From Oscillospiraceae bacterium (GTDB lineage: Bacteria > Bacillota > Clostridia > Oscillospirales > Oscillospiraceae), in contig JAFQZI010000091.1 of NCBI GenBank assembly GCA_017406005.1, positions 1 through 64,000 of the forward strand: a DNA stretch of 64,000 nucleotides. Reading direction: 5' to 3'. The notes under the pieces are model-generated. The model had not been told where the DNA came from, did no database searches, and saw nothing but the letters and a program-made list of their open reading frames with translations. Each line of letters begins with the position of its first letter. Positions within the stretch are counted from its first letter, which is position 1. Shown in pieces: positions 1 through 64,000 of this stretch. Made by a program: the position numbers and the translations under genes.

Positions 1-1693
1 AAGCAGAATGACGCGTACCTCCGTTGGCTACGGTCGCACAATATTCCGCGAGCTGGAGCGGCGAAAAGATACTGTCGGACTGGCCGATGGCTGCCTGCAG
101 CGTGTCACCGATACGCCACTCGGTGCCGGTATAATCAGAGTGGTTTTCACGGTTGGACATGTTGCCGAGTGTCTCCACGAGTTCAATGCCGGTAGCAGAA
201 CCGAGGCCAAGCTTGTGCGCATACTGCCCCAGCAGGTCAACACCAAGCTCATTGCCGCAAGTGTAGAAGAAGTAGTTGCAGGAATCGCGCAAAGCAGTGG
301 AAACATTTTCCTCCGGATGTGTATAACCCTGCTGCCAGATCCAGCATTCAGGCGCATAGCCTTCGGCTGCATACTTGGTGAAAACGCCTTCACATTTCAC
401 TTTTGTCTCTGTGTTGATAATACCTTCCGTGAGGCTCGCTATCGCCGTGCAGGGTTTGAAGGCCGATCCCGGTGCATAGGCACCCAGCAGCGCCCGGTTG
501 AACAGAGGCGCATTCGGCTCGGCAAGCAGATCACCGTACTTCTCAATAATGGTGGAAACATCATACGTCGGGAAGCTCGCGATGGCAAGCGGTTCCCCCG
601 TTTTCACATTGACAACAACGGCTGCTCCTCCCGTAATTTCATCTTTCAGATCCGGATTATAGTCGCCACGGGCAATTCCTTCCGCACGTTCCGTTGCGCG
701 GTTACGCCGCATATAAGCTATACCGTTGGCGAGAATACGTTCCGTCTGTTCCTGAAGGACGCTGTCAATTGTCAGATATATGTGGTTGCCCGGTTCCGGT
801 TCTTTGAGATAAACCGTTGAAAGGATCGTGCCGGAAACATTTCGGGTTTCTTCCACTTCCCCGTCCTTTCCGTGCAGCTCGGTTTCAAAGGCATATTCTA
901 TACCGTCTTTCCCGACATAAGCGTCGTTTGCATATTCCAGGAGGTTGTATTTTTCGTACTCCTCCTTTGTCATCAGCCCGACATAGCCGAGCAGGTGCGC
1001 GGCATACTGCGTGTTGTAGTGGCGCACATAAGCACGGGAGACTTCGATACCTGTCAGCTTGTTCTCCATGATGGAGGAAATCAGCCCCATGCTCGCATCC
1101 TGGACGAACACATAGTCTGCGGTGTTGATGGCATAACGCACATTGATGGAATAGCGAACCCCCGCAATCAGACGCATCTGTTCCGCCGAATAGCTGTTGT
1201 CGATATCATAGCGGGTGCGCATGTAGGCCATCAGTTCAACCGCAGTCGGATTCTCCGGAAGATTGTCTCCTTTATCCCGAAAGTAGGCCTTCAGCATCGT
1301 ACGCTGGATCTCCGTCATATTCGGGTCGTACTCAAAAGGCGGGGTAAACGTAATGGGGAGATCATCGGTATAGTCATCCCCATAACCGCGGACCATATCT
1401 ACCAGATCAAGAATAACACTGTTCGGATCCTCGCTGGCAAATAATTTGGTAATATCAATTTTTATGTTATAGGCTTCCTTATTGCTGACAAGAATTCGCC
1501 CGTAACGGTCCAGAATATTGCCTCGGGCAGCAGTTACGGTTTTCGTTTCCCTGATCAGCTCTTCACTTCTGTGGTAATAGCGTTCCCCTTCTATAATCTG
1601 CAGTTTATAAAGGAACACCAGATAGACCAGAATAATCACCACAAAGATGATAAGGAGCGCTGCAACTCTGCCGGGTTTTACAAGTTTATACAT
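1..1693 (-). CDS. mrdA: Penicillin-binding protein 2 (rod-shape transpeptidase), C-terminus cut by window edge
   Basis: Class B PBP that cross-links peptidoglycan during side-wall elongation, anchored in the membrane with its catalytic domain outside. The start ATG (1691-1693) gives a short basic N-terminus, one hydrophobic helix at about residues 9-28, then a dimerisation domain with the AARGNILDRYG motif typical of class B PBPs. The transpeptidase domain carries the nucleophile in PGSAFKP (Ser about 410) and an S-C-N triad (SCNYFFYT); the KTG motif would lie outside the window. 564 codons are visible and the gene runs off at base 1. It is the last gene of the U32-maf-mreC-mreD operon, 17 bases after mreD, as expected for the elongasome. 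The weakly placed GAGG upstream (about 15 bases from the ATG) suggests translational coupling to mreD. Confidence 0.93.
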   Translation of the reverse strand, partial: MYKLVKPGRVAALLIIFVVIILVYLVFLYKLQIIEGERYYHRSEELIRETKTVTAARGNILDRYGRILVSNKEAYNIKIDITKLFASEDPNSVILDLVDMVRGYGDDYTDDLPITFTPPFEYDPNMTEIQRTMLKAYFRDKGDNLPENPTAVELMAYMRTRYDIDNSYSAEQMRLIAGVRYSINVRYAINTADYVFVQDASMGLISSIMENKLTGIEVSRAYVRHYNTQYAAHLLGYVGLMTKEEYEKYNLLEYANDAYVGKDGIEYAFETELHGKDGEVEETRNVSGTILSTVYLKEPEPGNHIYLTIDSVLQEQTERILANGIAYMRRNRATERAEGIARGDYNPDLKDEITGGAAVVVNVKTGEPLAIASFPTYDVSTIIEKYGDLLAEPNAPLFNRALLGAYAPGSAFKPCTAIASLTEGIINTETKVKCEGVFTKYAAEGYAPECWIWQQGYTHPEENVSTALRDSCNYFFYTCGNELGVDLLGQYAHKLGLGSATGIELVETLGNMSNRENHSDYTGTEWRIGDTLQAAIGQSDSIFSPLQLAEYCATVANGGTRHSA

Positions 1694-1710
1694 TGATTCT
1701 TATTAACACC

Positions 1711-2205
1711 TCAACTGATCCAGTGAGCCGGCGGAAAATATGCCAAAACAGCAGGCGGGAGAGACCACAACGTCTGCAGCACAACCGTTTGCAGCATAAC
1801 CGGAGACCAGGCATCGCCCACAAATGTCGCAACCATCTGCACAACAGCCGTGCCAAAGGCCGCTACCAGGGAAAGCCCCATGAATGCGAAGAATCGCCTG
1901 TTCACAAAAAACTGGCAAACAAATCCGGAGAAAAAGGCGATTGCCGGGAAAAGCAGTGTGAACAGAAGCGTGTTCTCCACAAAGGCCATATCGGCAAAAA
2001 CACCCATCACGAGCCCAAATGCCGCCCCCCAGGTTGAACCCTGAAACATCCCGACCGCCACACAGACGGACGGCAGCACCATCGGATGTACACCGAAAAG
2101 CCGAACCTGTGTAAAAACCATGTTCTGCAGCACGAGGGAGAGAAACATATAAAGGACATACTGCAAAATACGCCTGATATACAGTTGTTCAAAAAACTCT
2201 CTCAC
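1711..2205 (-). CDS. mreD: Rod shape-determining protein MreD
   Basis: Polytopic membrane protein of the elongasome that works with MreC and PBP2/RodA in side-wall synthesis. About 164 residues, almost entirely hydrophobic, with 5-6 predicted helices; MreD-like features are the early LQN and the FGLVMGVFADMAF segment. I chose the GTG at 2203-2205 because a GGAGG sits 6 bases upstream. An upstream in-frame ATG at 2256 adds 17 arginine-rich residues but lacks a ribosome binding site. It lies between mreC and the PBP2 gene in the canonical order, and mreB is not in the window. Identity rests on hydropathy, length and position. Confidence 0.88.
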   Translation of the reverse strand: MREFFEQLYIRRILQYVLYMFLSLVLQNMVFTQVRLFGVHPMVLPSVCVAVGMFQGSTWGAAFGLVMGVFADMAFVENTLLFTLLFPAIAFFSGFVCQFFVNRRFFAFMGLSLVAAFGTAVVQMVATFVGDAWSPVMLQTVVLQTLWSLPPAVLAYFPPAHWIS

Positions 2206-2256
2206 AAAAATCCTCCGCCGCAGATATCTCCTCTTTCTCCCGGAGAGAAACGGCAT

Positions 2257-3099
2257 TTATTCAACGACCGAAAAATCCTTGATGATAAACACCTGAACAA
2301 GCTGGCTGAAATCACAGCCCGGTTCCACAACACCATATTCGAGCTGCCCGCCCGACTCCGTTTTCACAGCACTGAGCGTACCGATGACAAGCCCTGCAGG
2401 AAACGCACCTCCGGAGCCTGAGGTAAGCACCACGTCACCTACAAATATCTGCGCACCATCTGCCATATACGTCAGCTTTGCCTGGTTGCGCTTCATGAAA
2501 GAATACTCTCCCACCACCATACCGGACGTTCCGGTATCGCCGACGAATGCACCGACCGACATATCAACGTCTACCAGGGTGGAAACTGTTGCCCAGTTTG
2601 TCCCCAGTTCCGTAATCTGCCCAACAACCACGCCATACTCTGTAATCACCGGATCTCCCAGTTCTATGCCGCTGGCCGAACCTTTACTGATGGTAAACGA
2701 GGATGACCAGTTGGAAGAAGACCACAGAACAATCTTGCTGGATTCCATCACATAGTCGTTATGGGCATCGCGCAGCTCCAGCAGCTTCCTGAGGCGTGCA
2801 TTTTCTTCCGAAGCCGCAATTCCGTCGCGGGCAGATTTCTGAGCGTCGGCAAGCTGTGAGCGGAGCGATTCATTTTCAGCGAGAAGAGAGTCGTAGTCGA
2901 AAAGATAACCGTAAATGGTATTGAACCAGTTGACAGTTGAACTCAGCACTTTTTTTACAGGAGATTCCAGGACACCTGTCATATTCTGAAGAAAGCCCAC
3001 TCTGCCGTTTCTTGCGGCAGAACTGAGGCCGATTATAAACGCCACAGAAAAGACGATAATCGCCATCCGTATTCCGTTTTTCCTCAGATATTCTCTCAA
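2257..3099 (-). CDS. mreC: Rod shape-determining protein MreC
   Basis: Single-pass membrane scaffold of the elongasome that activates PBP2. It has a basic N-terminus, one membrane helix (MAIIVFSVAFIIGL), a coiled coil (YDSLLAENESLRSQLADAQ...ENARLRKLLELR) and a beta-rich C-terminal MreC domain with GDPVITEYGVVVGQI and GDVVLTSGSGGAFPAGLVIG, which are strong family signatures. The probable start is a TTG at 3097-3099 overlapping the maf stop (TTGA), with AGGAG 10 bases upstream; this gives about 280 residues. A GTG at 3142-3144 would extend it 15 residues into maf and is less likely. Second shape gene after maf. Confidence 0.93.
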   Translation of the reverse strand: MREYLRKNGIRMAIIVFSVAFIIGLSSAARNGRVGFLQNMTGVLESPVKKVLSSTVNWFNTIYGYLFDYDSLLAENESLRSQLADAQKSARDGIAASEENARLRKLLELRDAHNDYVMESSKIVLWSSSNWSSSFTISKGSASGIELGDPVITEYGVVVGQITELGTNWATVSTLVDVDMSVGAFVGDTGTSGMVVGEYSFMKRNQAKLTYMADGAQIFVGDVVLTSGSGGAFPAGLVIGTLSAVKTESGGQLEYGVVEPGCDFSQLVQVFIIKDFSVVE

Positions 3100-3686
3100 A
3101 GAAGATCCACTCCTGTTTTTTTCAACATCAGGCCCAGCCTGCACAAAGGCAGACCCATGACATTGAAGAAATCGCCCTCAATACCGCTTACAAAGAGAGC
3201 CCCAAACCCCTGGGCACCGTAAGCGCCGGCCTTGTCCATCGGCTCTCCCGTAGCAATATAGTCCATGATTTCCTTCTCTGTCATCTTCCGGAAGGTAACC
3301 GCAGTTTTTTCATGTTCTGCCAGTTCCAGATCCCCGCAAATCACACATACCCCGGTATATACTTCATGGGTACAACCGGAAAGGCTTCTCAGCATAGCAG
3401 CGGCTTCTTCACGGGTATGCGGTTTGCCGAATATTCTTCCCTCATGCCAGACGATGGTGTCTGCCCCGATCACAATGTCTTCCGCACTTCCGGCGGTTCC
3501 GGCACGGCGCAGGGCTGCGACCTCACGTGCTTTGCCCCGGGCAAGCGCTTCCACCGTTTTACCGGGTCCGGCATCTTCCGGGATTGTTTCCTCCCCCTTT
3601 GCCGGAATAATGACCAGTTCCCGGCCGCAAAACCGTTCCATCAGTTCTTTTCGCCTCGGTGAAGCTGAAGCAAGCACGATCGCCAT
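3096..3686 (-). CDS. maf: Maf-family nucleotide pyrophosphatase
   Basis: Maf proteins hydrolyse dTTP/UTP or modified nucleotides to the monophosphate and are linked to septum formation. The N-terminal LASASPRRKELM is the family phosphate-binding motif. Also present are the conserved GADTIVWHEGRIFGKPHTREEAAAMLR segment, the YTGVCVI strand and a KAGAYGAQGFGALFV tail. 196 residues, the usual length. Its ATG overlaps the stop of the U32 gene by one base (TGATG), and its own stop overlaps the mreC start. Clustering of maf with mreCD is common in Bacillota. Confidence 0.95.
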   Translation of the reverse strand: MAIVLASASPRRKELMERFCGRELVIIPAKGEETIPEDAGPGKTVEALARGKAREVAALRRAGTAGSAEDIVIGADTIVWHEGRIFGKPHTREEAAAMLRSLSGCTHEVYTGVCVICGDLELAEHEKTAVTFRKMTEKEIMDYIATGEPMDKAGAYGAQGFGALFVSGIEGDFFNVMGLPLCRLGLMLKKTGVDLL

Positions 3687-5770
3687 CAGTCTACCCCTCT
3701 GTAATACAAACCGCGCGTCAGCACATTCGGTTTATAATCTGAAAGCCCCAGATAACCTCTGGCGACCTCCGCACACTCTCTTCCGTTCTCTGTGGAAAAG
3801 AGCATTCTCAGCCCCCAAAGCCCGGCGGCATAAAGATCTTCTTTCTTATCCGCGAGATAGAGTTTGTGGGCATTGTAAATCACATTCCTGCATCCGTATT
3901 CTTTGACTACCGGGAAAACAGACCCCATTCTGTCTGCAAGCTGACCGGGGACCTGACAGGAGCAGTGCCCGGCGCTTTCCTTAATGACACACTGATCACT
4001 TACCATAAGCGGCAGGCGGCCGTAGATAATGATTTCCGTATCAATGGGCTTGCAAAGATCCTTGATCTGTGCCAGCCGAAGTTCAAAAGATGCCGTTGCC
4101 GAGAGAAGGCCGGCTTCCTTCAGAACTCCGAGAGAGAACGAATTAAACATGTTCAGGCCAAAATCTCCCCGCACATCCATCCCGGCATTACGCGCATAAA
4201 AGATATGGCCAAGGTTTCCGACCAGCGTCTCGCGGATTCCCTTTTCTTTCAGCTCGCGCAACACACTCATCATATCCTGCACCTGATTGTCGCTGATCAC
4301 ACGGGGCAGAACCGCCACCGGAACCGTTCCGTTATCGATAAACGGCTTCAGAAGCTCAAAGTGTTCTCTCATGAGGTGAGCGGGTGCATACAGATAGGCC
4401 GGTTTCAGCTCTGCAAGTTCTTTGGAGAGCTGATCCTCCGTACGAACCTGGAAAATGATTTTCGGATCTGTCACAGGAGGGACACTCTTCGGCAAGGCCG
4501 GAATGTTGCTACCGCGTCTTTCCGGTGCTTTTCCGCGCTTTTCCGAAAGTGTGCTGATCAATTTGCGGCGCATCTCATTGATTTCCGCTGCAGAGATATA
4601 AAGCCCCGGATCCGTCTGTGCCTTATTTTCCACGACCTGGAACGGGGTACCACCGGTTTTGTACATCTGCTCAACGATATAGGCATCCGTAAGCCCCTGC
4701 CGTTTTGCTTTTTCCGGGACGGGGCCTTCTGCTACAGCCTTGTTGCCATCGTCATCGAATGCAATTGCCCGGATGGGCTCGTCCTTTCGACAGACAGTGT
4801 AAAAATGCACGGGAACGCGCCTCATCTCTCCGTCCCCATAGGCCCGGCGCGTAGCCGCAAAGAGCTTTTCCGAATCCTCGGCAGGTTCTCCGCGAACGCC
4901 GAACATGTTCCGTTTGTCACCGTCAAAGTATCCCTGTGTGAATCCGTTGCGGGAGAATGCATTTTCAAGCATCTCCATCTCTTCCTTTGTGGGCTGGCGA
5001 TGCTCTTTCAAGGCACGGTGATAAATATCCGTAACTATAGCAGTGTATTCCGGGCGTTTCATCCGCCCTTCGATTTTAATGCAGGTAACGCCTGCGTCTT
5101 CGATCTCATCCAGACGGCTGATCAGGCAGTTATCCTTCAGGGAAAGAGGGTAGTCATCCATCCGCCCGCCAAGACTGTACTGCATCCGACAGGGCTGGGC
5201 ACACATACCGCGATTTCCGCTTCTTCTGCCGATGAGGGCAGACATGTAGCACTGCCCGGAGTGGCAGAAGCAAAGAGCCCCATGCACAAAGATTTCCGTT
5301 TCGACAGACGCATTTTTTGTAATAAAACGAATCTGCTCCAGGCTTAATTCCCTTGCAAGCACTACACGCGTCAGGCCCATCTGCGCCGCGGCTTCCGCAC
5401 CAGCCAGATTGTGAATGCTCATCTGTGTGCTGGCATGCAGCGGCAAATCCGGGAGGGCATTTCGGAGCACCCGAATCAAGCCAACATCCTGAATAATGAT
5501 ACCGTCGGCCCCGTATTTTGCTGCCATGCGGGCACAACGAACCGCACCCTCAATCTCTCTGTCATTCACGAGCGTGTTGAGCGTGGCATATACCTTGCAG
5601 CCGCGTACTCTGCAATAGCGTGCTGCCTTTTCGAATTCTTCTGCTGTAAAATTTTTTGCTCCGCGCCTTGCGTTATAATCACCGAACCCGAGGTATACCG
5701 CGTCCGCGCCGTTTTGTACGGCGGCGATCACAGCCTCCGGAGATCCTGCCGGTGAAAGGAGTTCAAGCAT
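3686..5770 (-). CDS. Peptidase U32 / RNA-hydroxylation family protein, long form
   Basis: U32 proteins were named as collagenases, but characterised members (RlhA on 23S rRNA, TrhP on tRNA) hydroxylate RNA using prephenate-related chemistry and Fe-S cysteines. From the chosen ATG (5768-5770, AAGGAG 7 bases upstream) the 694-residue protein starts MLELLSPAGS, carries the U32 signature ETEIFVHGALC at about residues 157-167, and has clustered cysteines (about 167, 169, 174, 190, 194). The middle and C-terminal part resembles the DUF3656-type extension found in RlhA-like members, so an rRNA-modifying role is more likely than proteolysis; that is inference. First gene of the maf-mreCD-PBP2 operon. 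An upstream GTG adding 11 residues lacks a good ribosome binding site. Confidence 0.9.
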   Translation of the reverse strand: MLELLSPAGSPEAVIAAVQNGADAVYLGFGDYNARRGAKNFTAEEFEKAARYCRVRGCKVYATLNTLVNDREIEGAVRCARMAAKYGADGIIIQDVGLIRVLRNALPDLPLHASTQMSIHNLAGAEAAAQMGLTRVVLARELSLEQIRFITKNASVETEIFVHGALCFCHSGQCYMSALIGRRSGNRGMCAQPCRMQYSLGGRMDDYPLSLKDNCLISRLDEIEDAGVTCIKIEGRMKRPEYTAIVTDIYHRALKEHRQPTKEEMEMLENAFSRNGFTQGYFDGDKRNMFGVRGEPAEDSEKLFAATRRAYGDGEMRRVPVHFYTVCRKDEPIRAIAFDDDGNKAVAEGPVPEKAKRQGLTDAYIVEQMYKTGGTPFQVVENKAQTDPGLYISAAEINEMRRKLISTLSEKRGKAPERRGSNIPALPKSVPPVTDPKIIFQVRTEDQLSKELAELKPAYLYAPAHLMREHFELLKPFIDNGTVPVAVLPRVISDNQVQDMMSVLRELKEKGIRETLVGNLGHIFYARNAGMDVRGDFGLNMFNSFSLGVLKEAGLLSATASFELRLAQIKDLCKPIDTEIIIYGRLPLMVSDQCVIKESAGHCSCQVPGQLADRMGSVFPVVKEYGCRNVIYNAHKLYLADKKEDLYAAGLWGLRMLFSTENGRECAEVARGYLGLSDYKPNVLTRGLYYRGVD

Positions 5771-5824
5771 GTTTCTTCTCCTTAGGAAACTGGGAATAAG
5801 CACAGCAAATTGCTTAGACAGGGT

Positions 5825-5854
5825 ATTATATCACAAGCAAGGAACTTGCGACAA
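5825..5854 (-). promoter_or_regulatory. Promoter of the U32-maf-mreCD-PBP2 operon
   Basis: Reading on the minus strand there is a TTGTCG -35 (5849-5854), an 18-base spacer and a perfect TATAAT -10 (5825-5830), about 55 bases before the U32 start codon. Confidence 0.65.
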
Positions 5855-5965
5855 GCGAAATTTAATGATATAATGATTTTCCCCTTATATTTCATAAATT
5901 GTTAACACGATTTTCCCCGATCCGTTTATACTACCTGTTTAAGGATTACTGCAAGGAGGCATCCT

Positions 5966-6970
5966 ATGCCGTATAACGCCAGGCTTTTAGCGCGTGCACG
6001 TGCACGCCTTTCCGACATTCGTGAAGAAAACGCCGCCGAACGGCAGAAGCGACTTCACAATGTCTATTCTAAAGTGCCGGAAATCGAAGCCATTGACAAT
6101 AAACTTCGTTCGCAGATGATAGAGCTCGCACGGCTCGCAGTTGCGCGCAGGGAAGACAGCGATGAAAAAATAACCGCCCTTCGGGAGAGCAACCTCTCTC
6201 TCCAGATGCGCCGTGCTGAACTGCTTACAGAGAACGGGTTCCCGCTCACCTGGACAGATGAAATCTATTCCTGCCCGCGCTGCCGTGACACCGGCAAAAT
6301 TTCGTCCGGTATATGCTCCTGTTTGAACGTTCTCTACAATAAAGAACTCTCAAAATCCCTCAGTTCCCTGCTGCGCAACGGGGATGAATGCTTTGATGCG
6401 TTTGACCTCTCGCTGTATTCCGACAAGTACAGCGATTACTTCCAGTGCGTCCCAAGGGATTACATGCACAAGGTTTTCACTTTCTGCCGGGACTATGCTG
6501 AGAATTTTACACCTTCCTGCTCTGAGAACCTTCTTTTCCAGGGTGACCCCGGGCTTGGCAAATCCTATCTGTCTGCATGCATCGGCCGGGAAGTTGCCGA
6601 AAAGGGACTCACGGTTTTTTATGACACAGCTGTTTCCGTCTTTTCATCGTTTGAGAAGCAGCAGTTTTCCCGTAACACCGATGAAGCAGAGGCATCTGCC
6701 GAGCTTGTGCAGAATATGCTCAGCTGTGATCTGATGATTCTCGATGATCTCGGGACGGAGATGACCACCCCGATGGTGATGAGTGCATTTTATACGCTCA
6801 TCAATACACGCCTGAACAACAGGAAAGCGACACTAATCAATACCACACTCTATCCGGACGAGCTCCGTGCGCGATACAGCTCGTCCATCTGTTCCCGGCT
6901 TGACGGATTTTATAAAACCATCCATTTTGCCGGCAGCGATATCCGCACCATTCTGAAATCCCGCAGATAA
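5966..6970 (+). CDS. DnaC/DnaI-like ATPase, probable replicative helicase loader
   Basis: AAA+ ATPase of the DnaC/IstB class. 334 residues. An alpha-helical N-terminal region (1-95) is followed by a zinc-ribbon-like cysteine group (CPRC at 103-106, CSC at 117-119), as in the N-terminal part of DnaI-type loaders. Walker A is GDPGLGKS (193-200), Walker B LMILDDLG (about 256-263), then a sensor-1-like TLINTT and an arginine-containing CSRLDGF stretch. Strong ribosome binding site AAGGAGG. It stands alone rather than beside a transposase, which favours a chromosomal loader over an IstB helper; prophage-type DnaC proteins look similar. Confidence 0.82.
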   Translation: MPYNARLLARARARLSDIREENAAERQKRLHNVYSKVPEIEAIDNKLRSQMIELARLAVARREDSDEKITALRESNLSLQMRRAELLTENGFPLTWTDEIYSCPRCRDTGKISSGICSCLNVLYNKELSKSLSSLLRNGDECFDAFDLSLYSDKYSDYFQCVPRDYMHKVFTFCRDYAENFTPSCSENLLFQGDPGLGKSYLSACIGREVAEKGLTVFYDTAVSVFSSFEKQQFSRNTDEAEASAELVQNMLSCDLMILDDLGTEMTTPMVMSAFYTLINTRLNNRKATLINTTLYPDELRARYSSSICSRLDGFYKTIHFAGSDIRTILKSRR

Positions 6971-6987
6971 AAAAGGAGCACCCCTTT

Positions 6988-7869
6988 ATGGCCAATTCAT
7001 ACAGACATCGTTCCGGAGACCGCAAAGAAGGCCGCCTTCTCCGTTCCCTCCCGGCGCTCAGCAAGTTTATTCCCTATCTTCTGCGTGACAGAGATGGTTC
7101 CAGTATCCTTTACGAAGAAGATTTTGATGTATCCGCAGCTGACAAATGCCTTCGGCAGGAGCGGGTAAACGGATATAAAAACATCGGTTTTCTGCACTTT
7201 TTCATTGCCGCCTATATCCGCTGCCTCTCGATGCTTCCGGGGCTGAACCGCTTTGTTGTCGGCAGAAGAATATTCGCCCGCAATGAGATTGATATTGTGC
7301 TCACCGTGAAACGAAGCGAAACACTGGAATCTTCCGACACACGGGTCAAAGTCCGTTTTGACGCAAACGATACGATTTTTGACGTCTATCGCCGAATCAA
7401 TGATAAAATCGATGAGATCCGTACACAGGAGGTCTCCGGCTCATTCGAGGACCTTATGGAGAGTTTCAGCCGTTCCCCCCGCCTTCTGATCCGCTTCGGC
7501 GTACTGATAATCCGCATGATGGACTATTTCGGATGGCTCCCGCAGAACTGGCTGGACCGCAGCCCTCTTCATGCATCCCTGCTTGTTTCCGACGCTTCCA
7601 TGCTGAAAACTGCCCCGGCTTATATCCAGACAGGGAAAATCGGCACATTGCCTGTCACACTGTCTATCGGGCCGCGGCATCATGTCTATGAAATGGATAA
7701 ATCCGGGCTCGTTACAGACACAAAACATATTGTATGCAAAGCGGTAATCGACAGCCGCCTTGCCGATGCGCGGTACTATTCCCAGTTTCTCAACGCCATG
7801 CGCTATATTTTTCAGCATCCGGAAATACTTGAGCGCTCACCTTCCCGCGTGGTGGAAGATGTCGGCTGA
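6988..7869 (+). CDS. 2-oxoacid dehydrogenase E2 / chloramphenicol-acetyltransferase-fold protein, catalytically altered
   Basis: 293 residues without a lipoyl domain. The C-terminal half follows the E2 acyltransferase core. A GRRIFARNEIDIVLTVKR strand region sits near residue 90, and VCKAVIDSRLADARYYSQFLNAMR near the end aligns with the catalytic DHRxxDG motif of E2 enzymes. The essential His of that motif is Ser here (D-S-R-L-A-D-A) while the following Asp is kept, so normal CoA acyl transfer is doubtful. It follows the DnaC-like gene by 17 bases with its own AAGGAG and is probably co-transcribed. Function unknown; it may be a non-catalytic relative or use different chemistry. Confidence 0.7.
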   Translation: MANSYRHRSGDRKEGRLLRSLPALSKFIPYLLRDRDGSSILYEEDFDVSAADKCLRQERVNGYKNIGFLHFFIAAYIRCLSMLPGLNRFVVGRRIFARNEIDIVLTVKRSETLESSDTRVKVRFDANDTIFDVYRRINDKIDEIRTQEVSGSFEDLMESFSRSPRLLIRFGVLIIRMMDYFGWLPQNWLDRSPLHASLLVSDASMLKTAPAYIQTGKIGTLPVTLSIGPRHHVYEMDKSGLVTDTKHIVCKAVIDSRLADARYYSQFLNAMRYIFQHPEILERSPSRVVEDVG

Positions 7870-7888
7870 TCTTTCTCCCCTGACCGGT

Positions 7889-8605
7889 TTATTCTCTGTG
7901 GTAAATCGTTTTGATTTCTTCCGTGTCTGTTCCGTCCGGGTTTTTCAGGATCAGCACTTTCTCCAACCGCATACCGGGTTTCCCGCCGCGCCGCCCTTCT
8001 ACAAGGACAAGGCTGGGAACGGATGAGACAGTGTGGCAGACAATGCGCATTCTTTTGGGTTCAATACCATGTTTCCTCATGGCTTCAAAAAGCTCCGGTA
8101 GCCTGTCTGGCCGATAGACAACGGCAAATTTCCCATCCCAACGGCATAAAAAGGAAGCAGCTGCGCAGAGATCATCCAGCGTACAGGCTACTTCGCCCCT
8201 GGCCTTTGCCCGATCGGAATCCGGGGAAACCTCCCCTGTCGTTACCGCGTAATAGGGAGGATTCGAAACGACCACATCAAAGCTGCCGGACTTCAGCATC
8301 TCTCTGACATTGCAAATATCCCCAAGGAGGATTGTGCTTCGTTCGGAAAGATTGTTATGCTTCATATTCTCTTCGGCAAGCGCTGCCGCATCTGCATTGA
8401 TCTCAAGCCCCGTCACATGGAGCGCGTTATTTCTCGAAAGCATCAGCAGAGAAATCACACCGGAAGCACAGCCGAGATCTGCCGCCCGCTTTGCGCCGGA
8501 GAGATTCACGAAGTTGCCGAGGAGAACAGAATCCGTCCCAAAGCGGAAGTGCTCAGACTGGGCAAACTCCGGCCCGCCCTGCCACAGATAATCAAACTGC
8601 GCCAC
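7889..8605 (-). CDS. TrmN6-like SAM-dependent methyltransferase
   Basis: Class I methyltransferase resembling YfiC/TrmN6, which makes N6-methyladenosine at position 37 of tRNA-Val. An N-terminal SEHFRFGTDSVLLGNF motif is typical of the family. The SAM-binding loop is DLGCASG (43-49), the acidic strand end is LEIN, and the NPPY motif (115-118) marks N6-adenine methylation. 238 residues from the GTG at 8603-8605, chosen because AAGGAGG lies just upstream; an in-frame start at 8644 has no such site. It converges on the E2-like gene. The substrate is inferred from family. Confidence 0.85.
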   Translation of the reverse strand: MAQFDYLWQGGPEFAQSEHFRFGTDSVLLGNFVNLSGAKRAADLGCASGVISLLMLSRNNALHVTGLEINADAAALAEENMKHNNLSERSTILLGDICNVREMLKSGSFDVVVSNPPYYAVTTGEVSPDSDRAKARGEVACTLDDLCAAASFLCRWDGKFAVVYRPDRLPELFEAMRKHGIEPKRMRIVCHTVSSVPSLVLVEGRRGGKPGMRLEKVLILKNPDGTDTEEIKTIYHRE

Positions 8606-8675
8606 AAATCCCCCCTCCTTACTCCCAATAACTTTACAAAGCAAAAAATCCGATAATAAAAACGCTATTCAGCTA

Positions 8676-8710
8676 TAAAAAAGACAGAGGGCAAAACCTT
8701 ACCCTCTGTC
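8676..8710 (-). terminator. Rho-independent terminator after the ferredoxin gene
   Basis: Perfect stem GACAGAGGG/CCCTCTGTC (8683-8710) followed on the minus strand by a run of six T, 17 bases past the ferredoxin stop. Confidence 0.85.
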
Positions 8711-8727
8711 TGGCATTTTAAGGAATC

Positions 8728-8895
8728 TTATTCCTCAGAAATTGCGTCTGCCGGGCAGTTTGCCTGGCATGAACCGCACTGCAGGCACTTGTCCTGGTCG
8801 ATTTCGTAATGAACATCGCCCATGTCAATTGCTTCAGCAGGGCAATTTGCTGCGCAGGTCCCGCAGGACAGGCAATCATCACCAATAACGAACAT
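8728..8895 (-). CDS. 2[4Fe-4S] ferredoxin
   Basis: A 55-residue bacterial-type ferredoxin, the low-potential electron carrier of clostridial fermentation. Two cluster motifs are intact: CLSCGTCAANCP (cysteines 8, 11, 14, 18) and CLQCGSCQANCP (cysteines 37, 40, 43, 47), each followed by the usual Ala/Glu-Ala-Ile. The ATG at 8893-8895 has GGAGG 8 bases upstream. It is monocistronic, with its own promoter and a strong terminator, which suggests high independent expression. Confidence 0.96.
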   Translation of the reverse strand: MFVIGDDCLSCGTCAANCPAEAIDMGDVHYEIDQDKCLQCGSCQANCPADAISEE

Positions 8896-8936
8896 TCAGA
8901 ATACCTCCATCTCTTATTCCCGTCAGGGTTGAATTT

Positions 8937-8964
8937 ATAATAGCACATTCCGCTTAAAAATCAA
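8937..8964 (-). promoter_or_regulatory. Promoter of the ferredoxin gene
   Basis: Minus-strand TTGATT (8959-8964), 16-base spacer and TATTAT (8937-8942), about 40 bases before the start codon. The flanking 8965-9000 is AT-rich with no other signal seen. Confidence 0.5.
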
Positions 8965-9098
8965 TTCCTAATTTTTTAAAAAACAGAAAATTTTTCAGAG
9001 TAATCGTTAGGATCAGCTAATTTATTTGGTTGTTTTTAGGAACTTTTTGATCGTCATTTTTTTGCTGTTCTTTATGTGGCCATAACCAACTGTTTCCC

Positions 9099-9127
9099 TT
9101 GCTTTCCTGAATCATTTCTGGTAGGAT
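9099..9127 (+). promoter_or_regulatory. Promoter of the acyltransferase-PAP2 pair
   Basis: TTGCTT (9099-9104), 17-base spacer and TAGGAT (9122-9127, followed by AAT), 33 bases before the start codon. Confidence 0.45.
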
Positions 9128-9160
9128 AATAAAGCTTTTCAAACGGAAGGGGCAGAAAAA

Positions 9161-9937
9161 ATGGGGTATAAACACACCTATTGGATTTATCGCATTATCA
9201 GATGGATCTGCTGGCTGATCATTCCGAAATTCAAGCTTTCCGGAACGGAAAATCTGCCGGAAGAACCCTGTGTGATCGTCGGCAATCACAGCCAGGCAAA
9301 CGGACCTATAGCCTCGGAAATCTATACGCCCGGAAAGCATTATACCTGGTGCATCGGAGAAATGATGCACATGAAGGAGATTCCTGATTACTCTTTTCAG
9401 GATTTCTGGTCCGGAAAGCCAAAAACCATCCGCTGGTTTTACAGGATTTTAAGCTATATCATCGCGCCGTTTGCGGCGGTTACCTTAAATAACGCCTATG
9501 CTATCCCGGTCTACCACGATGCGCGGCTGATCACAACCTTCCGCCAGTCTATGGAAAAGCTTCAGGAAGGGAGTAAAATCGTGATCTTTCCGGAATGCTA
9601 TGAAGAGCATAATAACATCGTGCACGAATTCCAGGAAAAGTTTGTGGATCTCGCCCGTTTTTATTATAAAAAAACGGGAAAAGAGCTCTGTTTCGTTCCG
9701 ATGTATATCGCTCCGCGATTGAGCCTTATGGTCTACGGAGAGCCTGTCCGTTTTTGTGCCGATGCTCCGATTGCGGATGAGCGCAAACGGATCTGCAATG
9801 CTCTTATGGATGGCATTACAGCCCTTGCCGTAGCTTTACCGGAGCATACGGTTGTGCCTTATCCGAATATTTCAAAAAAGGACTACCCGAAAAATATCCC
9901 TCTCGAGGTCTATTCCCATGAAGAAAGAACGAATTGA
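9161..9937 (+). CDS. PlsC-like lysophospholipid acyltransferase family protein, altered H-x4-D motif
   Basis: 258 residues with an N-terminal amphipathic/hydrophobic segment (IYRIIRWICWLIIP). The acyltransferase motif I region reads VGNHSQANGPI (40-50): the catalytic His is present, but the Asp expected four residues later is Gly. Motif III FPE is present (143-145, FPECYEEHNN), and motif IV may be VPMYIAPR. Such proteins acylate lysophosphatidate or related lipids at the inner membrane face; loss of the Asp makes the reaction uncertain. AAGGGG ribosome binding site. Overlaps the following PAP2 gene by 20 bases, so the two probably act on one lipid. Confidence 0.78.
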   Translation: MGYKHTYWIYRIIRWICWLIIPKFKLSGTENLPEEPCVIVGNHSQANGPIASEIYTPGKHYTWCIGEMMHMKEIPDYSFQDFWSGKPKTIRWFYRILSYIIAPFAAVTLNNAYAIPVYHDARLITTFRQSMEKLQEGSKIVIFPECYEEHNNIVHEFQEKFVDLARFYYKKTGKELCFVPMYIAPRLSLMVYGEPVRFCADAPIADERKRICNALMDGITALAVALPEHTVVPYPNISKKDYPKNIPLEVYSHEERTN

Positions 9938-10601
9938 TTACAGCGGCTTTTCTCTCCGCAGGATAAACGAGCCGCAATTCTCCCATCTGAAACTATTGGC
10001 GGGTTGGATCGTTTATTTTATCCTGTATTATCTGACAGAAAACTTTATCCCGATCGAGAAGTGCCATCCTATTCACTGCAGATTGGACGATCTGATTCCT
10101 TTTAACGAATTCTTTCTGATTTTTTACTGCGGATGGTTTATTCTCGTTTTCGGATCCCTGATCTATACACTGATGACGGATGTGGAAACTTTCAAAAAGC
10201 TTCAGATCTATATCATGTGCACACAGGCCATTGCCATGTTGTGCTATATCGTCTATCCGAACAGACAGGATCTCCGCCCAGAGGTCTTTCCCCGCCAGAA
10301 TCTTCTGACGGCCCTGATGGGGTTTATCTACTCCTTTGATACCAGCACAGGCGTCTGCCCTTCCCTCCATGCGGGATATTCAATTGCCATTCTATCCGTT
10401 GCCTGGAAGGATCCCGCTTTGAAGCGGATCTGGAAGATTCTTCTTTCCATTTTTGTGGTAATGATCTGCATCTCTGTCTGCTTTGTAAAGCAGCATTCCG
10501 CTGTTGACGTCTTTGCCGCGCTCATCATGTGCCTTTTCATCGAAATAGCTCTATATGGCAAAGATTATTGGATTCCACGCCTGCGAGGAAAGAAAGCATA
10601 A
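9918..10601 (+). CDS. PAP2-superfamily membrane phosphatase
   Basis: 227 residues with about six membrane segments. The phosphatase signatures are PSLH at 148-151 (motif C2) and KQHSAVD at 191-197 (motif C3, nucleophile His in H-x3-D); the C1 motif is poorly conserved. Family members remove phosphate from phosphatidate, PG-phosphate, undecaprenyl pyrophosphate or sphingolipid phosphates, or transfer head groups. The start is the ATG at 9918-9920, with GAGG 9 bases upstream, inside the end of the acyltransferase gene. The pairing suggests a lipid modification or remodelling module; the substrate is unknown. Confidence 0.82.
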   Translation: MKKERIDYSGFSLRRINEPQFSHLKLLAGWIVYFILYYLTENFIPIEKCHPIHCRLDDLIPFNEFFLIFYCGWFILVFGSLIYTLMTDVETFKKLQIYIMCTQAIAMLCYIVYPNRQDLRPEVFPRQNLLTALMGFIYSFDTSTGVCPSLHAGYSIAILSVAWKDPALKRIWKILLSIFVVMICISVCFVKQHSAVDVFAALIMCLFIEIALYGKDYWIPRLRGKKA

Positions 10602-10650
10602 AGTTTGGAATTGCTTTTAAACGGAGTAACGGAGTAGAAAAAACAGAATA

Positions 10651-11418
10651 TTAATATACTGCGTGTCTCCTGATGCGGACGGTTCCACTCAGCAGGAGAT
10701 CACCGGTTTCAGACGCTGCAATGGTCAGGTTTCCTCCCGGCTGCTGCAGCGTTTTTTTTATCGTCTTTCCGGATTCAGCCGCAAGAAAAGCACCAACGGC
10801 AGTCGTGCCGCTGGCACAGGAGTTTTCCCAGAACAGCGTACCAGCTGACGGAACATAAACAAGAGGCTGCAACCGGGATTCTGCCCTGTTCAGGATCATG
10901 ATACCAAGAGCCTCTGCGCCGAGAAAGGCACACCACTCTCTGATGAGAGACTCCGCTTTACCCTTCTCCATTGGGAATTCCACTATGACATGTGTAATGC
11001 CTGGAAAACGAACCACGGGAAGGCTTGCGACACCGGGTAATTCCAAGTAGCGATATCCGATAAGACGAGGCATATTCACAGTCCCGAACCAAGAACCATC
11101 GCTTTGTTTTTTTATCTTTACTGTCACCGGATGAGGCGTCCCAGAGACGCGAACCGTAACTGTACTGCTTTCCTCCCCTTTTCGAGTCGCAGCCACCACT
11201 GCAGCACTCATGGCCGCATTTCCACAGAATTCACCTCCTGCCATCCGCAAAGCAATATCGCAACCTGGCTCATTGCTGAGGAAACCTGTCTGTTCCGCTT
11301 CCGGCTCCGCCAGCATCAGCCTGGAAGCCACAGAAGGCTGTAATTCTACAGGCACCGGTGTTTCTACCAAAATAGTAATATTGGACGTCGGATCCAAGAC
11401 ATAATATGAGATATTCAC
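10651..11418 (-). CDS. CntK-like amino-acid racemase (DapF fold), probable histidine racemase
   Basis: 255 residues of the diaminopimelate-epimerase fold. Both catalytic cysteines are placed as in the family: [13 protein letters not shown] (Cys 65) and [15 protein letters not shown] (Cys 201). The motifs resemble Staphylococcus CntK, a histidine racemase, rather than DapF: an N-terminal [18 protein letters not shown] before the second Cys, and QPGGNL after it. The GTG start overlaps the stop of the ABC ATPase gene (GTGA), so it is translationally coupled to the importer and probably racemises the amino acid that is carried. No CntL- or CntM-like gene is adjacent, so metallophore synthesis is not supported. 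Confidence 0.82.
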
Positions 11419-12203
11419 CTCTGATAGTTTCTCAGGAACTGCCTGGTTCTCTCTTGCTGCGGACTGCCCAATACCTGTTCGGGATGTCCTTCCTCCACAA
11501 TGATGCCCTTATCCATAAAGATTACACGATTGCTTACTGCCCGCGCAAACGGCATTTCATGTGTGACCACTACCATCGTCATTTTTTCCTCTGCCAACTG
11601 CCTGATTACTTTGAGTACTTCTCCCGTAAGTTCCGGGTCGAGTGCACTGGTCGGTTCATCGAAGAATAGGATTTCCGGATTCAACGCGAGTGCACGGGCA
11701 ATCGCTACGCGCTGCTGCTGGCCTCCGGAGAGCTGACAGGGGTAAGCATTCTCTTTCCCCTCAAGACCCATTTTTTTCAACAGTGCCGAAGCCCGTTCTG
11801 TTACTTCCTCTCTACTCTCTCCCCGTATAATCGGCGGCTCCGTGATATTTTTCATTACGGAATAATGAGGAAACAGATTGAAATTCTGAAAAACCAATCC
11901 GAATCTGGTTCGGAACCGGTTCAGTTCTGCCTTCGTAGCGTAAACGCCGTCCTTCACGGCATGCTGTCCGTCATACAGGATATCTCCTCCGTCTGCCTTC
12001 TCCAGGAAGGAGATGCAGCGCAGTAAAGTTGACTTGCCGGAACCGGACGGACCGATCACCGAAACCACATTTCCCTGCTCGACACGAAGGGAAATATCCT
12101 TCAGGACTTGGAGAGAACCGAATGCTTTCCGTAAAGCATTCACAGCCAGAATATTTCTAGCTTTCTGCCCACCTATGCTTTCCAAATTCTTAAAATCTGC
12201 CAT
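11415..12203 (-). CDS. Polar amino-acid ABC importer, ATP-binding protein (GlnQ/HisP type)
   Basis: Energises amino-acid uptake on the cytoplasmic face. It contains Walker [11 protein letters not shown]-loop [13 protein letters not shown], signature LSGGQQQR, Walker [15 protein letters not shown] and the H-loop VVTHEM. The GlnQ/HisP subfamily is indicated by the PHYSVMKNI stretch. The ATG at 12201-12203 with AGAGG upstream gives 262 residues; an overlapping GTG at 12221 would extend it by 6. It sits between the permease and racemase genes. Substrate not determinable from sequence. Confidence 0.95.
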
Positions 12204-12217
12204 TGCTGCTGTTCCTC

Positions 12218-12865
12218 TCACCGATAATAGTCCAGGCTTTTCTCGATTCTGCCCATCAGATAGTCCACTATTGCATTGAACACATAGTAGAACACACCGG
12301 CAACCACAAAAGGCATAAAACTTGTCTGTGAGTTTGCAATCTGTTTGCCGATCGTGAACATCTCCTGGTAGGAGACGGTAAAGGCCATGGATGTATCTTT
12401 CACCAGTGTGACAACTTCATTCGTAACGCTGGGCATAATCCTCTTAATCACCTGAGGAAGAATGATACGCATGAAGGTCTGGAACTTCGTATATCCCAGG
12501 ACTTCCGCTGCCTCATACTGGCCGATGGGAATTGATTCAATTCCCCCGCGATAGATCTCCGCAAAGTATGCCGCATAGTTGATGGAAAACGCAATGACAA
12601 CCGGAATCAGCTTGTTTCTGGAAACGTTTGCCCCGAACAGATAGTAGGGCCCGTAGGTCACTGCCAGAAGCTGCAGCATCAAAGGAGTTCCTCGGATAAC
12701 TGTAATGAAAAACCGGGTAATAGCGGATACCACTTTGACTTTGCTCATCCGGAGCAGTGCGACAATCATTCCCAGCGGAAGAGAAAAGAGCAGGGTCAGG
12801 AAAAAGATAGCACAGGTTTTCCCCAGTCCCTCACTCATTTTGACAATCATAGTCATTAATGACAT
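12218..12865 (-). CDS. Polar amino-acid ABC importer, permease (HisM/GlnP type)
   Basis: 215 residues with about five membrane helices. It has the early [10 protein letters not shown] motif of the His/Glu/Gln/Arg permease family and an EAA loop ([22 protein letters not shown]) that docks to the ATPase. Only one permease gene is present, so a homodimer is expected. Confidence 0.94.
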
Positions 12866-12922
12866 CAGGAGGTCCTCGTTTTCTTAATTGATACTTTTAT
12901 TATCGGCAACAAGACAGAATTT

Positions 12923-12953
12923 CCCGAAAGCACCTTGTAGCGGTGCTCTCGGG
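12923..12953 (-). terminator. Intercistronic hairpin between binding protein and permease
   Basis: Twelve-base inverted repeat with one mismatch (CCCGAAAGCACC/GGTGCTCTCGGG) in the 220-base gap between the two genes. No long T-run follows, so it is more likely an RNA-stabilising or partial-termination hairpin that favours the binding-protein mRNA. Confidence 0.55.
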
Positions 12954-13085
12954 CTTCCCTTCAAAATTTTTACAATCATTCAAACTGTCCTGAAGCATAA
13001 ACTCACTGCAAAGAATGGCTTATGACATAGGAATCAAACCGGTTCAGGAGCTTCTTTCTGAAAGCCTGCTCCTGATTATATTGCT

Positions 13086-13889
13086 TTAAGCAGCATTTTC
13101 ATTCGTATTCAGAAACAGAAGATTGTTGACAATGTCCACGTACTCGCTCTTGGATGCAATTTCCGCATATGTTCCGTTTTCAACCAAAGCCTGAATTGCT
13201 TCCTCAACCTGTGCGCACAGCTCGGCATCTCCGGAACGAAATGCGATACCATACTGCTCAGCACCCAGCTGCTCATCAATGATCAGCAGCCCGTCATGAT
13301 TAGCTGCGTAGCTTGCTGCAACCGGGAGATCAACAAACACTGCATCCACAGCATTTCCTTCCAGTTCTGTAAAGCACTTCAGGAAGCTGTCGCAGGTAAC
13401 GATATTTCCAAAAGTGGCCGCCAGATCTGCCAGGTCTCCATTAAGGAGCGCCTCACCGGAAGTCCCTAGTTGCACGGCAACAATCTTTCCCGCAAGGTCT
13501 GCGGAAGAGGCAAGGCCGCTGCTTTCTTTCACAACGAGAACCTGTGTATTATCATAATAAGGTTCAGAGATTACATATCCTGCTTCCTTCATACTATCAA
13601 GGATGGTCATACCAGACCAGACGCAGTCACATTCCATGGAATCAAGCTGCACCAGCTTCTCATCCCAGTTCACGCCAAAGATCTCCAATTTCCATCCAAG
13701 ATAATCACACACAGCCTGGCAAACTTCCACGTCGAATCCGGTGTACTCACCGTCGTCGCCCAGATAGCTGAAAGGCGGGTACTCTGGATCGATCCCCATG
13801 ATAAAGACGTTCCCGTCATCCGCAAGAGCAACTGCGCTCAAAGAAAAGATCATGACAATGGCCAATGCAGCGGCAAAAGTTTTTTTCAT
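13086..13889 (-). CDS. Amino-acid ABC importer, substrate-binding protein
   Basis: 267-residue periplasmic-binding-protein type II (SBP_bac_3) protein. It has a Sec signal peptide (MKKTFAAALAIVMIFSLSAVALA) without a lipobox cysteine, then the typical GIDPEYPPFSYLGDDGEYTGFDVEV opening, the GKIVAVQLGTSGE hinge segment, VDAVFVDLPVA and YGIAFRSGDAEL. In this cell type an unlipidated form would need another way to stay at the surface. First gene of the importer-racemase operon. Confidence 0.94.
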   Translation of the reverse strand: MKKTFAAALAIVMIFSLSAVALADDGNVFIMGIDPEYPPFSYLGDDGEYTGFDVEVCQAVCDYLGWKLEIFGVNWDEKLVQLDSMECDCVWSGMTILDSMKEAGYVISEPYYDNTQVLVVKESSGLASSADLAGKIVAVQLGTSGEALLNGDLADLAATFGNIVTCDSFLKCFTELEGNAVDAVFVDLPVAASYAANHDGLLIIDEQLGAEQYGIAFRSGDAELCAQVEEAIQALVENGTYAEIASKSEYVDIVNNLLFLNTNENAA

Positions 13890-13932
13890 ATAGATTTTCC
13901 TCCGTTTTAATATATTTCTTTAGCCGAGTAGT

Positions 13933-13960
13933 ATATTACCACATTAGCGTAATAAAGCAA
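13933..13960 (-). promoter_or_regulatory. Promoter of the amino-acid importer operon with a palindrome
   Basis: Minus-strand TTGCTT (13955-13960), 16-base spacer, TAATAT (13933-13938). An inverted repeat TATTAC-N9-GTAATA (13934-13954) covers the spacer and could be an operator; this is inference. Confidence 0.45.
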
Positions 13961-14167
13961 GACTTTTTTTACTAAAGAAGAATTTTTTACAGATCCTGTC
14001 TTTTCTTTCTTTTCATTTTTGGATTTCTTTCCATGAGTATGCTATTATAATTTCGAATATTGGCCTCTGGAGAGCAGGCTTTTTACGGCGTGCTCAGATC
14101 GAAGTTGCAGCAGTTCCCTCCATTAGGTTGATTTCTGTTACTTTTTTCGTCTGCTAGAGAGTTGACA

Positions 14168-14206
14168 AAGGAGCTGTACAAAATTTCTGTTTTGCTACAG
14201 CTCCTT
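14168..14206. other. Long hairpin in an otherwise empty 330-base gap
   Basis: An 11-bp perfect stem AAGGAGCTGTA/TACAGCTCCTT is extended by a further CAAAA/TTTTG helix after one bulged C. It has no T-run on the plus strand and only a short one on the minus strand. It may end or stabilise the CBM9-like transcript. The rest of 13961-14289 shows no gene. Confidence 0.45.
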
Positions 14207-14289
14207 CACTTTGGGTTCATCGTGTACTTGTATCAGTTTTCCTCGGATTGTCGTTCTGTTCTGCAGTGTTCTTGCTCCGTATCTTAGTA

Positions 14290-14886
14290 TTATGTAAACT
14301 TTATAACCCCGAAGTCTTCCGGCCGGTGGAAATCCGGCTGTTCCGAAGTGACAGGATTCCAGGAAAGATAGTGCGCCTTTACGGTCTCATCGCCGCATTT
14401 ATAGACATTTGCATGGATAGAGCCGGAGAAAGTGAAATCCGGATAGAAGATTCTGAGAAAAGCGAGAGGAATACGGTAAAATACCTCCCAGCCATCCGGC
14501 GTCCTTGCGGTTTTGATCTGAAACAGTTCCATTGCATCCCGGCGAACCAGCACTGCACGATTTTTGCGGTCATATCCGAACCCGATGTGAAGACAGCCGT
14601 TCGGGTTTATTTCAAAGTTGAAATAACGGTCACCTTCAGTAGGCATAAAAAAGAATTCCAGGCAGCTGTCTTTGTGGACCGGAGACAGAGGCGCTGTATA
14701 CTCCGCGCGAATATGCTCCTCAATGGCCCATAAGTGCACATATAGATTTTCTTCGTCATAGCAAAACTGGCCGTTCGCCCGGACGCCGCAGTCCGGTTCC
14801 CACAGAATACTGTCGACGGAAATCGTGGGTACTTCAGCCCAGTCGGATCTCTCGTCTCTGCGCACGATTGAGTATTCTTTTTTCAT
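14290..14886 (-). CDS. Carbohydrate-binding family 9-like protein
   Basis: 198 residues resembling the CBM9/DOMON-like domain found as single-domain proteins in gut Firmicutes and Bacteroidetes. The recognisable blocks are VHKDSCLEFFFMP, NFEINPNGCLHIGFGYDR, WEVFYRIPLAFL and a final SWNPVTSEQPDFHRPEDFG. There is no signal peptide, so it is predicted cytosolic, which is odd for a carbohydrate binder. GGAGG before the ATG. It follows the ABC exporter pair by 29 bases and is probably co-transcribed; a functional link is not evident. Confidence 0.78.
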   Translation of the reverse strand: MKKEYSIVRRDERSDWAEVPTISVDSILWEPDCGVRANGQFCYDEENLYVHLWAIEEHIRAEYTAPLSPVHKDSCLEFFFMPTEGDRYFNFEINPNGCLHIGFGYDRKNRAVLVRRDAMELFQIKTARTPDGWEVFYRIPLAFLRIFYPDFTFSGSIHANVYKCGDETVKAHYLSWNPVTSEQPDFHRPEDFGVIKFT

Positions 14887-14915
14887 TCCATTACTCCTCC
14901 CGTTTTTGTAATTCT

Positions 14916-16727
14916 TTATCCGTTCAGCACAGCTCCGGTGGCTTCGTCTTCATACTGGCGGAGATAAAGCCTGTAATAAACGCCACGCTTCGCCATAAGC
15001 TCTGTATGCGTTCCCTGTTCACGGATCTTTCCGTCATGGACAACGAGAATCAGATCCGCGTTTCGAATGGTGGAAAGCCGATGGGCAATTACGATGGATG
15101 TGCGGTTTTTGATGACCGTTTCTATAGCTGACTGGATTTTTTGCTCCGTGATCGTATCCACAGAGGCTGTAGCCTCATCCAGAATCAGAATCTTAGGATC
15201 TGCCAGAATGGCACGTGCAAAGGAAATAAGCTGTTTTTCTCCGGTGGAAAGCAGATCCCCTCCTTCTCCGACGTCAGTATCCAGCCCTTTTTCAAGGCGC
15301 TCGACCACGCCTTCGGCGGAAACCATCCGGAGTGCCCTGAGAATCTGTTCCTCGGTAGCATTCGGATTGCCGTAAAGCAGGTTTTCCCGCACCGTGCCGG
15401 AAAAGAGATGCGGCGTCTGCAGCACACATCCGATTGCCGAATGCAACCAGAGCTGGGAACGCTCGCGCGCGTCTTTCCCGTCGATCAAAACACAGCCGGA
15501 AGTCGGCTCGTAAAACCGGCAGATCAGATTGGCTAGGCTCGATTTTCCTGCTCCCGTCTGGCCCACAATGGCAAGATTGGTGCCGAACGGGATTTTCAGC
15601 GAAAAGTGTTCCAAAACCGTTTCGTCCCCGTCCGGATAACGGAAGCTGACATCCTGCAACTCGATATCTCCCCGGACGGGTTCCCAGTTCTCCCGTTTGG
15701 GAGAGAAGCTGTCCCCGTAGAGCCGGATTACTTCATCGGTATCTGCGACGTCGGACTGTGCGGACAGCAGCTTCGTATACCGTTCGATATTCACCTGGCC
15801 GGTAATCAGGTCGGAAATGACATCTACAAGCCAGCGCACCGGTTCCATCATTCCCTGCGCATACGTCATAAACATGGAAAATGTGCCGATATCCGTTTTT
15901 GCAATAACTCCGCCCCGCCAAAGAAGAACCGCAATTGCTAGTGAGGAAGAAAAAGCGGTCGTTGCAGCAAACAGCCCCCTCAGCCTTGCTGCTTCAACAG
16001 ACTTTTTCCGTATGGCAGCGGTATCCTTTCGAAAATCCTCTTCCATTTTTTCTTCAATGACCAGCGATTTGATGGTTTTTGCCCCGGTGATCCCTTCATT
16101 GAAGTTTCCGGTAATCCTGCTGTTGATCTCACGCACCTGCCGATTCACGGCAATCATCCGTTTCTGGAAGAAAGAAAAGAGCAGCGTAACGATAGGGAGA
16201 ATCATCATCACAAGAAGTGCAAGCCTGATGTTGATCACCAGCATAACCACCACAGAGCCAATGAGATAGGCCCCATGCCAGACGCTCTCAATCAGAGACC
16301 AGGAGAAAATAGAACCGAGCCTGGAGGTGTCACTCATTACGCGGGCATGGATATAGCCGACACTGTTCTGGTTAAAGTAAGAAAAAGAAAGCGTCTGAAG
16401 ATGCTCAAAGGCTTTGTTGCGCATATCACGATCGAGCCAGACTTCAATCTCCGTGGCAAGTTTACAGGAGATATAGTTCATCACACCGGCAAAGACAACC
16501 GCAAACACATACACCGCGAGAAAGAGCGGAAGGGTATCCAGCGTTTTCCGTACAACAAAATGATTCAGCGCGTATCGCTGCAGCACAGGAACAAACACAT
16601 CGGTTGCAGTTCCGGCCATCGCTAGAAGCACCATGATAAGAAGTTCCTTCTTATACACAGAGAGGAAGGGCAGCATCCTGTCGATTCCGAAAAACCGGAG
16701 GCGGACGGATTCCTGTTTTTCTTCCAT
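14916..16727 (-). CDS. ABC exporter half-transporter, canonical site partner
   Basis: 603 residues: six-helix exporter membrane domain (1-340) and nucleotide-binding domain. Walker A GQTGAGKSS (389-397), signature LSTGEKQ, and Walker B ILILDEATAS with the catalytic Glu kept. The signature departs from LSGGQ (LSTGE). Its ATG overlaps the stop of the partner gene by one base, and together they resemble heterodimeric multidrug exporters such as TM287/288, LmrCD or BmrCD. The exported substrate is unknown. Confidence 0.92.
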   Translation of the reverse strand: MEEKQESVRLRFFGIDRMLPFLSVYKKELLIMVLLAMAGTATDVFVPVLQRYALNHFVVRKTLDTLPLFLAVYVFAVVFAGVMNYISCKLATEIEVWLDRDMRNKAFEHLQTLSFSYFNQNSVGYIHARVMSDTSRLGSIFSWSLIESVWHGAYLIGSVVVMLVINIRLALLVMMILPIVTLLFSFFQKRMIAVNRQVREINSRITGNFNEGITGAKTIKSLVIEEKMEEDFRKDTAAIRKKSVEAARLRGLFAATTAFSSSLAIAVLLWRGGVIAKTDIGTFSMFMTYAQGMMEPVRWLVDVISDLITGQVNIERYTKLLSAQSDVADTDEVIRLYGDSFSPKRENWEPVRGDIELQDVSFRYPDGDETVLEHFSLKIPFGTNLAIVGQTGAGKSSLANLICRFYEPTSGCVLIDGKDARERSQLWLHSAIGCVLQTPHLFSGTVRENLLYGNPNATEEQILRALRMVSAEGVVERLEKGLDTDVGEGGDLLSTGEKQLISFARAILADPKILILDEATASVDTITEQKIQSAIETVIKNRTSIVIAHRLSTIRNADLILVVHDGKIREQGTHTELMAKRGVYYRLYLRQYEDEATGAVLNG

Positions 16728-18559
16728 CAGATTGCCTCCTCTCTGATGCCGGACTGGATTTCATAAATCTCCCGATAGACTCCTTCCTGCCGGATCAGCT
16801 CTTCATGGGTCCCTTCCTGAGAAATCCGCCCGCTGTCCAGCACGAGAATCCTGTCCGCCTTTGAAAGCGTTGTAATACGGTGAGAAATGAGAATAATGCT
16901 TGCCGTGCCGAAGCGTGCTTCCAGCTCTGCCCGGATTCTGGCATCTGTCTCCGTATCGACGGCGGAAAGGGAATCGTCAAAAATCATAATCGGAGCAGGA
17001 GAAATCAGTGTTCGCGCAATGGCAGCGCGCTGCTTCTGTCCTCCGGAGAGCGTTACCCCGCGCTCACCGACAAAAGTGTCATATCCTTTCGTAAAGGAGG
17101 TAACCGTTTCATCCAGGCAGGCAGCCCGTGAGGCCGCACGGACATCTTCCGGTTCAACAGATGGCGCAGCAATGGCAATGTTTTCGGCAATGGTGCGAGA
17201 GAAAAGGAAAGGCTCCTGCATGACAAACCCTATGTTTTTTCTCAGCCAGGCTGTTTTAATCCTGCGAATATCTACCCCGCCGATAGTAATGCGGCCATGG
17301 CCCTCTGGAAGGTTAATCATTTTGTCCAGCAAGAGCATCAGGGTCGATTTCCCCATACCCGTACCTGCGATGATTCCAAGCGTCGACCCGGCTTTCATTG
17401 TGAAGCTGATGTCATGAAGGATTTCCGGCCCGTTTTCATACGCGTAGGAAACATGCTCAAAACAAATATCTCTGTCGAGAGGAGGCTCGGAGGCATCCGG
17501 GAGATCCTTCTCCTCTTCTGCAGACATAATCTCTTCAATCCTGCCGATGGAAACCCCTGCTTTCGACATCTCCGTGAGCATTCTGCCAAGCATTCTGACG
17601 GGCCAGATCAGCATCGTGTTGTAGGCCAGAAAAGCGATGTATTCCCCAGAAGTCATCTCGCCGCTGATACAGAAAGATGCTCCGAAGACTACCACAAGCA
17701 GCATCTGAACGCCGGAGAGAATGTCCTGACTGCTCCAGTAAAGGCTCAGGACTTTTCCAAGTTTCACCCAAAGGCCGGTATAATATTCGTTCTGTGCTTC
17801 AAAACGTTCTCTTTCCCGGCGTTCGGCGGCAAATGCCCGCACGACCCGCACCCCTGTGAGGTTTTCCTGCACCATATCGGAGAGCTTTCCCTCATTTTCA
17901 TCGCACTGCAGAAACCCTTCACTGACCTTTCGATAAAAGATCAGGGAATACAGGACAATAACAGGCAACGGGAGAAAAGAAATCAGCGTAAGCTTCCGAT
18001 TCATGGAGAGCATGAAACTCAGGGAAAGAATTACCAGCAGTACAATGCGAAACACATTCGTAAGCTGTTCCGAGACGAAATTGCGAAGTGTATCCACATC
18101 CGACGTGCAGCGCTGGATAATGTCCCCGGTATGGTTTTTCATGTGCCAGCTGAAAGGCAAACGCTCAATATGGGAAAAGAGCTGATCGCGCATGGTCTTT
18201 ACCAGCGTTTCCGATGCCTTTGTATTCGAAACACGGAATGTATACTGGGAGAAGACGCGCACCGATGCGATTGCAAGGACTGCCAGCGCCATAATCCAGA
18301 TATGGCTGCCGAGATAGGAAAATCCGCCCAGTGCATTCACAACGGTCATTACAGGCTTCATATAATGGGCTTCTTTCCCGCCCAGTGCATTATCCACAGC
18401 CATGCGGATTACCTGCGGCTCTGCCATATCCGCCAGTGCAGTGATGCCGGCAGAGAGAATGCTCACCGCATACAAAGCTTTGCTGCCTTTCAGGAACCGC
18501 CAGAGCAGGGCTTTGTTTCTTCTGCGTTTTTCAATTGTCTGTTGTCGCCTTTCGTCCAT
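16727..18559 (-). CDS. ABC exporter half-transporter, degenerate-site partner
   Basis: 610 residues from the ATG at 18557-18559 (AGGA 6 bases upstream); an upstream TTG adds 8 residues and is less likely. Exporter membrane domain followed by an ATPase domain with Walker A GTGMGKST and a canonical LSGGQKQR signature. Walker B ends IMIFDDSLS, with Asp where the catalytic Glu should be. One degenerate and one canonical site split across two genes is the known pattern of asymmetric heterodimeric exporters. First gene of a three-gene minus-strand unit. Confidence 0.92.
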   Translation of the reverse strand: MDERRQQTIEKRRRNKALLWRFLKGSKALYAVSILSAGITALADMAEPQVIRMAVDNALGGKEAHYMKPVMTVVNALGGFSYLGSHIWIMALAVLAIASVRVFSQYTFRVSNTKASETLVKTMRDQLFSHIERLPFSWHMKNHTGDIIQRCTSDVDTLRNFVSEQLTNVFRIVLLVILSLSFMLSMNRKLTLISFLPLPVIVLYSLIFYRKVSEGFLQCDENEGKLSDMVQENLTGVRVVRAFAAERRERERFEAQNEYYTGLWVKLGKVLSLYWSSQDILSGVQMLLVVVFGASFCISGEMTSGEYIAFLAYNTMLIWPVRMLGRMLTEMSKAGVSIGRIEEIMSAEEEKDLPDASEPPLDRDICFEHVSYAYENGPEILHDISFTMKAGSTLGIIAGTGMGKSTLMLLLDKMINLPEGHGRITIGGVDIRRIKTAWLRKNIGFVMQEPFLFSRTIAENIAIAAPSVEPEDVRAASRAACLDETVTSFTKGYDTFVGERGVTLSGGQKQRAAIARTLISPAPIMIFDDSLSAVDTETDARIRAELEARFGTASIILISHRITTLSKADRILVLDSGRISQEGTHEELIRQEGVYREIYEIQSGIREEAI

Positions 18560-18593
18560 CGGCAATCCTGCACTTCTTTCCAAGATTGTCTAT

Positions 18594-18656
18594 ATCTTAC
18601 CATATTCTTTGCACAGTTGCAAATTTCATTGCAGTTTTCTCCCGCTGTGGTATAAT
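18594..18656. promoter_or_regulatory. Divergent promoters: ABC exporter (minus) and manC (plus)
   Basis: Minus strand: TTGCAA (18617-18622), 17-base spacer, TAAGAT (18594-18599). Plus strand: TTGCAG (18629-18634), 16-base spacer, perfect TATAAT (18651-18656), 36 bases before the manC ATG. The -35 boxes lie back to back. Confidence 0.7.
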
Positions 18657-18692
18657 GGCAGAAAAGAAACAGAATTTTGAGGAGAAACTGGT

Positions 18693-20006
18693 ATGCAGAT
18701 CATTTTACTATCCGGTGGATCCGGAAAGCGCCTCTGGCCGCTTTCCAATGAAATCCGTTCCAAGCAGTTTATCAAAATATTCCGAAAGGAAGACGGCAGC
18801 TTTGAGTCCATGGTTCAGCGGGTCTGCCGCCAGCTCAGGAAAGTTGACGCTGATGCCTCGCTTACCATCGCCACCTCCAAAACGCAGCTCTCCTCCATCC
18901 ACAACCAGCTTGGTGACGACGTCGGTGTTTCTATTGAGCCATGCAGAAGGGATACGTTTCCGGCAATTGCCATCGCTTCCGCTTACCTCCATGATATCCG
19001 CCAGGTCGATGAGAATGAAGCCGTCGTTGTCTGCCCGGTTGACCCGTATGTGGAAGACAGCTATTTTGAGACGCTGAAAGCCATTTCTGCCCAGGTCGAT
19101 AAAGGCGAGGCAAACATCGTGCTGATGGGAATTGAGCCGACATATCCGAGTGACAAGTACGGCTATATCATTCCGAAAAAGGCCGGAGACATCGGGGTGG
19201 TGGACCGTTTTGTCGAGAAGCCGGATCGGCAGGCTGCCAAAGCCTATATCGAAAACGGAGCACTCTGGAACGGCGGTGTTTTCGGATACAAGCTGAGCTA
19301 TCTGCTTGCCAAAGCAAAAGAGCTGCTCGGGAACTCCAGCTATACCTATCTTTATGAAAACTACGAACAGCTCCGGAAAATCAGTTTCGACTATGCCGTT
19401 GTGGAAAAAGAGCCCGTGATCCAGTACGTCCGTTATGAGGGCAAATGGAAAGACATCGGCACCTGGAACACCCTGACCGAAGCCATGACCGAACAGGTTA
19501 TCGGGAACGGAATCCTGGACAGCACCTGTGAAAACGTGCATATCCTGAACGAGCTGGATCTGCCAATCCTGGCAATGGGGCTGAAAGATGTCGTCATTTC
19601 CGCAAGCCCTGACGGCATTCTTGTCTCTGACAAAGTACAGTCCGGCTATATCAAGCAATACGTGGATCAGCTCAGCCAGGAAGTGAAATATGCCGAGAAA
19701 TCATGGGGTGAATACCGTGTTCTGGAAGTCGACCAGAACAGCCTTACCGCCCAGATTGTCATCAGGGCAGGAGCTGCCATGAGCTATCATAGCCACCAGC
19801 ACCGGGATGAAGTATGGACAATCACAGCCGGAACGGGGACTGTCGTCGTAGACGGAATGGAACGAAAGGTTTCTCCGGGAGAGGTTATTGCTGTCAGTGC
19901 CGGATGCAGGCACACGATCCGCGCAGAGACGGAAATGAGGCTCATTGAGGTTCAGCTCGGCAGGGAGATTTCCGCATATGACAAACAGAAGTTTGAACTG
20001 GATTAA
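18693..20006 (+). CDS. manC: Mannose-1-phosphate guanylyltransferase (with C-terminal cupin)
   Basis: Makes GDP-mannose from mannose-1-phosphate and GTP for surface glycans. The N-terminal nucleotidyltransferase motif is LSGGSGKRLWPLS (6-18). Other landmarks are the RRDTFPAIAIASAY block, the FVEKPD motif (about 171-176) and NGGVFGYKLSYLL. The C-terminal cupin (from about 345) has WGEYRVLEV and YHSHQHRDEVWTITAGTG, as in bifunctional GMP/PMI enzymes, though its isomerase activity may be weak. 437 residues. It overlaps manA by 29 bases, so fructose-6-P to GDP-mannose is encoded in one unit apart from phosphomannomutase, which is not in the window. Confidence 0.94.
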   Translation: MQIILLSGGSGKRLWPLSNEIRSKQFIKIFRKEDGSFESMVQRVCRQLRKVDADASLTIATSKTQLSSIHNQLGDDVGVSIEPCRRDTFPAIAIASAYLHDIRQVDENEAVVVCPVDPYVEDSYFETLKAISAQVDKGEANIVLMGIEPTYPSDKYGYIIPKKAGDIGVVDRFVEKPDRQAAKAYIENGALWNGGVFGYKLSYLLAKAKELLGNSSYTYLYENYEQLRKISFDYAVVEKEPVIQYVRYEGKWKDIGTWNTLTEAMTEQVIGNGILDSTCENVHILNELDLPILAMGLKDVVISASPDGILVSDKVQSGYIKQYVDQLSQEVKYAEKSWGEYRVLEVDQNSLTAQIVIRAGAAMSYHSHQHRDEVWTITAGTGTVVVDGMERKVSPGEVIAVSAGCRHTIRAETEMRLIEVQLGREISAYDKQKFELD

Positions 20007-20979
20007 GGAACCGTTCCTTCTCCGCCCTGCCGCAAAAGACTATCTCTGGGGTGGAAACCGCTTGAATGAGGATTTTTCCAAGGGGATCCCTGTCTCGCCG
20101 CTCGCGGAAACATGGGAATGCTCTGCCAATCCGGACGGAGTAAGCATCGCCGCGAGCGGGCCTTTTCAGGGGATCGATCTCGCTTCTATTTTGAGAAGCC
20201 ATCCGGAACTGCTAGGCAGACATCACGAAGAGAGCGCTTCTCTGCCAATCCTTATCAAGCTGATCGATGCGAAAAAAGACCTCTCTATCCAGGTGCACCC
20301 GGATGATGACTATGCCCGTATTCATGAAAACGGAAAGCTCGGAAAAACGGAACTGTGGTATGTGCTTGCTGCCCGCAGCCATGCCCAGCTGGTATACGGG
20401 CTTCAATACGGGGTCGACAGGGAAACACTTCGGGAAAGCATCCTGCAGGGATCGGTAGGAAAATTCCTTCAACGGATCCCCGTGAAAAAGAATGATATCT
20501 TTTTCGTCCGGCCTGGAACTATTCATGCCATCTGTGCCGGAACGCTTCTTGCGGAAATCCAGGAAAACTCCAATATTACTTACCGCCTTTATGATTATGA
20601 CCGCCTTGACAAGGACGGGAAAAAACGGCCTCTGCATATTGAAAAAGCACTGGACGTAATCGATTACACACCGACCCCCGCACCGCGCCAACCGGTCCGT
20701 TTTATGAAGTATGAACTTGGCTGTGCATCGGAAATTCTGTGCAGGTGCAAATATTTTCAGGTGGAACGGCTGCTCGTCAACACCGAGGCGCTGCACGGAA
20801 TGATTACCTTCCGGTCGGACGAGTTGTCCTTTCAGGTATTTCTTTGTGTGGACGGATGCGGCAGCATCGTGCTGGAAAGCGGCACGCTTCCCTTCTTCAA
20901 GGGGGACTGCCTGTTCCTTCCGGCCGATTCCTCTTTCCGCCTGCACGGACAGGCTCAGATTCTGAAAACAGTGTGTTGA
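19978..20979 (+). CDS. manA: Mannose-6-phosphate isomerase, class I
   Basis: Interconverts fructose-6-P and mannose-6-P. 333 residues from the ATG at 19978 (GGGAG 10 bases upstream). Zinc ligands are visible in QVHPDD (Gln 105, His 107), ELWYV (Glu 125) and PGTIHAI (His 183), with the early YLWGGNRL motif. The cupin tail is complete. Translation is coupled to manC by overlap. Confidence 0.94.
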   Translation: MTNRSLNWIKEPFLLRPAAKDYLWGGNRLNEDFSKGIPVSPLAETWECSANPDGVSIAASGPFQGIDLASILRSHPELLGRHHEESASLPILIKLIDAKKDLSIQVHPDDDYARIHENGKLGKTELWYVLAARSHAQLVYGLQYGVDRETLRESILQGSVGKFLQRIPVKKNDIFFVRPGTIHAICAGTLLAEIQENSNITYRLYDYDRLDKDGKKRPLHIEKALDVIDYTPTPAPRQPVRFMKYELGCASEILCRCKYFQVERLLVNTEALHGMITFRSDELSFQVFLCVDGCGSIVLESGTLPFFKGDCLFLPADSSFRLHGQAQILKTVC

Positions 20980-21012
20980 AAACCATGCCCATATCAGAAA
21001 AGGAGAAAAACA

Positions 21013-21555
21013 ATGAGCAAAGCAATTGTCTTTTTCGCTGACGGATTTGAAGAATGCGAAGGCCTGCTGGTAGTGGATCTGCTCCGTCGGGCCGGTGTTG
21101 AAGTGACGACCGCGTCCATCAACGGAAGCACCAAAATAAACTCCTCCCACGGGATTACACTTTTTTCTGATGTCACTGCCGAAGATGCCGATTATGAAGC
21201 AGCAGATATCGTGGTCCTGCCCGGTGGGCTGAAAGGCACAGAGAATCTCGCTGCAAGTTCTTTTGTAAAACGGAAATGCCTGGAATTTGCAGACGGGAAA
21301 AAAGTTGCGGCAATTTGCGCCGCGCCGAGCATCCTTGCTTCGGTCGGTTTGCTTGAAGGGAAGAAAGCAACCGTCCACCCTAAATTTGAAGACAGAATGC
21401 CCGGTGCAGAACTGACCCATGCACAGGTCACGGTTGACGGGAACATCACAACCGGGCAGGCTCTCGGTGCAGCCATTCCTTTCGCGCTGGAACTGATCCG
21501 ACAGCTGGCGGGCGAAGATAAAGTCGCAAAAGTACGAAAAGGAATCTGTTGCTGA
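21013..21555 (+). CDS. DJ-1/PfpI family protein (YajL/ThiJ type)
   Basis: 180 residues of the DJ-1 glutamine-amidotransferase-like fold: FFADGFEECE with the conserved Glu near residue 14, VLPGGLKGTENLA, and the nucleophile elbow AAICAAPS (Cys 102). The family acts in glyoxal/methylglyoxal detoxification or protein repair; the exact activity is debated. Ribosome binding site AAAAGGAGAAAAAC. Follows manA by 33 bases. Confidence 0.9.
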   Translation: MSKAIVFFADGFEECEGLLVVDLLRRAGVEVTTASINGSTKINSSHGITLFSDVTAEDADYEAADIVVLPGGLKGTENLAASSFVKRKCLEFADGKKVAAICAAPSILASVGLLEGKKATVHPKFEDRMPGAELTHAQVTVDGNITTGQALGAAIPFALELIRQLAGEDKVAKVRKGICC

Positions 21556-21561
21556 TCCTTC

Positions 21562-22941
21562 ATGGCAGCTGTTAACACGTTTCAGACAACGGAAAAGGAA
21601 TCTCTGATCCGCATGCTCACCAGGCTGACCTGGCCGATCGTTCTGCAGAATCTGCTGAGCGCGGCTGTTACCTCAGCCGATGTTGTTATGCTCAATTCCG
21701 TCGGGCAGGAGCATATTTCCGCTGTTTCGCTGGCCGGGCAATATGCGACCATCCTCTTCATGGTCTTTTACGGGCTTGGCACCGGGGCAACAATGCTCTG
21801 TTCCCAATATTACGGGAAAGGGGATTTCCGGGCCATTGAAGTGGTGGAAGGGATTGCCCTCCGCTTTTCCCTCCTGACTTCTTTTCTTTTCTCGGCTTGT
21901 GCCTTTCTAGTCCCGCAGCTCATGATGCGGGTCTTCACGCCAGATGAACAGCTCATCTCCATCGGGGCTTCCTACCTGCGGCGCGTCTCCGTTGCTTACC
22001 TCTGCTGGGGTATCACGGAGATCTATCTGGCAGTGCTTCGAAGCGTCGGGCGTGTGGCGATCGCCACGGTGCTGAACACGATCGCCTTCTCTCTGAACAT
22101 CCTGCTCAACGCCGTTTTTATCTTCGGGCTGTTCGGTGCGCCGAAAATGGGGGCAGCCGGCGTCGCGCTGGCAACCTCGATCAGCCGCCTGATTGAGCTT
22201 GCCCTTGCGTTTGTCGTCTCCGCCCGCAGCAGGGATATCAAGCTCTCCGTTCGCTGCCTGTTCCTGCGAAACCGGCTGCTCTTTCACGATTTCCTGAAGA
22301 TGGCCGTCCCGGCGCTGGCTAACGATGTGAGCTGGGGCCTCGGCTTTTCGATGTATTCCGTTATTATCGGGCAGTTTCTCGGGTCAGACATGGTGGCTGC
22401 CAATTCCTTTGTCTCGCAGGTGCGGAATTTTGCAACCGTACTTTGCTTCAGCCTCGCAAGTTCGGGCGGCATTCTGCTCGGGCAGATCATCGGTGCCGAT
22501 CGCCTCGAGGAAGCAGAGCATGCTGCTTCCGTTGTTATGAAGCTCACCGTTCTCACCGGAGCGATCGGCGGGGTGCTGATCCTGCTCACAAGGCAGCCCG
22601 TTCTGCAGTTTGCCAAGCTCACTCCTACAGGAAAAGCCTATCTGAGCACCATGCTGCTGATCAATTCCTATTACGTGATGGGCTCTGCCGTTAACACTAC
22701 ACTCATTGCCGGGATTTTCCGAGCCGGAGGAGACAGCCGGTTCGGAATGATCTGCGATACCATTGACATGTGGTGCTACGGGGTACCGCTGGGTTTTCTG
22801 GCTGCAGCAGTTTTGAAGCTGCCGCCGATGTGGGTCTATTTCCTGCTCTGTACCGATGAATTCGTCAAATGGCCCTGGGTGATCGGGCATTACCGAAGTA
22901 AAAAATGGCTCAAAAACATTACCCGCGACGACTTGTTTTAG
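21562..22941 (+). CDS. MATE-family efflux transporter
   Basis: 459 residues with about 12 membrane helices and internal two-fold similarity. MATE features are TRLTWPIVLQNLL, the QYYGKGDFRAIE loop and IAGIFRAGGDSRFGM in the second half. Exports cationic compounds or drugs with Na+ or H+. It begins 6 bases after the DJ-1 gene without a clear ribosome binding site, suggesting coupling. Confidence 0.92.
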   Translation: MAAVNTFQTTEKESLIRMLTRLTWPIVLQNLLSAAVTSADVVMLNSVGQEHISAVSLAGQYATILFMVFYGLGTGATMLCSQYYGKGDFRAIEVVEGIALRFSLLTSFLFSACAFLVPQLMMRVFTPDEQLISIGASYLRRVSVAYLCWGITEIYLAVLRSVGRVAIATVLNTIAFSLNILLNAVFIFGLFGAPKMGAAGVALATSISRLIELALAFVVSARSRDIKLSVRCLFLRNRLLFHDFLKMAVPALANDVSWGLGFSMYSVIIGQFLGSDMVAANSFVSQVRNFATVLCFSLASSGGILLGQIIGADRLEEAEHAASVVMKLTVLTGAIGGVLILLTRQPVLQFAKLTPTGKAYLSTMLLINSYYVMGSAVNTTLIAGIFRAGGDSRFGMICDTIDMWCYGVPLGFLAAAVLKLPPMWVYFLLCTDEFVKWPWVIGHYRSKKWLKNITRDDLF

Positions 22942-22989
22942 AACGGCCTCCGCTACACATTTAATTTAATCATTTCCAAGAGGGTTTTT

Positions 22990-24318
22990 ATGGGAAAGCT
23001 TAACAGGAATAATAAAATCGGCGGAGCTAAGCTCTGGTTTCTGATTTGGTCGCTGGGGCTTACGGGTCAGATCTGCTGGAACATAGAAAATCAATGGTTC
23101 AACACGTTTGTATATGCCAAGATCGGGAAAGATCCTTCCATCATCACGGGGATGCTTATCGCTTCTGCAGCGGCAACGACGTTTTCCACCTTCTTTTTCG
23201 GAACATGGTCTGACCGGATCGGAAAACGGAGAGTGTTTATCTCAGCCGGCTACATCCTTTGGGGGCTATTCACCATTGTATTTGGGCTCACGCAATTTAT
23301 CAGCCCGGCTCTGTATACGTTTGCAGGCATTATGGTTGTACTGGCAGACACTGTAATGAGCTTCTTCGGCTCTATGGGAAATGACGCAGCTTTCAACGCC
23401 TGGATCAATGACACGATGGATGATACCAACCGCGGTCAGATCGGAGCGGCGCTTGCCACCCAGCCGGTGCTGGGCACCATCCTGGGCACAGTAGTCGGAG
23501 GATTCCTTGTCGGCAGTGACGACCGATACATGAGGCTTTTCCTGGTGATGGGGCTTCTGGTGATCGGTTTCGGTATTCTGTCCTTCTTCATGATGAGCAG
23601 GAATGACGATGTTCCCTCATCCAGGCGCGGTACCTTTTGGGAACAGTTTTTCAGCGTTTTCAATCTTAAAAAACTGTTCGGCCTGCGTGAGCTCCTTTTT
23701 GTAAACCTCTCGGTATCTGTGTTTTTCATCGGTTTCAATGCCTATTTTGCATACATGGGCAACTATATTATTTACTATCTGGGCTTCACTGCAGATCAGA
23801 TGGGAATTATCGAGGCCGTTCCCCTTGTGCTGGCCATGCTGACGGCGATACCCATTTCAGGACTTATCAACCGCGGAAAGCACCTTGCCGTCGGCGTCTG
23901 CGGATGCGTTGTAAACGCCGCAGGCCTTGCGATACTGTATACGGTCAGTCCGGAACAGATTAACACGGGAAGCCTTTTTAACCCGATTCTTTTTCTCGGA
24001 ATTCTGTTGGTCGGCATCGGGTATATCAGCTTTCTTCAGACAACAAAAATCTGGGTAAAGCGCCTTTATCCGGAAGAAAGCCGCGGGCAATTTGAAGGAA
24101 TCTGGATTCTCTTTTTTGTGCTGATCCCGATGATCGGCGGGTCACTGCTGGGACAGTTTGCAGTGAAGCACAGCGGAAAGACATTTCTGGATACCGTAAG
24201 CGGGCAAACCCAGTATATTCCGGACGGCAGCATCTTTCTCTACGGTCTGATTTTTATCCTGCTCGCTTCTGTCCCGCTGCTGTTAACAAATCATAAGGGG
24301 AAACAGAAGAAGTGCTGA
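22990..24318 (+). CDS. MFS transporter
   Basis: 442 residues with 12 predicted helices. The loop 2-3 motif FGTWSDRIGKRRVFI matches the MFS motif A (GxxxDRxGRR), and the second half opens with NLSVSVFFIGFNAYFAYMGNYI. The acidic, aromatic helix 1 region (WNIENQWFNTFVYAKI) resembles GPH/SLC45-like sugar:cation symporters, but the substrate cannot be fixed. Ribosome binding site AGAGGG. Confidence 0.88.
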   Translation: MGKLNRNNKIGGAKLWFLIWSLGLTGQICWNIENQWFNTFVYAKIGKDPSIITGMLIASAAATTFSTFFFGTWSDRIGKRRVFISAGYILWGLFTIVFGLTQFISPALYTFAGIMVVLADTVMSFFGSMGNDAAFNAWINDTMDDTNRGQIGAALATQPVLGTILGTVVGGFLVGSDDRYMRLFLVMGLLVIGFGILSFFMMSRNDDVPSSRRGTFWEQFFSVFNLKKLFGLRELLFVNLSVSVFFIGFNAYFAYMGNYIIYYLGFTADQMGIIEAVPLVLAMLTAIPISGLINRGKHLAVGVCGCVVNAAGLAILYTVSPEQINTGSLFNPILFLGILLVGIGYISFLQTTKIWVKRLYPEESRGQFEGIWILFFVLIPMIGGSLLGQFAVKHSGKTFLDTVSGQTQYIPDGSIFLYGLIFILLASVPLLLTNHKGKQKKC

Positions 24319-24334
24319 GGAGAAGAATCACTTT

Positions 24335-24871
24335 ATGATAAGAACGAAACGGCTTATGTTAAGACCTTTTGAATGCAGTGATCTGGACATCATAATAAAG
24401 CTCTATGGCGATGAGGAGATCATGGAATATATGCCGTTTCCTGTTATGAACCAGGAGATGGCACAGCAACTGCTGAACAAAAATGTGGCCGGTTGGGAGG
24501 CCACGCCGCAAATCCATTATGAAATGGCAGTAATATGCAAGGAGACGGGCGAAAAAATCGGACGCGCGGAAATAACCCGGAATTATTCTGAGGAATCTGC
24601 CATGATCGGGTGGATGCTGATCAAAAGCGCCTGGGGAATGGGGTATGCAACAGAAATCGCAAACGCACTGATCAGGTACTGCTTTGATGAATTGCAGGTT
24701 CATCGTGTTTACGCACTGTGCCATCCCAAAAATACTGCCTCATGGAAGGTAATGGAAAAATGTGGGATGCATCAGGAAGCGCATTATATCCAGAAATGCA
24801 GATATGACAAAGCGGATGGTGTGCGTTGGGAAGATGAACTGGAGTACGCAGCTATAAGAACGGACAAATGA
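24335..24871 (+). CDS. GNAT N-acetyltransferase (RimJ/RimL type)
   Basis: 178 residues. Starts TKRLMLRPFECSD as in RimJ/RimL relatives; acetyl-CoA-binding region GWMLIKSAWGMGYATEIANALIRYCF; then HRVYALCHPKNTASWKVMEKCGM, the family C-terminal motif. Acetylates an amine on a protein or small molecule. Follows the MFS gene by 16 bases. Confidence 0.92.
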   Translation: MIRTKRLMLRPFECSDLDIIIKLYGDEEIMEYMPFPVMNQEMAQQLLNKNVAGWEATPQIHYEMAVICKETGEKIGRAEITRNYSEESAMIGWMLIKSAWGMGYATEIANALIRYCFDELQVHRVYALCHPKNTASWKVMEKCGMHQEAHYIQKCRYDKADGVRWEDELEYAAIRTDK

Positions 24872-24887
24872 TTGAATGAAAATAACC

Positions 24888-24909
24888 GTTCAGTCGCTTC
24901 GTAACAAGT
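24888..24909 (+). repeat. Fragment of the dispersed palindromic repeat family
   Basis: 22 bases match the left end of copy A (25361-25382) at 19 positions, and all three differences are transitions. The core palindrome is not recognisable here. Confidence 0.5.
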
Positions 24910-24964
24910 GTAATCTAAGCAAAGCAAGGATTGTCACGCGTTTCTCGCGCGTCAGAGAAAGACA

Positions 24965-25020
24965 GTAAAAATCCGGCCCGAAGCGGAGCAATAAAGCTCC
25001 CTTCAGGCCGGTTGTTTAGT
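24965..25020. terminator. Bidirectional terminator
   Basis: Stem-loop 24973-25011 (CCGGCC...GGAGC with loop ATAAA). On the minus strand it is followed by five T, ending the small membrane-protein gene. On the plus strand a T-rich stretch follows, which could end the manC-to-GNAT unit. Confidence 0.8.
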
Positions 25021-25036
25021 TTTCTTCCTTTTGGTT

Positions 25037-25249
25037 CTATCTTTGAGCTTTCTTGGCCGCTAATCTTTTTGCCCGAAGGTCTTCTCCGTAAAAGCTCGCA
25101 TAAGCACAGATTACCGGGACAACTACATTGCCGAGAAATGTTGGATCAAAATCCTCATCAAAGATCGCACAAAGAAAAAAGAAAACCGCGTTCATCACCA
25201 CGATGTACATAAAGCTCCTGAAAACTTTTTCACCAAAAGATCTATTCAT
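25037..25249 (-). CDS. Small membrane protein, hypothetical
   Basis: 70 residues starting at an ATG with GGAGAG 8 bases upstream. Two hydrophobic segments (SFMYIVVMNAVFFFLCAIF and FLGNVVVPVICAYASFY) flank an acidic DEDFDP loop, and the tail is basic (RAKRLAAKKAQR). It has its own terminator. Not recognised as a known family. Confidence 0.65.
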   Translation of the reverse strand: MNRSFGEKVFRSFMYIVVMNAVFFFLCAIFDEDFDPTFLGNVVVPVICAYASFYGEDLRAKRLAAKKAQR

Positions 25250-25360
25250 TGTTTTTTCTCTCCATTTTTTTATTTTTTTAGGCTCTGTCGGCCTCTGTTT
25301 TGTTTGCGGGTATAGAATAACATTAGAACTGTCACAGAACTGGCATACAGAAAAAGAACT

Positions 25361-25472
25361 GTTCAGTTGCCTCGTAATAAGTACTAACAAGATGCTCGCG
25401 AAGAGAACTTTGTACCCCGATTTCGGTGCACTGTCGCGAGCCAGGTATTTAGGGAAAGGCAGAACTGAACAT
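25361..25472 (+). repeat. Palindromic repeat, copy A
   Basis: Core 25394-25441 is 48 bp with perfect 8-bp arms GCTCGCGA/TCGCGAGC. Outer segments (GTTCAGTTGCC at 25361 and GGCAGAACTGAAC ending near 25470) form a second inverted repeat. On the reverse strand it holds the family block GTACAAAGTTCTCTTC. Confidence 0.8.
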
Positions 25473-25483
25473 TCAGCAGCAAA

Positions 25484-25525
25484 AAGAGAAAAGAGTTTGC
25501 TTTATTATGTTAACTCTTTTCTCTT
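25484..25525 (-). terminator. Terminator of the lipoprotein/small-protein unit
   Basis: 14-bp perfect inverted repeat AAGAGAAAAGAGTT/AACTCTTTTCTCTT. On the minus strand it runs into a short T tract, 80 bases beyond the stop at 25605. Confidence 0.7.
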
Positions 25526-25604
25526 ATTTCTAAATATTCGGTTTTTTAGATGATATTAGCACCATATACAGTAGAATAATCTGTATTAATTTACATAAAG
25601 CAGT

Positions 25605-25922
25605 TTAGTCGGCAGAAAGTGCTTTCCCCTTTTTGATATCTTTGAGGATACTCTTTAATGCCAAACACAAAGCCATGACAAAGAACCTTGAAGAAGGATC
25701 CGCATCCAGGTACTTCTCGAGGACACGCTCTTCTCCCTCCAGCAGGACGTTGACGGTGATCTTCTCTTCTCCGAAGCGGACTGTGCTGCAGCGGAACTTT
25801 TTGTATGCCAGGAACAGGAGGATCCTCAGATAGAACATGGGGGCTGCAATATAGTAAGTCAGATAGCAGAAATAACCCGCAAGAATGAGGAGGGGGATAA
25901 GCTGGAAATAATCTGTTTTCAT
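25605..25922 (-). CDS. Small membrane-anchored protein, hypothetical
   Basis: 105 residues. N-terminal hydrophobic stretch (FQLIPLLILAGYFCYLTYYIAAPMFY), then a soluble part with a charged C-terminus (KSILKDIKKGKALSAD). Its ATG overlaps the stop of the upstream lipoprotein gene by one base (TAATG), so the two are coupled and may interact at the membrane. Family not recognised. Confidence 0.7.
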   Translation of the reverse strand: MKTDYFQLIPLLILAGYFCYLTYYIAAPMFYLRILLFLAYKKFRCSTVRFGEEKITVNVLLEGEERVLEKYLDADPSSRFFVMALCLALKSILKDIKKGKALSAD

Positions 25923-26932
25923 TACGGGCGGTAGGTGTAGAGATCAGGGACGCCTCTGCCGCGGAGGACACCGTCGGTGCCCTGGTAGTAGACTGCGCCG
26001 GAGACAGAGAGCCAGGTACCGTCGCTCTGCTGGGTAACGGTTTCGGCAATGCCGTTAGCGTAATAGACCGTCATGGTATTGGATGAGGGATAAACATTGG
26101 GCGGATAATTATAGAGATCGGCCAGGCCTCTGCCACGGAGAACGCCGTCAGTGCCAAGGTAATAGGTATCGCCGGAGGATGTCCTCCATGTGCCGTCGGT
26201 ATACTCCCAGGCAATCACAGCGGTGCCGTTGCTGTAGTAATAGGTGGCGGAATTGCCCTTCGGCAATGCACCTTCGGAGTTGCCACCCGGGTTCGTCTGG
26301 CCGCCCTGCCCCTGCTTCACGGTGATAAGGGCCGAGGCGGAGTCAGAAGCGCCGTAATTGTTGAAGAAACGGCAGTATACCCGCCAGCCGTTGAGGGCGA
26401 GAGGGATAGACTCGAGTGTCATGTCTTTGGTATAGCCGTTGACAATGCGCAGGGTCGGGAATTCCTTCTGAGCTTCACTGTAAACAAGGTCACGGTAACC
26501 GTCGGGGCTGACAAAGTGCCATTCGGCTATATCGGCATTCTCATACCGCGTGACAAACTGGCACTTTCCGCCGACATAGACGGTTTCATCGGTCGGGTTC
26601 TTGGTGATGCGGGGCTGATTGTTGGGAACAGGTGTCGGCACCGGGGTGGAATAGATCGGAGCAGGGGTTGCCGCAGGAACTATGGGAACCGGTGTCGGGG
26701 TGGGGGTAGATGCGGGAATAATCGGAGCGGGGGTAGGCGCCGGGGTGGGCTCGGGAGTCGGAGCCGGGGTAGGCTCAGGCGTGGGAACCGGCGTAGGGTC
26801 CGGCGTGGCGATGACCGGAGCAGGATTCTCCGAGGGAGCAGTAGACTGAGAAAGCATGGAACTCAGGCCGCAGGCACTGAGAACAAGCATGCCCAGAACC
26901 AGGCAGGCAGCCAGACAGAGTATCTTTTTCAT
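25922..26932 (-). CDS. Lipoprotein with Pro-rich linker, Ig-like region and two C-terminal repeats
   Basis: 336 residues from the ATG at 26930-26932 (GAGGG 7 bases upstream). Lipoprotein signal with LSAC lipobox (Cys 21), a 70-residue Pro/Thr linker of PTPTPAP units that probably spans the wall, and an Ig-like region (ITKNPTDETVYVGGKCQFV... ending VYCRFFNNYGASDSASALITV). Two C-terminal copies of an approximately 60-residue unit follow, each holding TDGVLRGRG with ADLYNYPP or PDLYTYRP; each has aromatic YY-NG and DGTW motifs reminiscent of ligand-binding surface repeats. Function unknown. It lies 33 bases downstream of the GH94 gene, so carbohydrate or wall binding is plausible. Confidence 0.8.
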   Translation of the reverse strand: MKKILCLAACLVLGMLVLSACGLSSMLSQSTAPSENPAPVIATPDPTPVPTPEPTPAPTPEPTPAPTPAPIIPASTPTPTPVPIVPAATPAPIYSTPVPTPVPNNQPRITKNPTDETVYVGGKCQFVTRYENADIAEWHFVSPDGYRDLVYSEAQKEFPTLRIVNGYTKDMTLESIPLALNGWRVYCRFFNNYGASDSASALITVKQGQGGQTNPGGNSEGALPKGNSATYYYSNGTAVIAWEYTDGTWRTSSGDTYYLGTDGVLRGRGLADLYNYPPNVYPSSNTMTVYYANGIAETVTQQSDGTWLSVSGAVYYQGTDGVLRGRGVPDLYTYRP

Positions 26933-26965
26933 CGTATAACCCTCACATTCCAATGATCAGACTGA

Positions 26966-29401
26966 TCAGCCCATGATGACTTTGACTTCGGTCACGGTGC
27001 CGCATGCGGCGGGAGGAATGACCTGACCGGCAATGGCCCTGCCGTTAACAAGAACCTCTTTTACACCATATTCCACCCCGGCCGAATTGTCTACCGTGAT
27101 GTGATAGGTTGCCCCGCGGTAACGGCGGGAAACCGAATAACCCTTGCTGTGCGGCGGCAGGCATGGGTCAATCTTCAAGCCGTCCAGAGTAGGCACAACA
27201 CCGAGGATGGCCTGCGTGATGGAGAGAAGCGTCCAGGCAGCAGTGCCGGTGAGCCAGCTGTTCTTTGCCTCGCCATGCGTCGGAGCATCTTTGCCGGCGA
27301 TCATCTGCGGATAGACATACGGCTCAGTGCGATGGATTTCACTGATCTCTTCGAGATAGGAGGGGCAGGTGCGGCGATAGACCTCAAATGCACGCTTGCC
27401 GTGGCCGAGGACGGCCTCTGCGCAGACAATCCAGGGGTTGTTGTGGCAGAAGATACCGGCATTCTCTTTATATCCCGGCGGATAGCTGGAGATTTCACCA
27501 AGGTTGAGGTAGTAGTGCGTATAGGCAGGCTGCAGAAGGACAATGCCGTATTTTGTATCAAGCCGCTCCTCCACGCTCTTCATCGCTTTGGCGGCTTCTC
27601 CCGTCTCTTTGCCGATGCCGGCCATGACACACATACCTTGCGGCTCGATAAAGATCTGGCCTTCTTCGCATTCTTTACTGCCAACGGGAACACCGAAGGC
27701 ATCGTAGGCACGGCGGAACCACTCGCCGTCCCAGCCGGCGGAGAGAACTGCCTTTTCCATTGCGGCGACCTGCTTTTCACATTCTGCCGCTTCTTCGTCC
27801 AGATTGATATGACGACAGAGATCCGCATAGGCTTTGCCGTACTTCACAAACATACCTGCAATGAAAACGCTTTCGGCCACAGGCCCTTCACTCGGGCCCG
27901 TAATCTGGAAACTCTCACCCGGATGCGCAGAGAAGCAGTTGAGGTTGAGACAGTCATTCCAGTCAGCACGGCCGATCAGCGGCAGGGAGTGGGGGCCGAG
28001 ATGCTCGATCGTATAACGAAAGCTACGGCGCAGGTGCTCCATCAGAGGCTGCGCGACGGAGACGTCACAATCGAAGGCGACCATTTCATTGAGGATGGTG
28101 AAGTCGCCTGTTTCTCGGATATAGGCATCGGTGCCGGCAATGAGCCAGAGAGGATCGTCATTGAAGCCGCTGCCGACTGCCATGTTGCCCTTCTTGGTCA
28201 GAGGCTGATACTGGTGGTAGGCGGTGCCATCCTGGAACTGCGTTGCGGCAATATCCAGAATCCTCTCGCGAGCCCGCTCCGGAATCATATGGACAAAGCC
28301 GAACAGATCCTGGCAGGAATCACGGAAGCCCATGCCGCGACCCATTCCGCTTTCATAATAGCTGGCGGAGCGGCTCATATTAAAGGTGACCATGCACTGG
28401 TACTGGTTCCAGATATTCACCATGCGGCTGACATGCTCATCGTCGCAGGAGAGAGTAAAGCCGGAGAGAAGGTCACTCCAGAAATCGGCAAGCACCTGCT
28501 TCGCGGCAAAGAAGCTCTTATCCGTGCTGTAACGCTGCTGCATGGCAACGGCGTTCTTCTTGTTGATGACGCCTTTGCTCTCCCACTTGTCGTCTTCAGG
28601 GTTTTCGACATATCCCAGACCGAGAACCACGCTCTGCGTTTCACCCGGCTGAAGATCAAAGGTGAACTGCATGGCTCCGACAGGCGCCCAACCGTGGGCT
28701 ATACTGTTTCTGCAGCCGTTGCCGAAAACGGCTTCCGGCTTCGCGGGGCTGCCGTAGACGCCGATGAAGGAATCACGTGCGGTATCAAAGGCATCGGGGA
28801 CACGGTTGGCCCAAAGCTGCGCAAAATGATTGCGGCGCTCGCGGTATTCCGTTTTGTGATAAATCACGCCGGGAGCAACTTCCACCTCGCCGGTGGAGAA
28901 GTTGCGCTGGAAATTGGATGAATCATCCATCGCATCCCAGAGGCAGAACTCAGTATACGGGAAAACATCCACACGGCGTGCCTGATCGCCGGTATTGGTG
29001 ACCTCGACGCGGCAAAGCAGGCAGTTGTCACCACGGGGAACAAACATCTCCTGTTTGGCGGAAATGCTGTTCTTGCGGCTCTCAAAGACCGTGTAGCCAA
29101 GGCCGTGACGGCAGGTATAGGCATCCAGCTCCGCCTGCACCGGCTGCCAGGCAATATTCCAGACCTCTCCGTCCGACTTCAGGTAGACATGAAAACCGTC
29201 CTGATCCAGGGGGCTTGCGTTATAGCGGTATCGGGTCAGGCGGCGGAGGCGGGCATCCTTATAAAAGCTGTATCCGCCCGCGGTGTTGGAAACCAGGGTG
29301 AAAAAGTCTTCACTGCCGAGATAGTTGATCCAGGGCAGAGGGGTGCGCGGGGTTTCAATCACGTACTCCCGGCGTTCATCATCAAAGTGGCCGAATTTCA
29401 T
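26966..29401 (-). CDS. Cellobiose phosphorylase (GH94)
   Basis: Phosphorolyses cellobiose to glucose-1-phosphate and glucose in the cytosol, saving ATP. 811 residues, the length of the Clostridium thermocellum enzyme, whose N-terminus it resembles ([29 protein letters not shown]). Catalytic-domain landmarks are [20 protein letters not shown] (about 352-371), [11 protein letters not shown] and [11 protein letters not shown] (DWND at 480-483, which contains the general-acid Asp). ATG chosen with AGAGG upstream; an upstream in-frame start adds 26 unrelated residues. No signal peptide. Pairs with the GH3 gene just upstream. Confidence 0.95.
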
Positions 29402-29462
29402 TTCTATTCCTCTTTCTTTTTGGCTATATGGTTCTGTACTTCGTAAGTAGTGTATGCAAGCT

Positions 29463-29510
29463 GCCCGCGAAGGGAACATTGTACTGCTATTCCGGTGCTT
29501 TGTCGCGAGC
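29463..29510 (+). repeat. Palindromic repeat, copy B
   Basis: 48-bp core between arms GCCCGCGA and TCGCGAGC (one mismatch), in the 147-base gap upstream of the GH94 gene. The flank at 29438-29450 carries the ACTTCGTAAGT associated motif. The reverse strand holds GTACAATGTTCCCTTC. Confidence 0.82.
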
Positions 29511-29548
29511 TAAGTGTTGGCGGGATCTATATAAAGCATGATGAAAGG

Positions 29549-31903
29549 TTAGGATAGCTTTAGGAGCATCTCTAAAACGCGGCAGACGCTGGTTTCCAGC
29601 GCTTCGCGGCTGAGGCGGCCGTCGTGCAGGGCGGAGAGCGTCTCAGAAGGCATACCGCAGCCCATTTTGACATCGTTGCCGGCATTAATTTCGCGATACT
29701 GCTCTCCGTGGGTGTACCAGTCGGTCGTTACAAAACCTTCGAACCCCCACTCGGTGCGCAGAATATCCGTAAGAAGCTCACGGTTTTCGCTGGCACGCAC
29801 GCCGTTGATAATGTTGTAGGAACTCATAATAGTCCATGGCTGCGCTTCTTTGACGCAAATCTCAAAGGCTTTGAGATAGATCTCGCGCAGGGCGCGCTCG
29901 CTGAGGCGGGAGTCGGACTCGCGGCGGTTTGTCTCTTTGTTGTTGCAGGCAAAATGCTTCAGGGAAGCTGCAACTCCACGGCTCTGAATACCCTGCACAG
30001 CTGCCGAAGCCATTGTACCGGCAAGAAGGGGATCCTCTGAGAAATACTCGAAGTTCCGGCCGCAGAGCGGCGTCCGGTGAATGTTGATGGCAGGAGCCAG
30101 CCAGGTGCCGATGCCGTTTTCGTGTACTTCAGAGGCGGCTGCGGCCTCGACCTCACGGACGAGGTCCGGATCCCAGGTTGAAGAAAGAACGCTGGCCACC
30201 GGGAAAGCAGTTGTCTTCACGCCGGTCTCTTCCTTGAAGCGCAGTCCGGCAGGACCGTCGGCCGTCATGGTGTTGGGGATACCGTACTTCGGAATGTTGC
30301 CGAAGCCGAAGGTGTTGGCAGGGCCTCTGTTTGGCTGGCCGCCGAGGAGATGGATTTTCATCTCGTCCGTCAGGTTGGAAATGAACTCGTCGAGCGTCAT
30401 TTTACCCTCGAGGACATCGAACAGGCGGATCCCCTCCGGTTCCAGCCAGACGCAATAGTCCACCGGCCAGGTAAACTCCGAGGGAGCCTGACCGTCGAAC
30501 GGGAGAAGGGAAAGATTATCATCCGGCCTCGGGAAGTCCTCCGTGGCTGCCACGTGCAAATAAGTGCCGTCTGCTAACATGCGCTGATGAAGCTGCTTCG
30601 GTGCGCACTTTTCGGAAAGCTGCCGGAGGACAGTATTCTCTTCCACCGTGTAGGTATAGGGAAGTTTTTCCGTGTCGCGCACATTGAATCCGGCGTGGAA
30701 ATAATAGGTGCCTGCTTCCAGAATCCAGGCTGATTTTCTGACCAGGCCGAGGTCGTCATAACTTGCAAACCGCTCCGGGGAGACCGATATCACAAGCGTC
30801 TCTTCCTCTCCCGGCTGCAGAAGTGTTGTTTTTGCAAAGCCGACAAGTACTTTTTTCGGCTTACCGAGCTTCCCCTGAGGGGCTTCACAGTAAAGCTGCA
30901 AAACCTGACGGCCTGCGACTTTGCCGGTATTGGCCACAACAGCAGAAAAGCGGAGTGCATCCCCCTCCGGAACCATACAGATTTCGGAAAGGGCGAAGGT
31001 TGTATAGGTAAGGCCGAAGCCGAAAGGATAGCTGACTTTCTCCACAGCATGGGGGATGGTTTCGAAATACCGGTAGCCGACGTAAATATCCTCCGTGTAC
31101 TCCACATAGTCTTCCGAATCGGCAAAATGCTCGGAGCTGGGATAAGCATCGAAGTTTACAGCAAAGGTATCCGGCAGATGGCCGGACGGGGCAACATCTC
31201 CGCAGAGGATGTCCGCTGTGGCTAGCCCACCTTCCATCCCTCCCTGCCAGGCGAGAAGCGCGGATTTGATCTTCGGTTCGTTTTTAAACCAGCCGGTGTC
31301 CACCATGCCGCCGACGTTCAGAACGGTAATTACCTTCTCAAACCTGTCGAGGACGGCACTCACCATCGCCTCTTCTTCGAGGCTGAGATAGAAGTCACCG
31401 TCATGGGGGGTACCGGTGCGGTCCCATCCTTCGGAGGAAAACCGACAGATGACCACCATGGCCGTGTCCGTGAAGGTGCGTGCTTCATCCAGGAGAGCTG
31501 CAGGTACTTCGGGCTCAACCGTAAAGCCGGGAGCCTTCCCTTCTGCGCGCTGCCGGGCCACATTCTCTTCGTACCAGAAAGAGAGAGGGGCAAAGAGCTG
31601 CACCTTACCCTCGGCTTCTTTGATCTGCAACCCCTGGAGGATACTCCTGACGTAGGCGCAGGTAACATCACCGCTGCCTCCTCCGCCTTTTACATAGTCC
31701 GCCTGGGCTTTGCCGAATACCGCCAGCTTCTGACCGCCGCTGAGAGGCAAAAGGCCTTCTTCATTTTTCAGAAGCACCATGCCTTCTGCTGCGGCTCTGC
31801 GGGAAAGCATAATATGCGCGGGACAGCCTGTGATGCGCTGACCGTTTTCACCGAGGCCGTGACCGGGCATAAACTGGATGCGCTGCCATTTCGGTTCCTG
31901 CAT
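29549..31903 (-). CDS. GH3 beta-glucosidase with inverted domain order
   Basis: 784 residues, cytosolic. Unlike ordinary GH3 enzymes, the alpha/beta sandwich domain comes first (AAAEGMVLLKNEEGLLPL..., with GGGGSGDV). A fibronectin-III-like segment follows (LQLYCEAPQGKLGKPKKVLVGFAKT), and the TIM-barrel domain comes last: TADGPAGLR, GRNFEYFSEDPLLAG, KHFACNNKETNR and VTTDWY with the nucleophile Asp. This swapped order is known from Butyrivibrio and Ruminococcus beta-glucosidases. ATG at 31901-31903 with AAGGAG. Upstream of GH94, so it probably hydrolyses cello-oligosaccharides or other beta-glucosides. Confidence 0.93.
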   Translation of the reverse strand: MQEPKWQRIQFMPGHGLGENGQRITGCPAHIMLSRRAAAEGMVLLKNEEGLLPLSGGQKLAVFGKAQADYVKGGGGSGDVTCAYVRSILQGLQIKEAEGKVQLFAPLSFWYEENVARQRAEGKAPGFTVEPEVPAALLDEARTFTDTAMVVICRFSSEGWDRTGTPHDGDFYLSLEEEAMVSAVLDRFEKVITVLNVGGMVDTGWFKNEPKIKSALLAWQGGMEGGLATADILCGDVAPSGHLPDTFAVNFDAYPSSEHFADSEDYVEYTEDIYVGYRYFETIPHAVEKVSYPFGFGLTYTTFALSEICMVPEGDALRFSAVVANTGKVAGRQVLQLYCEAPQGKLGKPKKVLVGFAKTTLLQPGEEETLVISVSPERFASYDDLGLVRKSAWILEAGTYYFHAGFNVRDTEKLPYTYTVEENTVLRQLSEKCAPKQLHQRMLADGTYLHVAATEDFPRPDDNLSLLPFDGQAPSEFTWPVDYCVWLEPEGIRLFDVLEGKMTLDEFISNLTDEMKIHLLGGQPNRGPANTFGFGNIPKYGIPNTMTADGPAGLRFKEETGVKTTAFPVASVLSSTWDPDLVREVEAAAASEVHENGIGTWLAPAINIHRTPLCGRNFEYFSEDPLLAGTMASAAVQGIQSRGVAASLKHFACNNKETNRRESDSRLSERALREIYLKAFEICVKEAQPWTIMSSYNIINGVRASENRELLTDILRTEWGFEGFVTTDWYTHGEQYREINAGNDVKMGCGMPSETLSALHDGRLSREALETSVCRVLEMLLKLS

Positions 31904-32002
31904 TGTTTTTTCTCCTTGGTCTTTTTGGATTTTTACTTTGTAATTTGTGCAATGCATAACGTGCAAAATATATTATTCCTCGATTTTTGTGCACTGCATA
32001 CT

Positions 32003-32050
32003 GCTCGCGAAGGCAATATTATACTTCGATTTTTGTGCTCCGTCGCGAGC
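32003..32050 (+). repeat. Palindromic repeat, copy C
   Basis: 48-bp core with perfect arms GCTCGCGA/TCGCGAGC, about 100 bases upstream of the GH3 start codon. The reverse strand reads GTATAATATTGCCTTC at the family block. The remainder of 31904-32170 is AT-rich with no gene seen. Confidence 0.82.
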
Positions 32051-32172
32051 TAAGTCAGGGGGAAATCCTGTATGATAGATTAGAAGTGCGATGCATATTA
32101 TGTAGAAGCAAAGTTAGAACAGGTATATACTCCTTAGAAAGTTAATTTTAACAGAAAACAGGCCATGAGTCA

Positions 32173-32210
32173 ATCAGACGCCGGCTGTTTTGAACAAACC
32201 GGCGTCTGAT
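32173..32210 (-). terminator. Hairpin after the sugar isomerase operon
   Basis: Perfect 12-bp stem ATCAGACGCCGG/CCGGCGTCTGAT, 29 bases after the isomerase stop. No T-run follows on the minus strand, so it may be a 3' stabiliser rather than an intrinsic terminator. Confidence 0.55.
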
Positions 32211-32238
32211 CTTTAGGAAAGGAAAAACCTCAGCACTT

Positions 32239-33717
32239 TTACTTGATGAACGGATTCTCCGTGGGATACGGCAGGCAGGCGGGCTGGTTATAAGCCACAT
32301 CTCCTACACCGAGATACTTGAACAACTCAAAGAGTGCTGCGCCGTAGTGGCCGAATGCCACGGCACCATGGTGCGGATAGCGCTTCTGAACAAGAACGTG
32401 GCGATAGAAGCGGCCCATCTCTTTAATGGCGAAAATGCCGATACCGCCAAAGCTGCCCGTTGCAACCGGGAGAACCTCCCCTTCGGCGATGTAAGCACGG
32501 ACGACGCCTTCGCTGTCGCACTGGAGACGGTAGAAGGTAATGTCGGACGCTGCAATATCGCCTTCCAGCGTGCCGCGGGTGAAGTCAGGTTCGCTTCCTT
32601 CCGGTTCAAGGAGACGGTGTTGGATGAGCTGATATTTCACCGCACGCTCAGCGCACATCTTGCAGGATGGCGTATTGCCGCAGTGGAAGCCCATGAAGGT
32701 ATCGGTAAGCTTATAATCGAACTTGCCCTCGATCTCTTTCTCGAAGAGGCTTGCGGGAACGGAGTTGTTGATATCCAGCAGGGTAACGGCATCTTCGGAG
32801 ATGCAGGAGCCGATGTACTCACTCAGCGCACCGTAGATATCCACTTCGCAGGACACAGGAATTCCGCGGGAAGCCAGACGGGAGTTCACATAGCAGGGTT
32901 CAAAGCCGAACTGCTCCGGGAATGCCGGCCAGCACTTATCTGCAAAGGCAACATACTTACGGGCACCCTTATGCTGCTCAGCCCAGTCAAGCAGTGTGAG
33001 CTCGAACTGTGCCATACGCTCCAGCATATCGGGATAATATCTGCCTTCTCCCATTTCCTTCTTCATATCTTCGCAGACAGCAGGGATTCTCTCGTCGCCG
33101 GCGTGGGCTTTGTAGGAGACAAAAAGGTCAAGCTCGGAGTTTTCCTCGATCTCAATGCCGAGTTCATAGAGGCCTTTGATCGGGGCGTTGCAGGCAAAGA
33201 AGTCCTGCGGGCGTGGGCCGAAGGTGATGATCTTCAGATTCTTGATACCGATGACGGCGCGGGCAATCGGGAGGAACTTCTTCATCTCAACAGCAGCTTC
33301 TTCTGCCGTGACAACGGGATAGGACGGGATGTAGCCCTTCAGGTGGCGCATACCGAGGTTGTAAGAGCAGTTGAGCATGCCGCAATAAGCATCGCCGCGG
33401 CCGTTGATCAGGTCTCCGTCGCCTTCGGCGGCAGCAATGAACATCACAGGGCCGTCAAATTCTTTTGCAAGAAGGGTCTCCGGCGTCTCCGGGCCGAAGT
33501 TTCCGAGGAAGACAACGAGGGCATTACAGCCGGCAGCCTTCACATCTGCAACGGCATCAATCATGTCCTTCTCATTTTCGACGGTGACTTTGCACTCGTA
33601 AACACCTTTGCCATAGGCCTTGACAATGGCCTCTCTGCGTGCGATGGAAAGCCCGATGGGGAAACAGTCACGGGAAACAGCAACAATACCAAGTTTTACT
33701 TCAGGAACATTCTGCAT
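32239..33717 (-). CDS. L-fucose/L-arabinose isomerase family protein
   Basis: 492 residues of the FucI/AraA fold, which interconverts an aldose and ketose with a divalent metal. Recognisable parts are LGIVAVSRDCFP, the central CWPAFPEQFGFEPCYVNSRL, EVDIYGALSEYIG (metal-ligand region) and the C-terminal GFHCGNTPSC with RYPHHGAVAFGHYG. The family includes isomerases for fucose, arabinose, ribulose and others, so the sugar is not fixed. It is the last gene of a transport-kinase operon whose kinase resembles xylulokinase, pointing to a pentose. Ribosome binding site AGAGGAG. Confidence 0.85.
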   Translation of the reverse strand: MQNVPEVKLGIVAVSRDCFPIGLSIARREAIVKAYGKGVYECKVTVENEKDMIDAVADVKAAGCNALVVFLGNFGPETPETLLAKEFDGPVMFIAAAEGDGDLINGRGDAYCGMLNCSYNLGMRHLKGYIPSYPVVTAEEAAVEMKKFLPIARAVIGIKNLKIITFGPRPQDFFACNAPIKGLYELGIEIEENSELDLFVSYKAHAGDERIPAVCEDMKKEMGEGRYYPDMLERMAQFELTLLDWAEQHKGARKYVAFADKCWPAFPEQFGFEPCYVNSRLASRGIPVSCEVDIYGALSEYIGSCISEDAVTLLDINNSVPASLFEKEIEGKFDYKLTDTFMGFHCGNTPSCKMCAERAVKYQLIQHRLLEPEGSEPDFTRGTLEGDIAASDITFYRLQCDSEGVVRAYIAEGEVLPVATGSFGGIGIFAIKEMGRFYRHVLVQKRYPHHGAVAFGHYGAALFELFKYLGVGDVAYNQPACLPYPTENPFIK

Positions 33718-33744
33718 AGTTTTTCTCCTCTCGTTTAATTATTT

Positions 33745-34383
33745 TTATTTCAGGTCAGGGGCAATATCAATGTTTTCGCCTTCAATGGCAACAACCGCAC
33801 CGGCTTTGGCTTCGTTGCTGTCACGATGGGCAAGCAGCCACTTGTTGCAGGCCCAGAGAAGTTTATCTTCGTCATTGAGTGGGGTCATCTCCGGCTTCGG
33901 GCCGTTCGTGCCCTTCGGCAGGACCACGAGGACCTTAAAGCCCTCCCCTTTTGCTGCGCTGCATGGGGCATAATGGAGCGTGGTGCCGAAAACCTCTACC
34001 GGGACACCTGCCGGACAGAAGAACGCTTTGACTTTAGCGGAATCGAGCTTTCCGTCTTCCATATCATCGATCTTGGCCAGGAGAAGGATAAAGTCCTTCG
34101 TGCCGAGATTGACTTCGCTGTCACGATGATATTCCAGGCAGTTCATTTTGGTGTTGTGCCCGTTGCACCAGCCGATCTGAATCGGCATTCCACCGTATTC
34201 ATTGACGGCAAGTAATTTTGCGATGGGGAGCGCCTCCAGCACCGGATTGCCCGGCACATATTCCGTCCCCTCCGGAAGGGGAGAAATGCGATCCAGCGTC
34301 TCCAACAGCTCGGAAAGATCATAGCCCGTAATCACATGGCCATAACGCGCAAATTCCTTATCATAAACTGAGAGTATTTTCAT
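33745..34383 (-). CDS. DUF4867-like protein, possible cupin-fold sugar enzyme
   Basis: 212 residues. The segment GHNTKMNCLEYHRDSEVNLG followed 50 residues later by VEVFGTTLHYAPC places His/Glu residues as in metal-binding cupins such as lyxose isomerase; that reading is inference. It lies between the isomerase and the xylulokinase-like kinase and shares their operon, so a step in the same pathway (mutarotation, epimerisation or isomerisation) is likely. No signal peptide. AAAGGAAA ribosome binding site. Confidence 0.72.
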   Translation of the reverse strand: MKILSVYDKEFARYGHVITGYDLSELLETLDRISPLPEGTEYVPGNPVLEALPIAKLLAVNEYGGMPIQIGWCNGHNTKMNCLEYHRDSEVNLGTKDFILLLAKIDDMEDGKLDSAKVKAFFCPAGVPVEVFGTTLHYAPCSAAKGEGFKVLVVLPKGTNGPKPEMTPLNDEDKLLWACNKWLLAHRDSNEAKAGAVVAIEGENIDIAPDLK

Positions 34384-34405
34384 CTGATTTCCTTTCTTCT
34401 CCGAT

Positions 34406-35884
34406 TTATCCGTTGAGCCTTGGGAAAAGTGCCTTCACAGAAGGATAGATCTCCCGGAAGCGCTGATAACGGTCTTCATATCTGGCAGCAAGCTCGGGAT
34501 CCGGCTTTTCGACTTTGACCACCTTGACAAATGACTCCGCGATGTCCTCCACACTCGGATAGATACCGCAAGCTACCATTGCCAGCATCGCGCCGCCGTA
34601 GCCGGGGCCTTCCTCCGCAGCAATGGACTCGATTTCAATGTTGCAGACATTTGCAAAGATTGTTCTCCAGAGCGGGCTCTTCGCCCCGCCGCCGCAGATC
34701 GTGCTCTTTTTGATGTCAATGCCGATGGCACGCGCTACTTCCAGCGAGTCGCGGATGGCAAAAGCAACGCCTTCCAGCACGGCCTGGGTAAGATCCGCAC
34801 GGGTATTGTCCATCGTCATGCCGATAAATGTGCCTCTCGCATTGGTGTCGTTGATCGGAGAGCGCTCTCCCATCAGATACGGGAGGAAATATACATGGTT
34901 CCTGCCGAGCTTTGACGGGTCGATTTCCTTCTGCTCCGCGACGAAATCGCTCGTCTTCAGGATCTCTTCCATCCACCACTTGTTGCAGGAAGCCGCCGAG
35001 AGCACTACGCCCATCAGATGATACTGGCCGTCAGCATGAACAAAGGAGTGCAGGGCGTTGTTTTCATCCACACCGAATTTCTCGCTAGAGATGAAAATCG
35101 TGCCCGAGGTGCCGAGGGAAATATTGCAGGAACCGTCTCCTACCGTGCCTGTTCCGACAGCTGCTGCGGCGTTATCTCCCGCACCGGCTGCAACAAGCAC
35201 CGTGTCAGGCAGGCCAAGCTTTGACGCAACTTCCGGAAGGATCTGCCCCACCGGTTCATAGCTTTCAAACAGCTTCGGCATCTGAGCCTCGGAAAGGCCG
35301 CAGATATCCAGCATTTCCTTTGACCAGCATTTGTTCTTTACATCCAGCAGAAGCATGCCGGATGCATCCGAATAGTCGGTGCAATGTACACCGGACAGCC
35401 TATAGTTTACATAATCTTTAGGCAACATGATCTTACGGATCCTGGCGAAATTCTCCGGCTCCTGGTTTCTCATCCAGAGAAGCTTCGGTGCTGTGAATCC
35501 AGCAAAGGCAATATTGGCAGTGTACTCTGAAAGCTTGTCCGTTCCGATCTGCTGATTGAGGTAATCCACCTCTTTGAAGGTTCTGCCGTCATTCCAGAGG
35601 ATTGCGGGGCGGATCACTTTGTCGTCCTCGTCCAGAACGACGAGACCGTGCATCTGTCCGCCGGCTCCGATGCCGACGATCTGGGATTTGTCAAAACCTT
35701 CCGTCAGCTGGGCAATGCCTGTCATCGTCTCGCGGATCCAGGCGTCCGGATCCTGTTCGGACCAGCCGGGCTGTGGAAAAATCAGAGGATATTCCCGCGA
35801 AACAACATTCAGGATCTTTCCCTTTTCATCCATCAGAAGGAGTTTGACAGCTGAAGTACCAAGATCAATTCCTATTGTAAGCAT
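34406..35884 (-). CDS. xylB: FGGY-family sugar kinase, xylulokinase-like
   Basis: Phosphorylates a ketopentose, probably D-xylulose, feeding the pentose phosphate pathway. 492 residues. IGIDLGTSAVKLLL begins the first ATPase lobe and GQMHGLVVLDEDD is the xylulokinase substrate motif. DYSDASGMLLLDV and GAGDNAAAAVGTGTV also match XylB, and GGGAKSPLWRTIFANV marks the second lobe. Ribosome binding site GGGAG. The paired isomerase is not XylA type, so the substrate could be another pentulose. Confidence 0.85.
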   Translation of the reverse strand: MLTIGIDLGTSAVKLLLMDEKGKILNVVSREYPLIFPQPGWSEQDPDAWIRETMTGIAQLTEGFDKSQIVGIGAGGQMHGLVVLDEDDKVIRPAILWNDGRTFKEVDYLNQQIGTDKLSEYTANIAFAGFTAPKLLWMRNQEPENFARIRKIMLPKDYVNYRLSGVHCTDYSDASGMLLLDVKNKCWSKEMLDICGLSEAQMPKLFESYEPVGQILPEVASKLGLPDTVLVAAGAGDNAAAAVGTGTVGDGSCNISLGTSGTIFISSEKFGVDENNALHSFVHADGQYHLMGVVLSAASCNKWWMEEILKTSDFVAEQKEIDPSKLGRNHVYFLPYLMGERSPINDTNARGTFIGMTMDNTRADLTQAVLEGVAFAIRDSLEVARAIGIDIKKSTICGGGAKSPLWRTIFANVCNIEIESIAAEEGPGYGGAMLAMVACGIYPSVEDIAESFVKVVKVEKPDPELAARYEDRYQRFREIYPSVKALFPRLNG

Positions 35885-35922
35885 AATAATTCTCCCAAGA
35901 ACTTTCTAAACAGTATGCAGCC

Positions 35923-37092
35923 TTATCTGTCCTTCTTCTTGGACAGGATATCAAACACCACGGCGGCAAGCAGCACAAAGCCTTTGACGACTCTCTGATA
36001 GTTGGCATCAAGGCTGATCAGGCTCATGCCCAGGTTGATGATGCCGATCAGCGTTGCGCCGATTACCATGCCCAGAACCGAGCCGGCACCGCCGCTGGCG
36101 GAAACGCCGCCCACTACGCAGGCAGAAATAGCGTCCATTTCAAAGTTTTTACCGACATCTGCATAGGCAGACTGGGAACGGGCAATAACCGTAAAGGTAG
36201 CGATTGCAGTCAGGACAGCCATATTCAGGTAAGCCAGGAACATAATCCTGCGGGTATTGACACCTGAAAGACGAGCTGCCTCCATATTTCCGCCCACCAC
36301 ATAAAAGTGACGACCCACGGTTGTCTTGCTGGTAATGAAACTGTAGATCAGAACAATACCGGCAACCCACAGCAGAGTTGTTGGGATACCACCGTCATAA
36401 GACAGCTTGGTCATCACCAGGATGATCACGGCTGCGCCGAGCCCGCTCTTGACAGCGGCCGCCTGGACAGAGTCCGCTTCATATCCTTTGGCCAGCCTGT
36501 TCTTTCTGGTCAGGAAAATAACCAACACTACCGCAGCAGCAGCCAGGAGGCCAAAGATAAAGCAAGGCATGTTGAGAACGCCCTTTTCCGTCTGGAAAAT
36601 CCGGCCGTAGAACATATTCTGGAAGTTTACGGGGAACGGCGCCAGGGAACCGGTCTTGGAATTGTTGGACAAGATCGATGTGCCCAGACCGCGGAATGCC
36701 AGGAACCCGGACAGTGTTGCAATCCATGGCGGGATATGGACGTATGCGATCAGAAAGCCAAGGAAAATACCATAAATGATACCGATCCCCAGCATCAGGA
36801 GGATGGAAACACCGGTGCCCATTCCCTTTATTATCATGAACACACCGCCCAAGGCTCCGAGGAGGCACACAAAAGCGCCGCAGCTCAGGTCGATGTTGCC
36901 GCCGGTCAGCATGCACATCAGCATGCCGGTACCCAGAATATATACATAGGCGTTCTGGTTGATTAGTTCGGTAAAGCTGGACGGCTTGAAAATTCCGCCC
37001 TTCGTCAGGATCAGGAAGAACAGATACACAAGAACCATGACGACGAGCATCGCGTTCTTTTTCAGCGTGGCAAGAAATGACTTGTTTTCCAT
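35923..37092 (-). CDS. Monosaccharide ABC transporter permease, paralogue 1
   Basis: 389 residues with about 10 helices, RbsC/XylH class (CUT2). Family marks: [73 protein letters not shown] and a final DANYQRVVKGFVLLAAVVFDILSKKK. Very similar in layout to the next gene upstream, pointing to a tandem duplication. Confidence 0.92.
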   Translation of the reverse strand: MENKSFLATLKKNAMLVVMVLVYLFFLILTKGGIFKPSSFTELINQNAYVYILGTGMLMCMLTGGNIDLSCGAFVCLLGALGGVFMIIKGMGTGVSILLMLGIGIIYGIFLGFLIAYVHIPPWIATLSGFLAFRGLGTSILSNNSKTGSLAPFPVNFQNMFYGRIFQTEKGVLNMPCFIFGLLAAAAVVLVIFLTRKNRLAKGYEADSVQAAAVKSGLGAAVIILVMTKLSYDGGIPTTLLWVAGIVLIYSFITSKTTVGRHFYVVGGNMEAARLSGVNTRRIMFLAYLNMAVLTAIATFTVIARSQSAYADVGKNFEMDAISACVVGGVSASGGAGSVLGMVIGATLIGIINLGMSLISLDANYQRVVKGFVLLAAVVFDILSKKKDR

Positions 37093-37113
37093 AGTTTTAT
37101 CCTCCTCGCTGCC

Positions 37114-38421
37114 TTATCGCTTCTGCCGTTTGGACAGCACATCAAACATGACGGCAATCAGAAGCACGATGCCTTTGACTACCTTCTGATAGTTGGCGTC
37201 CACGCCGACGATGATCATACCTTTGTTGATGACGCCCATCAGCGTCGCACCGATGATCATGCCGGAAACCTTGCCGGTGCCGCCGTATGCCGATGCACCG
37301 CCGATGAAGCAGGAAGCAATAGCGTCCATCTCATAGCCTTCGCCGTACACCGGGTCGATGCCCTTTGCTCGCCCGGCTGTCAAAATGCCCGCCAAGCCGG
37401 CCAGCAGGCCGATGTTCGCATAGGCGAACCAGAAGACATTGCGGGTTTTAACACCGGAGAGCGCCGTAGCCTTTTCGTTGCCGCCTACGGCATACAGGTG
37501 GCGCCCGATTGCTGTTTTGGTGGTAACATAGGCGTAAATGCCAAGCACCAATGCTACCCAGATCAGCACCATCGGGAAGCCGCGGTAGCAGCTCAGCTTC
37601 ATGCTGATCCACAAGGTCAGCGCAGCAATCACGATCATGGACAGTATCTGCCCCGGGATCGACTGGCTGATCTCAAGCTTTTTCTGTACCAGGATCTTAC
37701 GGATCCTGAGCAAAATAAATATAACCGCTGCGACAAGCCCGATGCACATACAGGTCACATTGAATTTTTCCACAAAGTTTTCACCAATCAAACCAGTCAG
37801 GAAAGCATTTTCCTTGGTGAAGACTTCATTGAGATTCGGGAAGGCATCGCGCATCACATCGGGAATATAACTGGTTTTGCCGTTTCCGAAGAGCTGAAGG
37901 AACTTCTGATTGGTGATATCCACACGATAGCCGTTGAGCACCACGTTAGAAAACCCACGGAACGCGTACATTCCGGCCAGAGTGGCAATGAACGCCGGCA
38001 CCCGGACCTTTGCAATCCAGAATCCCTGGAAAGTACCGATACCCAGCCCAATCAGCAGCATGACGAGAACACTCAGCCACATATTGATGCCGTTTGCCAT
38101 CATGACACAGCCGACAGCTGCCGTAAAACACACTACGGAACCGACGGACAGGTCGATATTACCTCCGGTCAGGATGCACATCAGCATACCGGTAGCCAGC
38201 ACAAAAACGTAGGCGTTTTCAGCAATCAGACCGGTTATATTGGATGGCAGAAGGATCATTCCTTCCTTGCCCTTCCATGTGGCAAACACGATGGTCACAA
38301 CAACCAGGGCGATGATCATTGTGTACTTCTGGAAGAATGCACCGACCTTATACTTCTGCATAAAGTCCGATACACTCTGCTTCCCGCCGGATGAACCATT
38401 TATCTTTTCACCCACGGTCAC
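37114..38421 (-). CDS. Monosaccharide ABC transporter permease, paralogue 2 (MmsB/GguB-like)
   Basis: 435 residues, CUT2 permease, longer than its neighbour because of an extra cytoplasmic loop (about 185-235). It shares [72 protein letters not shown] and the terminal DVLSKRQKR. The larger size and sequence fit the multiple-monosaccharide (GguB/MmsB) permeases that accompany ChvE-type binding proteins. The GTG start overlaps the ATPase stop by four bases and has GGAAGGGG upstream. Confidence 0.92.
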
Positions 38422-39962
38422 ACACCCCTTCCTGATCTGAGAATCGTCGCCATGATGTTTTCCTGTGTCGCATCCTCCGCCTTCATCTCTCCGACAATCC
38501 TGGCTTCATTCATGATATAGATTCGATCACTCATGCCCAGCACTTCAGGGAGCTCGGAGGAAATCAGGACAACGCACTTTCCCGCAGCGGCAAGATCATT
38601 GATAATACAATAGATTTCATATTTTGCTCCTACGTCGATACCACGCGTAGGTTCATCCAGCAACAGGATATCCGGCTCCGCGAACATCCATTTTGCCAGG
38701 AGCACCTTCTGCTGGTTGCCGCCGGAAAGGTTTCCGACCAGCTGCTCCACGGAAGGAGTCTTTATCTTCAGCTTGTCCCTGTATTCTTCCGCTACGGCAT
38801 ATTCCTTGTCGCCGTCGATGACCATATGGTTCGATATCGCACCAAGGTTAGCAAGAGAGGTGTTGACTTTAATGGACTGGGACAGTACCAGGCCGTTTCC
38901 TTTTCTGTCCTCCGTCACATAGGCGATCTTATGCCGGATAGCATCTGACTCGCTCTTGCGCATCTTCACCGGCTTTCCGTCCAGTTTCAGCTCTCCGGAG
39001 AAATTCACTCCGTAGCTCTGGCCGAAGATACTCATAGCCAGCTCTGTACGCCCGGCTCCCATCAGCCCGTAAATACCGACCACTTCGCCCTGACGCACAT
39101 ACAGGGAGACATCGTCCACCACTTTTTTCTCCGGATACAGCGGATGATGCGCCGTCCAGTGGCTGACTTCCATTCTGATATCCCCGATTTTGACGTTTTC
39201 CCGTTTGGGAAAGCGGTTGGTGATCTCGCGGCCGACCATGCCTTTGATAATACGTTCTTCGCTGACAGGTTCCTTCCCGTGATTATCAATGGTCTCAATC
39301 GTCGACCCATCACGAATTACTGTTATTTTATCCGCCACATAGGAGACCTCGTTCAGCTTGTGCGTGATGATGATCATCGTCATCCCCTGCTTTTTAAAGC
39401 TGAGCATAAGATCCAGCAATGCACGGGAGTCTTCTTCATTCAAAGAGGACGTAGGTTCATCCAGAATCAGCAGCTTTGCTTTTTTTGCCAGCGCCTTGGC
39501 AATTTCGACCAGCTGCTGTTTGCCGGTGCCGATAGTTTTTACCTGAATCTTGGAACTCTCCTGCAAACCGACCATTTTCAGGTATTTGTCGGCCTCGGAA
39601 TAGGTTTTATTCCAGTCTATGGCGAATTTATGCCCGCACTCATTACCGAGATACATATTTTCGCCGATCGTCATCTCAGGAACCAGTGCAAGTTCCTGAT
39701 GGATGATGACAATGCCCAGTTTTTCAGAATCCTTAATATTGGAAAACTTACAGACCTGGCCGTCGTAAATGATATCTCCCTCATATGTTCCATAAGGATA
39801 AATACCGCTCAACACGTTCATCAGCGTGCTTTTCCCCGCTCCATTTTCCCCGACGAGGGCATGGATTTCTCCTTCTTCCACCTGAAGATTCACATTGTCA
39901 AGCGCTTTTACACCCGGGAAGGTCTTCGTAATATTCTTCATTTCCAGCAGAATCTTGGCCAT
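38418..39962 (-). CDS. Monosaccharide ABC transporter ATPase (MglA/XylG/GguA type)
   Basis: 514 residues with two fused ATPase domains, as in CUT2 systems. First domain: Walker [10 protein letters not shown], Walker [15 protein letters not shown]. Second domain: degenerate Walker A region ([10 protein letters not shown]), [14 protein letters not shown] signature, [15 protein letters not shown]. Energises both paralogous permeases. ATG preceded by a GAAGAGAAG stretch. Confidence 0.95.
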
Positions 39963-39985
39963 GGTTCTTCTCTTCCCTTCTGGAA

Positions 39986-40018
39986 ACGATGCAGGCGAGC
40001 CTAGCCCACCTGCATCGT
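39986..40018 (-). terminator. Intercistronic hairpin after the sugar-binding protein gene
   Basis: 10-bp perfect inverted repeat ACGATGCAGG/CCTGCATCGT in the 94-base gap before the ATPase gene. Probable differential-expression hairpin. Confidence 0.6.
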
Positions 40019-40056
40019 AATTTGATTTAGCAGTTTATTCTAATTTTTTAATAAGA

Positions 40057-41109
40057 TTATGCCAGCTGATCGGCAGTGTAGTAGCCGGAATCAAGCAGCA
40101 GTTCTTCGTAGTTGTTCACATCTGCGAATACCGGCTCGCAAAGGAAGGAAGGAACTACAATCACGTTGTTGTCATAGGTCTCGGTATCGTTGACATCGAC
40201 TTCCTCACCATTGAGGATCTGGCCAACCATCTTCACGACCTGAGCGGCGAGAGTACGGGTGTCTTTGAACACGGACATGCTCTGCTTGCCGGCGATCATG
40301 TTCTTCACGTTGGAGATATCGCAGTCCTGACCGGTGATGATGGGCCACTCGCCGTCATAGTTGTCTTCCAGAGCGTTGGTTACACCAAGAGCAGTGGAGT
40401 CATTGGAGCAGAGCCATGCGTCGATGCTGGAGCCATCTGCATAGAAGGATGCGAGGATGCTGCTTGCACGGGTCTGGGCAACTTCGGTCTTCCAGGTCGG
40501 GGTAGCAACATCGCTGAATTCAACCTGGCCGGATTTTACGATGACTTTGCCTGCATCAATGTAGGGTCTGATGATATCCATAGCGCCGCTGTAGAAGAAG
40601 TTTGCATTGTTGTCGCCCGGGTCACCGGCGGTGATTTCCATGTAGAAGGGGCCTTCAGCATTGTCGAGATCCAGGGTTTCTTTTACATAGGTGCCCTGCT
40701 TGGTGCCGACCATGTAGTTATCGAAGGTTGCATAGTAGGAAACAGCGTCAGACTCCATCAGCAGACGGTCATAGGCGATGACGGGGATACCCTTTTCCTT
40801 GGCGAGGTCCAGAGCGGAGCCGAGGGAGGAGCCTTCAATAGCAGCGATCACGACGACATCGCAGCCATTGTTGATCATGTTGGTCACCTGGTTCAGCTGC
40901 TGCTGAACGTCATTGGAAGCGAACTGCAGGTCAACGTTATAGCCTTCTGCTTCGAACATTGCTTTCATGTTTTCGCCGTCCTGGTTCCAACGCTGAAGGT
41001 CTTTCGTCGGCATTGCGACACCAACGGTTTTACCATCTGCAGAAGCATTGATTGCGCACAGAGCAAAAATCATGCAGAGTGCAAGGGCAAGCGCAAGAAC
41101 TTTTTTCAT
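40057..41109 (-). CDS. chvE: ChvE-like multiple-sugar-binding protein
   Basis: 350 residues. Sec signal peptide (MKKVLALALALCMIFALCA...ASA) without lipobox, then a type I periplasmic-binding fold. It opens VGVAMPTKDLQRWNQDGENMK and continues with NGCDVVVIAAIEGSSLG, YDRLLMESDAVSYYATFDNYMVG, SNDSTALGVTNAL and GQDCDISNVKNMIAGKQSMSVFKDTR, all matching ChvE-type aldose-binding proteins. Its signal peptide is almost identical to that of the CUT1 binding protein at 44392. First gene of the sugar operon, directly behind the operator-promoter. Confidence 0.92.
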   Translation of the reverse strand: MKKVLALALALCMIFALCAINASADGKTVGVAMPTKDLQRWNQDGENMKAMFEAEGYNVDLQFASNDVQQQLNQVTNMINNGCDVVVIAAIEGSSLGSALDLAKEKGIPVIAYDRLLMESDAVSYYATFDNYMVGTKQGTYVKETLDLDNAEGPFYMEITAGDPGDNNANFFYSGAMDIIRPYIDAGKVIVKSGQVEFSDVATPTWKTEVAQTRASSILASFYADGSSIDAWLCSNDSTALGVTNALEDNYDGEWPIITGQDCDISNVKNMIAGKQSMSVFKDTRTLAAQVVKMVGQILNGEEVDVNDTETYDNNVIVVPSFLCEPVFADVNNYEELLLDSGYYTADQLA

Positions 41110-41175
41110 TTTGCTTTCTCCTTATTTTTTTATTCCCCGAAGGGTTATAGTTTGTGGTGAACCACCACTGGTCTT

Positions 41176-41204
41176 ATTTTATAAAGCTTTTTTACAAAAG
41201 TCAA
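41176..41204 (-). promoter_or_regulatory. Promoter of the sugar operon with operator in the spacer
   Basis: Minus strand: TTGACT (41199-41204), 17-base spacer, TAAAAT (41176-41181). The spacer holds TTTATAAAGCTTTTTTACA (41178-41196), which matches the site at 41350 in front of the ROK gene; repression by that regulator is inferred. Confidence 0.75.
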
Positions 41205-41317
41205 TTATATATTTGTTTATTTTGTTTTTTTCGGTAACTTGCACAAAAATTAACGTTCGATTTTGGTCAGTATGCATAAATAAATCGGTTTCTTTTGCGA
41301 AATGATTGACTTTGGGG

Positions 41318-41370
41318 TTGACTTTACGAAACAATATATGTAAAATAATTTTATAAAACGTTTTTACGGA
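41318..41370 (+). promoter_or_regulatory. Promoter and operator of the ROK regulator gene
   Basis: TTGACT (41318-41323), 17-base spacer, TAAAAT (41341-41346). Immediately downstream lies TTTATAAAACGTTTTTACG (41350-41368), whose centre TAAAACGTTTTTA is nearly palindromic; it would overlap the transcription start and allow autoregulation. Confidence 0.75.
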
Positions 41371-41395
41371 ATTTTTCTGATCAGGGGGTGAGCTT

Positions 41396-42529
41396 TTGTC
41401 AGACCTGAACGATGCCATTTCCGACCGACGGAGACAAACGCGAAGCAGCGTCTATCATTATCTTTATCAGTCTCCTGAGCCGCGTTCGAAGCAGGATATA
41501 TCAAGAGATTTAAATCTGAGTCTTCCCACCGTCTATCAGAATGTCTCGGAGCTTCTGGATGCCGGGCTCATTGAATATGCGGGAACATCCCAGTCAGCCG
41601 GCGGGCGGCCTGCCATGCAGCTCCGTATTCTTCCCGGAGCACGCTGTGCTATTGGCATCAGTATCACCGGGCACCGCCTTCGGTTTGCTGCAACGGATCT
41701 TTCTCGTGAGGAAATCGCCTATAAAGATCTTCGCCATTCTCTGAATGTTGAAGACGAAGGATACTCTGAATTTGTTGCACAACAGCTTGAGAATTTTATT
41801 GACGAAAACCACATTGATCGAAATAGAATCCTGGGAGTCGGAATCAGTATTGCCGGGATCATCCTGCCGGAGATTTTCACTGTGCTGTATGCTCCGACCC
41901 TTTACATTCGCAACCTCTCTCTGAAGGCATTGATCGATGCCATCCCCTATTCTGTTTTTCCCGGGAATGATGCCAGCAGCGGCGGCTTTGCGGAATGGTT
42001 CGGCAGTGAAAAACGCGAAAGCATCGCATTCCTGTCTCTCGCCGAGGGTGTCGGCGGTGCGGTACTTGTCAACGGAGATCAGTATGTCGGCAACAATTAC
42101 CGCAGCGGAGAGTTCGGCCATATGTGTGTGGAATGGGACGGGCTGCCCTGCTCCTGTGGCAGAAAAGGCTGTCTGGAGGCTTACTGCAGTGCCAAACGGC
42201 TGAGCACCGATCTCGGCATTACGCTGCCTGAGTTTTTCAGCGGCCTGGAAAACGGCAACGAGGACTACGCAGCACTGTGGGAAGATTTCAAAAAGCATCT
42301 GGTGATCGGGCTGCATAACATCCGTATGACGCTTGACTGCGACATCGTTCTCGGCGGATACCTGACGGAATACCTGAAACCGTATATCGGTGAACTGCAG
42401 GAGATGCTGGCAGAAACCGATCCCTTTGACAGAGAGTGCCACTATCTTCGTATCAGCCGCTATTCCAAAGACAGCTCCATGCTCGGGGTGGCTCTCACCT
42501 TCATCCGTGACTTCTTAAACAGTATTTAA
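41396..42529 (+). CDS. ROK-family transcriptional repressor (XylR/NagC type)
   Basis: 377 residues. Winged helix-turn-helix at 15-65 (RSSVYHYLYQ...SKQDISRDLNLSLPTVYQNVSELLDAGLI), then the ROK sugar-kinase-like domain with AIGISITGHRL, the zinc motif EFGHMCVEWDGLPCSCGRKGCLEAYCS and a conserved NDASSGGFAEW. The TTG start follows AGGGGG by 7 bases. It is divergent from the sugar operon and flanked by matching operator-like sites at both promoters, so it most likely represses transport and catabolism until the sugar is present. Confidence 0.92.
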   Translation: MSDLNDAISDRRRQTRSSVYHYLYQSPEPRSKQDISRDLNLSLPTVYQNVSELLDAGLIEYAGTSQSAGGRPAMQLRILPGARCAIGISITGHRLRFAATDLSREEIAYKDLRHSLNVEDEGYSEFVAQQLENFIDENHIDRNRILGVGISIAGIILPEIFTVLYAPTLYIRNLSLKALIDAIPYSVFPGNDASSGGFAEWFGSEKRESIAFLSLAEGVGGAVLVNGDQYVGNNYRSGEFGHMCVEWDGLPCSCGRKGCLEAYCSAKRLSTDLGITLPEFFSGLENGNEDYAALWEDFKKHLVIGLHNIRMTLDCDIVLGGYLTEYLKPYIGELQEMLAETDPFDRECHYLRISRYSKDSSMLGVALTFIRDFLNSI

Positions 42530-42543
42530 ATGAGGAAGCAAAC

Positions 42544-42963
42544 ATGAAAGATCAGATAAAAAAACTGACAGAGGATTATATTTCCGCAACCGACGCCCTG
42601 CTTGAAAACCGGAAATTCGGAGAAGGGGTCTTCGGCATGCCCGACTCCGCCCGAAGCAGCCCCGTGCATATGGAATACTACAACGCGGTCGAAGCTGCGG
42701 TGAATGAATACCTCTCTGCCGCACCACAGGTTGAAGAGACCGATGAAGCCGTCCGCTTTCTGCTCATGGCCAGTGAAGAATACCCCTGCAGCAACCTCGC
42801 AACCTGGATGCTGATTGCTATCCAAAGGCAGGCTCTACCGCTGATCCCTCTGATGTCGGACGAGAAGCGCGCAGAGCTCTACACCTGGTTCAATGCCCAT
42901 GTTCCGCGTCTGCAGCGTCTCCCTGCTCAGCGTGACATTATAAAAGCCTTAAAGAAACGCTGA
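42544..42963 (+). CDS. Hypothetical protein coupled to the ROK regulator
   Basis: 139 residues, helical, no signal peptide or membrane segment. Blocks worth noting are MPDSARSSPVHMEYYNAV, TDEAVRFLLMASEEYPCSNLATWMLIAIQ and TWFNAHVPRLQRLPAQRDIIKALKKR. It starts 15 bases after the ROK gene with GAGGAA and ends just before a terminator, so it is co-expressed. Family not recognised. Confidence 0.7.
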   Translation: MKDQIKKLTEDYISATDALLENRKFGEGVFGMPDSARSSPVHMEYYNAVEAAVNEYLSAAPQVEETDEAVRFLLMASEEYPCSNLATWMLIAIQRQALPLIPLMSDEKRAELYTWFNAHVPRLQRLPAQRDIIKALKKR

Positions 42964-42999
42964 AACAACTATCTTGTACCTCATAAAAAGCGCCAATAA

Positions 43000-43028
43000 G
43001 CAGTCCGTCTCCTGCGGATTGCTTTTTT
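43000..43028 (+). terminator. Rho-independent terminator after the ROK unit
   Basis: Eight-bp stem GCAGTCCG/CGGATTGC (one G-U pair), 7-base loop, then TTTTTT. Confidence 0.85.
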
Positions 43029-43036
43029 GGTTACTT

Positions 43037-43058
43037 TTTCGAAATCGATTACGCGAAA
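43037..43058. promoter_or_regulatory. LacI-type operator-like palindrome
   Basis: CGAAATCGATTACG with CG centre, near-perfect two-fold symmetry, embedded in a larger TTTCG/CGAAA frame. It matches a second half at 43288-43299 (CGAAATCGTTTA) next to the LacI promoter, so it may bind the regulator encoded downstream. Confidence 0.45.
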
Positions 43059-43251
43059 AAAGTCCGGTTTTTTCGACGCTTTTTAAGGGCTTTTCGGATA
43101 ATTACGTTAAATATTCAAATTTTCGTGGTTTTTTAAGTTATGTAAATATATCTTTCTATCTCATTTGCACATTTTGCACAAATTTTGGCCTTTATTTTTA
43201 TGCACACTTCACAAAAATCATTTTAAAAGCGTCTTTTGCAGTATTTTTCTC

Positions 43252-43299
43252 TTGCAATAATGGGAAGAATAGGCTATATTGAAGCCACGAAATCGTTTA
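43252..43299 (+). promoter_or_regulatory. Promoter of the LacI regulator with operator-like site
   Basis: TTGCAA (43252-43257), 17-base spacer, TATATT (43275-43280). CGAAATCGTTTA at 43288-43299 sits at the expected start point and suggests autoregulation. Confidence 0.6.
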
Positions 43300-43321
43300 A
43301 GTGAAAGGAGCTTTGCGAAAG

Positions 43322-44335
43322 ATGGTGTCGCTGAAAGACATCGCCAATATGTGCGGCGTGTCAGTCGCTACCGTCAGCAAAGCACTGAATGATCAGCCGG
43401 ATGTTGGCCCCGAAACCCGTGACAAAATCAAGAATCTGGCTGATGAGCTCGGTTACTTCACAAACTCTGCAGCGAAAGCTTTAAAGACAAACCGCACGCA
43501 TAATCTCGGTGTGCTGTTTGTGGATGAGGGGCACAGGGGCCTGACGCACGAATTCTTTGCTGCACTGCTCAACAGCTTTAAAGAGGAAGCCGAGCAGGAC
43601 GGTTATGATATTACCTTTATCAATAACCGGAATGTCGGCGGGAAAAAGATCACCTATCTTCAGCATTGCCTCTACCGCGGTGTCGACGGGCTGCTGATGG
43701 CCTGTGTTGATTTCTACGATGACCAAGTCATGGAAGTTGTCAATTCATCGCTGCCTGTTGTCACGATCGACCATGTTTTCAACAACCGTGCCGCGGTAAT
43801 GTCAGACAATGTCGGCGGACTGGAAACCCTGATCTCTTATGCTTACTCGATGGGACACCGGAAGATAGCTTTTATCTACGGGGAACCGACAGCCGTTACG
43901 GAAAACCGGAAAATCGGCTTCCATCGCGCATGTGAAAAATACGGACTGACCGTTCCGGACGGATATCTTGTCGAATCCAAATATTATGATGCGGAAGATT
44001 GCTATGCCGTAACAGCCAAACTGCTTACCCTCCCCGAAAGACCGACCTGTATTCTTTTCCCGGATGATTTTTCCCTCACCGGCGGCGTCAGAGCGATTCG
44101 GGAAGCCGGACTAAGGATTCCGGATGATATCTCCGTGATGGGATACGACGGCATTATCACTTCCCAGCTGATGAACCCCAGAATTACGACTTTGCAGCAG
44201 GATACGGATCGCCTCGGCAAGGAAGCCGCAAAAAAGCTGATCGAGCTGATCGAAAAGCCCAAAACCGCGCTTCTGGATCGGATACTTGTTCCGGGTAAAC
44301 TTCTCACCGGAGAATCTGTTAAAAATCTTGTGTGA
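43322..44335 (+). CDS. LacI-family transcriptional regulator
   Basis: 337 residues from the ATG at 43322. N-terminal HTH VSLKDIANMCGVSVATVSKALNDQPDVGPETRDKI, hinge region, then a sugar-binding core (LGVLFVDEGHRGLTHEFFAALLNSF, VDGLLMACVDF, RKIAFIYGEPTAVTENRKIGF, SVMGYDGIITSQLMNPRITTLQQD). It lies 56 bases upstream of the CUT1 importer operon, which it probably controls. Confidence 0.93.
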   Translation: MVSLKDIANMCGVSVATVSKALNDQPDVGPETRDKIKNLADELGYFTNSAAKALKTNRTHNLGVLFVDEGHRGLTHEFFAALLNSFKEEAEQDGYDITFINNRNVGGKKITYLQHCLYRGVDGLLMACVDFYDDQVMEVVNSSLPVVTIDHVFNNRAAVMSDNVGGLETLISYAYSMGHRKIAFIYGEPTAVTENRKIGFHRACEKYGLTVPDGYLVESKYYDAEDCYAVTAKLLTLPERPTCILFPDDFSLTGGVRAIREAGLRIPDDISVMGYDGIITSQLMNPRITTLQQDTDRLGKEAAKKLIELIEKPKTALLDRILVPGKLLTGESVKNLV

Positions 44336-44391
44336 TTGGCGGCGGTGCCGCATGACATATAATCACAAATAATTTTAGGAGGAAATTCCAA

Positions 44392-45735
44392 ATGAAGAAA
44401 GTTCTCGCACTCGCACTTGCTCTTTGCATGGTTCTCAGCTTCTGTGCAATCAGCGCATCCGCAGATGGCAAAGTTGTCATCAACGTGATGTCCTTCACCG
44501 ATGAAGTTCCCGGCATGATCACCAAGTACATGGAAGCACATCCCGATGTTGCTGAAAAGTACGAAGTAAAGACCACCATCACCGCTACCACCGACGGCCT
44601 CTACCAGCCCGCTCTGGACCAGGCTCTTGCAGCCGGCGGCGCTGATGCTCCCGACATCTACTGCGCAGAAGCAGCATTCGTGCTGAAGTATGCCCAGGGC
44701 GATGCCTGCGAGTATGCAGCAGCCTATGAAGACCTCGGCATTGATGTTGCAGCTGCAATTGAAGCTGCTGACATTGCTCAGTACACCATCGATATCGGCA
44801 CCCGCCCGTCCGACGGCAAACTCGTTGGTCTCGGCTATCAGGCAACCGGCGGCGCATTCATCTACCGTCGTTCCATCGCCCAGGATGTCTGGGGCAATGA
44901 TGATCCCGCATTCGTAGCTGAGAAGATCGGCGCAGGCTCCGGCAACTGGGATGCATTCTTTGCAGCAGCTGCAGAGCTGAAGGAAAAGGGCTACGCCATT
45001 ATTTCCGGTGACGGCGATATGTGGCACGCTGTTGAAAACAGCTCCCCCACCGGCTGGATTGTTGACGGTGCTCTGAACATTGACCCGGCTCGTGAAGCAT
45101 TCCTTGACCTCTCCAAGCAGCTCAAGGACAACGGCTACCACCACGACACGCAGGACTGGACCGAAGGCTGGTTCGGTGACATGCAGAAGGACGGCGGCGT
45201 ATTCGGCTTCTACGGCCCGGCATGGCTGATCAACTATACGCTCGGCGCCAACTGCGGCGAAGGCGACAACAGCTCTTACGGCGACTGGGCAGTCTGCACT
45301 CCGAACATCGGCTTCTTCTGGGGCGGCACCTGGGTCCTGGCAAGCAAGTATGTTGTCGGCTCCGAGAAGGCAGAAGTTGTTGCTGACATCATCAAGTGGA
45401 TCACCCTCGACTGCGATGAGACTTCTCTCCAGTACTACTGGGCAAACGGCACTCTGAACGGCGAAGGCGGCACGAAGGATACTGTTGCTTCCGGCACTGT
45501 TATGGCAATGTCCAACGGCGAGATGGCATTCCTCGGCGGCCAGAACATGTTCGACGTGTTCGTACCGGCCAACCAGTATGCAAACGGCAAGAACCTCACC
45601 CAGTATGATGAGACCATCAACAACTACTGGCGTGATGCAGTCCGTCAGTACACCTCCGGTGCACTGTCCCGCGACGATGCACTTGCTGCTTTCAAGCAGA
45701 ACGTTGCTGACAACCTCGACGTCGAAGTCGCTTAA
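44392..45735 (+). CDS. Carbohydrate ABC transporter substrate-binding protein (CUT1)
   Basis: 447 residues, SBP_bac_1-type. Sec signal peptide (MKKVLALALALCMVLSFCA...ASA) without a lipobox Cys. Binding-fold features include ALDQALAAGGADAPDIYCAEAAF, FFAAAAELKEKGY, GYYHHDTQDW-like solvent-cleft residues, WGGTWVLASKY and a C-terminal AFKQNVADNL. Codon use is visibly more biased (GGC, CTC, ATC) than in its neighbours, consistent with high expression. Ligand probably a xylo- or other oligosaccharide, judging from the GH3 gene at the end of the unit. Confidence 0.92.
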   Translation: MKKVLALALALCMVLSFCAISASADGKVVINVMSFTDEVPGMITKYMEAHPDVAEKYEVKTTITATTDGLYQPALDQALAAGGADAPDIYCAEAAFVLKYAQGDACEYAAAYEDLGIDVAAAIEAADIAQYTIDIGTRPSDGKLVGLGYQATGGAFIYRRSIAQDVWGNDDPAFVAEKIGAGSGNWDAFFAAAAELKEKGYAIISGDGDMWHAVENSSPTGWIVDGALNIDPAREAFLDLSKQLKDNGYHHDTQDWTEGWFGDMQKDGGVFGFYGPAWLINYTLGANCGEGDNSSYGDWAVCTPNIGFFWGGTWVLASKYVVGSEKAEVVADIIKWITLDCDETSLQYYWANGTLNGEGGTKDTVASGTVMAMSNGEMAFLGGQNMFDVFVPANQYANGKNLTQYDETINNYWRDAVRQYTSGALSRDDALAAFKQNVADNLDVEVA

Positions 45736-45750
45736 TCCCTGATCAGATTA

Positions 45751-45785
45751 CGGGGAGGGATCTCCATCCCTCCCCGAACTTTTTC
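45751..45785 (+). terminator. First attenuator hairpin after the CUT1 binding protein
   Basis: Perfect 11-bp stem CGGGGAGGGAT/ATCCCTCCCCG, 4-base loop, then ACTTTTT. Confidence 0.8.
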
Positions 45786-45789
45786 AGAG

Positions 45790-45844
45790 CAGACGCAGCA
45801 GCCCTGCATGTTTCCCGGAATCGGAAGACTGCTGCGTCTGTTTT
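45790..45844 (+). terminator. Second attenuator hairpin after the CUT1 binding protein
   Basis: Perfect 12-bp stem CAGACGCAGCAG/CTGCTGCGTCTG with a 27-base loop, followed by TTTT. Together with the preceding hairpin it would cut transcription before the permease genes. Confidence 0.7.
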
Positions 45845-45879
45845 GAACAGAAGTTAGAGAAAAGGAGAGGAATAGCCTT

Positions 45880-46794
45880 ATGACTCTGCAAAAAAAGAAA
45901 AGCATCAGTTATGCGAAATACGGTTATCTCTTCAGCCTGCCGTTTGTCATTGCCTATCTGGTTTTCCACCTGTATCCGACGATCTATACAGCCATTCTCG
46001 GATTTACAGACTGCAAAGGTCTCGGCAATACCAACTGGCACTTCCTGAAGGACGATATCTGGAAGAATTTTCGCACGATCCTGAACAATGCGACCTTTAA
46101 GACCTCCCTGAAGAACACCGTGGCGCTGTGGATTATGAACTTCATTCCGCAGATCACGCTGGCACTTCTTTTGACCGCCTGGTTCACCAGCAAACGCAAT
46201 GTCATTAAAGGGCAGGGTTTCTTCAAGGTCGTGTTCTACATGCCAAACATTATCACAGCGGCGTCCGTGGCCATTCTGTTCAATGTATTGTTCGGCTATC
46301 CGAAAGGCCCCGTAAATGACATCCTCGTCTCGCTGGGACTGCGAAGTGAATCGTTTTTCTTCACCAACAGTGCGACCGCTTCCCGATGGATCATCGCCTT
46401 TATCCAGTTCTGGATGTGGTACGGTTATACGATGATCATCCTGATCTCCGGCGTGCTCGGCATCAATCCGGAAATCTATGAAGCAGCCGAGATTGACGGT
46501 GCAAACGACTGGCAGACCTTCTGGCAGATCACGATCCCGAATCTCCGCACAATTCTCACCTATACCCTGATCACCAGCATGATCGGCGGTCTGAACATGT
46601 ACGATATGTCCAAGATGTTCAACAACGGCAACCCGAACAACTCTACATTAACCACAAGCGTCTTTATTTACAACCAGGCGTTTGCGGGAAGCTACATGTA
46701 CAACCGTGCCGCTGCCGCCAGCATGATCATGTTTGTCATTATCGCGTTTTTCTCGATAATCGTCTTCTACATGATGCGTGACAGAAAGAGCTGA
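45880..46794 (+). CDS. CUT1 sugar ABC permease (MalF/UgpA type)
   Basis: 304 residues, six helices, with the EAA loop EIYEAAEIDGANDWQTFWQITIPNL. N-terminus KYGYLFSLPFVIAYLVFHLYP is typical of MalF/UgpA-like permeases. Partner of the next gene; the ATPase of this CUT1 system is not encoded here and is probably a shared MsmK-type protein elsewhere. Confidence 0.94.
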   Translation: MTLQKKKSISYAKYGYLFSLPFVIAYLVFHLYPTIYTAILGFTDCKGLGNTNWHFLKDDIWKNFRTILNNATFKTSLKNTVALWIMNFIPQITLALLLTAWFTSKRNVIKGQGFFKVVFYMPNIITAASVAILFNVLFGYPKGPVNDILVSLGLRSESFFFTNSATASRWIIAFIQFWMWYGYTMIILISGVLGINPEIYEAAEIDGANDWQTFWQITIPNLRTILTYTLITSMIGGLNMYDMSKMFNNGNPNNSTLTTSVFIYNQAFAGSYMYNRAAAASMIMFVIIAFFSIIVFYMMRDRKS

Positions 46795-46804
46795 GGTGAA
46801 ATCG

Positions 46805-47656
46805 ATGCAAAAACTTGAAAAAAGAAACGGAAACCCTGTTTACAAGACGATCATCTATATTGTCTGCATTATTCTGACCGTACTGAGCCTTTTCCCCTTT
46901 GTGGTCATGGTCATCAACTCCACAAGAAATACGCCTCAGATTCAGCAGCATGCAGTTTCTCTGATTCCTTCCCACTATCTGGCACAGAACTGGGCGGTGT
47001 TCAACGGTAAGACCTTCAATCCGGTTCGCGGCTTTTTCAACTCCCTGATCATTTCCTCGGGTTCCACGATCTGCACAATTTATTTCTCTACGCTGACTGC
47101 CTATGCGCTCGTTGCCTATGACTGGAGACTGCGCAACCCGTTCTTCACCTTTATCCTCTGCGTTATGATGATCCCGGCGCAGATCACCTCCATCGGCTTT
47201 TACCAGTTCATGTACAAGATCCACCTGACGAACAACTTCCTGGCGCTGATTCTTCCCGCCATTGCCGCGCCCCAGTGTGTGTTCTTCATGCGTCAGTTTA
47301 TGCTGGCCTCCCTTCCGCTGGAACTTCTCGACTCGGCACGAATCGACGGCTCAAGGGAATTCCACACCTTCAATACGATCTCCCTTCCGATCATGAAGCC
47401 GGCCATGGCGACCCAGGGTATCTTCAGCTTCGTCTTCAGCTGGAACCAGCTGTTCCTGCCGAGCATCCTGCTTACGAACAACGAACTGTATACGCTGCCT
47501 CTGATGGTCTCCCAGCTGAAAGGTGATATCTACAAGGTGGAATACGGTGCCGTCTACCTCGGGCTGACGCTTTCCGTACTGCCTCTGTTCGTGATCTATT
47601 TTGCACTCAGCAAATACATTATCGCCGGTGTTGCACTCGGCGGCGTAAAAGGATAA
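46805..47656 (+). CDS. CUT1 sugar ABC permease (MalG/LacG type)
   Basis: 283 residues from the ATG at 46805 (GAGG 8 bases upstream). Six helices; EAA loop LELLDSARIDGSREFHTFNTISLPIMKPA; QFMYKIHLTNNFLALILPAIA and terminal KYIIAGVALGGVKG are typical. Ten bases after the first permease. Confidence 0.94.
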   Translation: MQKLEKRNGNPVYKTIIYIVCIILTVLSLFPFVVMVINSTRNTPQIQQHAVSLIPSHYLAQNWAVFNGKTFNPVRGFFNSLIISSGSTICTIYFSTLTAYALVAYDWRLRNPFFTFILCVMMIPAQITSIGFYQFMYKIHLTNNFLALILPAIAAPQCVFFMRQFMLASLPLELLDSARIDGSREFHTFNTISLPIMKPAMATQGIFSFVFSWNQLFLPSILLTNNELYTLPLMVSQLKGDIYKVEYGAVYLGLTLSVLPLFVIYFALSKYIIAGVALGGVKG

Positions 47657-47695
47657 ATCCCATACACGCAAAACAAAACAATGATACCGTTCATC

Positions 47696-47725
47696 CGGAT
47701 GAGAGGAAGAAATGCCTCTCATCCG
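47696..47725 (+). other. Hairpin covering the upstream start of yesL
   Basis: Perfect 11-bp stem CGGATGAGAGG/CCTCTCATCCG with loop AAGAAATG. It buries a GAGAGG ribosome binding site and its ATG, leaving the next ATG (47742) as the accessible start. Confidence 0.65.
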
Positions 47726-47741
47726 TTATATAGAGGGAAAA

Positions 47742-48410
47742 ATGGAACAGAAAAACAAGCTGAAATCCTCTTTCGCACGTTTTATGTACGCCATGGCGGA
47801 TTTGCTGATTCTGAATCTCCTGTGGCTGCTGTGTTCTCTTCCGATCCTGACGATCGGGCCGGCGACCTGTGCGCTCTTCTCCGTCACGCTGAAGATCGCA
47901 AAAGACGAACCGGTGCAGACTGTCCGGGAGTTTTTCTCCGCCTTCAAAAGCAACTTCAAACACTCCTTTGTACTCGGCATCATAGGGCTGTTGGGTGCTG
48001 TGGTTGTGTATGCTGACGGCGTATACGCTTTCTCGATGGAAGGAAGCCTGAAAATCCTTTTCTGTATTGTCACCGGCATTATTTCGGCCATTCTGCTGAC
48101 CTATATCTGTTATGTCTTTGCACTTCAGGCAAAGTTTGAAAACAGCATAAAGGCACATATCAAAAATGCCTTTCTCCTGGCTTTCTGTGCACCCGGCAAA
48201 ACCGTGCTGATGTGGATCATTCTGTCTGTTCCCGTGCTCCTGTTTGTTATTCTGCCCCAATACGTTGTGGCATATATCGGATTTCTTTTTATCCTGTTCA
48301 GCATTTCTCTTCCCGTTTACTGCAACAGTGTTATTCTCAATAAAATATTTGATCGTTTTATCCCTGCCGGGCAGGGCGAACCCATAGAGAAGGAGAAAGA
48401 AGATGACTAG
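47742..48410 (+). CDS. YesL-family (DUF624) membrane protein
   Basis: 222 residues with about five helices. Opens FARFMYAMADLLILNLLWLLCSLPILTIGPATCALFSVTLKIAKDEP, the hallmark of YesL/DUF624 proteins, which accompany CUT1 sugar importers in Bacillota; their role is unknown. Start at 47742 chosen because AGAGGG precedes it and the length fits; an ATG at 47712 lies in a hairpin. Overlaps the GH3 gene by eight bases. Confidence 0.88.
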   Translation: MEQKNKLKSSFARFMYAMADLLILNLLWLLCSLPILTIGPATCALFSVTLKIAKDEPVQTVREFFSAFKSNFKHSFVLGIIGLLGAVVVYADGVYAFSMEGSLKILFCIVTGIISAILLTYICYVFALQAKFENSIKAHIKNAFLLAFCAPGKTVLMWIILSVPVLLFVILPQYVVAYIGFLFILFSISLPVYCNSVILNKIFDRFIPAGQGEPIEKEKEDD

Positions 48411-50496
48411 AGAAGAAGCGAGAAAAAAAGCGGAAGCACTTGTCTCACAGATGACTGTTGAGGAGAAAGCAAGCCAGCTTCGCTTTGATGCACCGGCGAT
48501 CGAGCGTCTCGGCGTGCCGGAATACAACTGGTGGAATGAAGCACTCCATGGGCTCGCGCGTGGAGGCACCGCCACAAGCTTTCCGCAGGCCATCGGTATG
48601 GCGGCAATGTTTGACGATGAGCTTCTGGAAAAGATTGCCGATGCGATTTCTACGGAAGCAAGGGCTAAATACAATGCCCTTTCGTCGGAAGGCGACAGGG
48701 ATATCTATCACGGCCTGACCATGTGGTCGCCAAACATCAACATCTTCCGCGATCCCCGCTGGGGACGCGGCCATGAGACTTACGGAGAAGATCCCTATCT
48801 GACTTCCCGTCTCGGGAAAGCTTTTGTACGCGGACTGCAGGGGAAAGGTGATTCCCTGAAAACCGCTGCCTGCGCCAAGCATTTTGCCGTTCACAGCGGC
48901 CCGGAAGCACTCCGCCACAGTTTCAACGCTGTCGCTTCCCCGAAGGATCTGGAAGAGACCTACCTCCCGGCATTCCAGGCTCTTGTTCAGGAAGCGGGCG
49001 TAGAAGCCGTTATGGGCGCCTATAACCGCACCAATGGTGAACCGTGCTGCGCCAGCAACTATCTGATGAACAAGCTCCGCAAAGAGTGGGGCTTTGAAGG
49101 GCACTTTGTGTCAGACTGCTGGGCAATCCGGGATTTTCATGAAAACCATAAAGTTACCTCAGCTCCCGTCGAATCCGTGACGAAAGCCCTGAAAGCGGGC
49201 TGTGATCTGAACTGCGGCTGCACCTACCAGCATATCATGCATGCCTATGAACTCGGAATGATCTCGGAAGAGGACATCTCCCGCTGTGCCGTCCGCCTGT
49301 TCACAACACGCTTCCTGCTCGGCATTCTCGGAGAGGACGGATCCGAATACGATTCGATCCCCTATACAGCCATAGAATGCAAAGAACATCTCTCTCTTGC
49401 CCATCGGGCTGCACTGCTGTCGTGTGTGCTGCTGAAAAACAACGAGCTGCTTCCGCTGAATCCGGAAAGCTGCGGAACCCTTGGTGTGATCGGCCCGAAC
49501 ACCAACAGCCGTGTCCCGCTGATCGGAAACTATCACGGAACATCCTCACGCTATATCACGGTCCTGGAGGGTATTCAGGATCTTGTCGGGGATCAGTGCG
49601 ATATCCTGTATTCCGAAGGCTGCGCACTGAGCAGCGACCGTGTAGAACCTCTTGCCAAGGCAAATGACCGGATTGCCGAAGCCCTTGCCGTGGCAAAAAA
49701 CAGCGATACCGTTCTGCTGGTGCTGGGGCTGGATGAAACGCTGGAAGGGGAAGAAGGCGACACCGGCAACAGTTATTTCTCCGGAGACAAGGATAACCTG
49801 CTTCTCCCGGAAACGCAGAGAATCCTGATGGAAAAGGTACTCGCTGTCGGGAAACCGACGGTTGTCATCCTGATGGCAGGCAGTTCCATCGATCTCACGG
49901 CTGCGCAGGAAAAGGCCGATGCCGTGCTTCTCACATGGTATCCGGGAGCTTGCGGCGGGAAAGCCGTTGCAGAGCTGCTTTTCGGGAAGCACTCCCCTTC
50001 CGGGAAGCTTCCGCTGACCTTCTACACCAACGAAGCACTCGCGGAGATGCCGGACTTCACCGACTACTCCATGCGCAACAGAACGTATCGGTACTACACC
50101 GGAAAAGCCCTCTATCCGTTCGGATACGGCCTCACTTACGGAGACTGCTCGGTTGAATCCCTGTCCGCAACAAAAACGGATGCAGCGGTAACGGTTGTGA
50201 ACACCGGCTGCAATGACACGGATGAGGTGCTCGAGCTCTATCTCCGCGATGAAAAATCCCCCGATGCGCCGCCTCATCCCGTCTTATGCGGATTCCGCCG
50301 CATTCATCTCCGCGCCGGCGAACGGGCTGTAATATCCGTGCCGATCGATCCCCGCGCCTTCACGATCGTGAATCAGGAAGGCTTCCGGATTCCCGGCAGC
50401 GGAACCTGGACGCTCTATGCGGGGTTCGGCGCTCCCGACAGCCGCACGGAAGAGCTGACCGGCAAAAAAAGCCAGTCCGTCATTCTGACAGACTGA
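48403..50496 (+). CDS. GH3 beta-xylosidase/beta-glucosidase
   Basis: 697 residues, conventional domain order, no signal peptide. The TIM barrel starts MTVEEKASQLRFDAPAIERLGVPEYNWWNEALHG, a motif typical of xylan 1,4-beta-xylosidases. It continues with SPNINIFRDPRWGRGHETYGEDPYL, AKHFAVHSGPEALRH and the nucleophile motif VSDCWAI. The alpha/beta sandwich (LLKNNELLPLNPES...) and a C-terminal FnIII-like domain (DTDEVLELYLRDEKSP) follow. Acting inside the cell, it would cleave xylo-oligosaccharides brought in by the upstream importer. Start codon has GGAG 8 bases upstream. Confidence 0.92.
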   Translation: MTREEARKKAEALVSQMTVEEKASQLRFDAPAIERLGVPEYNWWNEALHGLARGGTATSFPQAIGMAAMFDDELLEKIADAISTEARAKYNALSSEGDRDIYHGLTMWSPNINIFRDPRWGRGHETYGEDPYLTSRLGKAFVRGLQGKGDSLKTAACAKHFAVHSGPEALRHSFNAVASPKDLEETYLPAFQALVQEAGVEAVMGAYNRTNGEPCCASNYLMNKLRKEWGFEGHFVSDCWAIRDFHENHKVTSAPVESVTKALKAGCDLNCGCTYQHIMHAYELGMISEEDISRCAVRLFTTRFLLGILGEDGSEYDSIPYTAIECKEHLSLAHRAALLSCVLLKNNELLPLNPESCGTLGVIGPNTNSRVPLIGNYHGTSSRYITVLEGIQDLVGDQCDILYSEGCALSSDRVEPLAKANDRIAEALAVAKNSDTVLLVLGLDETLEGEEGDTGNSYFSGDKDNLLLPETQRILMEKVLAVGKPTVVILMAGSSIDLTAAQEKADAVLLTWYPGACGGKAVAELLFGKHSPSGKLPLTFYTNEALAEMPDFTDYSMRNRTYRYYTGKALYPFGYGLTYGDCSVESLSATKTDAAVTVVNTGCNDTDEVLELYLRDEKSPDAPPHPVLCGFRRIHLRAGERAVISVPIDPRAFTIVNQEGFRIPGSGTWTLYAGFGAPDSRTEELTGKKSQSVILTD

Positions 50497-50522
50497 CCCT
50501 GTACGAAAAAGAATTCAAATAA

Positions 50523-51035
50523 TTACGCTGTCAAAGCTTCCAGCATGGCAGCGTATTTTTTCTCTGCACCTGTCCGGCAGGAGAGGAAAAGGCCATCAAA
50601 GCCAAGCCCTTTCAGCTCTTCGCAGCCGGAAACCGGAACAGCCTCCGATGCTTTGCAGATCCCGTTCGCTGTCTCCTCAAATATTCCGGGATCATCAAGA
50701 AGAAACAGGCCGCTCACATTGCCCACAAGATCCGCATCCAAGGCACCTATCACGGCACTGTCCTGCCCGTCCTGCCCGAGAGCGATCCGGTAAACCCGGA
50801 GGTTAACAACAACACTGCCATCCCCGCTGCAGTCCTCTCCGTTCTGCTGCAGGACATCCTTCAGGGAAGAAAGCTGTTCCTCCGTGATATACGCCGGGGT
50901 AACAATAGCAACTTCGTAATCCGGTTTTACCGTTTTACTCTGCTGCAGGACAAGATAGACTCCCGCAGCTATGATCACAGCCGCTATGATCGCAGCAGTT
51001 TTATAATGATACCAGAAATTCTGAATTCTCTTCAT
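50523..51035 (-). CDS. Membrane-anchored protein with extracytoplasmic domain, hypothetical
   Basis: 170 residues from the ATG at 51033-51035 (AAAGG 7 bases upstream). N-terminal RIQNFWYHYKTAAIIAAVIIAAGVYLVL is a cytoplasmic basic segment plus one membrane helix of a kind common in short clostridial proteins (FWYYYK). The rest is soluble with no motif recognised. Convergent to the GH3 gene. Confidence 0.7.
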   Translation of the reverse strand: MKRIQNFWYHYKTAAIIAAVIIAAGVYLVLQQSKTVKPDYEVAIVTPAYITEEQLSSLKDVLQQNGEDCSGDGSVVVNLRVYRIALGQDGQDSAVIGALDADLVGNVSGLFLLDDPGIFEETANGICKASEAVPVSGCEELKGLGFDGLFLSCRTGAEKKYAAMLEALTA

Positions 51036-51152
51036 CCTCTTGCCTTTCCGTGATCCTTCGCCGTTTTTCTCTGTCGGGAATTTTAGCATAAACGGCGCCG
51101 GATTTCTACAGAAAGATGCGCAGAAGGGATATGCAACCGGTATAAACTGTGT

Positions 51153-51158
51153 TATAAT
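51153..51158 (+). promoter_or_regulatory. Possible -10 box for the M16-lgt operon
   Basis: A perfect TATAAT within GTTATAATACT, 44 bases before the TTG start of the first M16 gene. No convincing -35 is seen at 16-18 bases. Confidence 0.35.
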
Positions 51159-51201
51159 ACTTTAATTCAGAAACGTTTCTCAGAAGATTGGAGGGAAGAC
51201 A

Positions 51202-52527
51202 TTGAAACAGACACGAATGGAGATTCTGCCCGGTGTCAATCTCAACCATATTCAGACCGATAAATTTAAAATTGCCGTCTTGAGCATTTCCATGCTTGCG
51301 CAGCTGGAACGGGAAACTGCTTCGATGAATGCGCTGATTCCTTTCGTGCTCCGGCGCGGAACTGCACATTACGGGGATATGGAAAAAATCAGCAACCGTC
51401 TGGATGAGCTTTACTGTGCCACGATTGACCCGGTTGTAAGAAGGATCGGGGAAATTCAATGCACAGGCCTGCTCGCTTCCTATCCGGAAGACGCCTATCT
51501 CCCGGAGGGAGAAGCAGTGGCAGAGGATGCCGTCAAACTGCTTTGTGAGATGCTGATCAACCCAATGACACGCGGGGGGCTGCTCCTGCGCAGTTATGTG
51601 GAAAGCGAACGTCAGAAGCTGGCAGATGTCATCCGCAGCAGGGTGAACGAAAAAGGTCTCTACGCCATGACGCGCTGCATCGAAGAGATGTGCTGCTTTG
51701 AAGACTATTCTGTCGGCCGGTACGGAAGTGCGGAGGACTGCGAAGCAGTCAAATACAAAAAGCTGACGCAGCAATATCACAATCTGCTGGAAACCGCTCC
51801 GATCGAAATCTTTTACTGCGGCAGCCAGCCGGGCAAAACCGTTGCGGGCTGGCTCAGGGATGCGCTCTGCACCATGCCCCGGGGAGAAATCAACTACGAG
51901 ATCGGAACCGACGTCCGCATGAATTCTGTGGAAGAAGAGCCCCGTATCTATACCGAAACGCTCGATGTGACACAGGGCAAGCTTGTGATCGGTTTTCGTC
52001 TCGGAGAATGCATGGAGGACCCGGACAAGGCAGCGCTATCCGTGTTTAACACGATCTACGGAGCAGGTGTGACCTCCAAACTGTTTGTAAACGTGCGGGA
52101 ACGCCTGCAGCTCTGCTACTACGCGTCATCCACCGCAGATTCCCATAAAGGGCTGCTTTTCGCCACTGCCGGGATCGATTTTGACAGGTTTGAAGATGCG
52201 AAAAACGAAATGCTCCGCCAGCTCGATGAAATCCGGAACGGAAACATCACGGATGAAGAGATGGACTATGCCAAAAAAGGGATCTGTTCGGATCTTGCAT
52301 CGATGCAGGACAGCCAGGCTGCAATGGAGAGCTATACCATCGGCAACATTATTGACGGCTGGCTTGTTACACCGGAAGAATATTCCGAACTGGTAAAGGA
52401 TGTAACGAAAGAAGACGTCATTGCAATTGCAAACAGCACGGTGTGCGATCTGATCTACTTCCTCCGCGGTGATGAAGACAGCACTGCGGATCATTCTGCC
52501 GATATTGAAGAAGATGAGGATGCGTAA
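51202..52527 (+). CDS. M16-family protein without zinc motif (YmfF-like)
   Basis: 441 residues with the M16 fold but no HxxEH motif, so a non-catalytic half. Landmarks are FVLRRGTAHYGDMEKISNRLDELYCA, LPEGEAVAEDAVKLLCEMLINP, YGAGVTSKLFVNVRERLQLCYYASSTADSHKGLLFATAGID and ITDEEMDYAKKG. It pairs with the catalytic gene that follows, as YmfF/YmfH do in Bacillus, where the pair is linked to EF-P modification and peptide processing. TTG start with GGAGG. Confidence 0.88.
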   Translation: MKQTRMEILPGVNLNHIQTDKFKIAVLSISMLAQLERETASMNALIPFVLRRGTAHYGDMEKISNRLDELYCATIDPVVRRIGEIQCTGLLASYPEDAYLPEGEAVAEDAVKLLCEMLINPMTRGGLLLRSYVESERQKLADVIRSRVNEKGLYAMTRCIEEMCCFEDYSVGRYGSAEDCEAVKYKKLTQQYHNLLETAPIEIFYCGSQPGKTVAGWLRDALCTMPRGEINYEIGTDVRMNSVEEEPRIYTETLDVTQGKLVIGFRLGECMEDPDKAALSVFNTIYGAGVTSKLFVNVRERLQLCYYASSTADSHKGLLFATAGIDFDRFEDAKNEMLRQLDEIRNGNITDEEMDYAKKGICSDLASMQDSQAAMESYTIGNIIDGWLVTPEEYSELVKDVTKEDVIAIANSTVCDLIYFLRGDEDSTADHSADIEEDEDA

Positions 52528-53831
52528 TGCAGATTAACAAAAAAGAATATAAAAACGTCGGCGAGACCCTGTTTTACGGGGAGCTTGAAAACGGCCTGAA
52601 AATCTTTGTCATCCCCAAAAAAGGGTTCAATTCCCGGTATGCCGTGTTCGGCACCCACTACGGCGGGGCCATGCGCCGGTTTGAAATCAACGGTGAAACC
52701 GTTGATACCCCGGCAGGGGTGGCTCATTTTCTGGAACATAAGATGTTTGATATGCCGGACGGGAGCAACGCCCTTACAACACTCTCCGAAAACGGAGCCG
52801 ATCCCAATGCTTTCACCAGCACGGACCTTACCTGCTACCATTTCAGCTGTACAGACCGGTTTGAAGAAAACCTGCGTCTTCTGCTGCAGTTTGTCTCAAC
52901 ACCGTATTATACGCCCGAGACGGTTCAGAAAGAGCAGGGAATCATTGCGCAGGAGATCCAGATGGGTGATGATTCTCCCGGAAGGCAGGTTTACTATGAC
53001 CTGCTTTCAGCACTGTACGAACACCACCCCATCAGGGATGCGGTGGTCGGAACCGTTGAGAGCATAGCTGAAATCACCGATCAGACGCTCTATGACTGCC
53101 ACAGCGTTTTCTATGCACCGAGCAACATGGTGCTTTGTGTGGAAGGGGATGTCGAACCGGAACGGATCTTTGAAATTGCGAAAGAAGAGCTGCCCGCAGA
53201 GCGGAAGAGCGTGCCTCATGCCGACTTCGGAGCAGCTGAGAGTGCACTCCCCTTTGCCTCACGCAATGAGCGCCGGATGCCCGTCGGTCTGCCGGAATTT
53301 CTGATCGGCTCAAAGCTCGGGAAAGGAGCAATACCTTCCCCTGACGGAGATACCCTTTCCATGGTGCGTGAAAGGCTCGTCGCCGGGCTCTCCCTGAGGC
53401 TTCTGGCAGGGTCTTCCTCTCCCTTCTACACACGGCTTTATGCTGACGGAACGCTGACCCGCGATTTTGATTTTGAAGCAGACTATACGGCAGACACCGC
53501 CACCATGATCATCGGCGGTCAGAGCCCCGACCCGGAAAAAGTACTGCGGGAGCTGCTGGCAGAAGCAGACACCATACGGGAAAAAGGATTCGGCAAGGCA
53601 TTTTTTTCCCGCACAAGGAAATCCATGATCGGCGGCAGACTGAGGGGTCTCGAGGATTTTGACGGTTTCTGCGTTTCGCTCCTGGCGGATGCCTTCGACG
53701 GCTTCTGCACCCTGGATGCGATAGAGCTTCTGCCGGACCTGCGGCGTGAAGAATGCGAGCGGTGGATTGCAGACAACTTCACACCCGAAAAGCTCGCCAT
53801 GGCGGTTATCCGCCCGCTCAAAGATTCATGA
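52527..53831 (+). CDS. M16-family zinc protease (YmfH-like)
   Basis: 434 residues. Inverted zinc motif HFLEH (67-71) with a downstream Glu in KEQGIIAQEI (136-143) as third ligand. NGADPNAFTSTDLTCYHFSCTDRFEENL is typical of YmfH-like members. The ATG overlaps the stop of the first subunit (TAATG), so the two are made in equal amounts and probably form a heterodimer. No signal peptide. Confidence 0.9.
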   Translation: MQINKKEYKNVGETLFYGELENGLKIFVIPKKGFNSRYAVFGTHYGGAMRRFEINGETVDTPAGVAHFLEHKMFDMPDGSNALTTLSENGADPNAFTSTDLTCYHFSCTDRFEENLRLLLQFVSTPYYTPETVQKEQGIIAQEIQMGDDSPGRQVYYDLLSALYEHHPIRDAVVGTVESIAEITDQTLYDCHSVFYAPSNMVLCVEGDVEPERIFEIAKEELPAERKSVPHADFGAAESALPFASRNERRMPVGLPEFLIGSKLGKGAIPSPDGDTLSMVRERLVAGLSLRLLAGSSSPFYTRLYADGTLTRDFDFEADYTADTATMIIGGQSPDPEKVLRELLAEADTIREKGFGKAFFSRTRKSMIGGRLRGLEDFDGFCVSLLADAFDGFCTLDAIELLPDLRREECERWIADNFTPEKLAMAVIRPLKDS

Positions 53832-54685
53832 CGCTCGATCCTGTTCTGGAGACAATTCAGCGGGACAGCGCCATCACCTTTCCCATGCTCGGAAATCTGA
53901 CGCTCAATCCGCCCGCTTTTTTCACGCTGTTCGGCAAAACGATTTATTGCTACGGTGTGATTATTGCTCTCGCCTTTCTTGCCGGGATGACATGGAGCAT
54001 CCATCGGGCAAAATACTTCGATCTTCGGGAAGACGACCTCTATGATGTCTTCCTCTGGATCCTGCCGGCTGCGATCCTGGGTGCACGTGCCTACTATGTG
54101 CTCTTTCGCCTGGATTATTACCGCGACAATCCCGGGGAGATCTTCGCCGTCTGGGAAGGCGGGCTGGCAATCTACGGCGGAGTTCTCGTCAGCATAGCAG
54201 CAGTGCTTCTGGTCTGCAGGCGCAAAAAGATCCCGCCTCTCCGGATGCTGGATATGCTTGCTCCGGCCTGCATGCTCGGGCAGGCCATCGGGCGGTGGGG
54301 CAACTTCTTCAACCGCGAAGCTTTCGGAAGGGAGACCAACGTCTTCTGCAGAATGGGTCTGCTCGCAGCGGACGGAACACTGGTCACCGTGCACCCGACC
54401 TTCCTGTATGAGAGCCTCTGGAATTTTGCGGGATTTCTCTTCCTTGCGGGAATGATCCGCCGCGGCAAACGGCAGTACGACGGACAATGCCTGTGGATCT
54501 ACTTCCTGTGGTACGGAATCGGGCGGTTCTGGATCGAAGGCCTGCGGACAGACAGCCTGATGATCGGCACGACCGGAATCCGGGTTTCCCAGGTCCTCTC
54601 CCTCGCCCTTGCTGTTTTTGCGGCAGGGATGCTGCTTGTCACACCTCTAAAAAGAAAAACCAGGGGAGATCACAGCCTTGAATGA
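53828..54685 (+). CDS. lgt: Prolipoprotein diacylglyceryl transferase
   Basis: Transfers diacylglycerol from phosphatidylglycerol to the lipobox Cys of prolipoproteins. 285 residues from the ATG overlapping the M16 stop (ATGA); about seven helices. Signature regions are VWEGGLAIYGGVL and GRWGNFFNREAFGRETN (the Lgt signature), with HPTFLYESLWN and WYGIGRFWIEGLRTDSL. Fits the LSAC lipoprotein encoded at 25922-26932. Confidence 0.95.
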   Translation: MTLDPVLETIQRDSAITFPMLGNLTLNPPAFFTLFGKTIYCYGVIIALAFLAGMTWSIHRAKYFDLREDDLYDVFLWILPAAILGARAYYVLFRLDYYRDNPGEIFAVWEGGLAIYGGVLVSIAAVLLVCRRKKIPPLRMLDMLAPACMLGQAIGRWGNFFNREAFGRETNVFCRMGLLAADGTLVTVHPTFLYESLWNFAGFLFLAGMIRRGKRQYDGQCLWIYFLWYGIGRFWIEGLRTDSLMIGTTGIRVSQVLSLALAVFAAGMLLVTPLKRKTRGDHSLE

Positions 54686-56312
54686 AGCAGTAAAAAAATA
54701 CTGGGCCCTCGCCCTTGTCTTTGTGAGCATCCTTGGTGTCTGCCTTCTGTTCTGTATTCGCAAGCAAGGGCTGTTTATCGACGAGATCTATACCTACGGG
54801 CTGTCCAACAGTTACAATGCTCCTTACCTCACGGACGTCAAAGGCGGAAATCTCATCGACAAAACCGTCACGCGGGCTGAGGTGGAAACCTATCTCTCCG
54901 CAGGAGAAGACGACGCCTTCCGTTTCAACTCTGTTTATCACAATCTGGAACGGGACGTGCATCCTCCCCTCTATTACTGGATCTTCCATTTTGTGTCTTC
55001 CCTTTTCCGCGGAAGCAGCTCCAAATGGATCGGGCTGGGAATCAACGCGGTAGTGTTCCTGCTGACCTGCATTGCTTTCTGCGCCCTGTCGATAGAACTG
55101 TACCGGAGCCTTGATATTGCAGCCTGCGTCACGGCTCTGTACGGCATGAGCGTTCTCGGGCTTTCCACCGTGATGATGATCCGCATGTACATGCTGCTCA
55201 CCCTGTTTACCGTCCTTCTGGCTCTCGTTGTCGCCCGTCTGATGCACGCTCCGGAAAAGCGCCGGTATTACATCCTGCTGCTTTTAACCGTTTTCGGCGG
55301 GATGATGACACAGTATTATTTCGTGTTCTATGCCTTTTTCCTCTGTGCTGCCTATGATATTTACGCCCTGATTCGGAAACGGTACCGCAGTTTTTTGTGG
55401 TTTTCTCTGTGTGCACTGGCCGGCGTCGGTCTCATGGTCTGCGTTTTCCCGGCAAGCCTGCAGCAGGTGTTCCTGGGCAACGGGCAGGCTGTCGGCGGGA
55501 CGAGCGTGCTCGACGCCCTGAAAGAGACCGCCACCTACGGCGAGCGCCTGAGCAGCTTCGGGGAAAAAGTGAAGCTCATGCTTCGGGGCATGCGCTGGGC
55601 TGCAGCCGGTGCCGCTGTGTGCCTTCTGCTCAGCCTGAGAAAGCTACCTGAAGCAATCCGGAACAGGCGGATCCCTTTTGATGCCCTGGTGATCCTGCTT
55701 CCGCTGCCCTGCGCTTATCTGCTGAGCGTGCTGATTGCTCCGCTTCAGGCGCAGGAGCTGCGATATATCTACAACCTCACTCCGATCGCCGCACTGGGCA
55801 TAGGGTTCCTGCTCTGTGTTCCGGAGCAGAGCCTTCAGGGAAACCGGTACGGTTATGCAATAAAGAAAGCGTTCGTTCTGCTGGTTTTTGCTGCGGCACT
55901 CCTGAGCGCAAAGGCAAAGCCGCCCGCCACCCTGTTTACCGAACAGGCAGCCTACAGGGAGCTGGCGCAGGCCAATGCGGACCGAAAATGTGTCTACATT
56001 GCGGACGGGCCGCGTGCCTTCGGCCCGATCACACAGGATTTGCTGGAGCTCAAATGCTTCCGGGATTTCTTTGTTACGAACGACACGGCATCCCCTGCTC
56101 TGAAAGAGTATCTCGGAGATGCGGACAGTGCCGTTGTGTACATCAGCACAAATGACTACTGGACAGACGGATACGGATTTGATCCGGAAGCCGTGCTCCG
56201 ATCCTTCGGGGAGGACACCGGGCTCACCGAGAGCGAAGTCCTCTATCTCTATGATTTTGAAGGACAGGGCGGACTTTCGGAAACCTATCTGATGAAAGGG
56301 ATGAAACCATGA
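54678..56312 (+). CDS. Membrane glycosyltransferase, GT39/ArnT-like
   Basis: 544 residues with about 10-12 helices. The first outer loop has LFIDEIYTYGLSNSYNAPY, where the Asp-Glu pair resembles the catalytic DE of GT-C enzymes, followed by RDVHPPLYYWIFHFVSSLF, the usual GT39-like continuation. GT-C enzymes move a sugar from a polyprenyl phosphate to an acceptor outside the membrane. The TTG start (54678) has GGGGAG nine bases upstream and overlaps lgt. Together with the GtrB- and GtrA-like genes that follow it forms a three-component glycosylation set. Confidence 0.82.
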   Translation: MNEAVKKYWALALVFVSILGVCLLFCIRKQGLFIDEIYTYGLSNSYNAPYLTDVKGGNLIDKTVTRAEVETYLSAGEDDAFRFNSVYHNLERDVHPPLYYWIFHFVSSLFRGSSSKWIGLGINAVVFLLTCIAFCALSIELYRSLDIAACVTALYGMSVLGLSTVMMIRMYMLLTLFTVLLALVVARLMHAPEKRRYYILLLLTVFGGMMTQYYFVFYAFFLCAAYDIYALIRKRYRSFLWFSLCALAGVGLMVCVFPASLQQVFLGNGQAVGGTSVLDALKETATYGERLSSFGEKVKLMLRGMRWAAAGAAVCLLLSLRKLPEAIRNRRIPFDALVILLPLPCAYLLSVLIAPLQAQELRYIYNLTPIAALGIGFLLCVPEQSLQGNRYGYAIKKAFVLLVFAAALLSAKAKPPATLFTEQAAYRELAQANADRKCVYIADGPRAFGPITQDLLELKCFRDFFVTNDTASPALKEYLGDADSAVVYISTNDYWTDGYGFDPEAVLRSFGEDTGLTESEVLYLYDFEGQGGLSETYLMKGMKP

Positions 56313-57232
56313 TTTCTGTTATACTCCCTGCTTTTAACGAAGAACAGATGATTGCCAAAGCGTCGGAAACTCTGGCCGGAATTCTGCAGTCAGCGAATAT
56401 CCCGTATGAGCTTCTCTTTGTGGACGACGGCTCCACTGACGGGACCTGGGCTGCCATCCGGAAAGCTTCCGAAGACGATCCCCGGATCCGCGGGCTGCAT
56501 TTCAGCAGGAATTTCGGAAAGGAATCCGCCATGTTTGCCGGTCTGGAGAAGGCAAAAGGCGACTGCTGCGTTGTCATGGACTGCGACCTTCAGCATCCTC
56601 CCGAAAAGATCGTGGAAATGGTGCGCCTCTGGGAAGAGGGCTATGAAGTTGTGGAAGGGGTCAAAGAAGACCGCGGCACGGAAACCGCTGCCCATCGCTT
56701 TGCCTCAAATTCCTTCTATGCTCTGATCAGCAAAGCTATCGGGATGGACATGTCCTCCTCGTCCGACTTCAAGCTGCTGGACCGCAAGGTCGTCGACACG
56801 CTGAACAGGATGCCGGAACGCAACGTCTTCTTCCGGGCACTCTCCTACTGGGTCGGTTTCCGGAAGGCCGAAGTGAAGTATTCCGTGCAGGAGCGCACCG
56901 CCGGCGAAAGCAAATGGTCCACGCGATCGCTGATCCGGTACGCCATCAAGAATATCACCTCCTTCTCCTCTGCTCCGCTTCACTGTATCACGCTGATGGG
57001 GGCATTCATGCTGATCATCTCGATCATCTTCACCGTCATTTCCCTGGTGCAGAAAATCAACGGGACCGCAGCGGAAGGCTTTACGACCGTCATCATTCTC
57101 CTGCTGGTTACCGGCAGCCTGATCATGCTGAGCCTCGGGGTGATCGGCTATTACATCTCCAAGATGTATGAGGAGCTGAAGGGGCGGCCCAGATATATCA
57201 TTTCGGAAGAATGCGGGGAAAACCATGATTGA
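56309..57232 (+). CDS. GtrB-like polyprenyl-phosphate glycosyltransferase (GT2)
   Basis: 307 residues. GT2 domain starts ISVILPAFNEE, nucleotide-binding LLFVDDGSTDGTW, metal site VMDCDLQHPP, and the RFASNSFYALISKAIG segment of the DPM1/GtrB group. Two C-terminal membrane helices (LMGAFMLIISIIFTVISLV; VIILLLVTGSLIMLSLGVIGYYI) identify GtrB-type enzymes, which attach a sugar to undecaprenyl phosphate. Overlaps both neighbours. Confidence 0.92.
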   Translation: MISVILPAFNEEQMIAKASETLAGILQSANIPYELLFVDDGSTDGTWAAIRKASEDDPRIRGLHFSRNFGKESAMFAGLEKAKGDCCVVMDCDLQHPPEKIVEMVRLWEEGYEVVEGVKEDRGTETAAHRFASNSFYALISKAIGMDMSSSSDFKLLDRKVVDTLNRMPERNVFFRALSYWVGFRKAEVKYSVQERTAGESKWSTRSLIRYAIKNITSFSSAPLHCITLMGAFMLIISIIFTVISLVQKINGTAAEGFTTVIILLLVTGSLIMLSLGVIGYYISKMYEELKGRPRYIISEECGENHD

Positions 57233-57659
57233 AACAATAAAAAAACTCCTTGTAAAATACAGGGAGTTAATCGTGTATGTCATTGTCGGCGGGATCACCA
57301 CCGTCATCAACTGGGGAGTAAGCTTTTTGCTGGATGCTTTTGTCTTTGACTCGTCCGTCCCGCTGCAAAACACCATCATCAATGTGATCGCATGGTTTGT
57401 GGCAGTCGTAGCATCGTTCCCCATGAACAGAAAATGGGTATTTCAAAGCAAAAATCCAAACTGGGTCGGTGAATTTTTCGGATTTACAGCCTCAAGACTC
57501 ACTACTTTGGGAATAGAAGAACTGGTCATGCTGCTCTGCGTCAACGTATTCGGAATTCCTTTCCGTATTTCGAAAGTATTTATCGCCTCCGTGATCGTCA
57601 TTATTCTGAATTACGTTTTCAGCAAAATCCTCGTTTTCCGAAAAGGCCAGTCTCAATAA
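57225..57659 (+). CDS. GtrA-family flippase-like protein
   Basis: 144 residues, four helices. FIVYVIVGGITTVINWG-type opening (here IVYVIVGGITTVINWG), FPMNRKWVFQSKN between helices 2 and 3, and a closing NYVFSKILVFRK are GtrA signatures. Thought to flip the sugar-lipid made by GtrB. Its end overlaps the convergent glycosidase gene by seven bases. Confidence 0.93.
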   Translation: MIETIKKLLVKYRELIVYVIVGGITTVINWGVSFLLDAFVFDSSVPLQNTIINVIAWFVAVVASFPMNRKWVFQSKNPNWVGEFFGFTASRLTTLGIEELVMLLCVNVFGIPFRISKVFIASVIVIILNYVFSKILVFRKGQSQ

Positions 57660-58957
57660 AAATTCATGGATTCCGCATACAGCTTTCCGTTCTGTCTCAC
57701 GATGGAGAGCTGTATGTTTTTTTCTTCCACAGCGGTTCTCCTGGCAACACTTTCGGTCTGATACGTGTACCCGGTGAGATAATGCCCGTCGGAAAGCTCC
57801 GTGCAGAAATCCTCCTCTACGGAGAGAACCGAAACCGAACGGACAAAAGCATAGCCAAAACTCCCGAACGCTCCGTACAGGCGGTGCACCAGTTCACCGT
57901 TCGGAACCGCGAGATCGCGCAGGCGGTAATAATGGATGTTGCTCATTGCGCCGGCGTCCGCGGAGAAGTTAACATAATGCTCTATGTACTGGCTTGCAAA
58001 CTCCTTCAGTTCCGCCTTTACCTCTGCGGTGCAGTTGTCTTCAAACGAAGCTGTATCGGGGGCGAGTGCTTCCATCTCCTGACGGGTCATCCCCGTCCGT
58101 TCCTCATCCGAAATCTCGGGAACCGTATAACTGGGATTCTGCTCGAGCACAACGAAGCTTGTCGGGATCGGACGGACGTCAAACGTGCCCGCCGGGTTGT
58201 TGATATATCCCCCGTCCAGCCACATCATGGAGGAATTCCCGCCGTCCAGATTCGTGGCATTGACAGCGCCGAAGCGCAGCATGATCTCCGTTTCATCGGC
58301 AAAGGAAGCGCCGAGGCTGTTCGGCTGCCGCCCGTCAAAGACGAGAAGTAGGATCGCTCCGTCACTGCGCTGGCCGATTGCCGTGCGGGGGTTGAGCGTG
58401 TCGATCCAGTAGGAAAAAGCACTGGTGGAGGGATCCACAGGCTCTCCGTCCATCACTAAAAGAGGCCCGTATCCGGTACCTTCCTTGATATGATTCTGTG
58501 TCAGTTCCTCCACATGCTGAAAGCCGAGACGGAGCTTCCCGTCGTAGTCGATCCCGGCAAATCCTTCGCCGACACCCGTCCAGCCGTTATAGATGACACC
58601 ATCACTGACGATCGCATGCTCCGGGACGCTTCCGTTTCCGGTTCCGCCCTCATCGGCAAACCCGCCGCCGTTGATCCCGGCAACTGCGTGGAACTGCTGC
58701 ACATACTCCGCCACCGTGTATCCCTTGGAAAACAGCCTGTCCGGCCGGCAGCCGAGCACCACTCTCGTCGGGTCCAGCACGATGAGCATATAGGCTGTGC
58801 AGGTCTCCCAGGGAACGGTCACAAGAATCAGCCCGTCACCGTCATCGTCCGTATATCCCCATGCATCGGTATACGGCTCTGCCGATGCCGTTGCGGAGAC
58901 AGCGCTGCAAAGGAAAGTCGCAATGCACAGCAACGCGGCAAGGAACTTCCTCATCAT
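57653..58957 (-). CDS. Secreted phosphodiester glycosidase (NAGPA domain)
   Basis: 434 residues. Signal peptide (MMRKFLAALLCIATFLCSAVSATASA), then the PF09992-type domain: AGINGGGFADEGG, DGVIYNGWTG, GYGPLLVMDGEPV, NPRTAIGQRSDGAILLLVFDGRQ and the catalytic-site block NATNLDGGNSSMMWLDGGYINNPAG. Such enzymes remove terminal sugars linked by phosphodiester bonds, for example on wall teichoic acids or exopolysaccharide. A C-terminal extension of about 150 residues (NTF2-like, SIVRQNGKLY) may bind ligand. It faces the GtrA/GtrB set, so it may trim the glycan that set makes. Confidence 0.88.
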   Translation of the reverse strand: MMRKFLAALLCIATFLCSAVSATASAEPYTDAWGYTDDDGDGLILVTVPWETCTAYMLIVLDPTRVVLGCRPDRLFSKGYTVAEYVQQFHAVAGINGGGFADEGGTGNGSVPEHAIVSDGVIYNGWTGVGEGFAGIDYDGKLRLGFQHVEELTQNHIKEGTGYGPLLVMDGEPVDPSTSAFSYWIDTLNPRTAIGQRSDGAILLLVFDGRQPNSLGASFADETEIMLRFGAVNATNLDGGNSSMMWLDGGYINNPAGTFDVRPIPTSFVVLEQNPSYTVPEISDEERTGMTRQEMEALAPDTASFEDNCTAEVKAELKEFASQYIEHYVNFSADAGAMSNIHYYRLRDLAVPNGELVHRLYGAFGSFGYAFVRSVSVLSVEEDFCTELSDGHYLTGYTYQTESVARRTAVEEKNIQLSIVRQNGKLYAESMNFY

Positions 58958-59787
58958 GGCCTCTCTCCTGCCTGCTCATGCCGTTCCTCCGGTCTGCCCT
59001 CCGGAACACGGCGCGGAACAAGCGCTACATCACTGCCGATCAGGATTTTGGTAAGCCAGATAAAAAACAGCATAACGAGGATCGGAATCAGGCAGGACGT
59101 AACCAGCATGACCGCGAGCGCATTGACAAAATTATTCAGCACTCTTTTGATACTATCCCCGGTGCCGGATACTGTCTCTTTCACTCCGGAAATGAACCCA
59201 CGGATCCCGCCGCTTTCTTCCGTTTCCGCTTCCTCTTCCCCGTCCGCCGGAATCTGGTCTGTCGTCTGGATGGCGGCGTTAATGGTTGACTGAATGGATG
59301 CGCTATATGTTTCGTCGATCATGTCCGAAACACGGACACTCGCGGGAATCACCAGCGCAACGGCAAGCCCGAAAACCGTCAGCTTCCAGGCAACACGCCG
59401 GATCATTTCTTTCCTGGCGAAAACGTTCACCGCAAGGAGAATGCATGCAGCGGGAATCAGGATCATAAAAGCCGCATAACCGGTAATGGTGGTCAGATAT
59501 TTTTCCAGATAGATTGCACTGATCACAATGAGGAAATAGGAACTCAGTTCCGCAAGCTTGTCGGCAATCGGTGTGGCCGTGTCACCCGGCAGCAGGGTAA
59601 TCGCTGCTGAAGCCGCTGCGGAAGCTGCTGTCAGCTCGAGCACGGTGCCTGTTTTCTCATCGAGCGAAGCAATCGTGGAAGCATGAAACTGAGGGGAAGC
59701 AGCGTAGCCGGCAATCACAAAGACAGACGCAGCTGCCACCAGAAGCGGAATCACTGTTCTGAGAACTTTGGAAAGCGTCTTATTCAT
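58954..59787 (-). CDS. Polytopic membrane protein, hypothetical
   Basis: 277 residues with about five helices. An N-terminal helix (IPLLVAAASVFVIAGYAAS) is followed by a loop with LLPGDTATPIADKLAELSSYFL, a helix pair, an extracytoplasmic region ending in an acidic GEEEAETEE stretch, and a last helix (LIPILVMLFFIWLTKILIG). The stop overlaps the start of the glycosidase gene, so they are coupled. The family occurs in Clostridia without a known role. Confidence 0.72.
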   Translation of the reverse strand: MNKTLSKVLRTVIPLLVAAASVFVIAGYAASPQFHASTIASLDEKTGTVLELTAASAAASAAITLLPGDTATPIADKLAELSSYFLIVISAIYLEKYLTTITGYAAFMILIPAACILLAVNVFARKEMIRRVAWKLTVFGLAVALVIPASVRVSDMIDETYSASIQSTINAAIQTTDQIPADGEEEAETEESGGIRGFISGVKETVSGTGDSIKRVLNNFVNALAVMLVTSCLIPILVMLFFIWLTKILIGSDVALVPRRVPEGRPEERHEQAGERP

Positions 59788-59823
59788 ATCCTTGTTTTCC
59801 TTTCTCTTTCATCAATTGCAGAA

Positions 59824-59854
59824 AAGAACCGATCTCTCTGTCTGACCGGTTCTT
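59824..59854. terminator. Terminator between surface-protein and membrane-protein genes
   Basis: Stem AAGAACCG/CGGTTCTT with a T6 tract on the plus strand and TTTT on the minus strand. It lies 47 bases past the surface-protein stop. Confidence 0.75.
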
Positions 59855-59900
59855 TTTTACTATCTTTTCAACAAAGAAGATGGAGTTACCTCAAAGGCCT

Positions 59901-61334
59901 TTATTTTTTCTTCTTTACGAACACCAGTACACCGAGGCACACTGCCGAGCACATCCCGAGCGCCAGCCAGAGACCGATGTTGGAGTCATCCCCCGTTTTA
60001 GGCCTTGTATAGACCGATTCAAAGCGGACGGCAAGCGTCTGGTTGCGGTTCTGCATCATGTCATAGTTCACGGTAAAGCCGTATCCCGGATACTCCCTGT
60101 AACGCCCTGCCAGCAGAACGCTGTATACATAGTTGCCGCTCGCCGGATAAAAACCGAAGGTCAGGGATTCGCCCGGCCGGATCGTAAAGTTTTCTCCGTT
60201 ATAGACATAGCGCCCGTTGACCTGGATGGCCCCGCTGCCCGAGTAACCCACGGTAAGAACCAGCGGCCCTTTGATCGGCTCCCAGTAGGGATAAACCGTG
60301 ATATTCTCATACAGCATCGGCATCGGTGCATTCAAAGCTGCATTGAATTCTTTCCCGTAAGGATCCCAGGACCATCCGGCATGGATGTAGCCCGGCCGTG
60401 TGAACGTCGTCCCTCTCAGCCAGCCGATGCCCGGGTAGGCGGTATCCTGCACCGCCGGCTCCGCCCCGTATACCCCGGGATGATAGGTGATTTTAAACTC
60501 CTTATAAGGATACGGTCCGGGATCCGGCGCGGGTCCTGGTCCGGGACCGGGATCGGGATCTACAGGAGCAGGCCCCGGACTGCCGGCCGGAACAAACTTC
60601 GCTACCAGTACTCTATCCCGGTCAATATCAAAGATCTCATCAGCCGTCGTGCTGATCTTAGATCCGCCTTCATACCACCCGTCAAACTGATACCCCGTCA
60701 CCGGCTGCGCTTTAATAGGAAATACTGTACCATCATAGGTTACAGTTTGTGTCAAGGAGCTCGCCGAATTAACATACCCGCTCCCTGCAGGATCTACAGA
60801 AGCTGAGATAATATGATCCTGACCTTTGAAATGAGCAACTGCCATAACATTTTGTTTAATCGTCAAATTCTGTGAGGCTGGGTTTGCGGGAACATTTCCT
60901 GTCCAACCTACAAAGTCATAGCCCGGGTTTGGAACAGCTGATATTGTAGTTGTATCATTATAATGAAAGGAGCCTCCTCCGGAGACAGAACCGGCTCCAG
61001 CAGGATCCGCACTTACCTGCACAGTGTAATCAGAGGCTATAAACATAGCAGTTACATAGCGATCTTTATCTGTTGTAAAGGCTATGGAACCAGACGGGCC
61101 GGGATAGAAACTATCTTCTGTCTGCCATCCCAGGAATTCGTACCCCAGGTTAGCGGTAGCATCATATGGCTGATCATTTGAGTCTGAATAATGCTTAGCA
61201 GGATCTGAGGGGGTTATATTCCCTGCAGCTGCACTGGGCGAAATCGAAACATAAACCGTCCCATCTGCAAAAGCAGAAACGCAAAGACTCGTAAACAGCA
61301 AAACCACGATGATTATTGACAATATCTTCTTCAT
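59901..61334 (-). CDS. Wall-anchored surface protein with InlB-type repeats and LPxTG-like motif
   Basis: 477 residues from the ATG at 61332-61334 (GAGGAGG 8 bases upstream). Sec signal (MKKILSIIIVVLLFTSLCVSAFA). Two to three repeats of about 70 residues of the bacterial GW-F/InlB B-repeat kind follow, for example VSADPAGAGSVSGGG...GYDFVGWTGNV and VDPAGSGYVNSASS...GYQFDGWYEGG. Next come a Pro-rich linker (GSPGPAPVDPDPGPGPG), a C-terminal domain (TRPGYIHAGWSWDPYGKEF) and a sortase-type tail RPKTG-hydrophobic-KKKK. The sorting signal has Arg in place of Leu (RPKTG). Probably an adhesin or surface-exposed binding protein. Confidence 0.87.
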   Translation of the reverse strand: MKKILSIIIVVLLFTSLCVSAFADGTVYVSISPSAAAGNITPSDPAKHYSDSNDQPYDATANLGYEFLGWQTEDSFYPGPSGSIAFTTDKDRYVTAMFIASDYTVQVSADPAGAGSVSGGGSFHYNDTTTISAVPNPGYDFVGWTGNVPANPASQNLTIKQNVMAVAHFKGQDHIISASVDPAGSGYVNSASSLTQTVTYDGTVFPIKAQPVTGYQFDGWYEGGSKISTTADEIFDIDRDRVLVAKFVPAGSPGPAPVDPDPGPGPGPAPDPGPYPYKEFKITYHPGVYGAEPAVQDTAYPGIGWLRGTTFTRPGYIHAGWSWDPYGKEFNAALNAPMPMLYENITVYPYWEPIKGPLVLTVGYSGSGAIQVNGRYVYNGENFTIRPGESLTFGFYPASGNYVYSVLLAGRYREYPGYGFTVNYDMMQNRNQTLAVRFESVYTRPKTGDDSNIGLWLALGMCSAVCLGVLVFVKKKK

Positions 61335-61377
61335 ATAGAGTGCCTCCTCTATAAGTAGGTCAACATAATACAGAGAC

Positions 61378-61406
61378 AGTATACATGATGTTTCTCTATT
61401 TTGCAA
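61378..61406 (-). promoter_or_regulatory. Promoter of the surface-protein gene
   Basis: Minus strand TTGCAA (61401-61406), 17-base spacer, TATACT (61378-61383), 44 bases before the start codon. Confidence 0.75.
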
Positions 61407-61444
61407 CAATTATTTTCGATTTTCTTACAAATTTATCACATCGG

Positions 61445-62357
61445 CTATTTGTCTGCCGCATACTGCCAGTGATACCCGCCGCTGGTAAGCTGCTTCCCGC
61501 CGCAGACCTTATGGATACCGACAAAACCGGTTGCCCTCTCTGCTGTCTGCTGGGAAGGATAATACTCGCCTGTCTCTACACAGATCACCGGTTTGGCATG
61601 GCTGTCAGACTCCACAAAGGCCCGGTTCCCCGGCCTGGACAGATATTCTTTCATCTGCCGGCTGATTTCCTCTCTCCTTTCCGGATGCTTTGCATAGATA
61701 CGCTTCTGGATTATGCTCTGCCTGCCGGCCAGTTCCGGATCCTCACTCGCCGCCCTGCGGGCAGAGGAGCACCTCCCCCGGAAATTCGGGTCCTGCCAGA
61801 GCTCTTTTGAGATTTCACTGAGCCTCACCTTAATGGTGGGGTCTTTTTCATAGGCAGCCCGCACACCGGCCGAAACACGCCCCCTGTAAGTCGGATCCGT
61901 TTCAAACAGATTGTTCACCGTTTCCCGGATTTTATCCTTCAGCTCCGGATGCTCGTCATACAGCCTGTTTTTCGCCTCGCTGGAGAGCTTTTTTGTAATA
62001 TCGCTCATGCGGGCGCCTTTGCCCAGGCCGCCCAGAAAGCGGTTGTACCCTTTAGCCGGATCAGAGCTGTCATAAAAGGCGATAAACCACTTTTCCAGTT
62101 TTTCAGCACCCTCTTTGATCAGATTCACAGAGGATTTCTTTCTTGAAATTCTCCCATCCGAATTCCTTAATTGCCCTGCGGATCGGCGTATCTCTGTAAT
62201 ATCCTCTGCCCCCGTTCCAGCGTTCTTCCACGGATTTCCCTGTACACCCGATATAAATCTTCCCCTCCGGATCCGTGAGCTTATATACCGTATAATGCGC
62301 CTCCGCCGGCGGCGAAGGTAATTCGTATTTATTCTGCTCTTTATTATCCTTACTCAT
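61445..62357 (-). pseudogene. GIY-YIG homing-type endonuclease, split by a frameshift
   Basis: The 5' part (62103-62357, 84 codons) is a GIY-YIG nuclease start: YTVYKLTDPEGKIYIGCTGKSVEERWNGGRGYY...AIKEFGWENFKKEIL, then it runs into a stop. The rest of the domain (NLIKEGAEKLEKWFIAFYDSSDPAKGYNRFLGG) continues in another frame that is open from about 62140 to 61445. It goes on with four NUMOD3-like repeats (KDPTIKVRLSEISKELWQDP and similar) and a C-terminal NUMOD1-like helix-turn-helix (PVICVETGEYYPSQQTAERATG...GGYHWQYA). The break lies at about 62115-62130 and fits loss of two bases or gain of one. It could be decay or a base-calling error. No intron or intein host is visible, so it was free-standing. 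Confidence 0.8.
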
Positions 62358-62392
62358 AATAACCTCTCCATGATGTTATTCAAAATAAATAG

Positions 62393-62440
62393 TGCGCGGA
62401 CGGAAACGTACCTACAAAGTACAATGTCTCCTTCCGCGCA
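62393..62440 (-). repeat. Palindromic repeat, copy F
   Basis: 48-bp core with perfect arms TGCGCGGA/TCCGCGCA and the family block GTACAATGTCTCCTTC on the plus strand, i.e. opposite orientation to copies A-C. The associated ACTTACCACGAAG motif follows at 62452-62464. Confidence 0.8.
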
Positions 62441-62489
62441 ATATGCACCGCACTTACCACGAAGATGTTCGCGGTTCCTAACCTCACCC

Positions 62490-62612
62490 ACCGTCGCTTT
62501 GCGACGGTCCCCCCTGTCTCCCTGCGGGTCGGTCACGCCACGGCTCTGGAATGCCACCGGCATTCCATTCACTCCCGTGGCGACACTTCGTTACCCGCCA
62601 GGGGAGGGTTAT
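62490..62612. repeat. Cluster of nested palindromes
   Basis: Within 120 bases lie ACCGTCGC-TTT-GCGACGGT (62490-62508) and GCCACGG/CCGTGGC (62537-62581), the latter enclosing the hairpin TGGAATGCC-ACC-GGCATTCCA (62547-62567). No open frame of note. It resembles REP/BIME-like intergenic palindromic units seen in gut Firmicutes; function unknown. Confidence 0.65.
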
Positions 62613-62689
62613 ATAAGGTAATGATTATAAAAAGGAACCGTTTTGCTCTCCAAGGCTTCCGCTGGCGCGGGTTATTACCAAAAAATATT

Positions 62690-62735
62690 GCTCGGAGCAG
62701 CGCACTCAATAGATGCACCATGTTTCCTTCCGAGC
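62690..62735 (-). repeat. Palindromic repeat, copy D
   Basis: 46-bp core with arms GCTCGGA/TCCGAGC; nearly the same sequence as copy E (about 5 differences). Block GCACCATGTTTCCTTC. Confidence 0.8.
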
Positions 62736-62820
62736 ATCCTAACGCGCGGGTAGCGTACGACGATCCTTGCCTCGCAATATGCTTCGCGCTTATCACTAGT
62801 TTTTCTCTCAGTTTTTCATC

Positions 62821-62849
62821 TTGACAAACAGATATATTATATTTATAAT
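62821..62849 (+). promoter_or_regulatory. Consensus promoter of the toxin-antitoxin locus
   Basis: TTGACA (62821-62826), 17-base spacer, TATAAT (62844-62849): a perfect vegetative promoter, 43 bases before the antitoxin ATG. This suggests strong expression held down by autoregulation. Confidence 0.88.
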
Positions 62850-62891
62850 AGGTGCGAAAGTAAGAATTTCTAACTAATATGGAGGTGCCTT

Positions 62892-63149
62892 ATGCTTGCT
62901 GAACTTCGGACAAAATCACAGATTACATTGCCAAAATCCATCGTTTCAAATCTTGGACTTACTGAAGGAGATCAGCTTGAGGTCTACGAAAAAGACGGAA
63001 CGATCTACATGACTCCTGTTGCCGTATATCCAAAAAGCACTATTTCTGAACTGCAAAAAGAGATATCAAAAATGAAGACTGATATCAAAAATGGTAAACA
63101 GCCTGTTTTTGATAACCTGGACAGTTTGTTTGATGCTTTGGAGAAATAG
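62892..63149 (+). CDS. AbrB/MazE-type antitoxin
   Basis: 85 residues. The N-terminal swapped-hairpin DNA-binding domain reads LAELRTKSQITLPKSIVSNLGLTEGDQLEVYEKDGTIYMTPV (SpoVT-AbrB fold). The C-terminus (SELQKEISKMKTDIKNGKQPVFDNLDSLFDALEK) is the toxin-wrapping tail. GGAGG six bases before the ATG. It is intact and followed one base later by the toxin frame, as in AbrB-RelE/ParE type II systems; binding to its own promoter is inferred. Confidence 0.9.
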   Translation: MLAELRTKSQITLPKSIVSNLGLTEGDQLEVYEKDGTIYMTPVAVYPKSTISELQKEISKMKTDIKNGKQPVFDNLDSLFDALEK

Positions 63150-63150
63150 C

Positions 63151-63413
63151 ATGTTCAAGATTACATTTACTGACCGTTTTCAAAAACACTATAAAAACCT
63201 GTCTGATACAGAAAAAAGCAGTTCAAATCAAAGCTTGCCGTGTTTACCGAAAATCCACTCCATCCTTCTCTCCGTACAAAAAGGATTCAGGGAACTGATG
63301 ATCTCTTTGAGTTCAGTGTAAACATGGATATCCGTGTTATCTGGTACTATGAGGATGATTCTCTTGTTGCTCTCATCGACATAGGACATCACGATATTCT
63401 CAGAAAGTACTGA
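63151..63413 (+). pseudogene. RelE/ParE-like toxin gene with a one-base frameshift in an A tract
   Basis: The ATG frame encodes MFKITFTDRFQKHYKNLSDTE and then goes out of frame at GAAAAAAG (63211-63218). One extra A, or a -1 ribosomal slip, restores KKQFKSKLAVFTENPLHPSLRTKRIQG-type sequence running on through LFEFSVNMDIRVIWYYEDD and LVALIDIGHHDILRKY to a TGA at 63411. That gives 87 residues, the size of RelE/ParE toxins, with the family RV-I-W-Y and D-I-G-H-H-D blocks. As read, the plain frame stops at 63321. This is a real loss of function, a slippery-site regulated gene, or a sequencing error. Confidence 0.85.
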
Positions 63414-63476
63414 CTATCTGATTTAACAAATACACCACAGCTCCCATCGTCGCGGATTATCCCTAAAAATATTATT

Positions 63477-63547
63477 GCTCGGAGCACCGCACTCATTAGA
63501 GGCACAATGTTTCCTTCCGAGCAATTTCGACGCACTTAGTACGAAGT
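63477..63547 (-). repeat. Palindromic repeat, copy E with flanking ACTTAGTACGAAGT
   Basis: Core 63477-63522 (46 bp, arms GCTCGGA/TCCGAGC, block GCACAATGTTTCCTTC), then the palindromic flank ACTTAGTACGAAGT at 63534-63547. That flank supplies the last codons and stop of the minus-strand gene ending at 63536. Confidence 0.82.
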
Positions 63548-64000
63548 GCCGCTCGCATTCGCCATGCGGTACACCCAGTATTGCTCAGGGGTCCAGCCCA
63601 TTGAAGCCAGCTGATCCGCACTCGGAACAATGCCGGCATCCATCATTGCCTTTGCACCTGCCGCATACCGATCCTGCACGGCATCCCTATAAGAAGCTGT
63701 TTCAGCACCATTCGTAAACAAGCCAGCCGCCTTGACGGCATTGAGCTCCGCATCCATGAGGTACTTCCCCACATTGAGAATATATTCGTTTTCCCATTCC
63801 CGAAGCTTGGCGTTGAATTCCTGAATCCCGACGTTTTTCTCTTTTGCCCATTTCTCCAGGTTCTGCAGTTCCGTCAGATATTTATTACTGATTTCAAGCA
63901 CCTTGTCGGCTTTTTCGAATTCTCCCTGGGCACGCAGATCGGTAATCTGCCTGGCAGTATCCGTCTGCAGCTTGACCTCGGCGGAGTTGATGACCTGCCG
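63536..64000 (-). CDS. Unrecognised protein, 5' part outside the window
   Basis: At least 154 residues in one open frame reaching the window edge. Helical and charged (RQITDLRAQGEFEKADKVLEIS, YLTELQNLEKWAKEKN), then YILNVGKYLMDAELNAVKAAG and a C-terminus with SADQLASMGWTPEQYWVYRMANASG. The length and style recall phage or mobile-element structural proteins, but no family is recognised. Its 3' end is formed by palindromic repeat copy E. The nearby homing endonuclease supports a mobile-element context. Confidence 0.6.
   Translation of the reverse strand, partial: RQVINSAEVKLQTDTARQITDLRAQGEFEKADKVLEISNKYLTELQNLEKWAKEKNVGIQEFNAKLREWENEYILNVGKYLMDAELNAVKAAGLFTNGAETASYRDAVQDRYAAGAKAMMDAGIVPSADQLASMGWTPEQYWVYRMANASGTSY

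Follow-up and report, generated by a model that had tools for sequence, protein, structure and literature searches.

Results

Palindromic repeats in the window

The window analysed here is a stretch of 64,000 nucleotides from an Oscillospiraceae bacterium. It carries six palindromic cores, at exactly the positions and with exactly the lengths given in the initial annotation, and one derivative in which the core is absent. The core is a hairpin with 8-bp arms and a 32-nt loop, 46–49 bp in all. The flank ACTTA-NN-ACGAAGT that had been described beside some cores is real; most copies carry it, in the form GCACTNATTACGARG, called here the right motif. Further parts are terminal inverted repeats (TIRs) and an internal 39-bp module. 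The following features were assigned:

24882..24972, minus strand: core-less derivative, with a right TIR (24882–24895), the right motif, the 39-bp module and a left-end remnant CTGTCTTTC
25355..25476, minus strand: complete TIR-bearing copy of 122 bp, with core 25394–25441 and the right motif
25355–25368, minus strand: right TIR of the copy 25355..25476, 3 mismatches
25463–25476, minus strand: left TIR of the copy 25355..25476, CTGAATGTTCAGTT, 4 mismatches
29437..29513, minus strand: TIR-less copy, with core 29463–29510 and the right motif
31976..32053, minus strand: TIR-less copy, with core 32003–32050, upstream of a GH3 gene (29549–31966, minus strand)
62391..62466, plus strand: divergent copy, arms TGCGCGGA/TCCGCGCA, core 62393–62440, right motif GCACTTACCACGAAG
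62687..62775, plus strand: divergent copy, arms GCTCGGA/TCCGAGC, core 62690–62735, followed by the 39-bp module (62741–62775, 6 mismatches)
63474..63548, plus strand: divergent copy, arms GCTCGGA/TCCGAGC, core 63477–63522, right motif GCACTTAGTACGAAG

The unit of 46–48 bp that was originally proposed is too short, since the element measures about 78 bp without TIRs and, where it has them, about 121 or 161 bp. The 22-base fragment at 24888, taken at first for a left end, is the right end in the orientation of the core; it belongs to the derivative that has lost the core and kept the 39-bp module (24919–24953, 6 mismatches). The left boundary of this derivative is approximate, and its remnant CTGTCTTTC was read by eye. 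The block GTACAATGTT-N-CCTTC, thought to be shared by all cores, is exact in the copy at 29463 only and has one or two mismatches in the other five. Changes in one arm are mostly compensated in the other, though not always, as had been claimed: the core 29463–29510 has a one-sided change (TCGCGGGC, which would put T opposite G in the hairpin).

The 8-mers flanking the complete copy 25355..25476 agree at just four of eight positions, so there is no clear duplication. The copy 29437..29513 lies upstream of a GH94 gene (26966–29479, minus strand) and partly overlaps its longest frame. Downstream of the copy 31976..32053 a second motif resembling GCACNNAAWTCGARG was seen by eye. A plasmid search with the 62.4–63.6 kb stretch gave no match.

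Family size and the hairpin core

The genome that contains the window (G000) is 3.52 Mb in size. The pattern GTACAATGTTNCCTTC, with at most two mismatches, matches 73 times in it, against 4 for the reversed control, and GTACAATGTTNNCTTCGCGAGC, with at most three, matches 86 times, against 0, numbers far beyond chance. Model R1 recovers all six cores of the window (E 6.1e-13 to 2.5e-5), as does model R2 (E 2.7e-25 to 6.2e-9), the six being among the copies used to train both. The genome-wide model search proposed initially gave many copies with co-varying arms: when 150 of 1105 first-look candidates were scored with R1, 141 matched at E<=0.5 and 131 at E<=0.01. From these 141, the ungapped copies in stretches fetched from the genome form a set of 96, which leaves out the three divergent window copies at 62–63.6 kb. 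Some copies form tandem pairs. The exact pattern had no match in a collection of assembled contigs, from which near records may be absent.

The arms co-vary, with 98.2% of cells paired, a share inflated by the gathering of copies through similarity to an arm-containing consensus or model. Seven of the eight pairs show changes on both sides, and none of 500 shuffles paired equally well. The loop is conserved in sequence. No inner hairpin was found in it by mutual information (60 cores) or RNAalifold (63 and 81 sequences), both of which returned the outer arms only; some single copies do fold further when taken alone. Alignment A3 consists of 78 of 95 prepared rows, with no TIR-pair rows, and the three divergent window copies.

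With at most four mismatches, the right motif is present in 29 of the 31 copies that have a TIR pair, 58 of the other 65 and 32 of 41 copies from relatives (reversed motif 7/31, 17/65 and 5/41).

Terminal inverted repeats and target duplications

TIRs of about 14 bp, RTAACTRTTCAGTY, enclose the core in 31 of the 96 ungapped copies. A full copy is about 121 bp long, and the 39-bp module, when present, extends it to about 161 bp. In a free search allowing four mismatches, the left TIR was found in 35 of 96 copies and lies 34–36 bp ahead of the core in 26 of them. The right TIR was found in 43 and ends 38–40 bp behind the core in 28 and 77–80 bp behind it in 12. The reversed TIRs matched in 3 (left) and 5 (right) copies. 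The lengths of the TIR-pair copies come from a search confined to these offsets and are no independent test. Among the 31 copies chosen for their TIR pair, the left TIR matches within four mismatches in 81% and the right in 90% (2% each for shuffled TIRs); the other 65 copies have the left TIR in 15% (shuffled 2%) and the right in 22% (shuffled 3%). Under a stricter rule, 50 of the 96 copies have neither end.

For the 31 TIR-pair copies, identity between flanking n-mers is highest at n=8 (0.484) and lies at 0.30–0.37 for other lengths from 3 to 12. The two 8-mers agree at six or more positions in 7 of 31 copies, at seven or more in 4 and at all eight in 3. In control pairings of flanks the probability of six or more is 0.0235, and 0 of 2000 agreed at all eight. 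The other 24 copies show no target duplication, which is expected only if they are old.

An IS66-type element with the same ends

On L100, a 3.5-kb contig of the same metagenome-assembled genome (MAG), a DDE_Tnp_IS66 gene of 477 aa is flanked by GTAACTGTTCAGTC (exact) on one side and GTAACTATTCAGTC on the other. This is a single-ORF insertion sequence of the IS66 family, ISBst12-like, with the same ends as the small repeats. Contamination of the MAG is 6.6%, so on so short a contig the membership of the gene in the host genome is not certain. The hairpin core was not found in this IS66 copy, nor a target duplication in its own flanks. A close IS66 transposase occurs in one of 60 genomes, G000 itself. 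Among 79 loci returned from named records, the eleven at 70% identity or more were examined: the TIR (<=3 mismatches) is present at both ends in four, at one end in six and at neither in one, which is a fragment.

According to the part of the source accessible to us, ISDge4 of the ISBst12 group has a direct repeat of 8 bp, TIRs GTGACTACTCAGCA/GTAACTGCTCAGCA and a single gene of 449 aa (PMC12898284). The TIR form GTAACTNNTCAGNN, the single-ORF IS66 transposase and the 8-bp repeat are thus shared. Unlike ISDge4, which carries its transposase, the window elements, at about 121–161 bp, have no room for a transposase gene, and they contain the hairpin core.

Comparison with REP elements

The palindromes had initially been called REP-like, and a REP or REPIN element mobilised by a RAYT, a Y1 tyrosine transposase, is one conceivable origin. 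Like the GTAG and CGTC REPs in the portion of PMC3733652 available, the family is palindromic, intergenic and high in copy number (more than 100), with paired copies and variant stems, and lies mainly between unidirectional and convergent genes. Unlike those REPs, of 20–40 bp, it has a hairpin of 46–49 bp with a 32-nt loop, lacks a GTAG or CGTC tag, bears TIRs and 8-bp duplications, and has no RAYT found beside a core (PMC3733652, same portion).

None of the 96 copies has GTAG, GTGG or CGTC beside the stem, and in 41 copies from relatives the counts are 0, 1 and 1. Y1 genes occur in 31 of 60 genomes, mostly ones without the palindrome family. The sole Y1 gene found in G000 is IS200-like, and its 3.4-kb locus contains no core. 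Two Y1 genes, in frames of 253 and 270 aa, are present in the related genome G024, where the surrounding 2.7 and 3.3 kb are likewise free of cores; G020, another relative (72% complete), carries cores without any Y1 match. TIRs with an 8-bp target duplication are not expected of Y1 enzymes, and here too the family does not fit. On the Y1_Tnp survey of G000 and 59 relatives, the loci of the three Y1 genes and the tags, we reject a RAYT or IS200 origin, which we regard as highly improbable; the transposase type to seek is IS66.

Gene context

Orientation was counted for 95 of the 96 copies (one flank was too short), 83 of which have both neighbours called. Most copies sit between convergent genes or downstream of a gene: the neighbours are convergent for 38 and divergent for 7 (p 3e-6). 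Between tandem genes, 18 are sense and 20 antisense (p 0.87), so there is no strand preference, in agreement with the original view that the element is not a fixed leader.

A cis-acting RNA leader, or a regulator binding site upstream of genes such as the sugar genes of the window, would account for the three copies at 25–32 kb, on the coding strand near the GH94 and GH3 genes, and for the conserved loop. The genome-wide orientation counts contradict this as a general role, and no Rfam family reached its gathering score in the window. We therefore consider it very unlikely, and single copies could have been recruited. Bidirectional intrinsic terminators, spread by chance duplication, would fit hairpins near gene 3' ends. 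A T-run of at least four within 12 nt of the hairpin is found in 0 of 96 copies in the sense direction and 4 of 96 on the other strand, on which an intrinsic terminator is rejected, and the TIRs and duplications point to transposition, leaving this explanation highly improbable.

Copies in related genomes

With model R2, which was run on 24 of 36 genus relatives, 19 matches were obtained in G020 and 48 in G024, and the core is kept in both sister species. Fifteen matches were also returned for G015; the one read, L226, has different arms and loop, and G015 is not counted as a carrier. The matches did not bear out G012 as a carrier of the 39-bp module.

Empty sites, suggested earlier as a check, were found: G024 lacks the element at both loci tested, between rsgA and yebC and before the LamB/YcsF gene. 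The gap is direct in the alignment at rsgA/yebC; at LamB/YcsF, where the MAFFT alignment is poor, the junction was read by eye. At both loci G020 is without the element and has other short inserts.

Nine alignments at eight shared sites remained from ten made, after L141/L202 failed to align and was dropped. BLAST hits span the core at three of the eight loci and cover one side only at five. The core is better conserved than the left spacer, with identities of 0.62–0.88 against 0.33–0.72. In the region of the right motif identity is 0.19–0.70, not above what follows (0.05–0.80, partly coding).

The left and the right TIR (<=4 mismatches) are each found in 7% of 14 copies in G020 (control 1%), and in 7% and 4%, respectively, of 27 copies in G024 (control 1–2%). 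These values are near control, so the TIR-bearing copies may have branched off late instead of standing at the root of the family. TIR remnants survive in G020: CTGTTCAG at the TIR position of its copy at the shared site L182/L107, and CAGTTCTGTCTTTC at L208. Some TIR-bearing copies are therefore older than the G000–G020 split.

These data bear on the main competing explanation, that the core and GCACTNATTACGARG, about 78 bp together, are a separate palindromic element of greater age that spread in a way of its own, and that IS66-type ends later came to enclose one of its copies, which then multiplied in G000. It would explain why the copies of G020 and G024 keep the core, and those of relatives the motif (32/41), with TIR matches near control. 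It would also fit the boundaries of TIR-less copies, in which similarity rises from a low level some 3 bp ahead of the left arm and drops directly after ACGARGY, and the occurrence in both G000 and G024 of arm variants like GCTCGG and GCGCGG. Cores that lack the TIR pair differ from the consensus at 7.6 of 48 positions on average and those that have it at 5.7; the greater divergence is what older copies would show. This divergence, the TIR remnants in G020 and the failure to find a separate transposase count against it, and we consider it rather unlikely.

Discussion

The repeats probably constitute one family of miniature inverted-repeat transposable elements (MITEs) belonging to the ISBst12-like group of the IS66 family, with a hairpin core that outlives the ends. 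The initial idea of a non-autonomous mobile element is borne out by the TIRs and 8-bp duplications, the two empty sites, the many copies and the co-varying arms. Because most copies have no TIRs, with neither end in 50 of the 96 ungapped copies under the stricter rule and relatives near control, the MITE assignment is restricted to TIR-bearing copies, to which the TIR-less ones are related by the core and the right motif.

In this MITE family, a transposase of the L100 type would, judging from the shared ends, move the small element in trans. After insertion the ends would be free to decay, and the hairpin would be kept as a DNA or RNA structure at 3' ends, or at least tolerated only there. 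In most copies one or both ends are lost and the central hairpin remains, usually with the adjoining GCACTNATTACGARG. The persistence of the core is best read as constraint or as a core older than the ends; gene conversion could be an alternative source of its conservation. We put forward tentatively, at somewhat less than an even chance, a course in which a hairpin element of gut Clostridia travels as a hitchhiker on IS66-type ends and becomes domesticated afterwards: the ends decay, and the co-varying hairpin stays in place in different species because it functions as a DNA or RNA structure at 3' ends.

If true, REP-like palindromes would have a second route of spread, one that uses a DDE transposase where the first uses a RAYT. 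The copies would form a natural gradation, with intact elements at one extreme and conserved hairpins without ends at the other, and a testbed for the role of hairpins at gene ends. Searches of the open-licence literature, with a look into the accessible parts of PMC3189936, PMC9769881 and PMC3281130, brought up no bacterial MITE family tied to an ISBst12-type IS66 element.

As far as the available parts of these reports describe them, MITEPsy1 is short, non-coding and TIR-bounded, with ends that match an insertion sequence (ISPsy2) and 4-nt duplications (PMC3189936), and QMITE2, also short, non-coding and with TIRs, has direct repeats of 7–9 bp and a predicted stem-loop transcript (PMC10969869). 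The window elements are likewise short, non-coding and bounded by TIRs. They differ from MITEPsy1, as described there, in having IS66-type ends and 8-bp duplications and in keeping the core when the ends are lost.

A large family of palindromic cores

The six palindromic cores of 46–48 bp that the initial annotation had placed in the window have the coordinates and lengths claimed for them, and all six were recovered by two covariance models of the core, R1 and R2. They are members of a large family in the window's own genome (G000), a MAG of 3.52 Mb in 174 contigs with a completeness of 92.9% and a contamination of 6.6%. A 16-base consensus with at most two mismatches gave 73 matches in this genome and 4 with the reversed control, and a 22-base consensus with at most three mismatches gave 86 and 0. 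A search with R1, which was trained on 63 cores, returned 141 matches at E ≤ 0.5, including 131 at E ≤ 0.01 (150 of 1105 candidates were scored); these many copies and their co-varying arms agree with the initial annotation. Tandem cores spaced 86–103 bp apart occur at loci L073, L084, and L054 of G000 and at L116 of the sister species G020, where the L084 pair is also found at the corresponding place.

Standard pairs occupy 98.2% of the cells of the 8-bp arms in the 63 cores and 94.5% in a wider collection of 81, for which two other species supplied 30 copies, shares that are biased upwards because the copies were gathered with consensus sequences and models that include the arms. Changes on both sides of a pair are better evidence. 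They are present at least once in seven of the eight arm pairs of the 63 cores (12 cells in total) and in 27 cells of the wider set; in neither set were any of 500 shuffles as good, a margin that sequences related by descent can also achieve. The arm types include GCTCGCGA/TCGCGAGC, TCGCGCGA/TCGCGCGA, TGCGCGGA/TCCGCGCA, and GCTCGGA/TCCGAGC. An inner helix in the loop was looked for across the copies and found no support.

Transposon ends and target duplications

Reading of the flanks revealed terminal inverted repeats (TIRs), RTAACTRTTCAGTY. In a free search of 96 ungapped copies from G000 with at most four mismatches, the left TIR was found at 35 copies, in 26 of them 34–36 bp 5' of the core, and the right TIR at 43, ending 38–40 bp behind the core in 28 and 77–80 bp in 12; the reversed control matched 3 copies on the left and 5 on the right. 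Strict end rules gave both ends in 21 copies, the left in 6, the right in 19, and neither in 50, so that the ends are missing on both sides in half of the copies. Looser rules gave a TIR pair in 31 of the 96. When the search was confined to allowed offsets, 30 of these 31 elements measured 120–123 or 160–161 bp and one 146 bp.

The longer form of the right end contains a 39-bp module, GACGCGCGAGAAACGTGCGACGTTCCTTGCCTCGC, which is also dispersed in sister genomes (L270:1507–1541 in G021; further BLAST hits in G006 (7), G015 (3), G022 (3), and G021 (1)). G006, G021, and G022 gave no match to the core models, and the module is apparently a further palindromic repeat that the element acquired.

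Identity between the n-mers flanking the 31 TIR-pair copies peaks at n = 8 (0.484 versus 0.296 in the control). At least six of the eight positions match in 7 of the 31, and three duplications are perfect: AAAAACAG, ATTATCAG, and ATCTACCG. In the rsgA-yebC spacer (genes named from Pfam matches) the element sits between ATCTACCG repeats, and its end (ATAA, L029:1440–1443) provides the TAA stop codon of the rsgA-like gene. The same site is present without the element in the sister species G024, as is the site 5' of a LamB/YcsF gene, where the G000 element is flanked by AAAAACAG repeats; the exact junction in G024 was read by eye. G020 has both sites without the element, yet carrying other short inserts. 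A second short insert of ~76 bp (CTGATAAAAC...GTTATTCGTAT) lies near 2907–3036 of L254 (G020) and at about 1600–1680 of L014 (G000); its differing positions in the same spacer of two species suggest another MITE family.

A probable partner IS66 transposase

Two IS66 transposase genes are present in G000. One, on a contig of 3.5 kb, is a single 477-aa frame bounded by GTAACTGTTCAGTC and GTAACTATTCAGTC; inspection of the flanks of the other showed no such TIR-type end. At E ≤ 1e-30 the 477-aa transposase was found in 1 of 60 genomes, G000. In named records it is most closely related to transposases from MAGs of Ruminococcus, Oscillospiraceae, and Clostridia, several of which come from goat gut, and by these relatives the hosts may be gut Clostridia. 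Among the best 11 of 79 related loci (at least 70% identity), four have the TIR at both ends, six at one end, and one, a fragment, at neither.

The ends, the 8-bp duplications, and the absence at two G024 sites identify the TIR-bearing copies as MITEs of an ISBst12-like IS66 element and support the initial annotation's reading of the family as a non-autonomous mobile element. Three features place it in this group: one uninterrupted frame, the ends, and a duplication of 8 bp. The description of the group follows PMC12898284, where a member, ISDge4, is bounded by TIRs GTGACTACTCAGCA/GTAACTGCTCAGCA and shows a direct repeat of 8 bp. We infer that the 477-aa transposase acts on these copies in trans. 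A literature search for a printed account of an IS66 MITE found nothing fitting.

The core without transposon ends

Where a TIR pair is missing (65 copies), the arms are more constant than the loop, with a pairwise identity of 0.89 versus 0.68. A motif 3' of the core, GCACTNATTACGARG, is found with at most four mismatches in 29 of the 31 TIR-pair copies, 58 of the 65 lacking a pair, and 32 of the 41 examined in relatives (reversed control: 7, 17, and 5, respectively). Directly after it, similarity falls in the copies without a TIR pair and in those of the relatives.

The R1 search for the family, under strict filters, covered 36 genus-level and 23 order-level relatives, and the R2 search 24 and 15. 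G024 gave 33 (R1) and 48 (R2) matches and G020 14 and 19. Elsewhere R1 found one weak match each in two other genomes, and R2 one or two weak matches apiece in six others; G015, with 15 R2 matches, was left out of the carrier count. TIR matches (at most four mismatches) are rare in these sister species, at 7% and 7% of 14 copies in G020 and 7% and 4% of 27 in G024 (controls 1–2%).

At eight loci a G000 copy seemingly has a counterpart in G020 or G024; BLAST hits span the core at three of them and cover one side only at five. In nine alignments of shared loci, core identity is 0.62–0.88 versus 0.33–0.72 in the 60 nt to the left; it is 0.19–0.70 in the 26 nt to the right and 0.05–0.80 in the following 64 nt, which are partly coding and in one case run past the contig end. 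The core is thus more conserved than the left spacer, and only in that comparison does it stand out. One G020 copy (L107) retains a piece of the left TIR, and therefore some TIR-bearing copies predate the split of G000 and G020. One possible order of events is that an IS66 MITE would insert and its ends decay, while the core stays constrained. It is also possible that the core is older and was later enclosed by IS66 ends.

Placement relative to genes

Neighbour genes were predicted with a codon model fitted to the window genes in place of a gene finder. Of the 83 copies with both neighbours called, 38 lie between convergent genes, 7 between divergent genes, and 38 between tandem genes (18 sense, 20 antisense). 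Since a circular genome contains as many convergent as divergent gene pairs, 38 versus 7 is a strong bias (p = 3e-6). These counts speak against a general role as a leader, and to the initial annotation, likewise, the element did not look like a fixed leader. The T-runs of terminators are nearly absent at the copies.

In the portion of PMC3733652 that treats their placement, REPs are positioned like the cores here, with a similar distribution over gene pairs. The element works like a MITE, though it is distributed like a REP. Of the earlier reading as mobile or REP-like, mobility is supported, and REP identity is rejected on those defining features that were tested.

One further gene in the window is as follows.

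59901–61409, minus strand, 502-aa protein with InlB B-repeat-like domains (Flg_new_2, Listeria-Bacteroides repeat)

Its product is probably a cell-surface protein.
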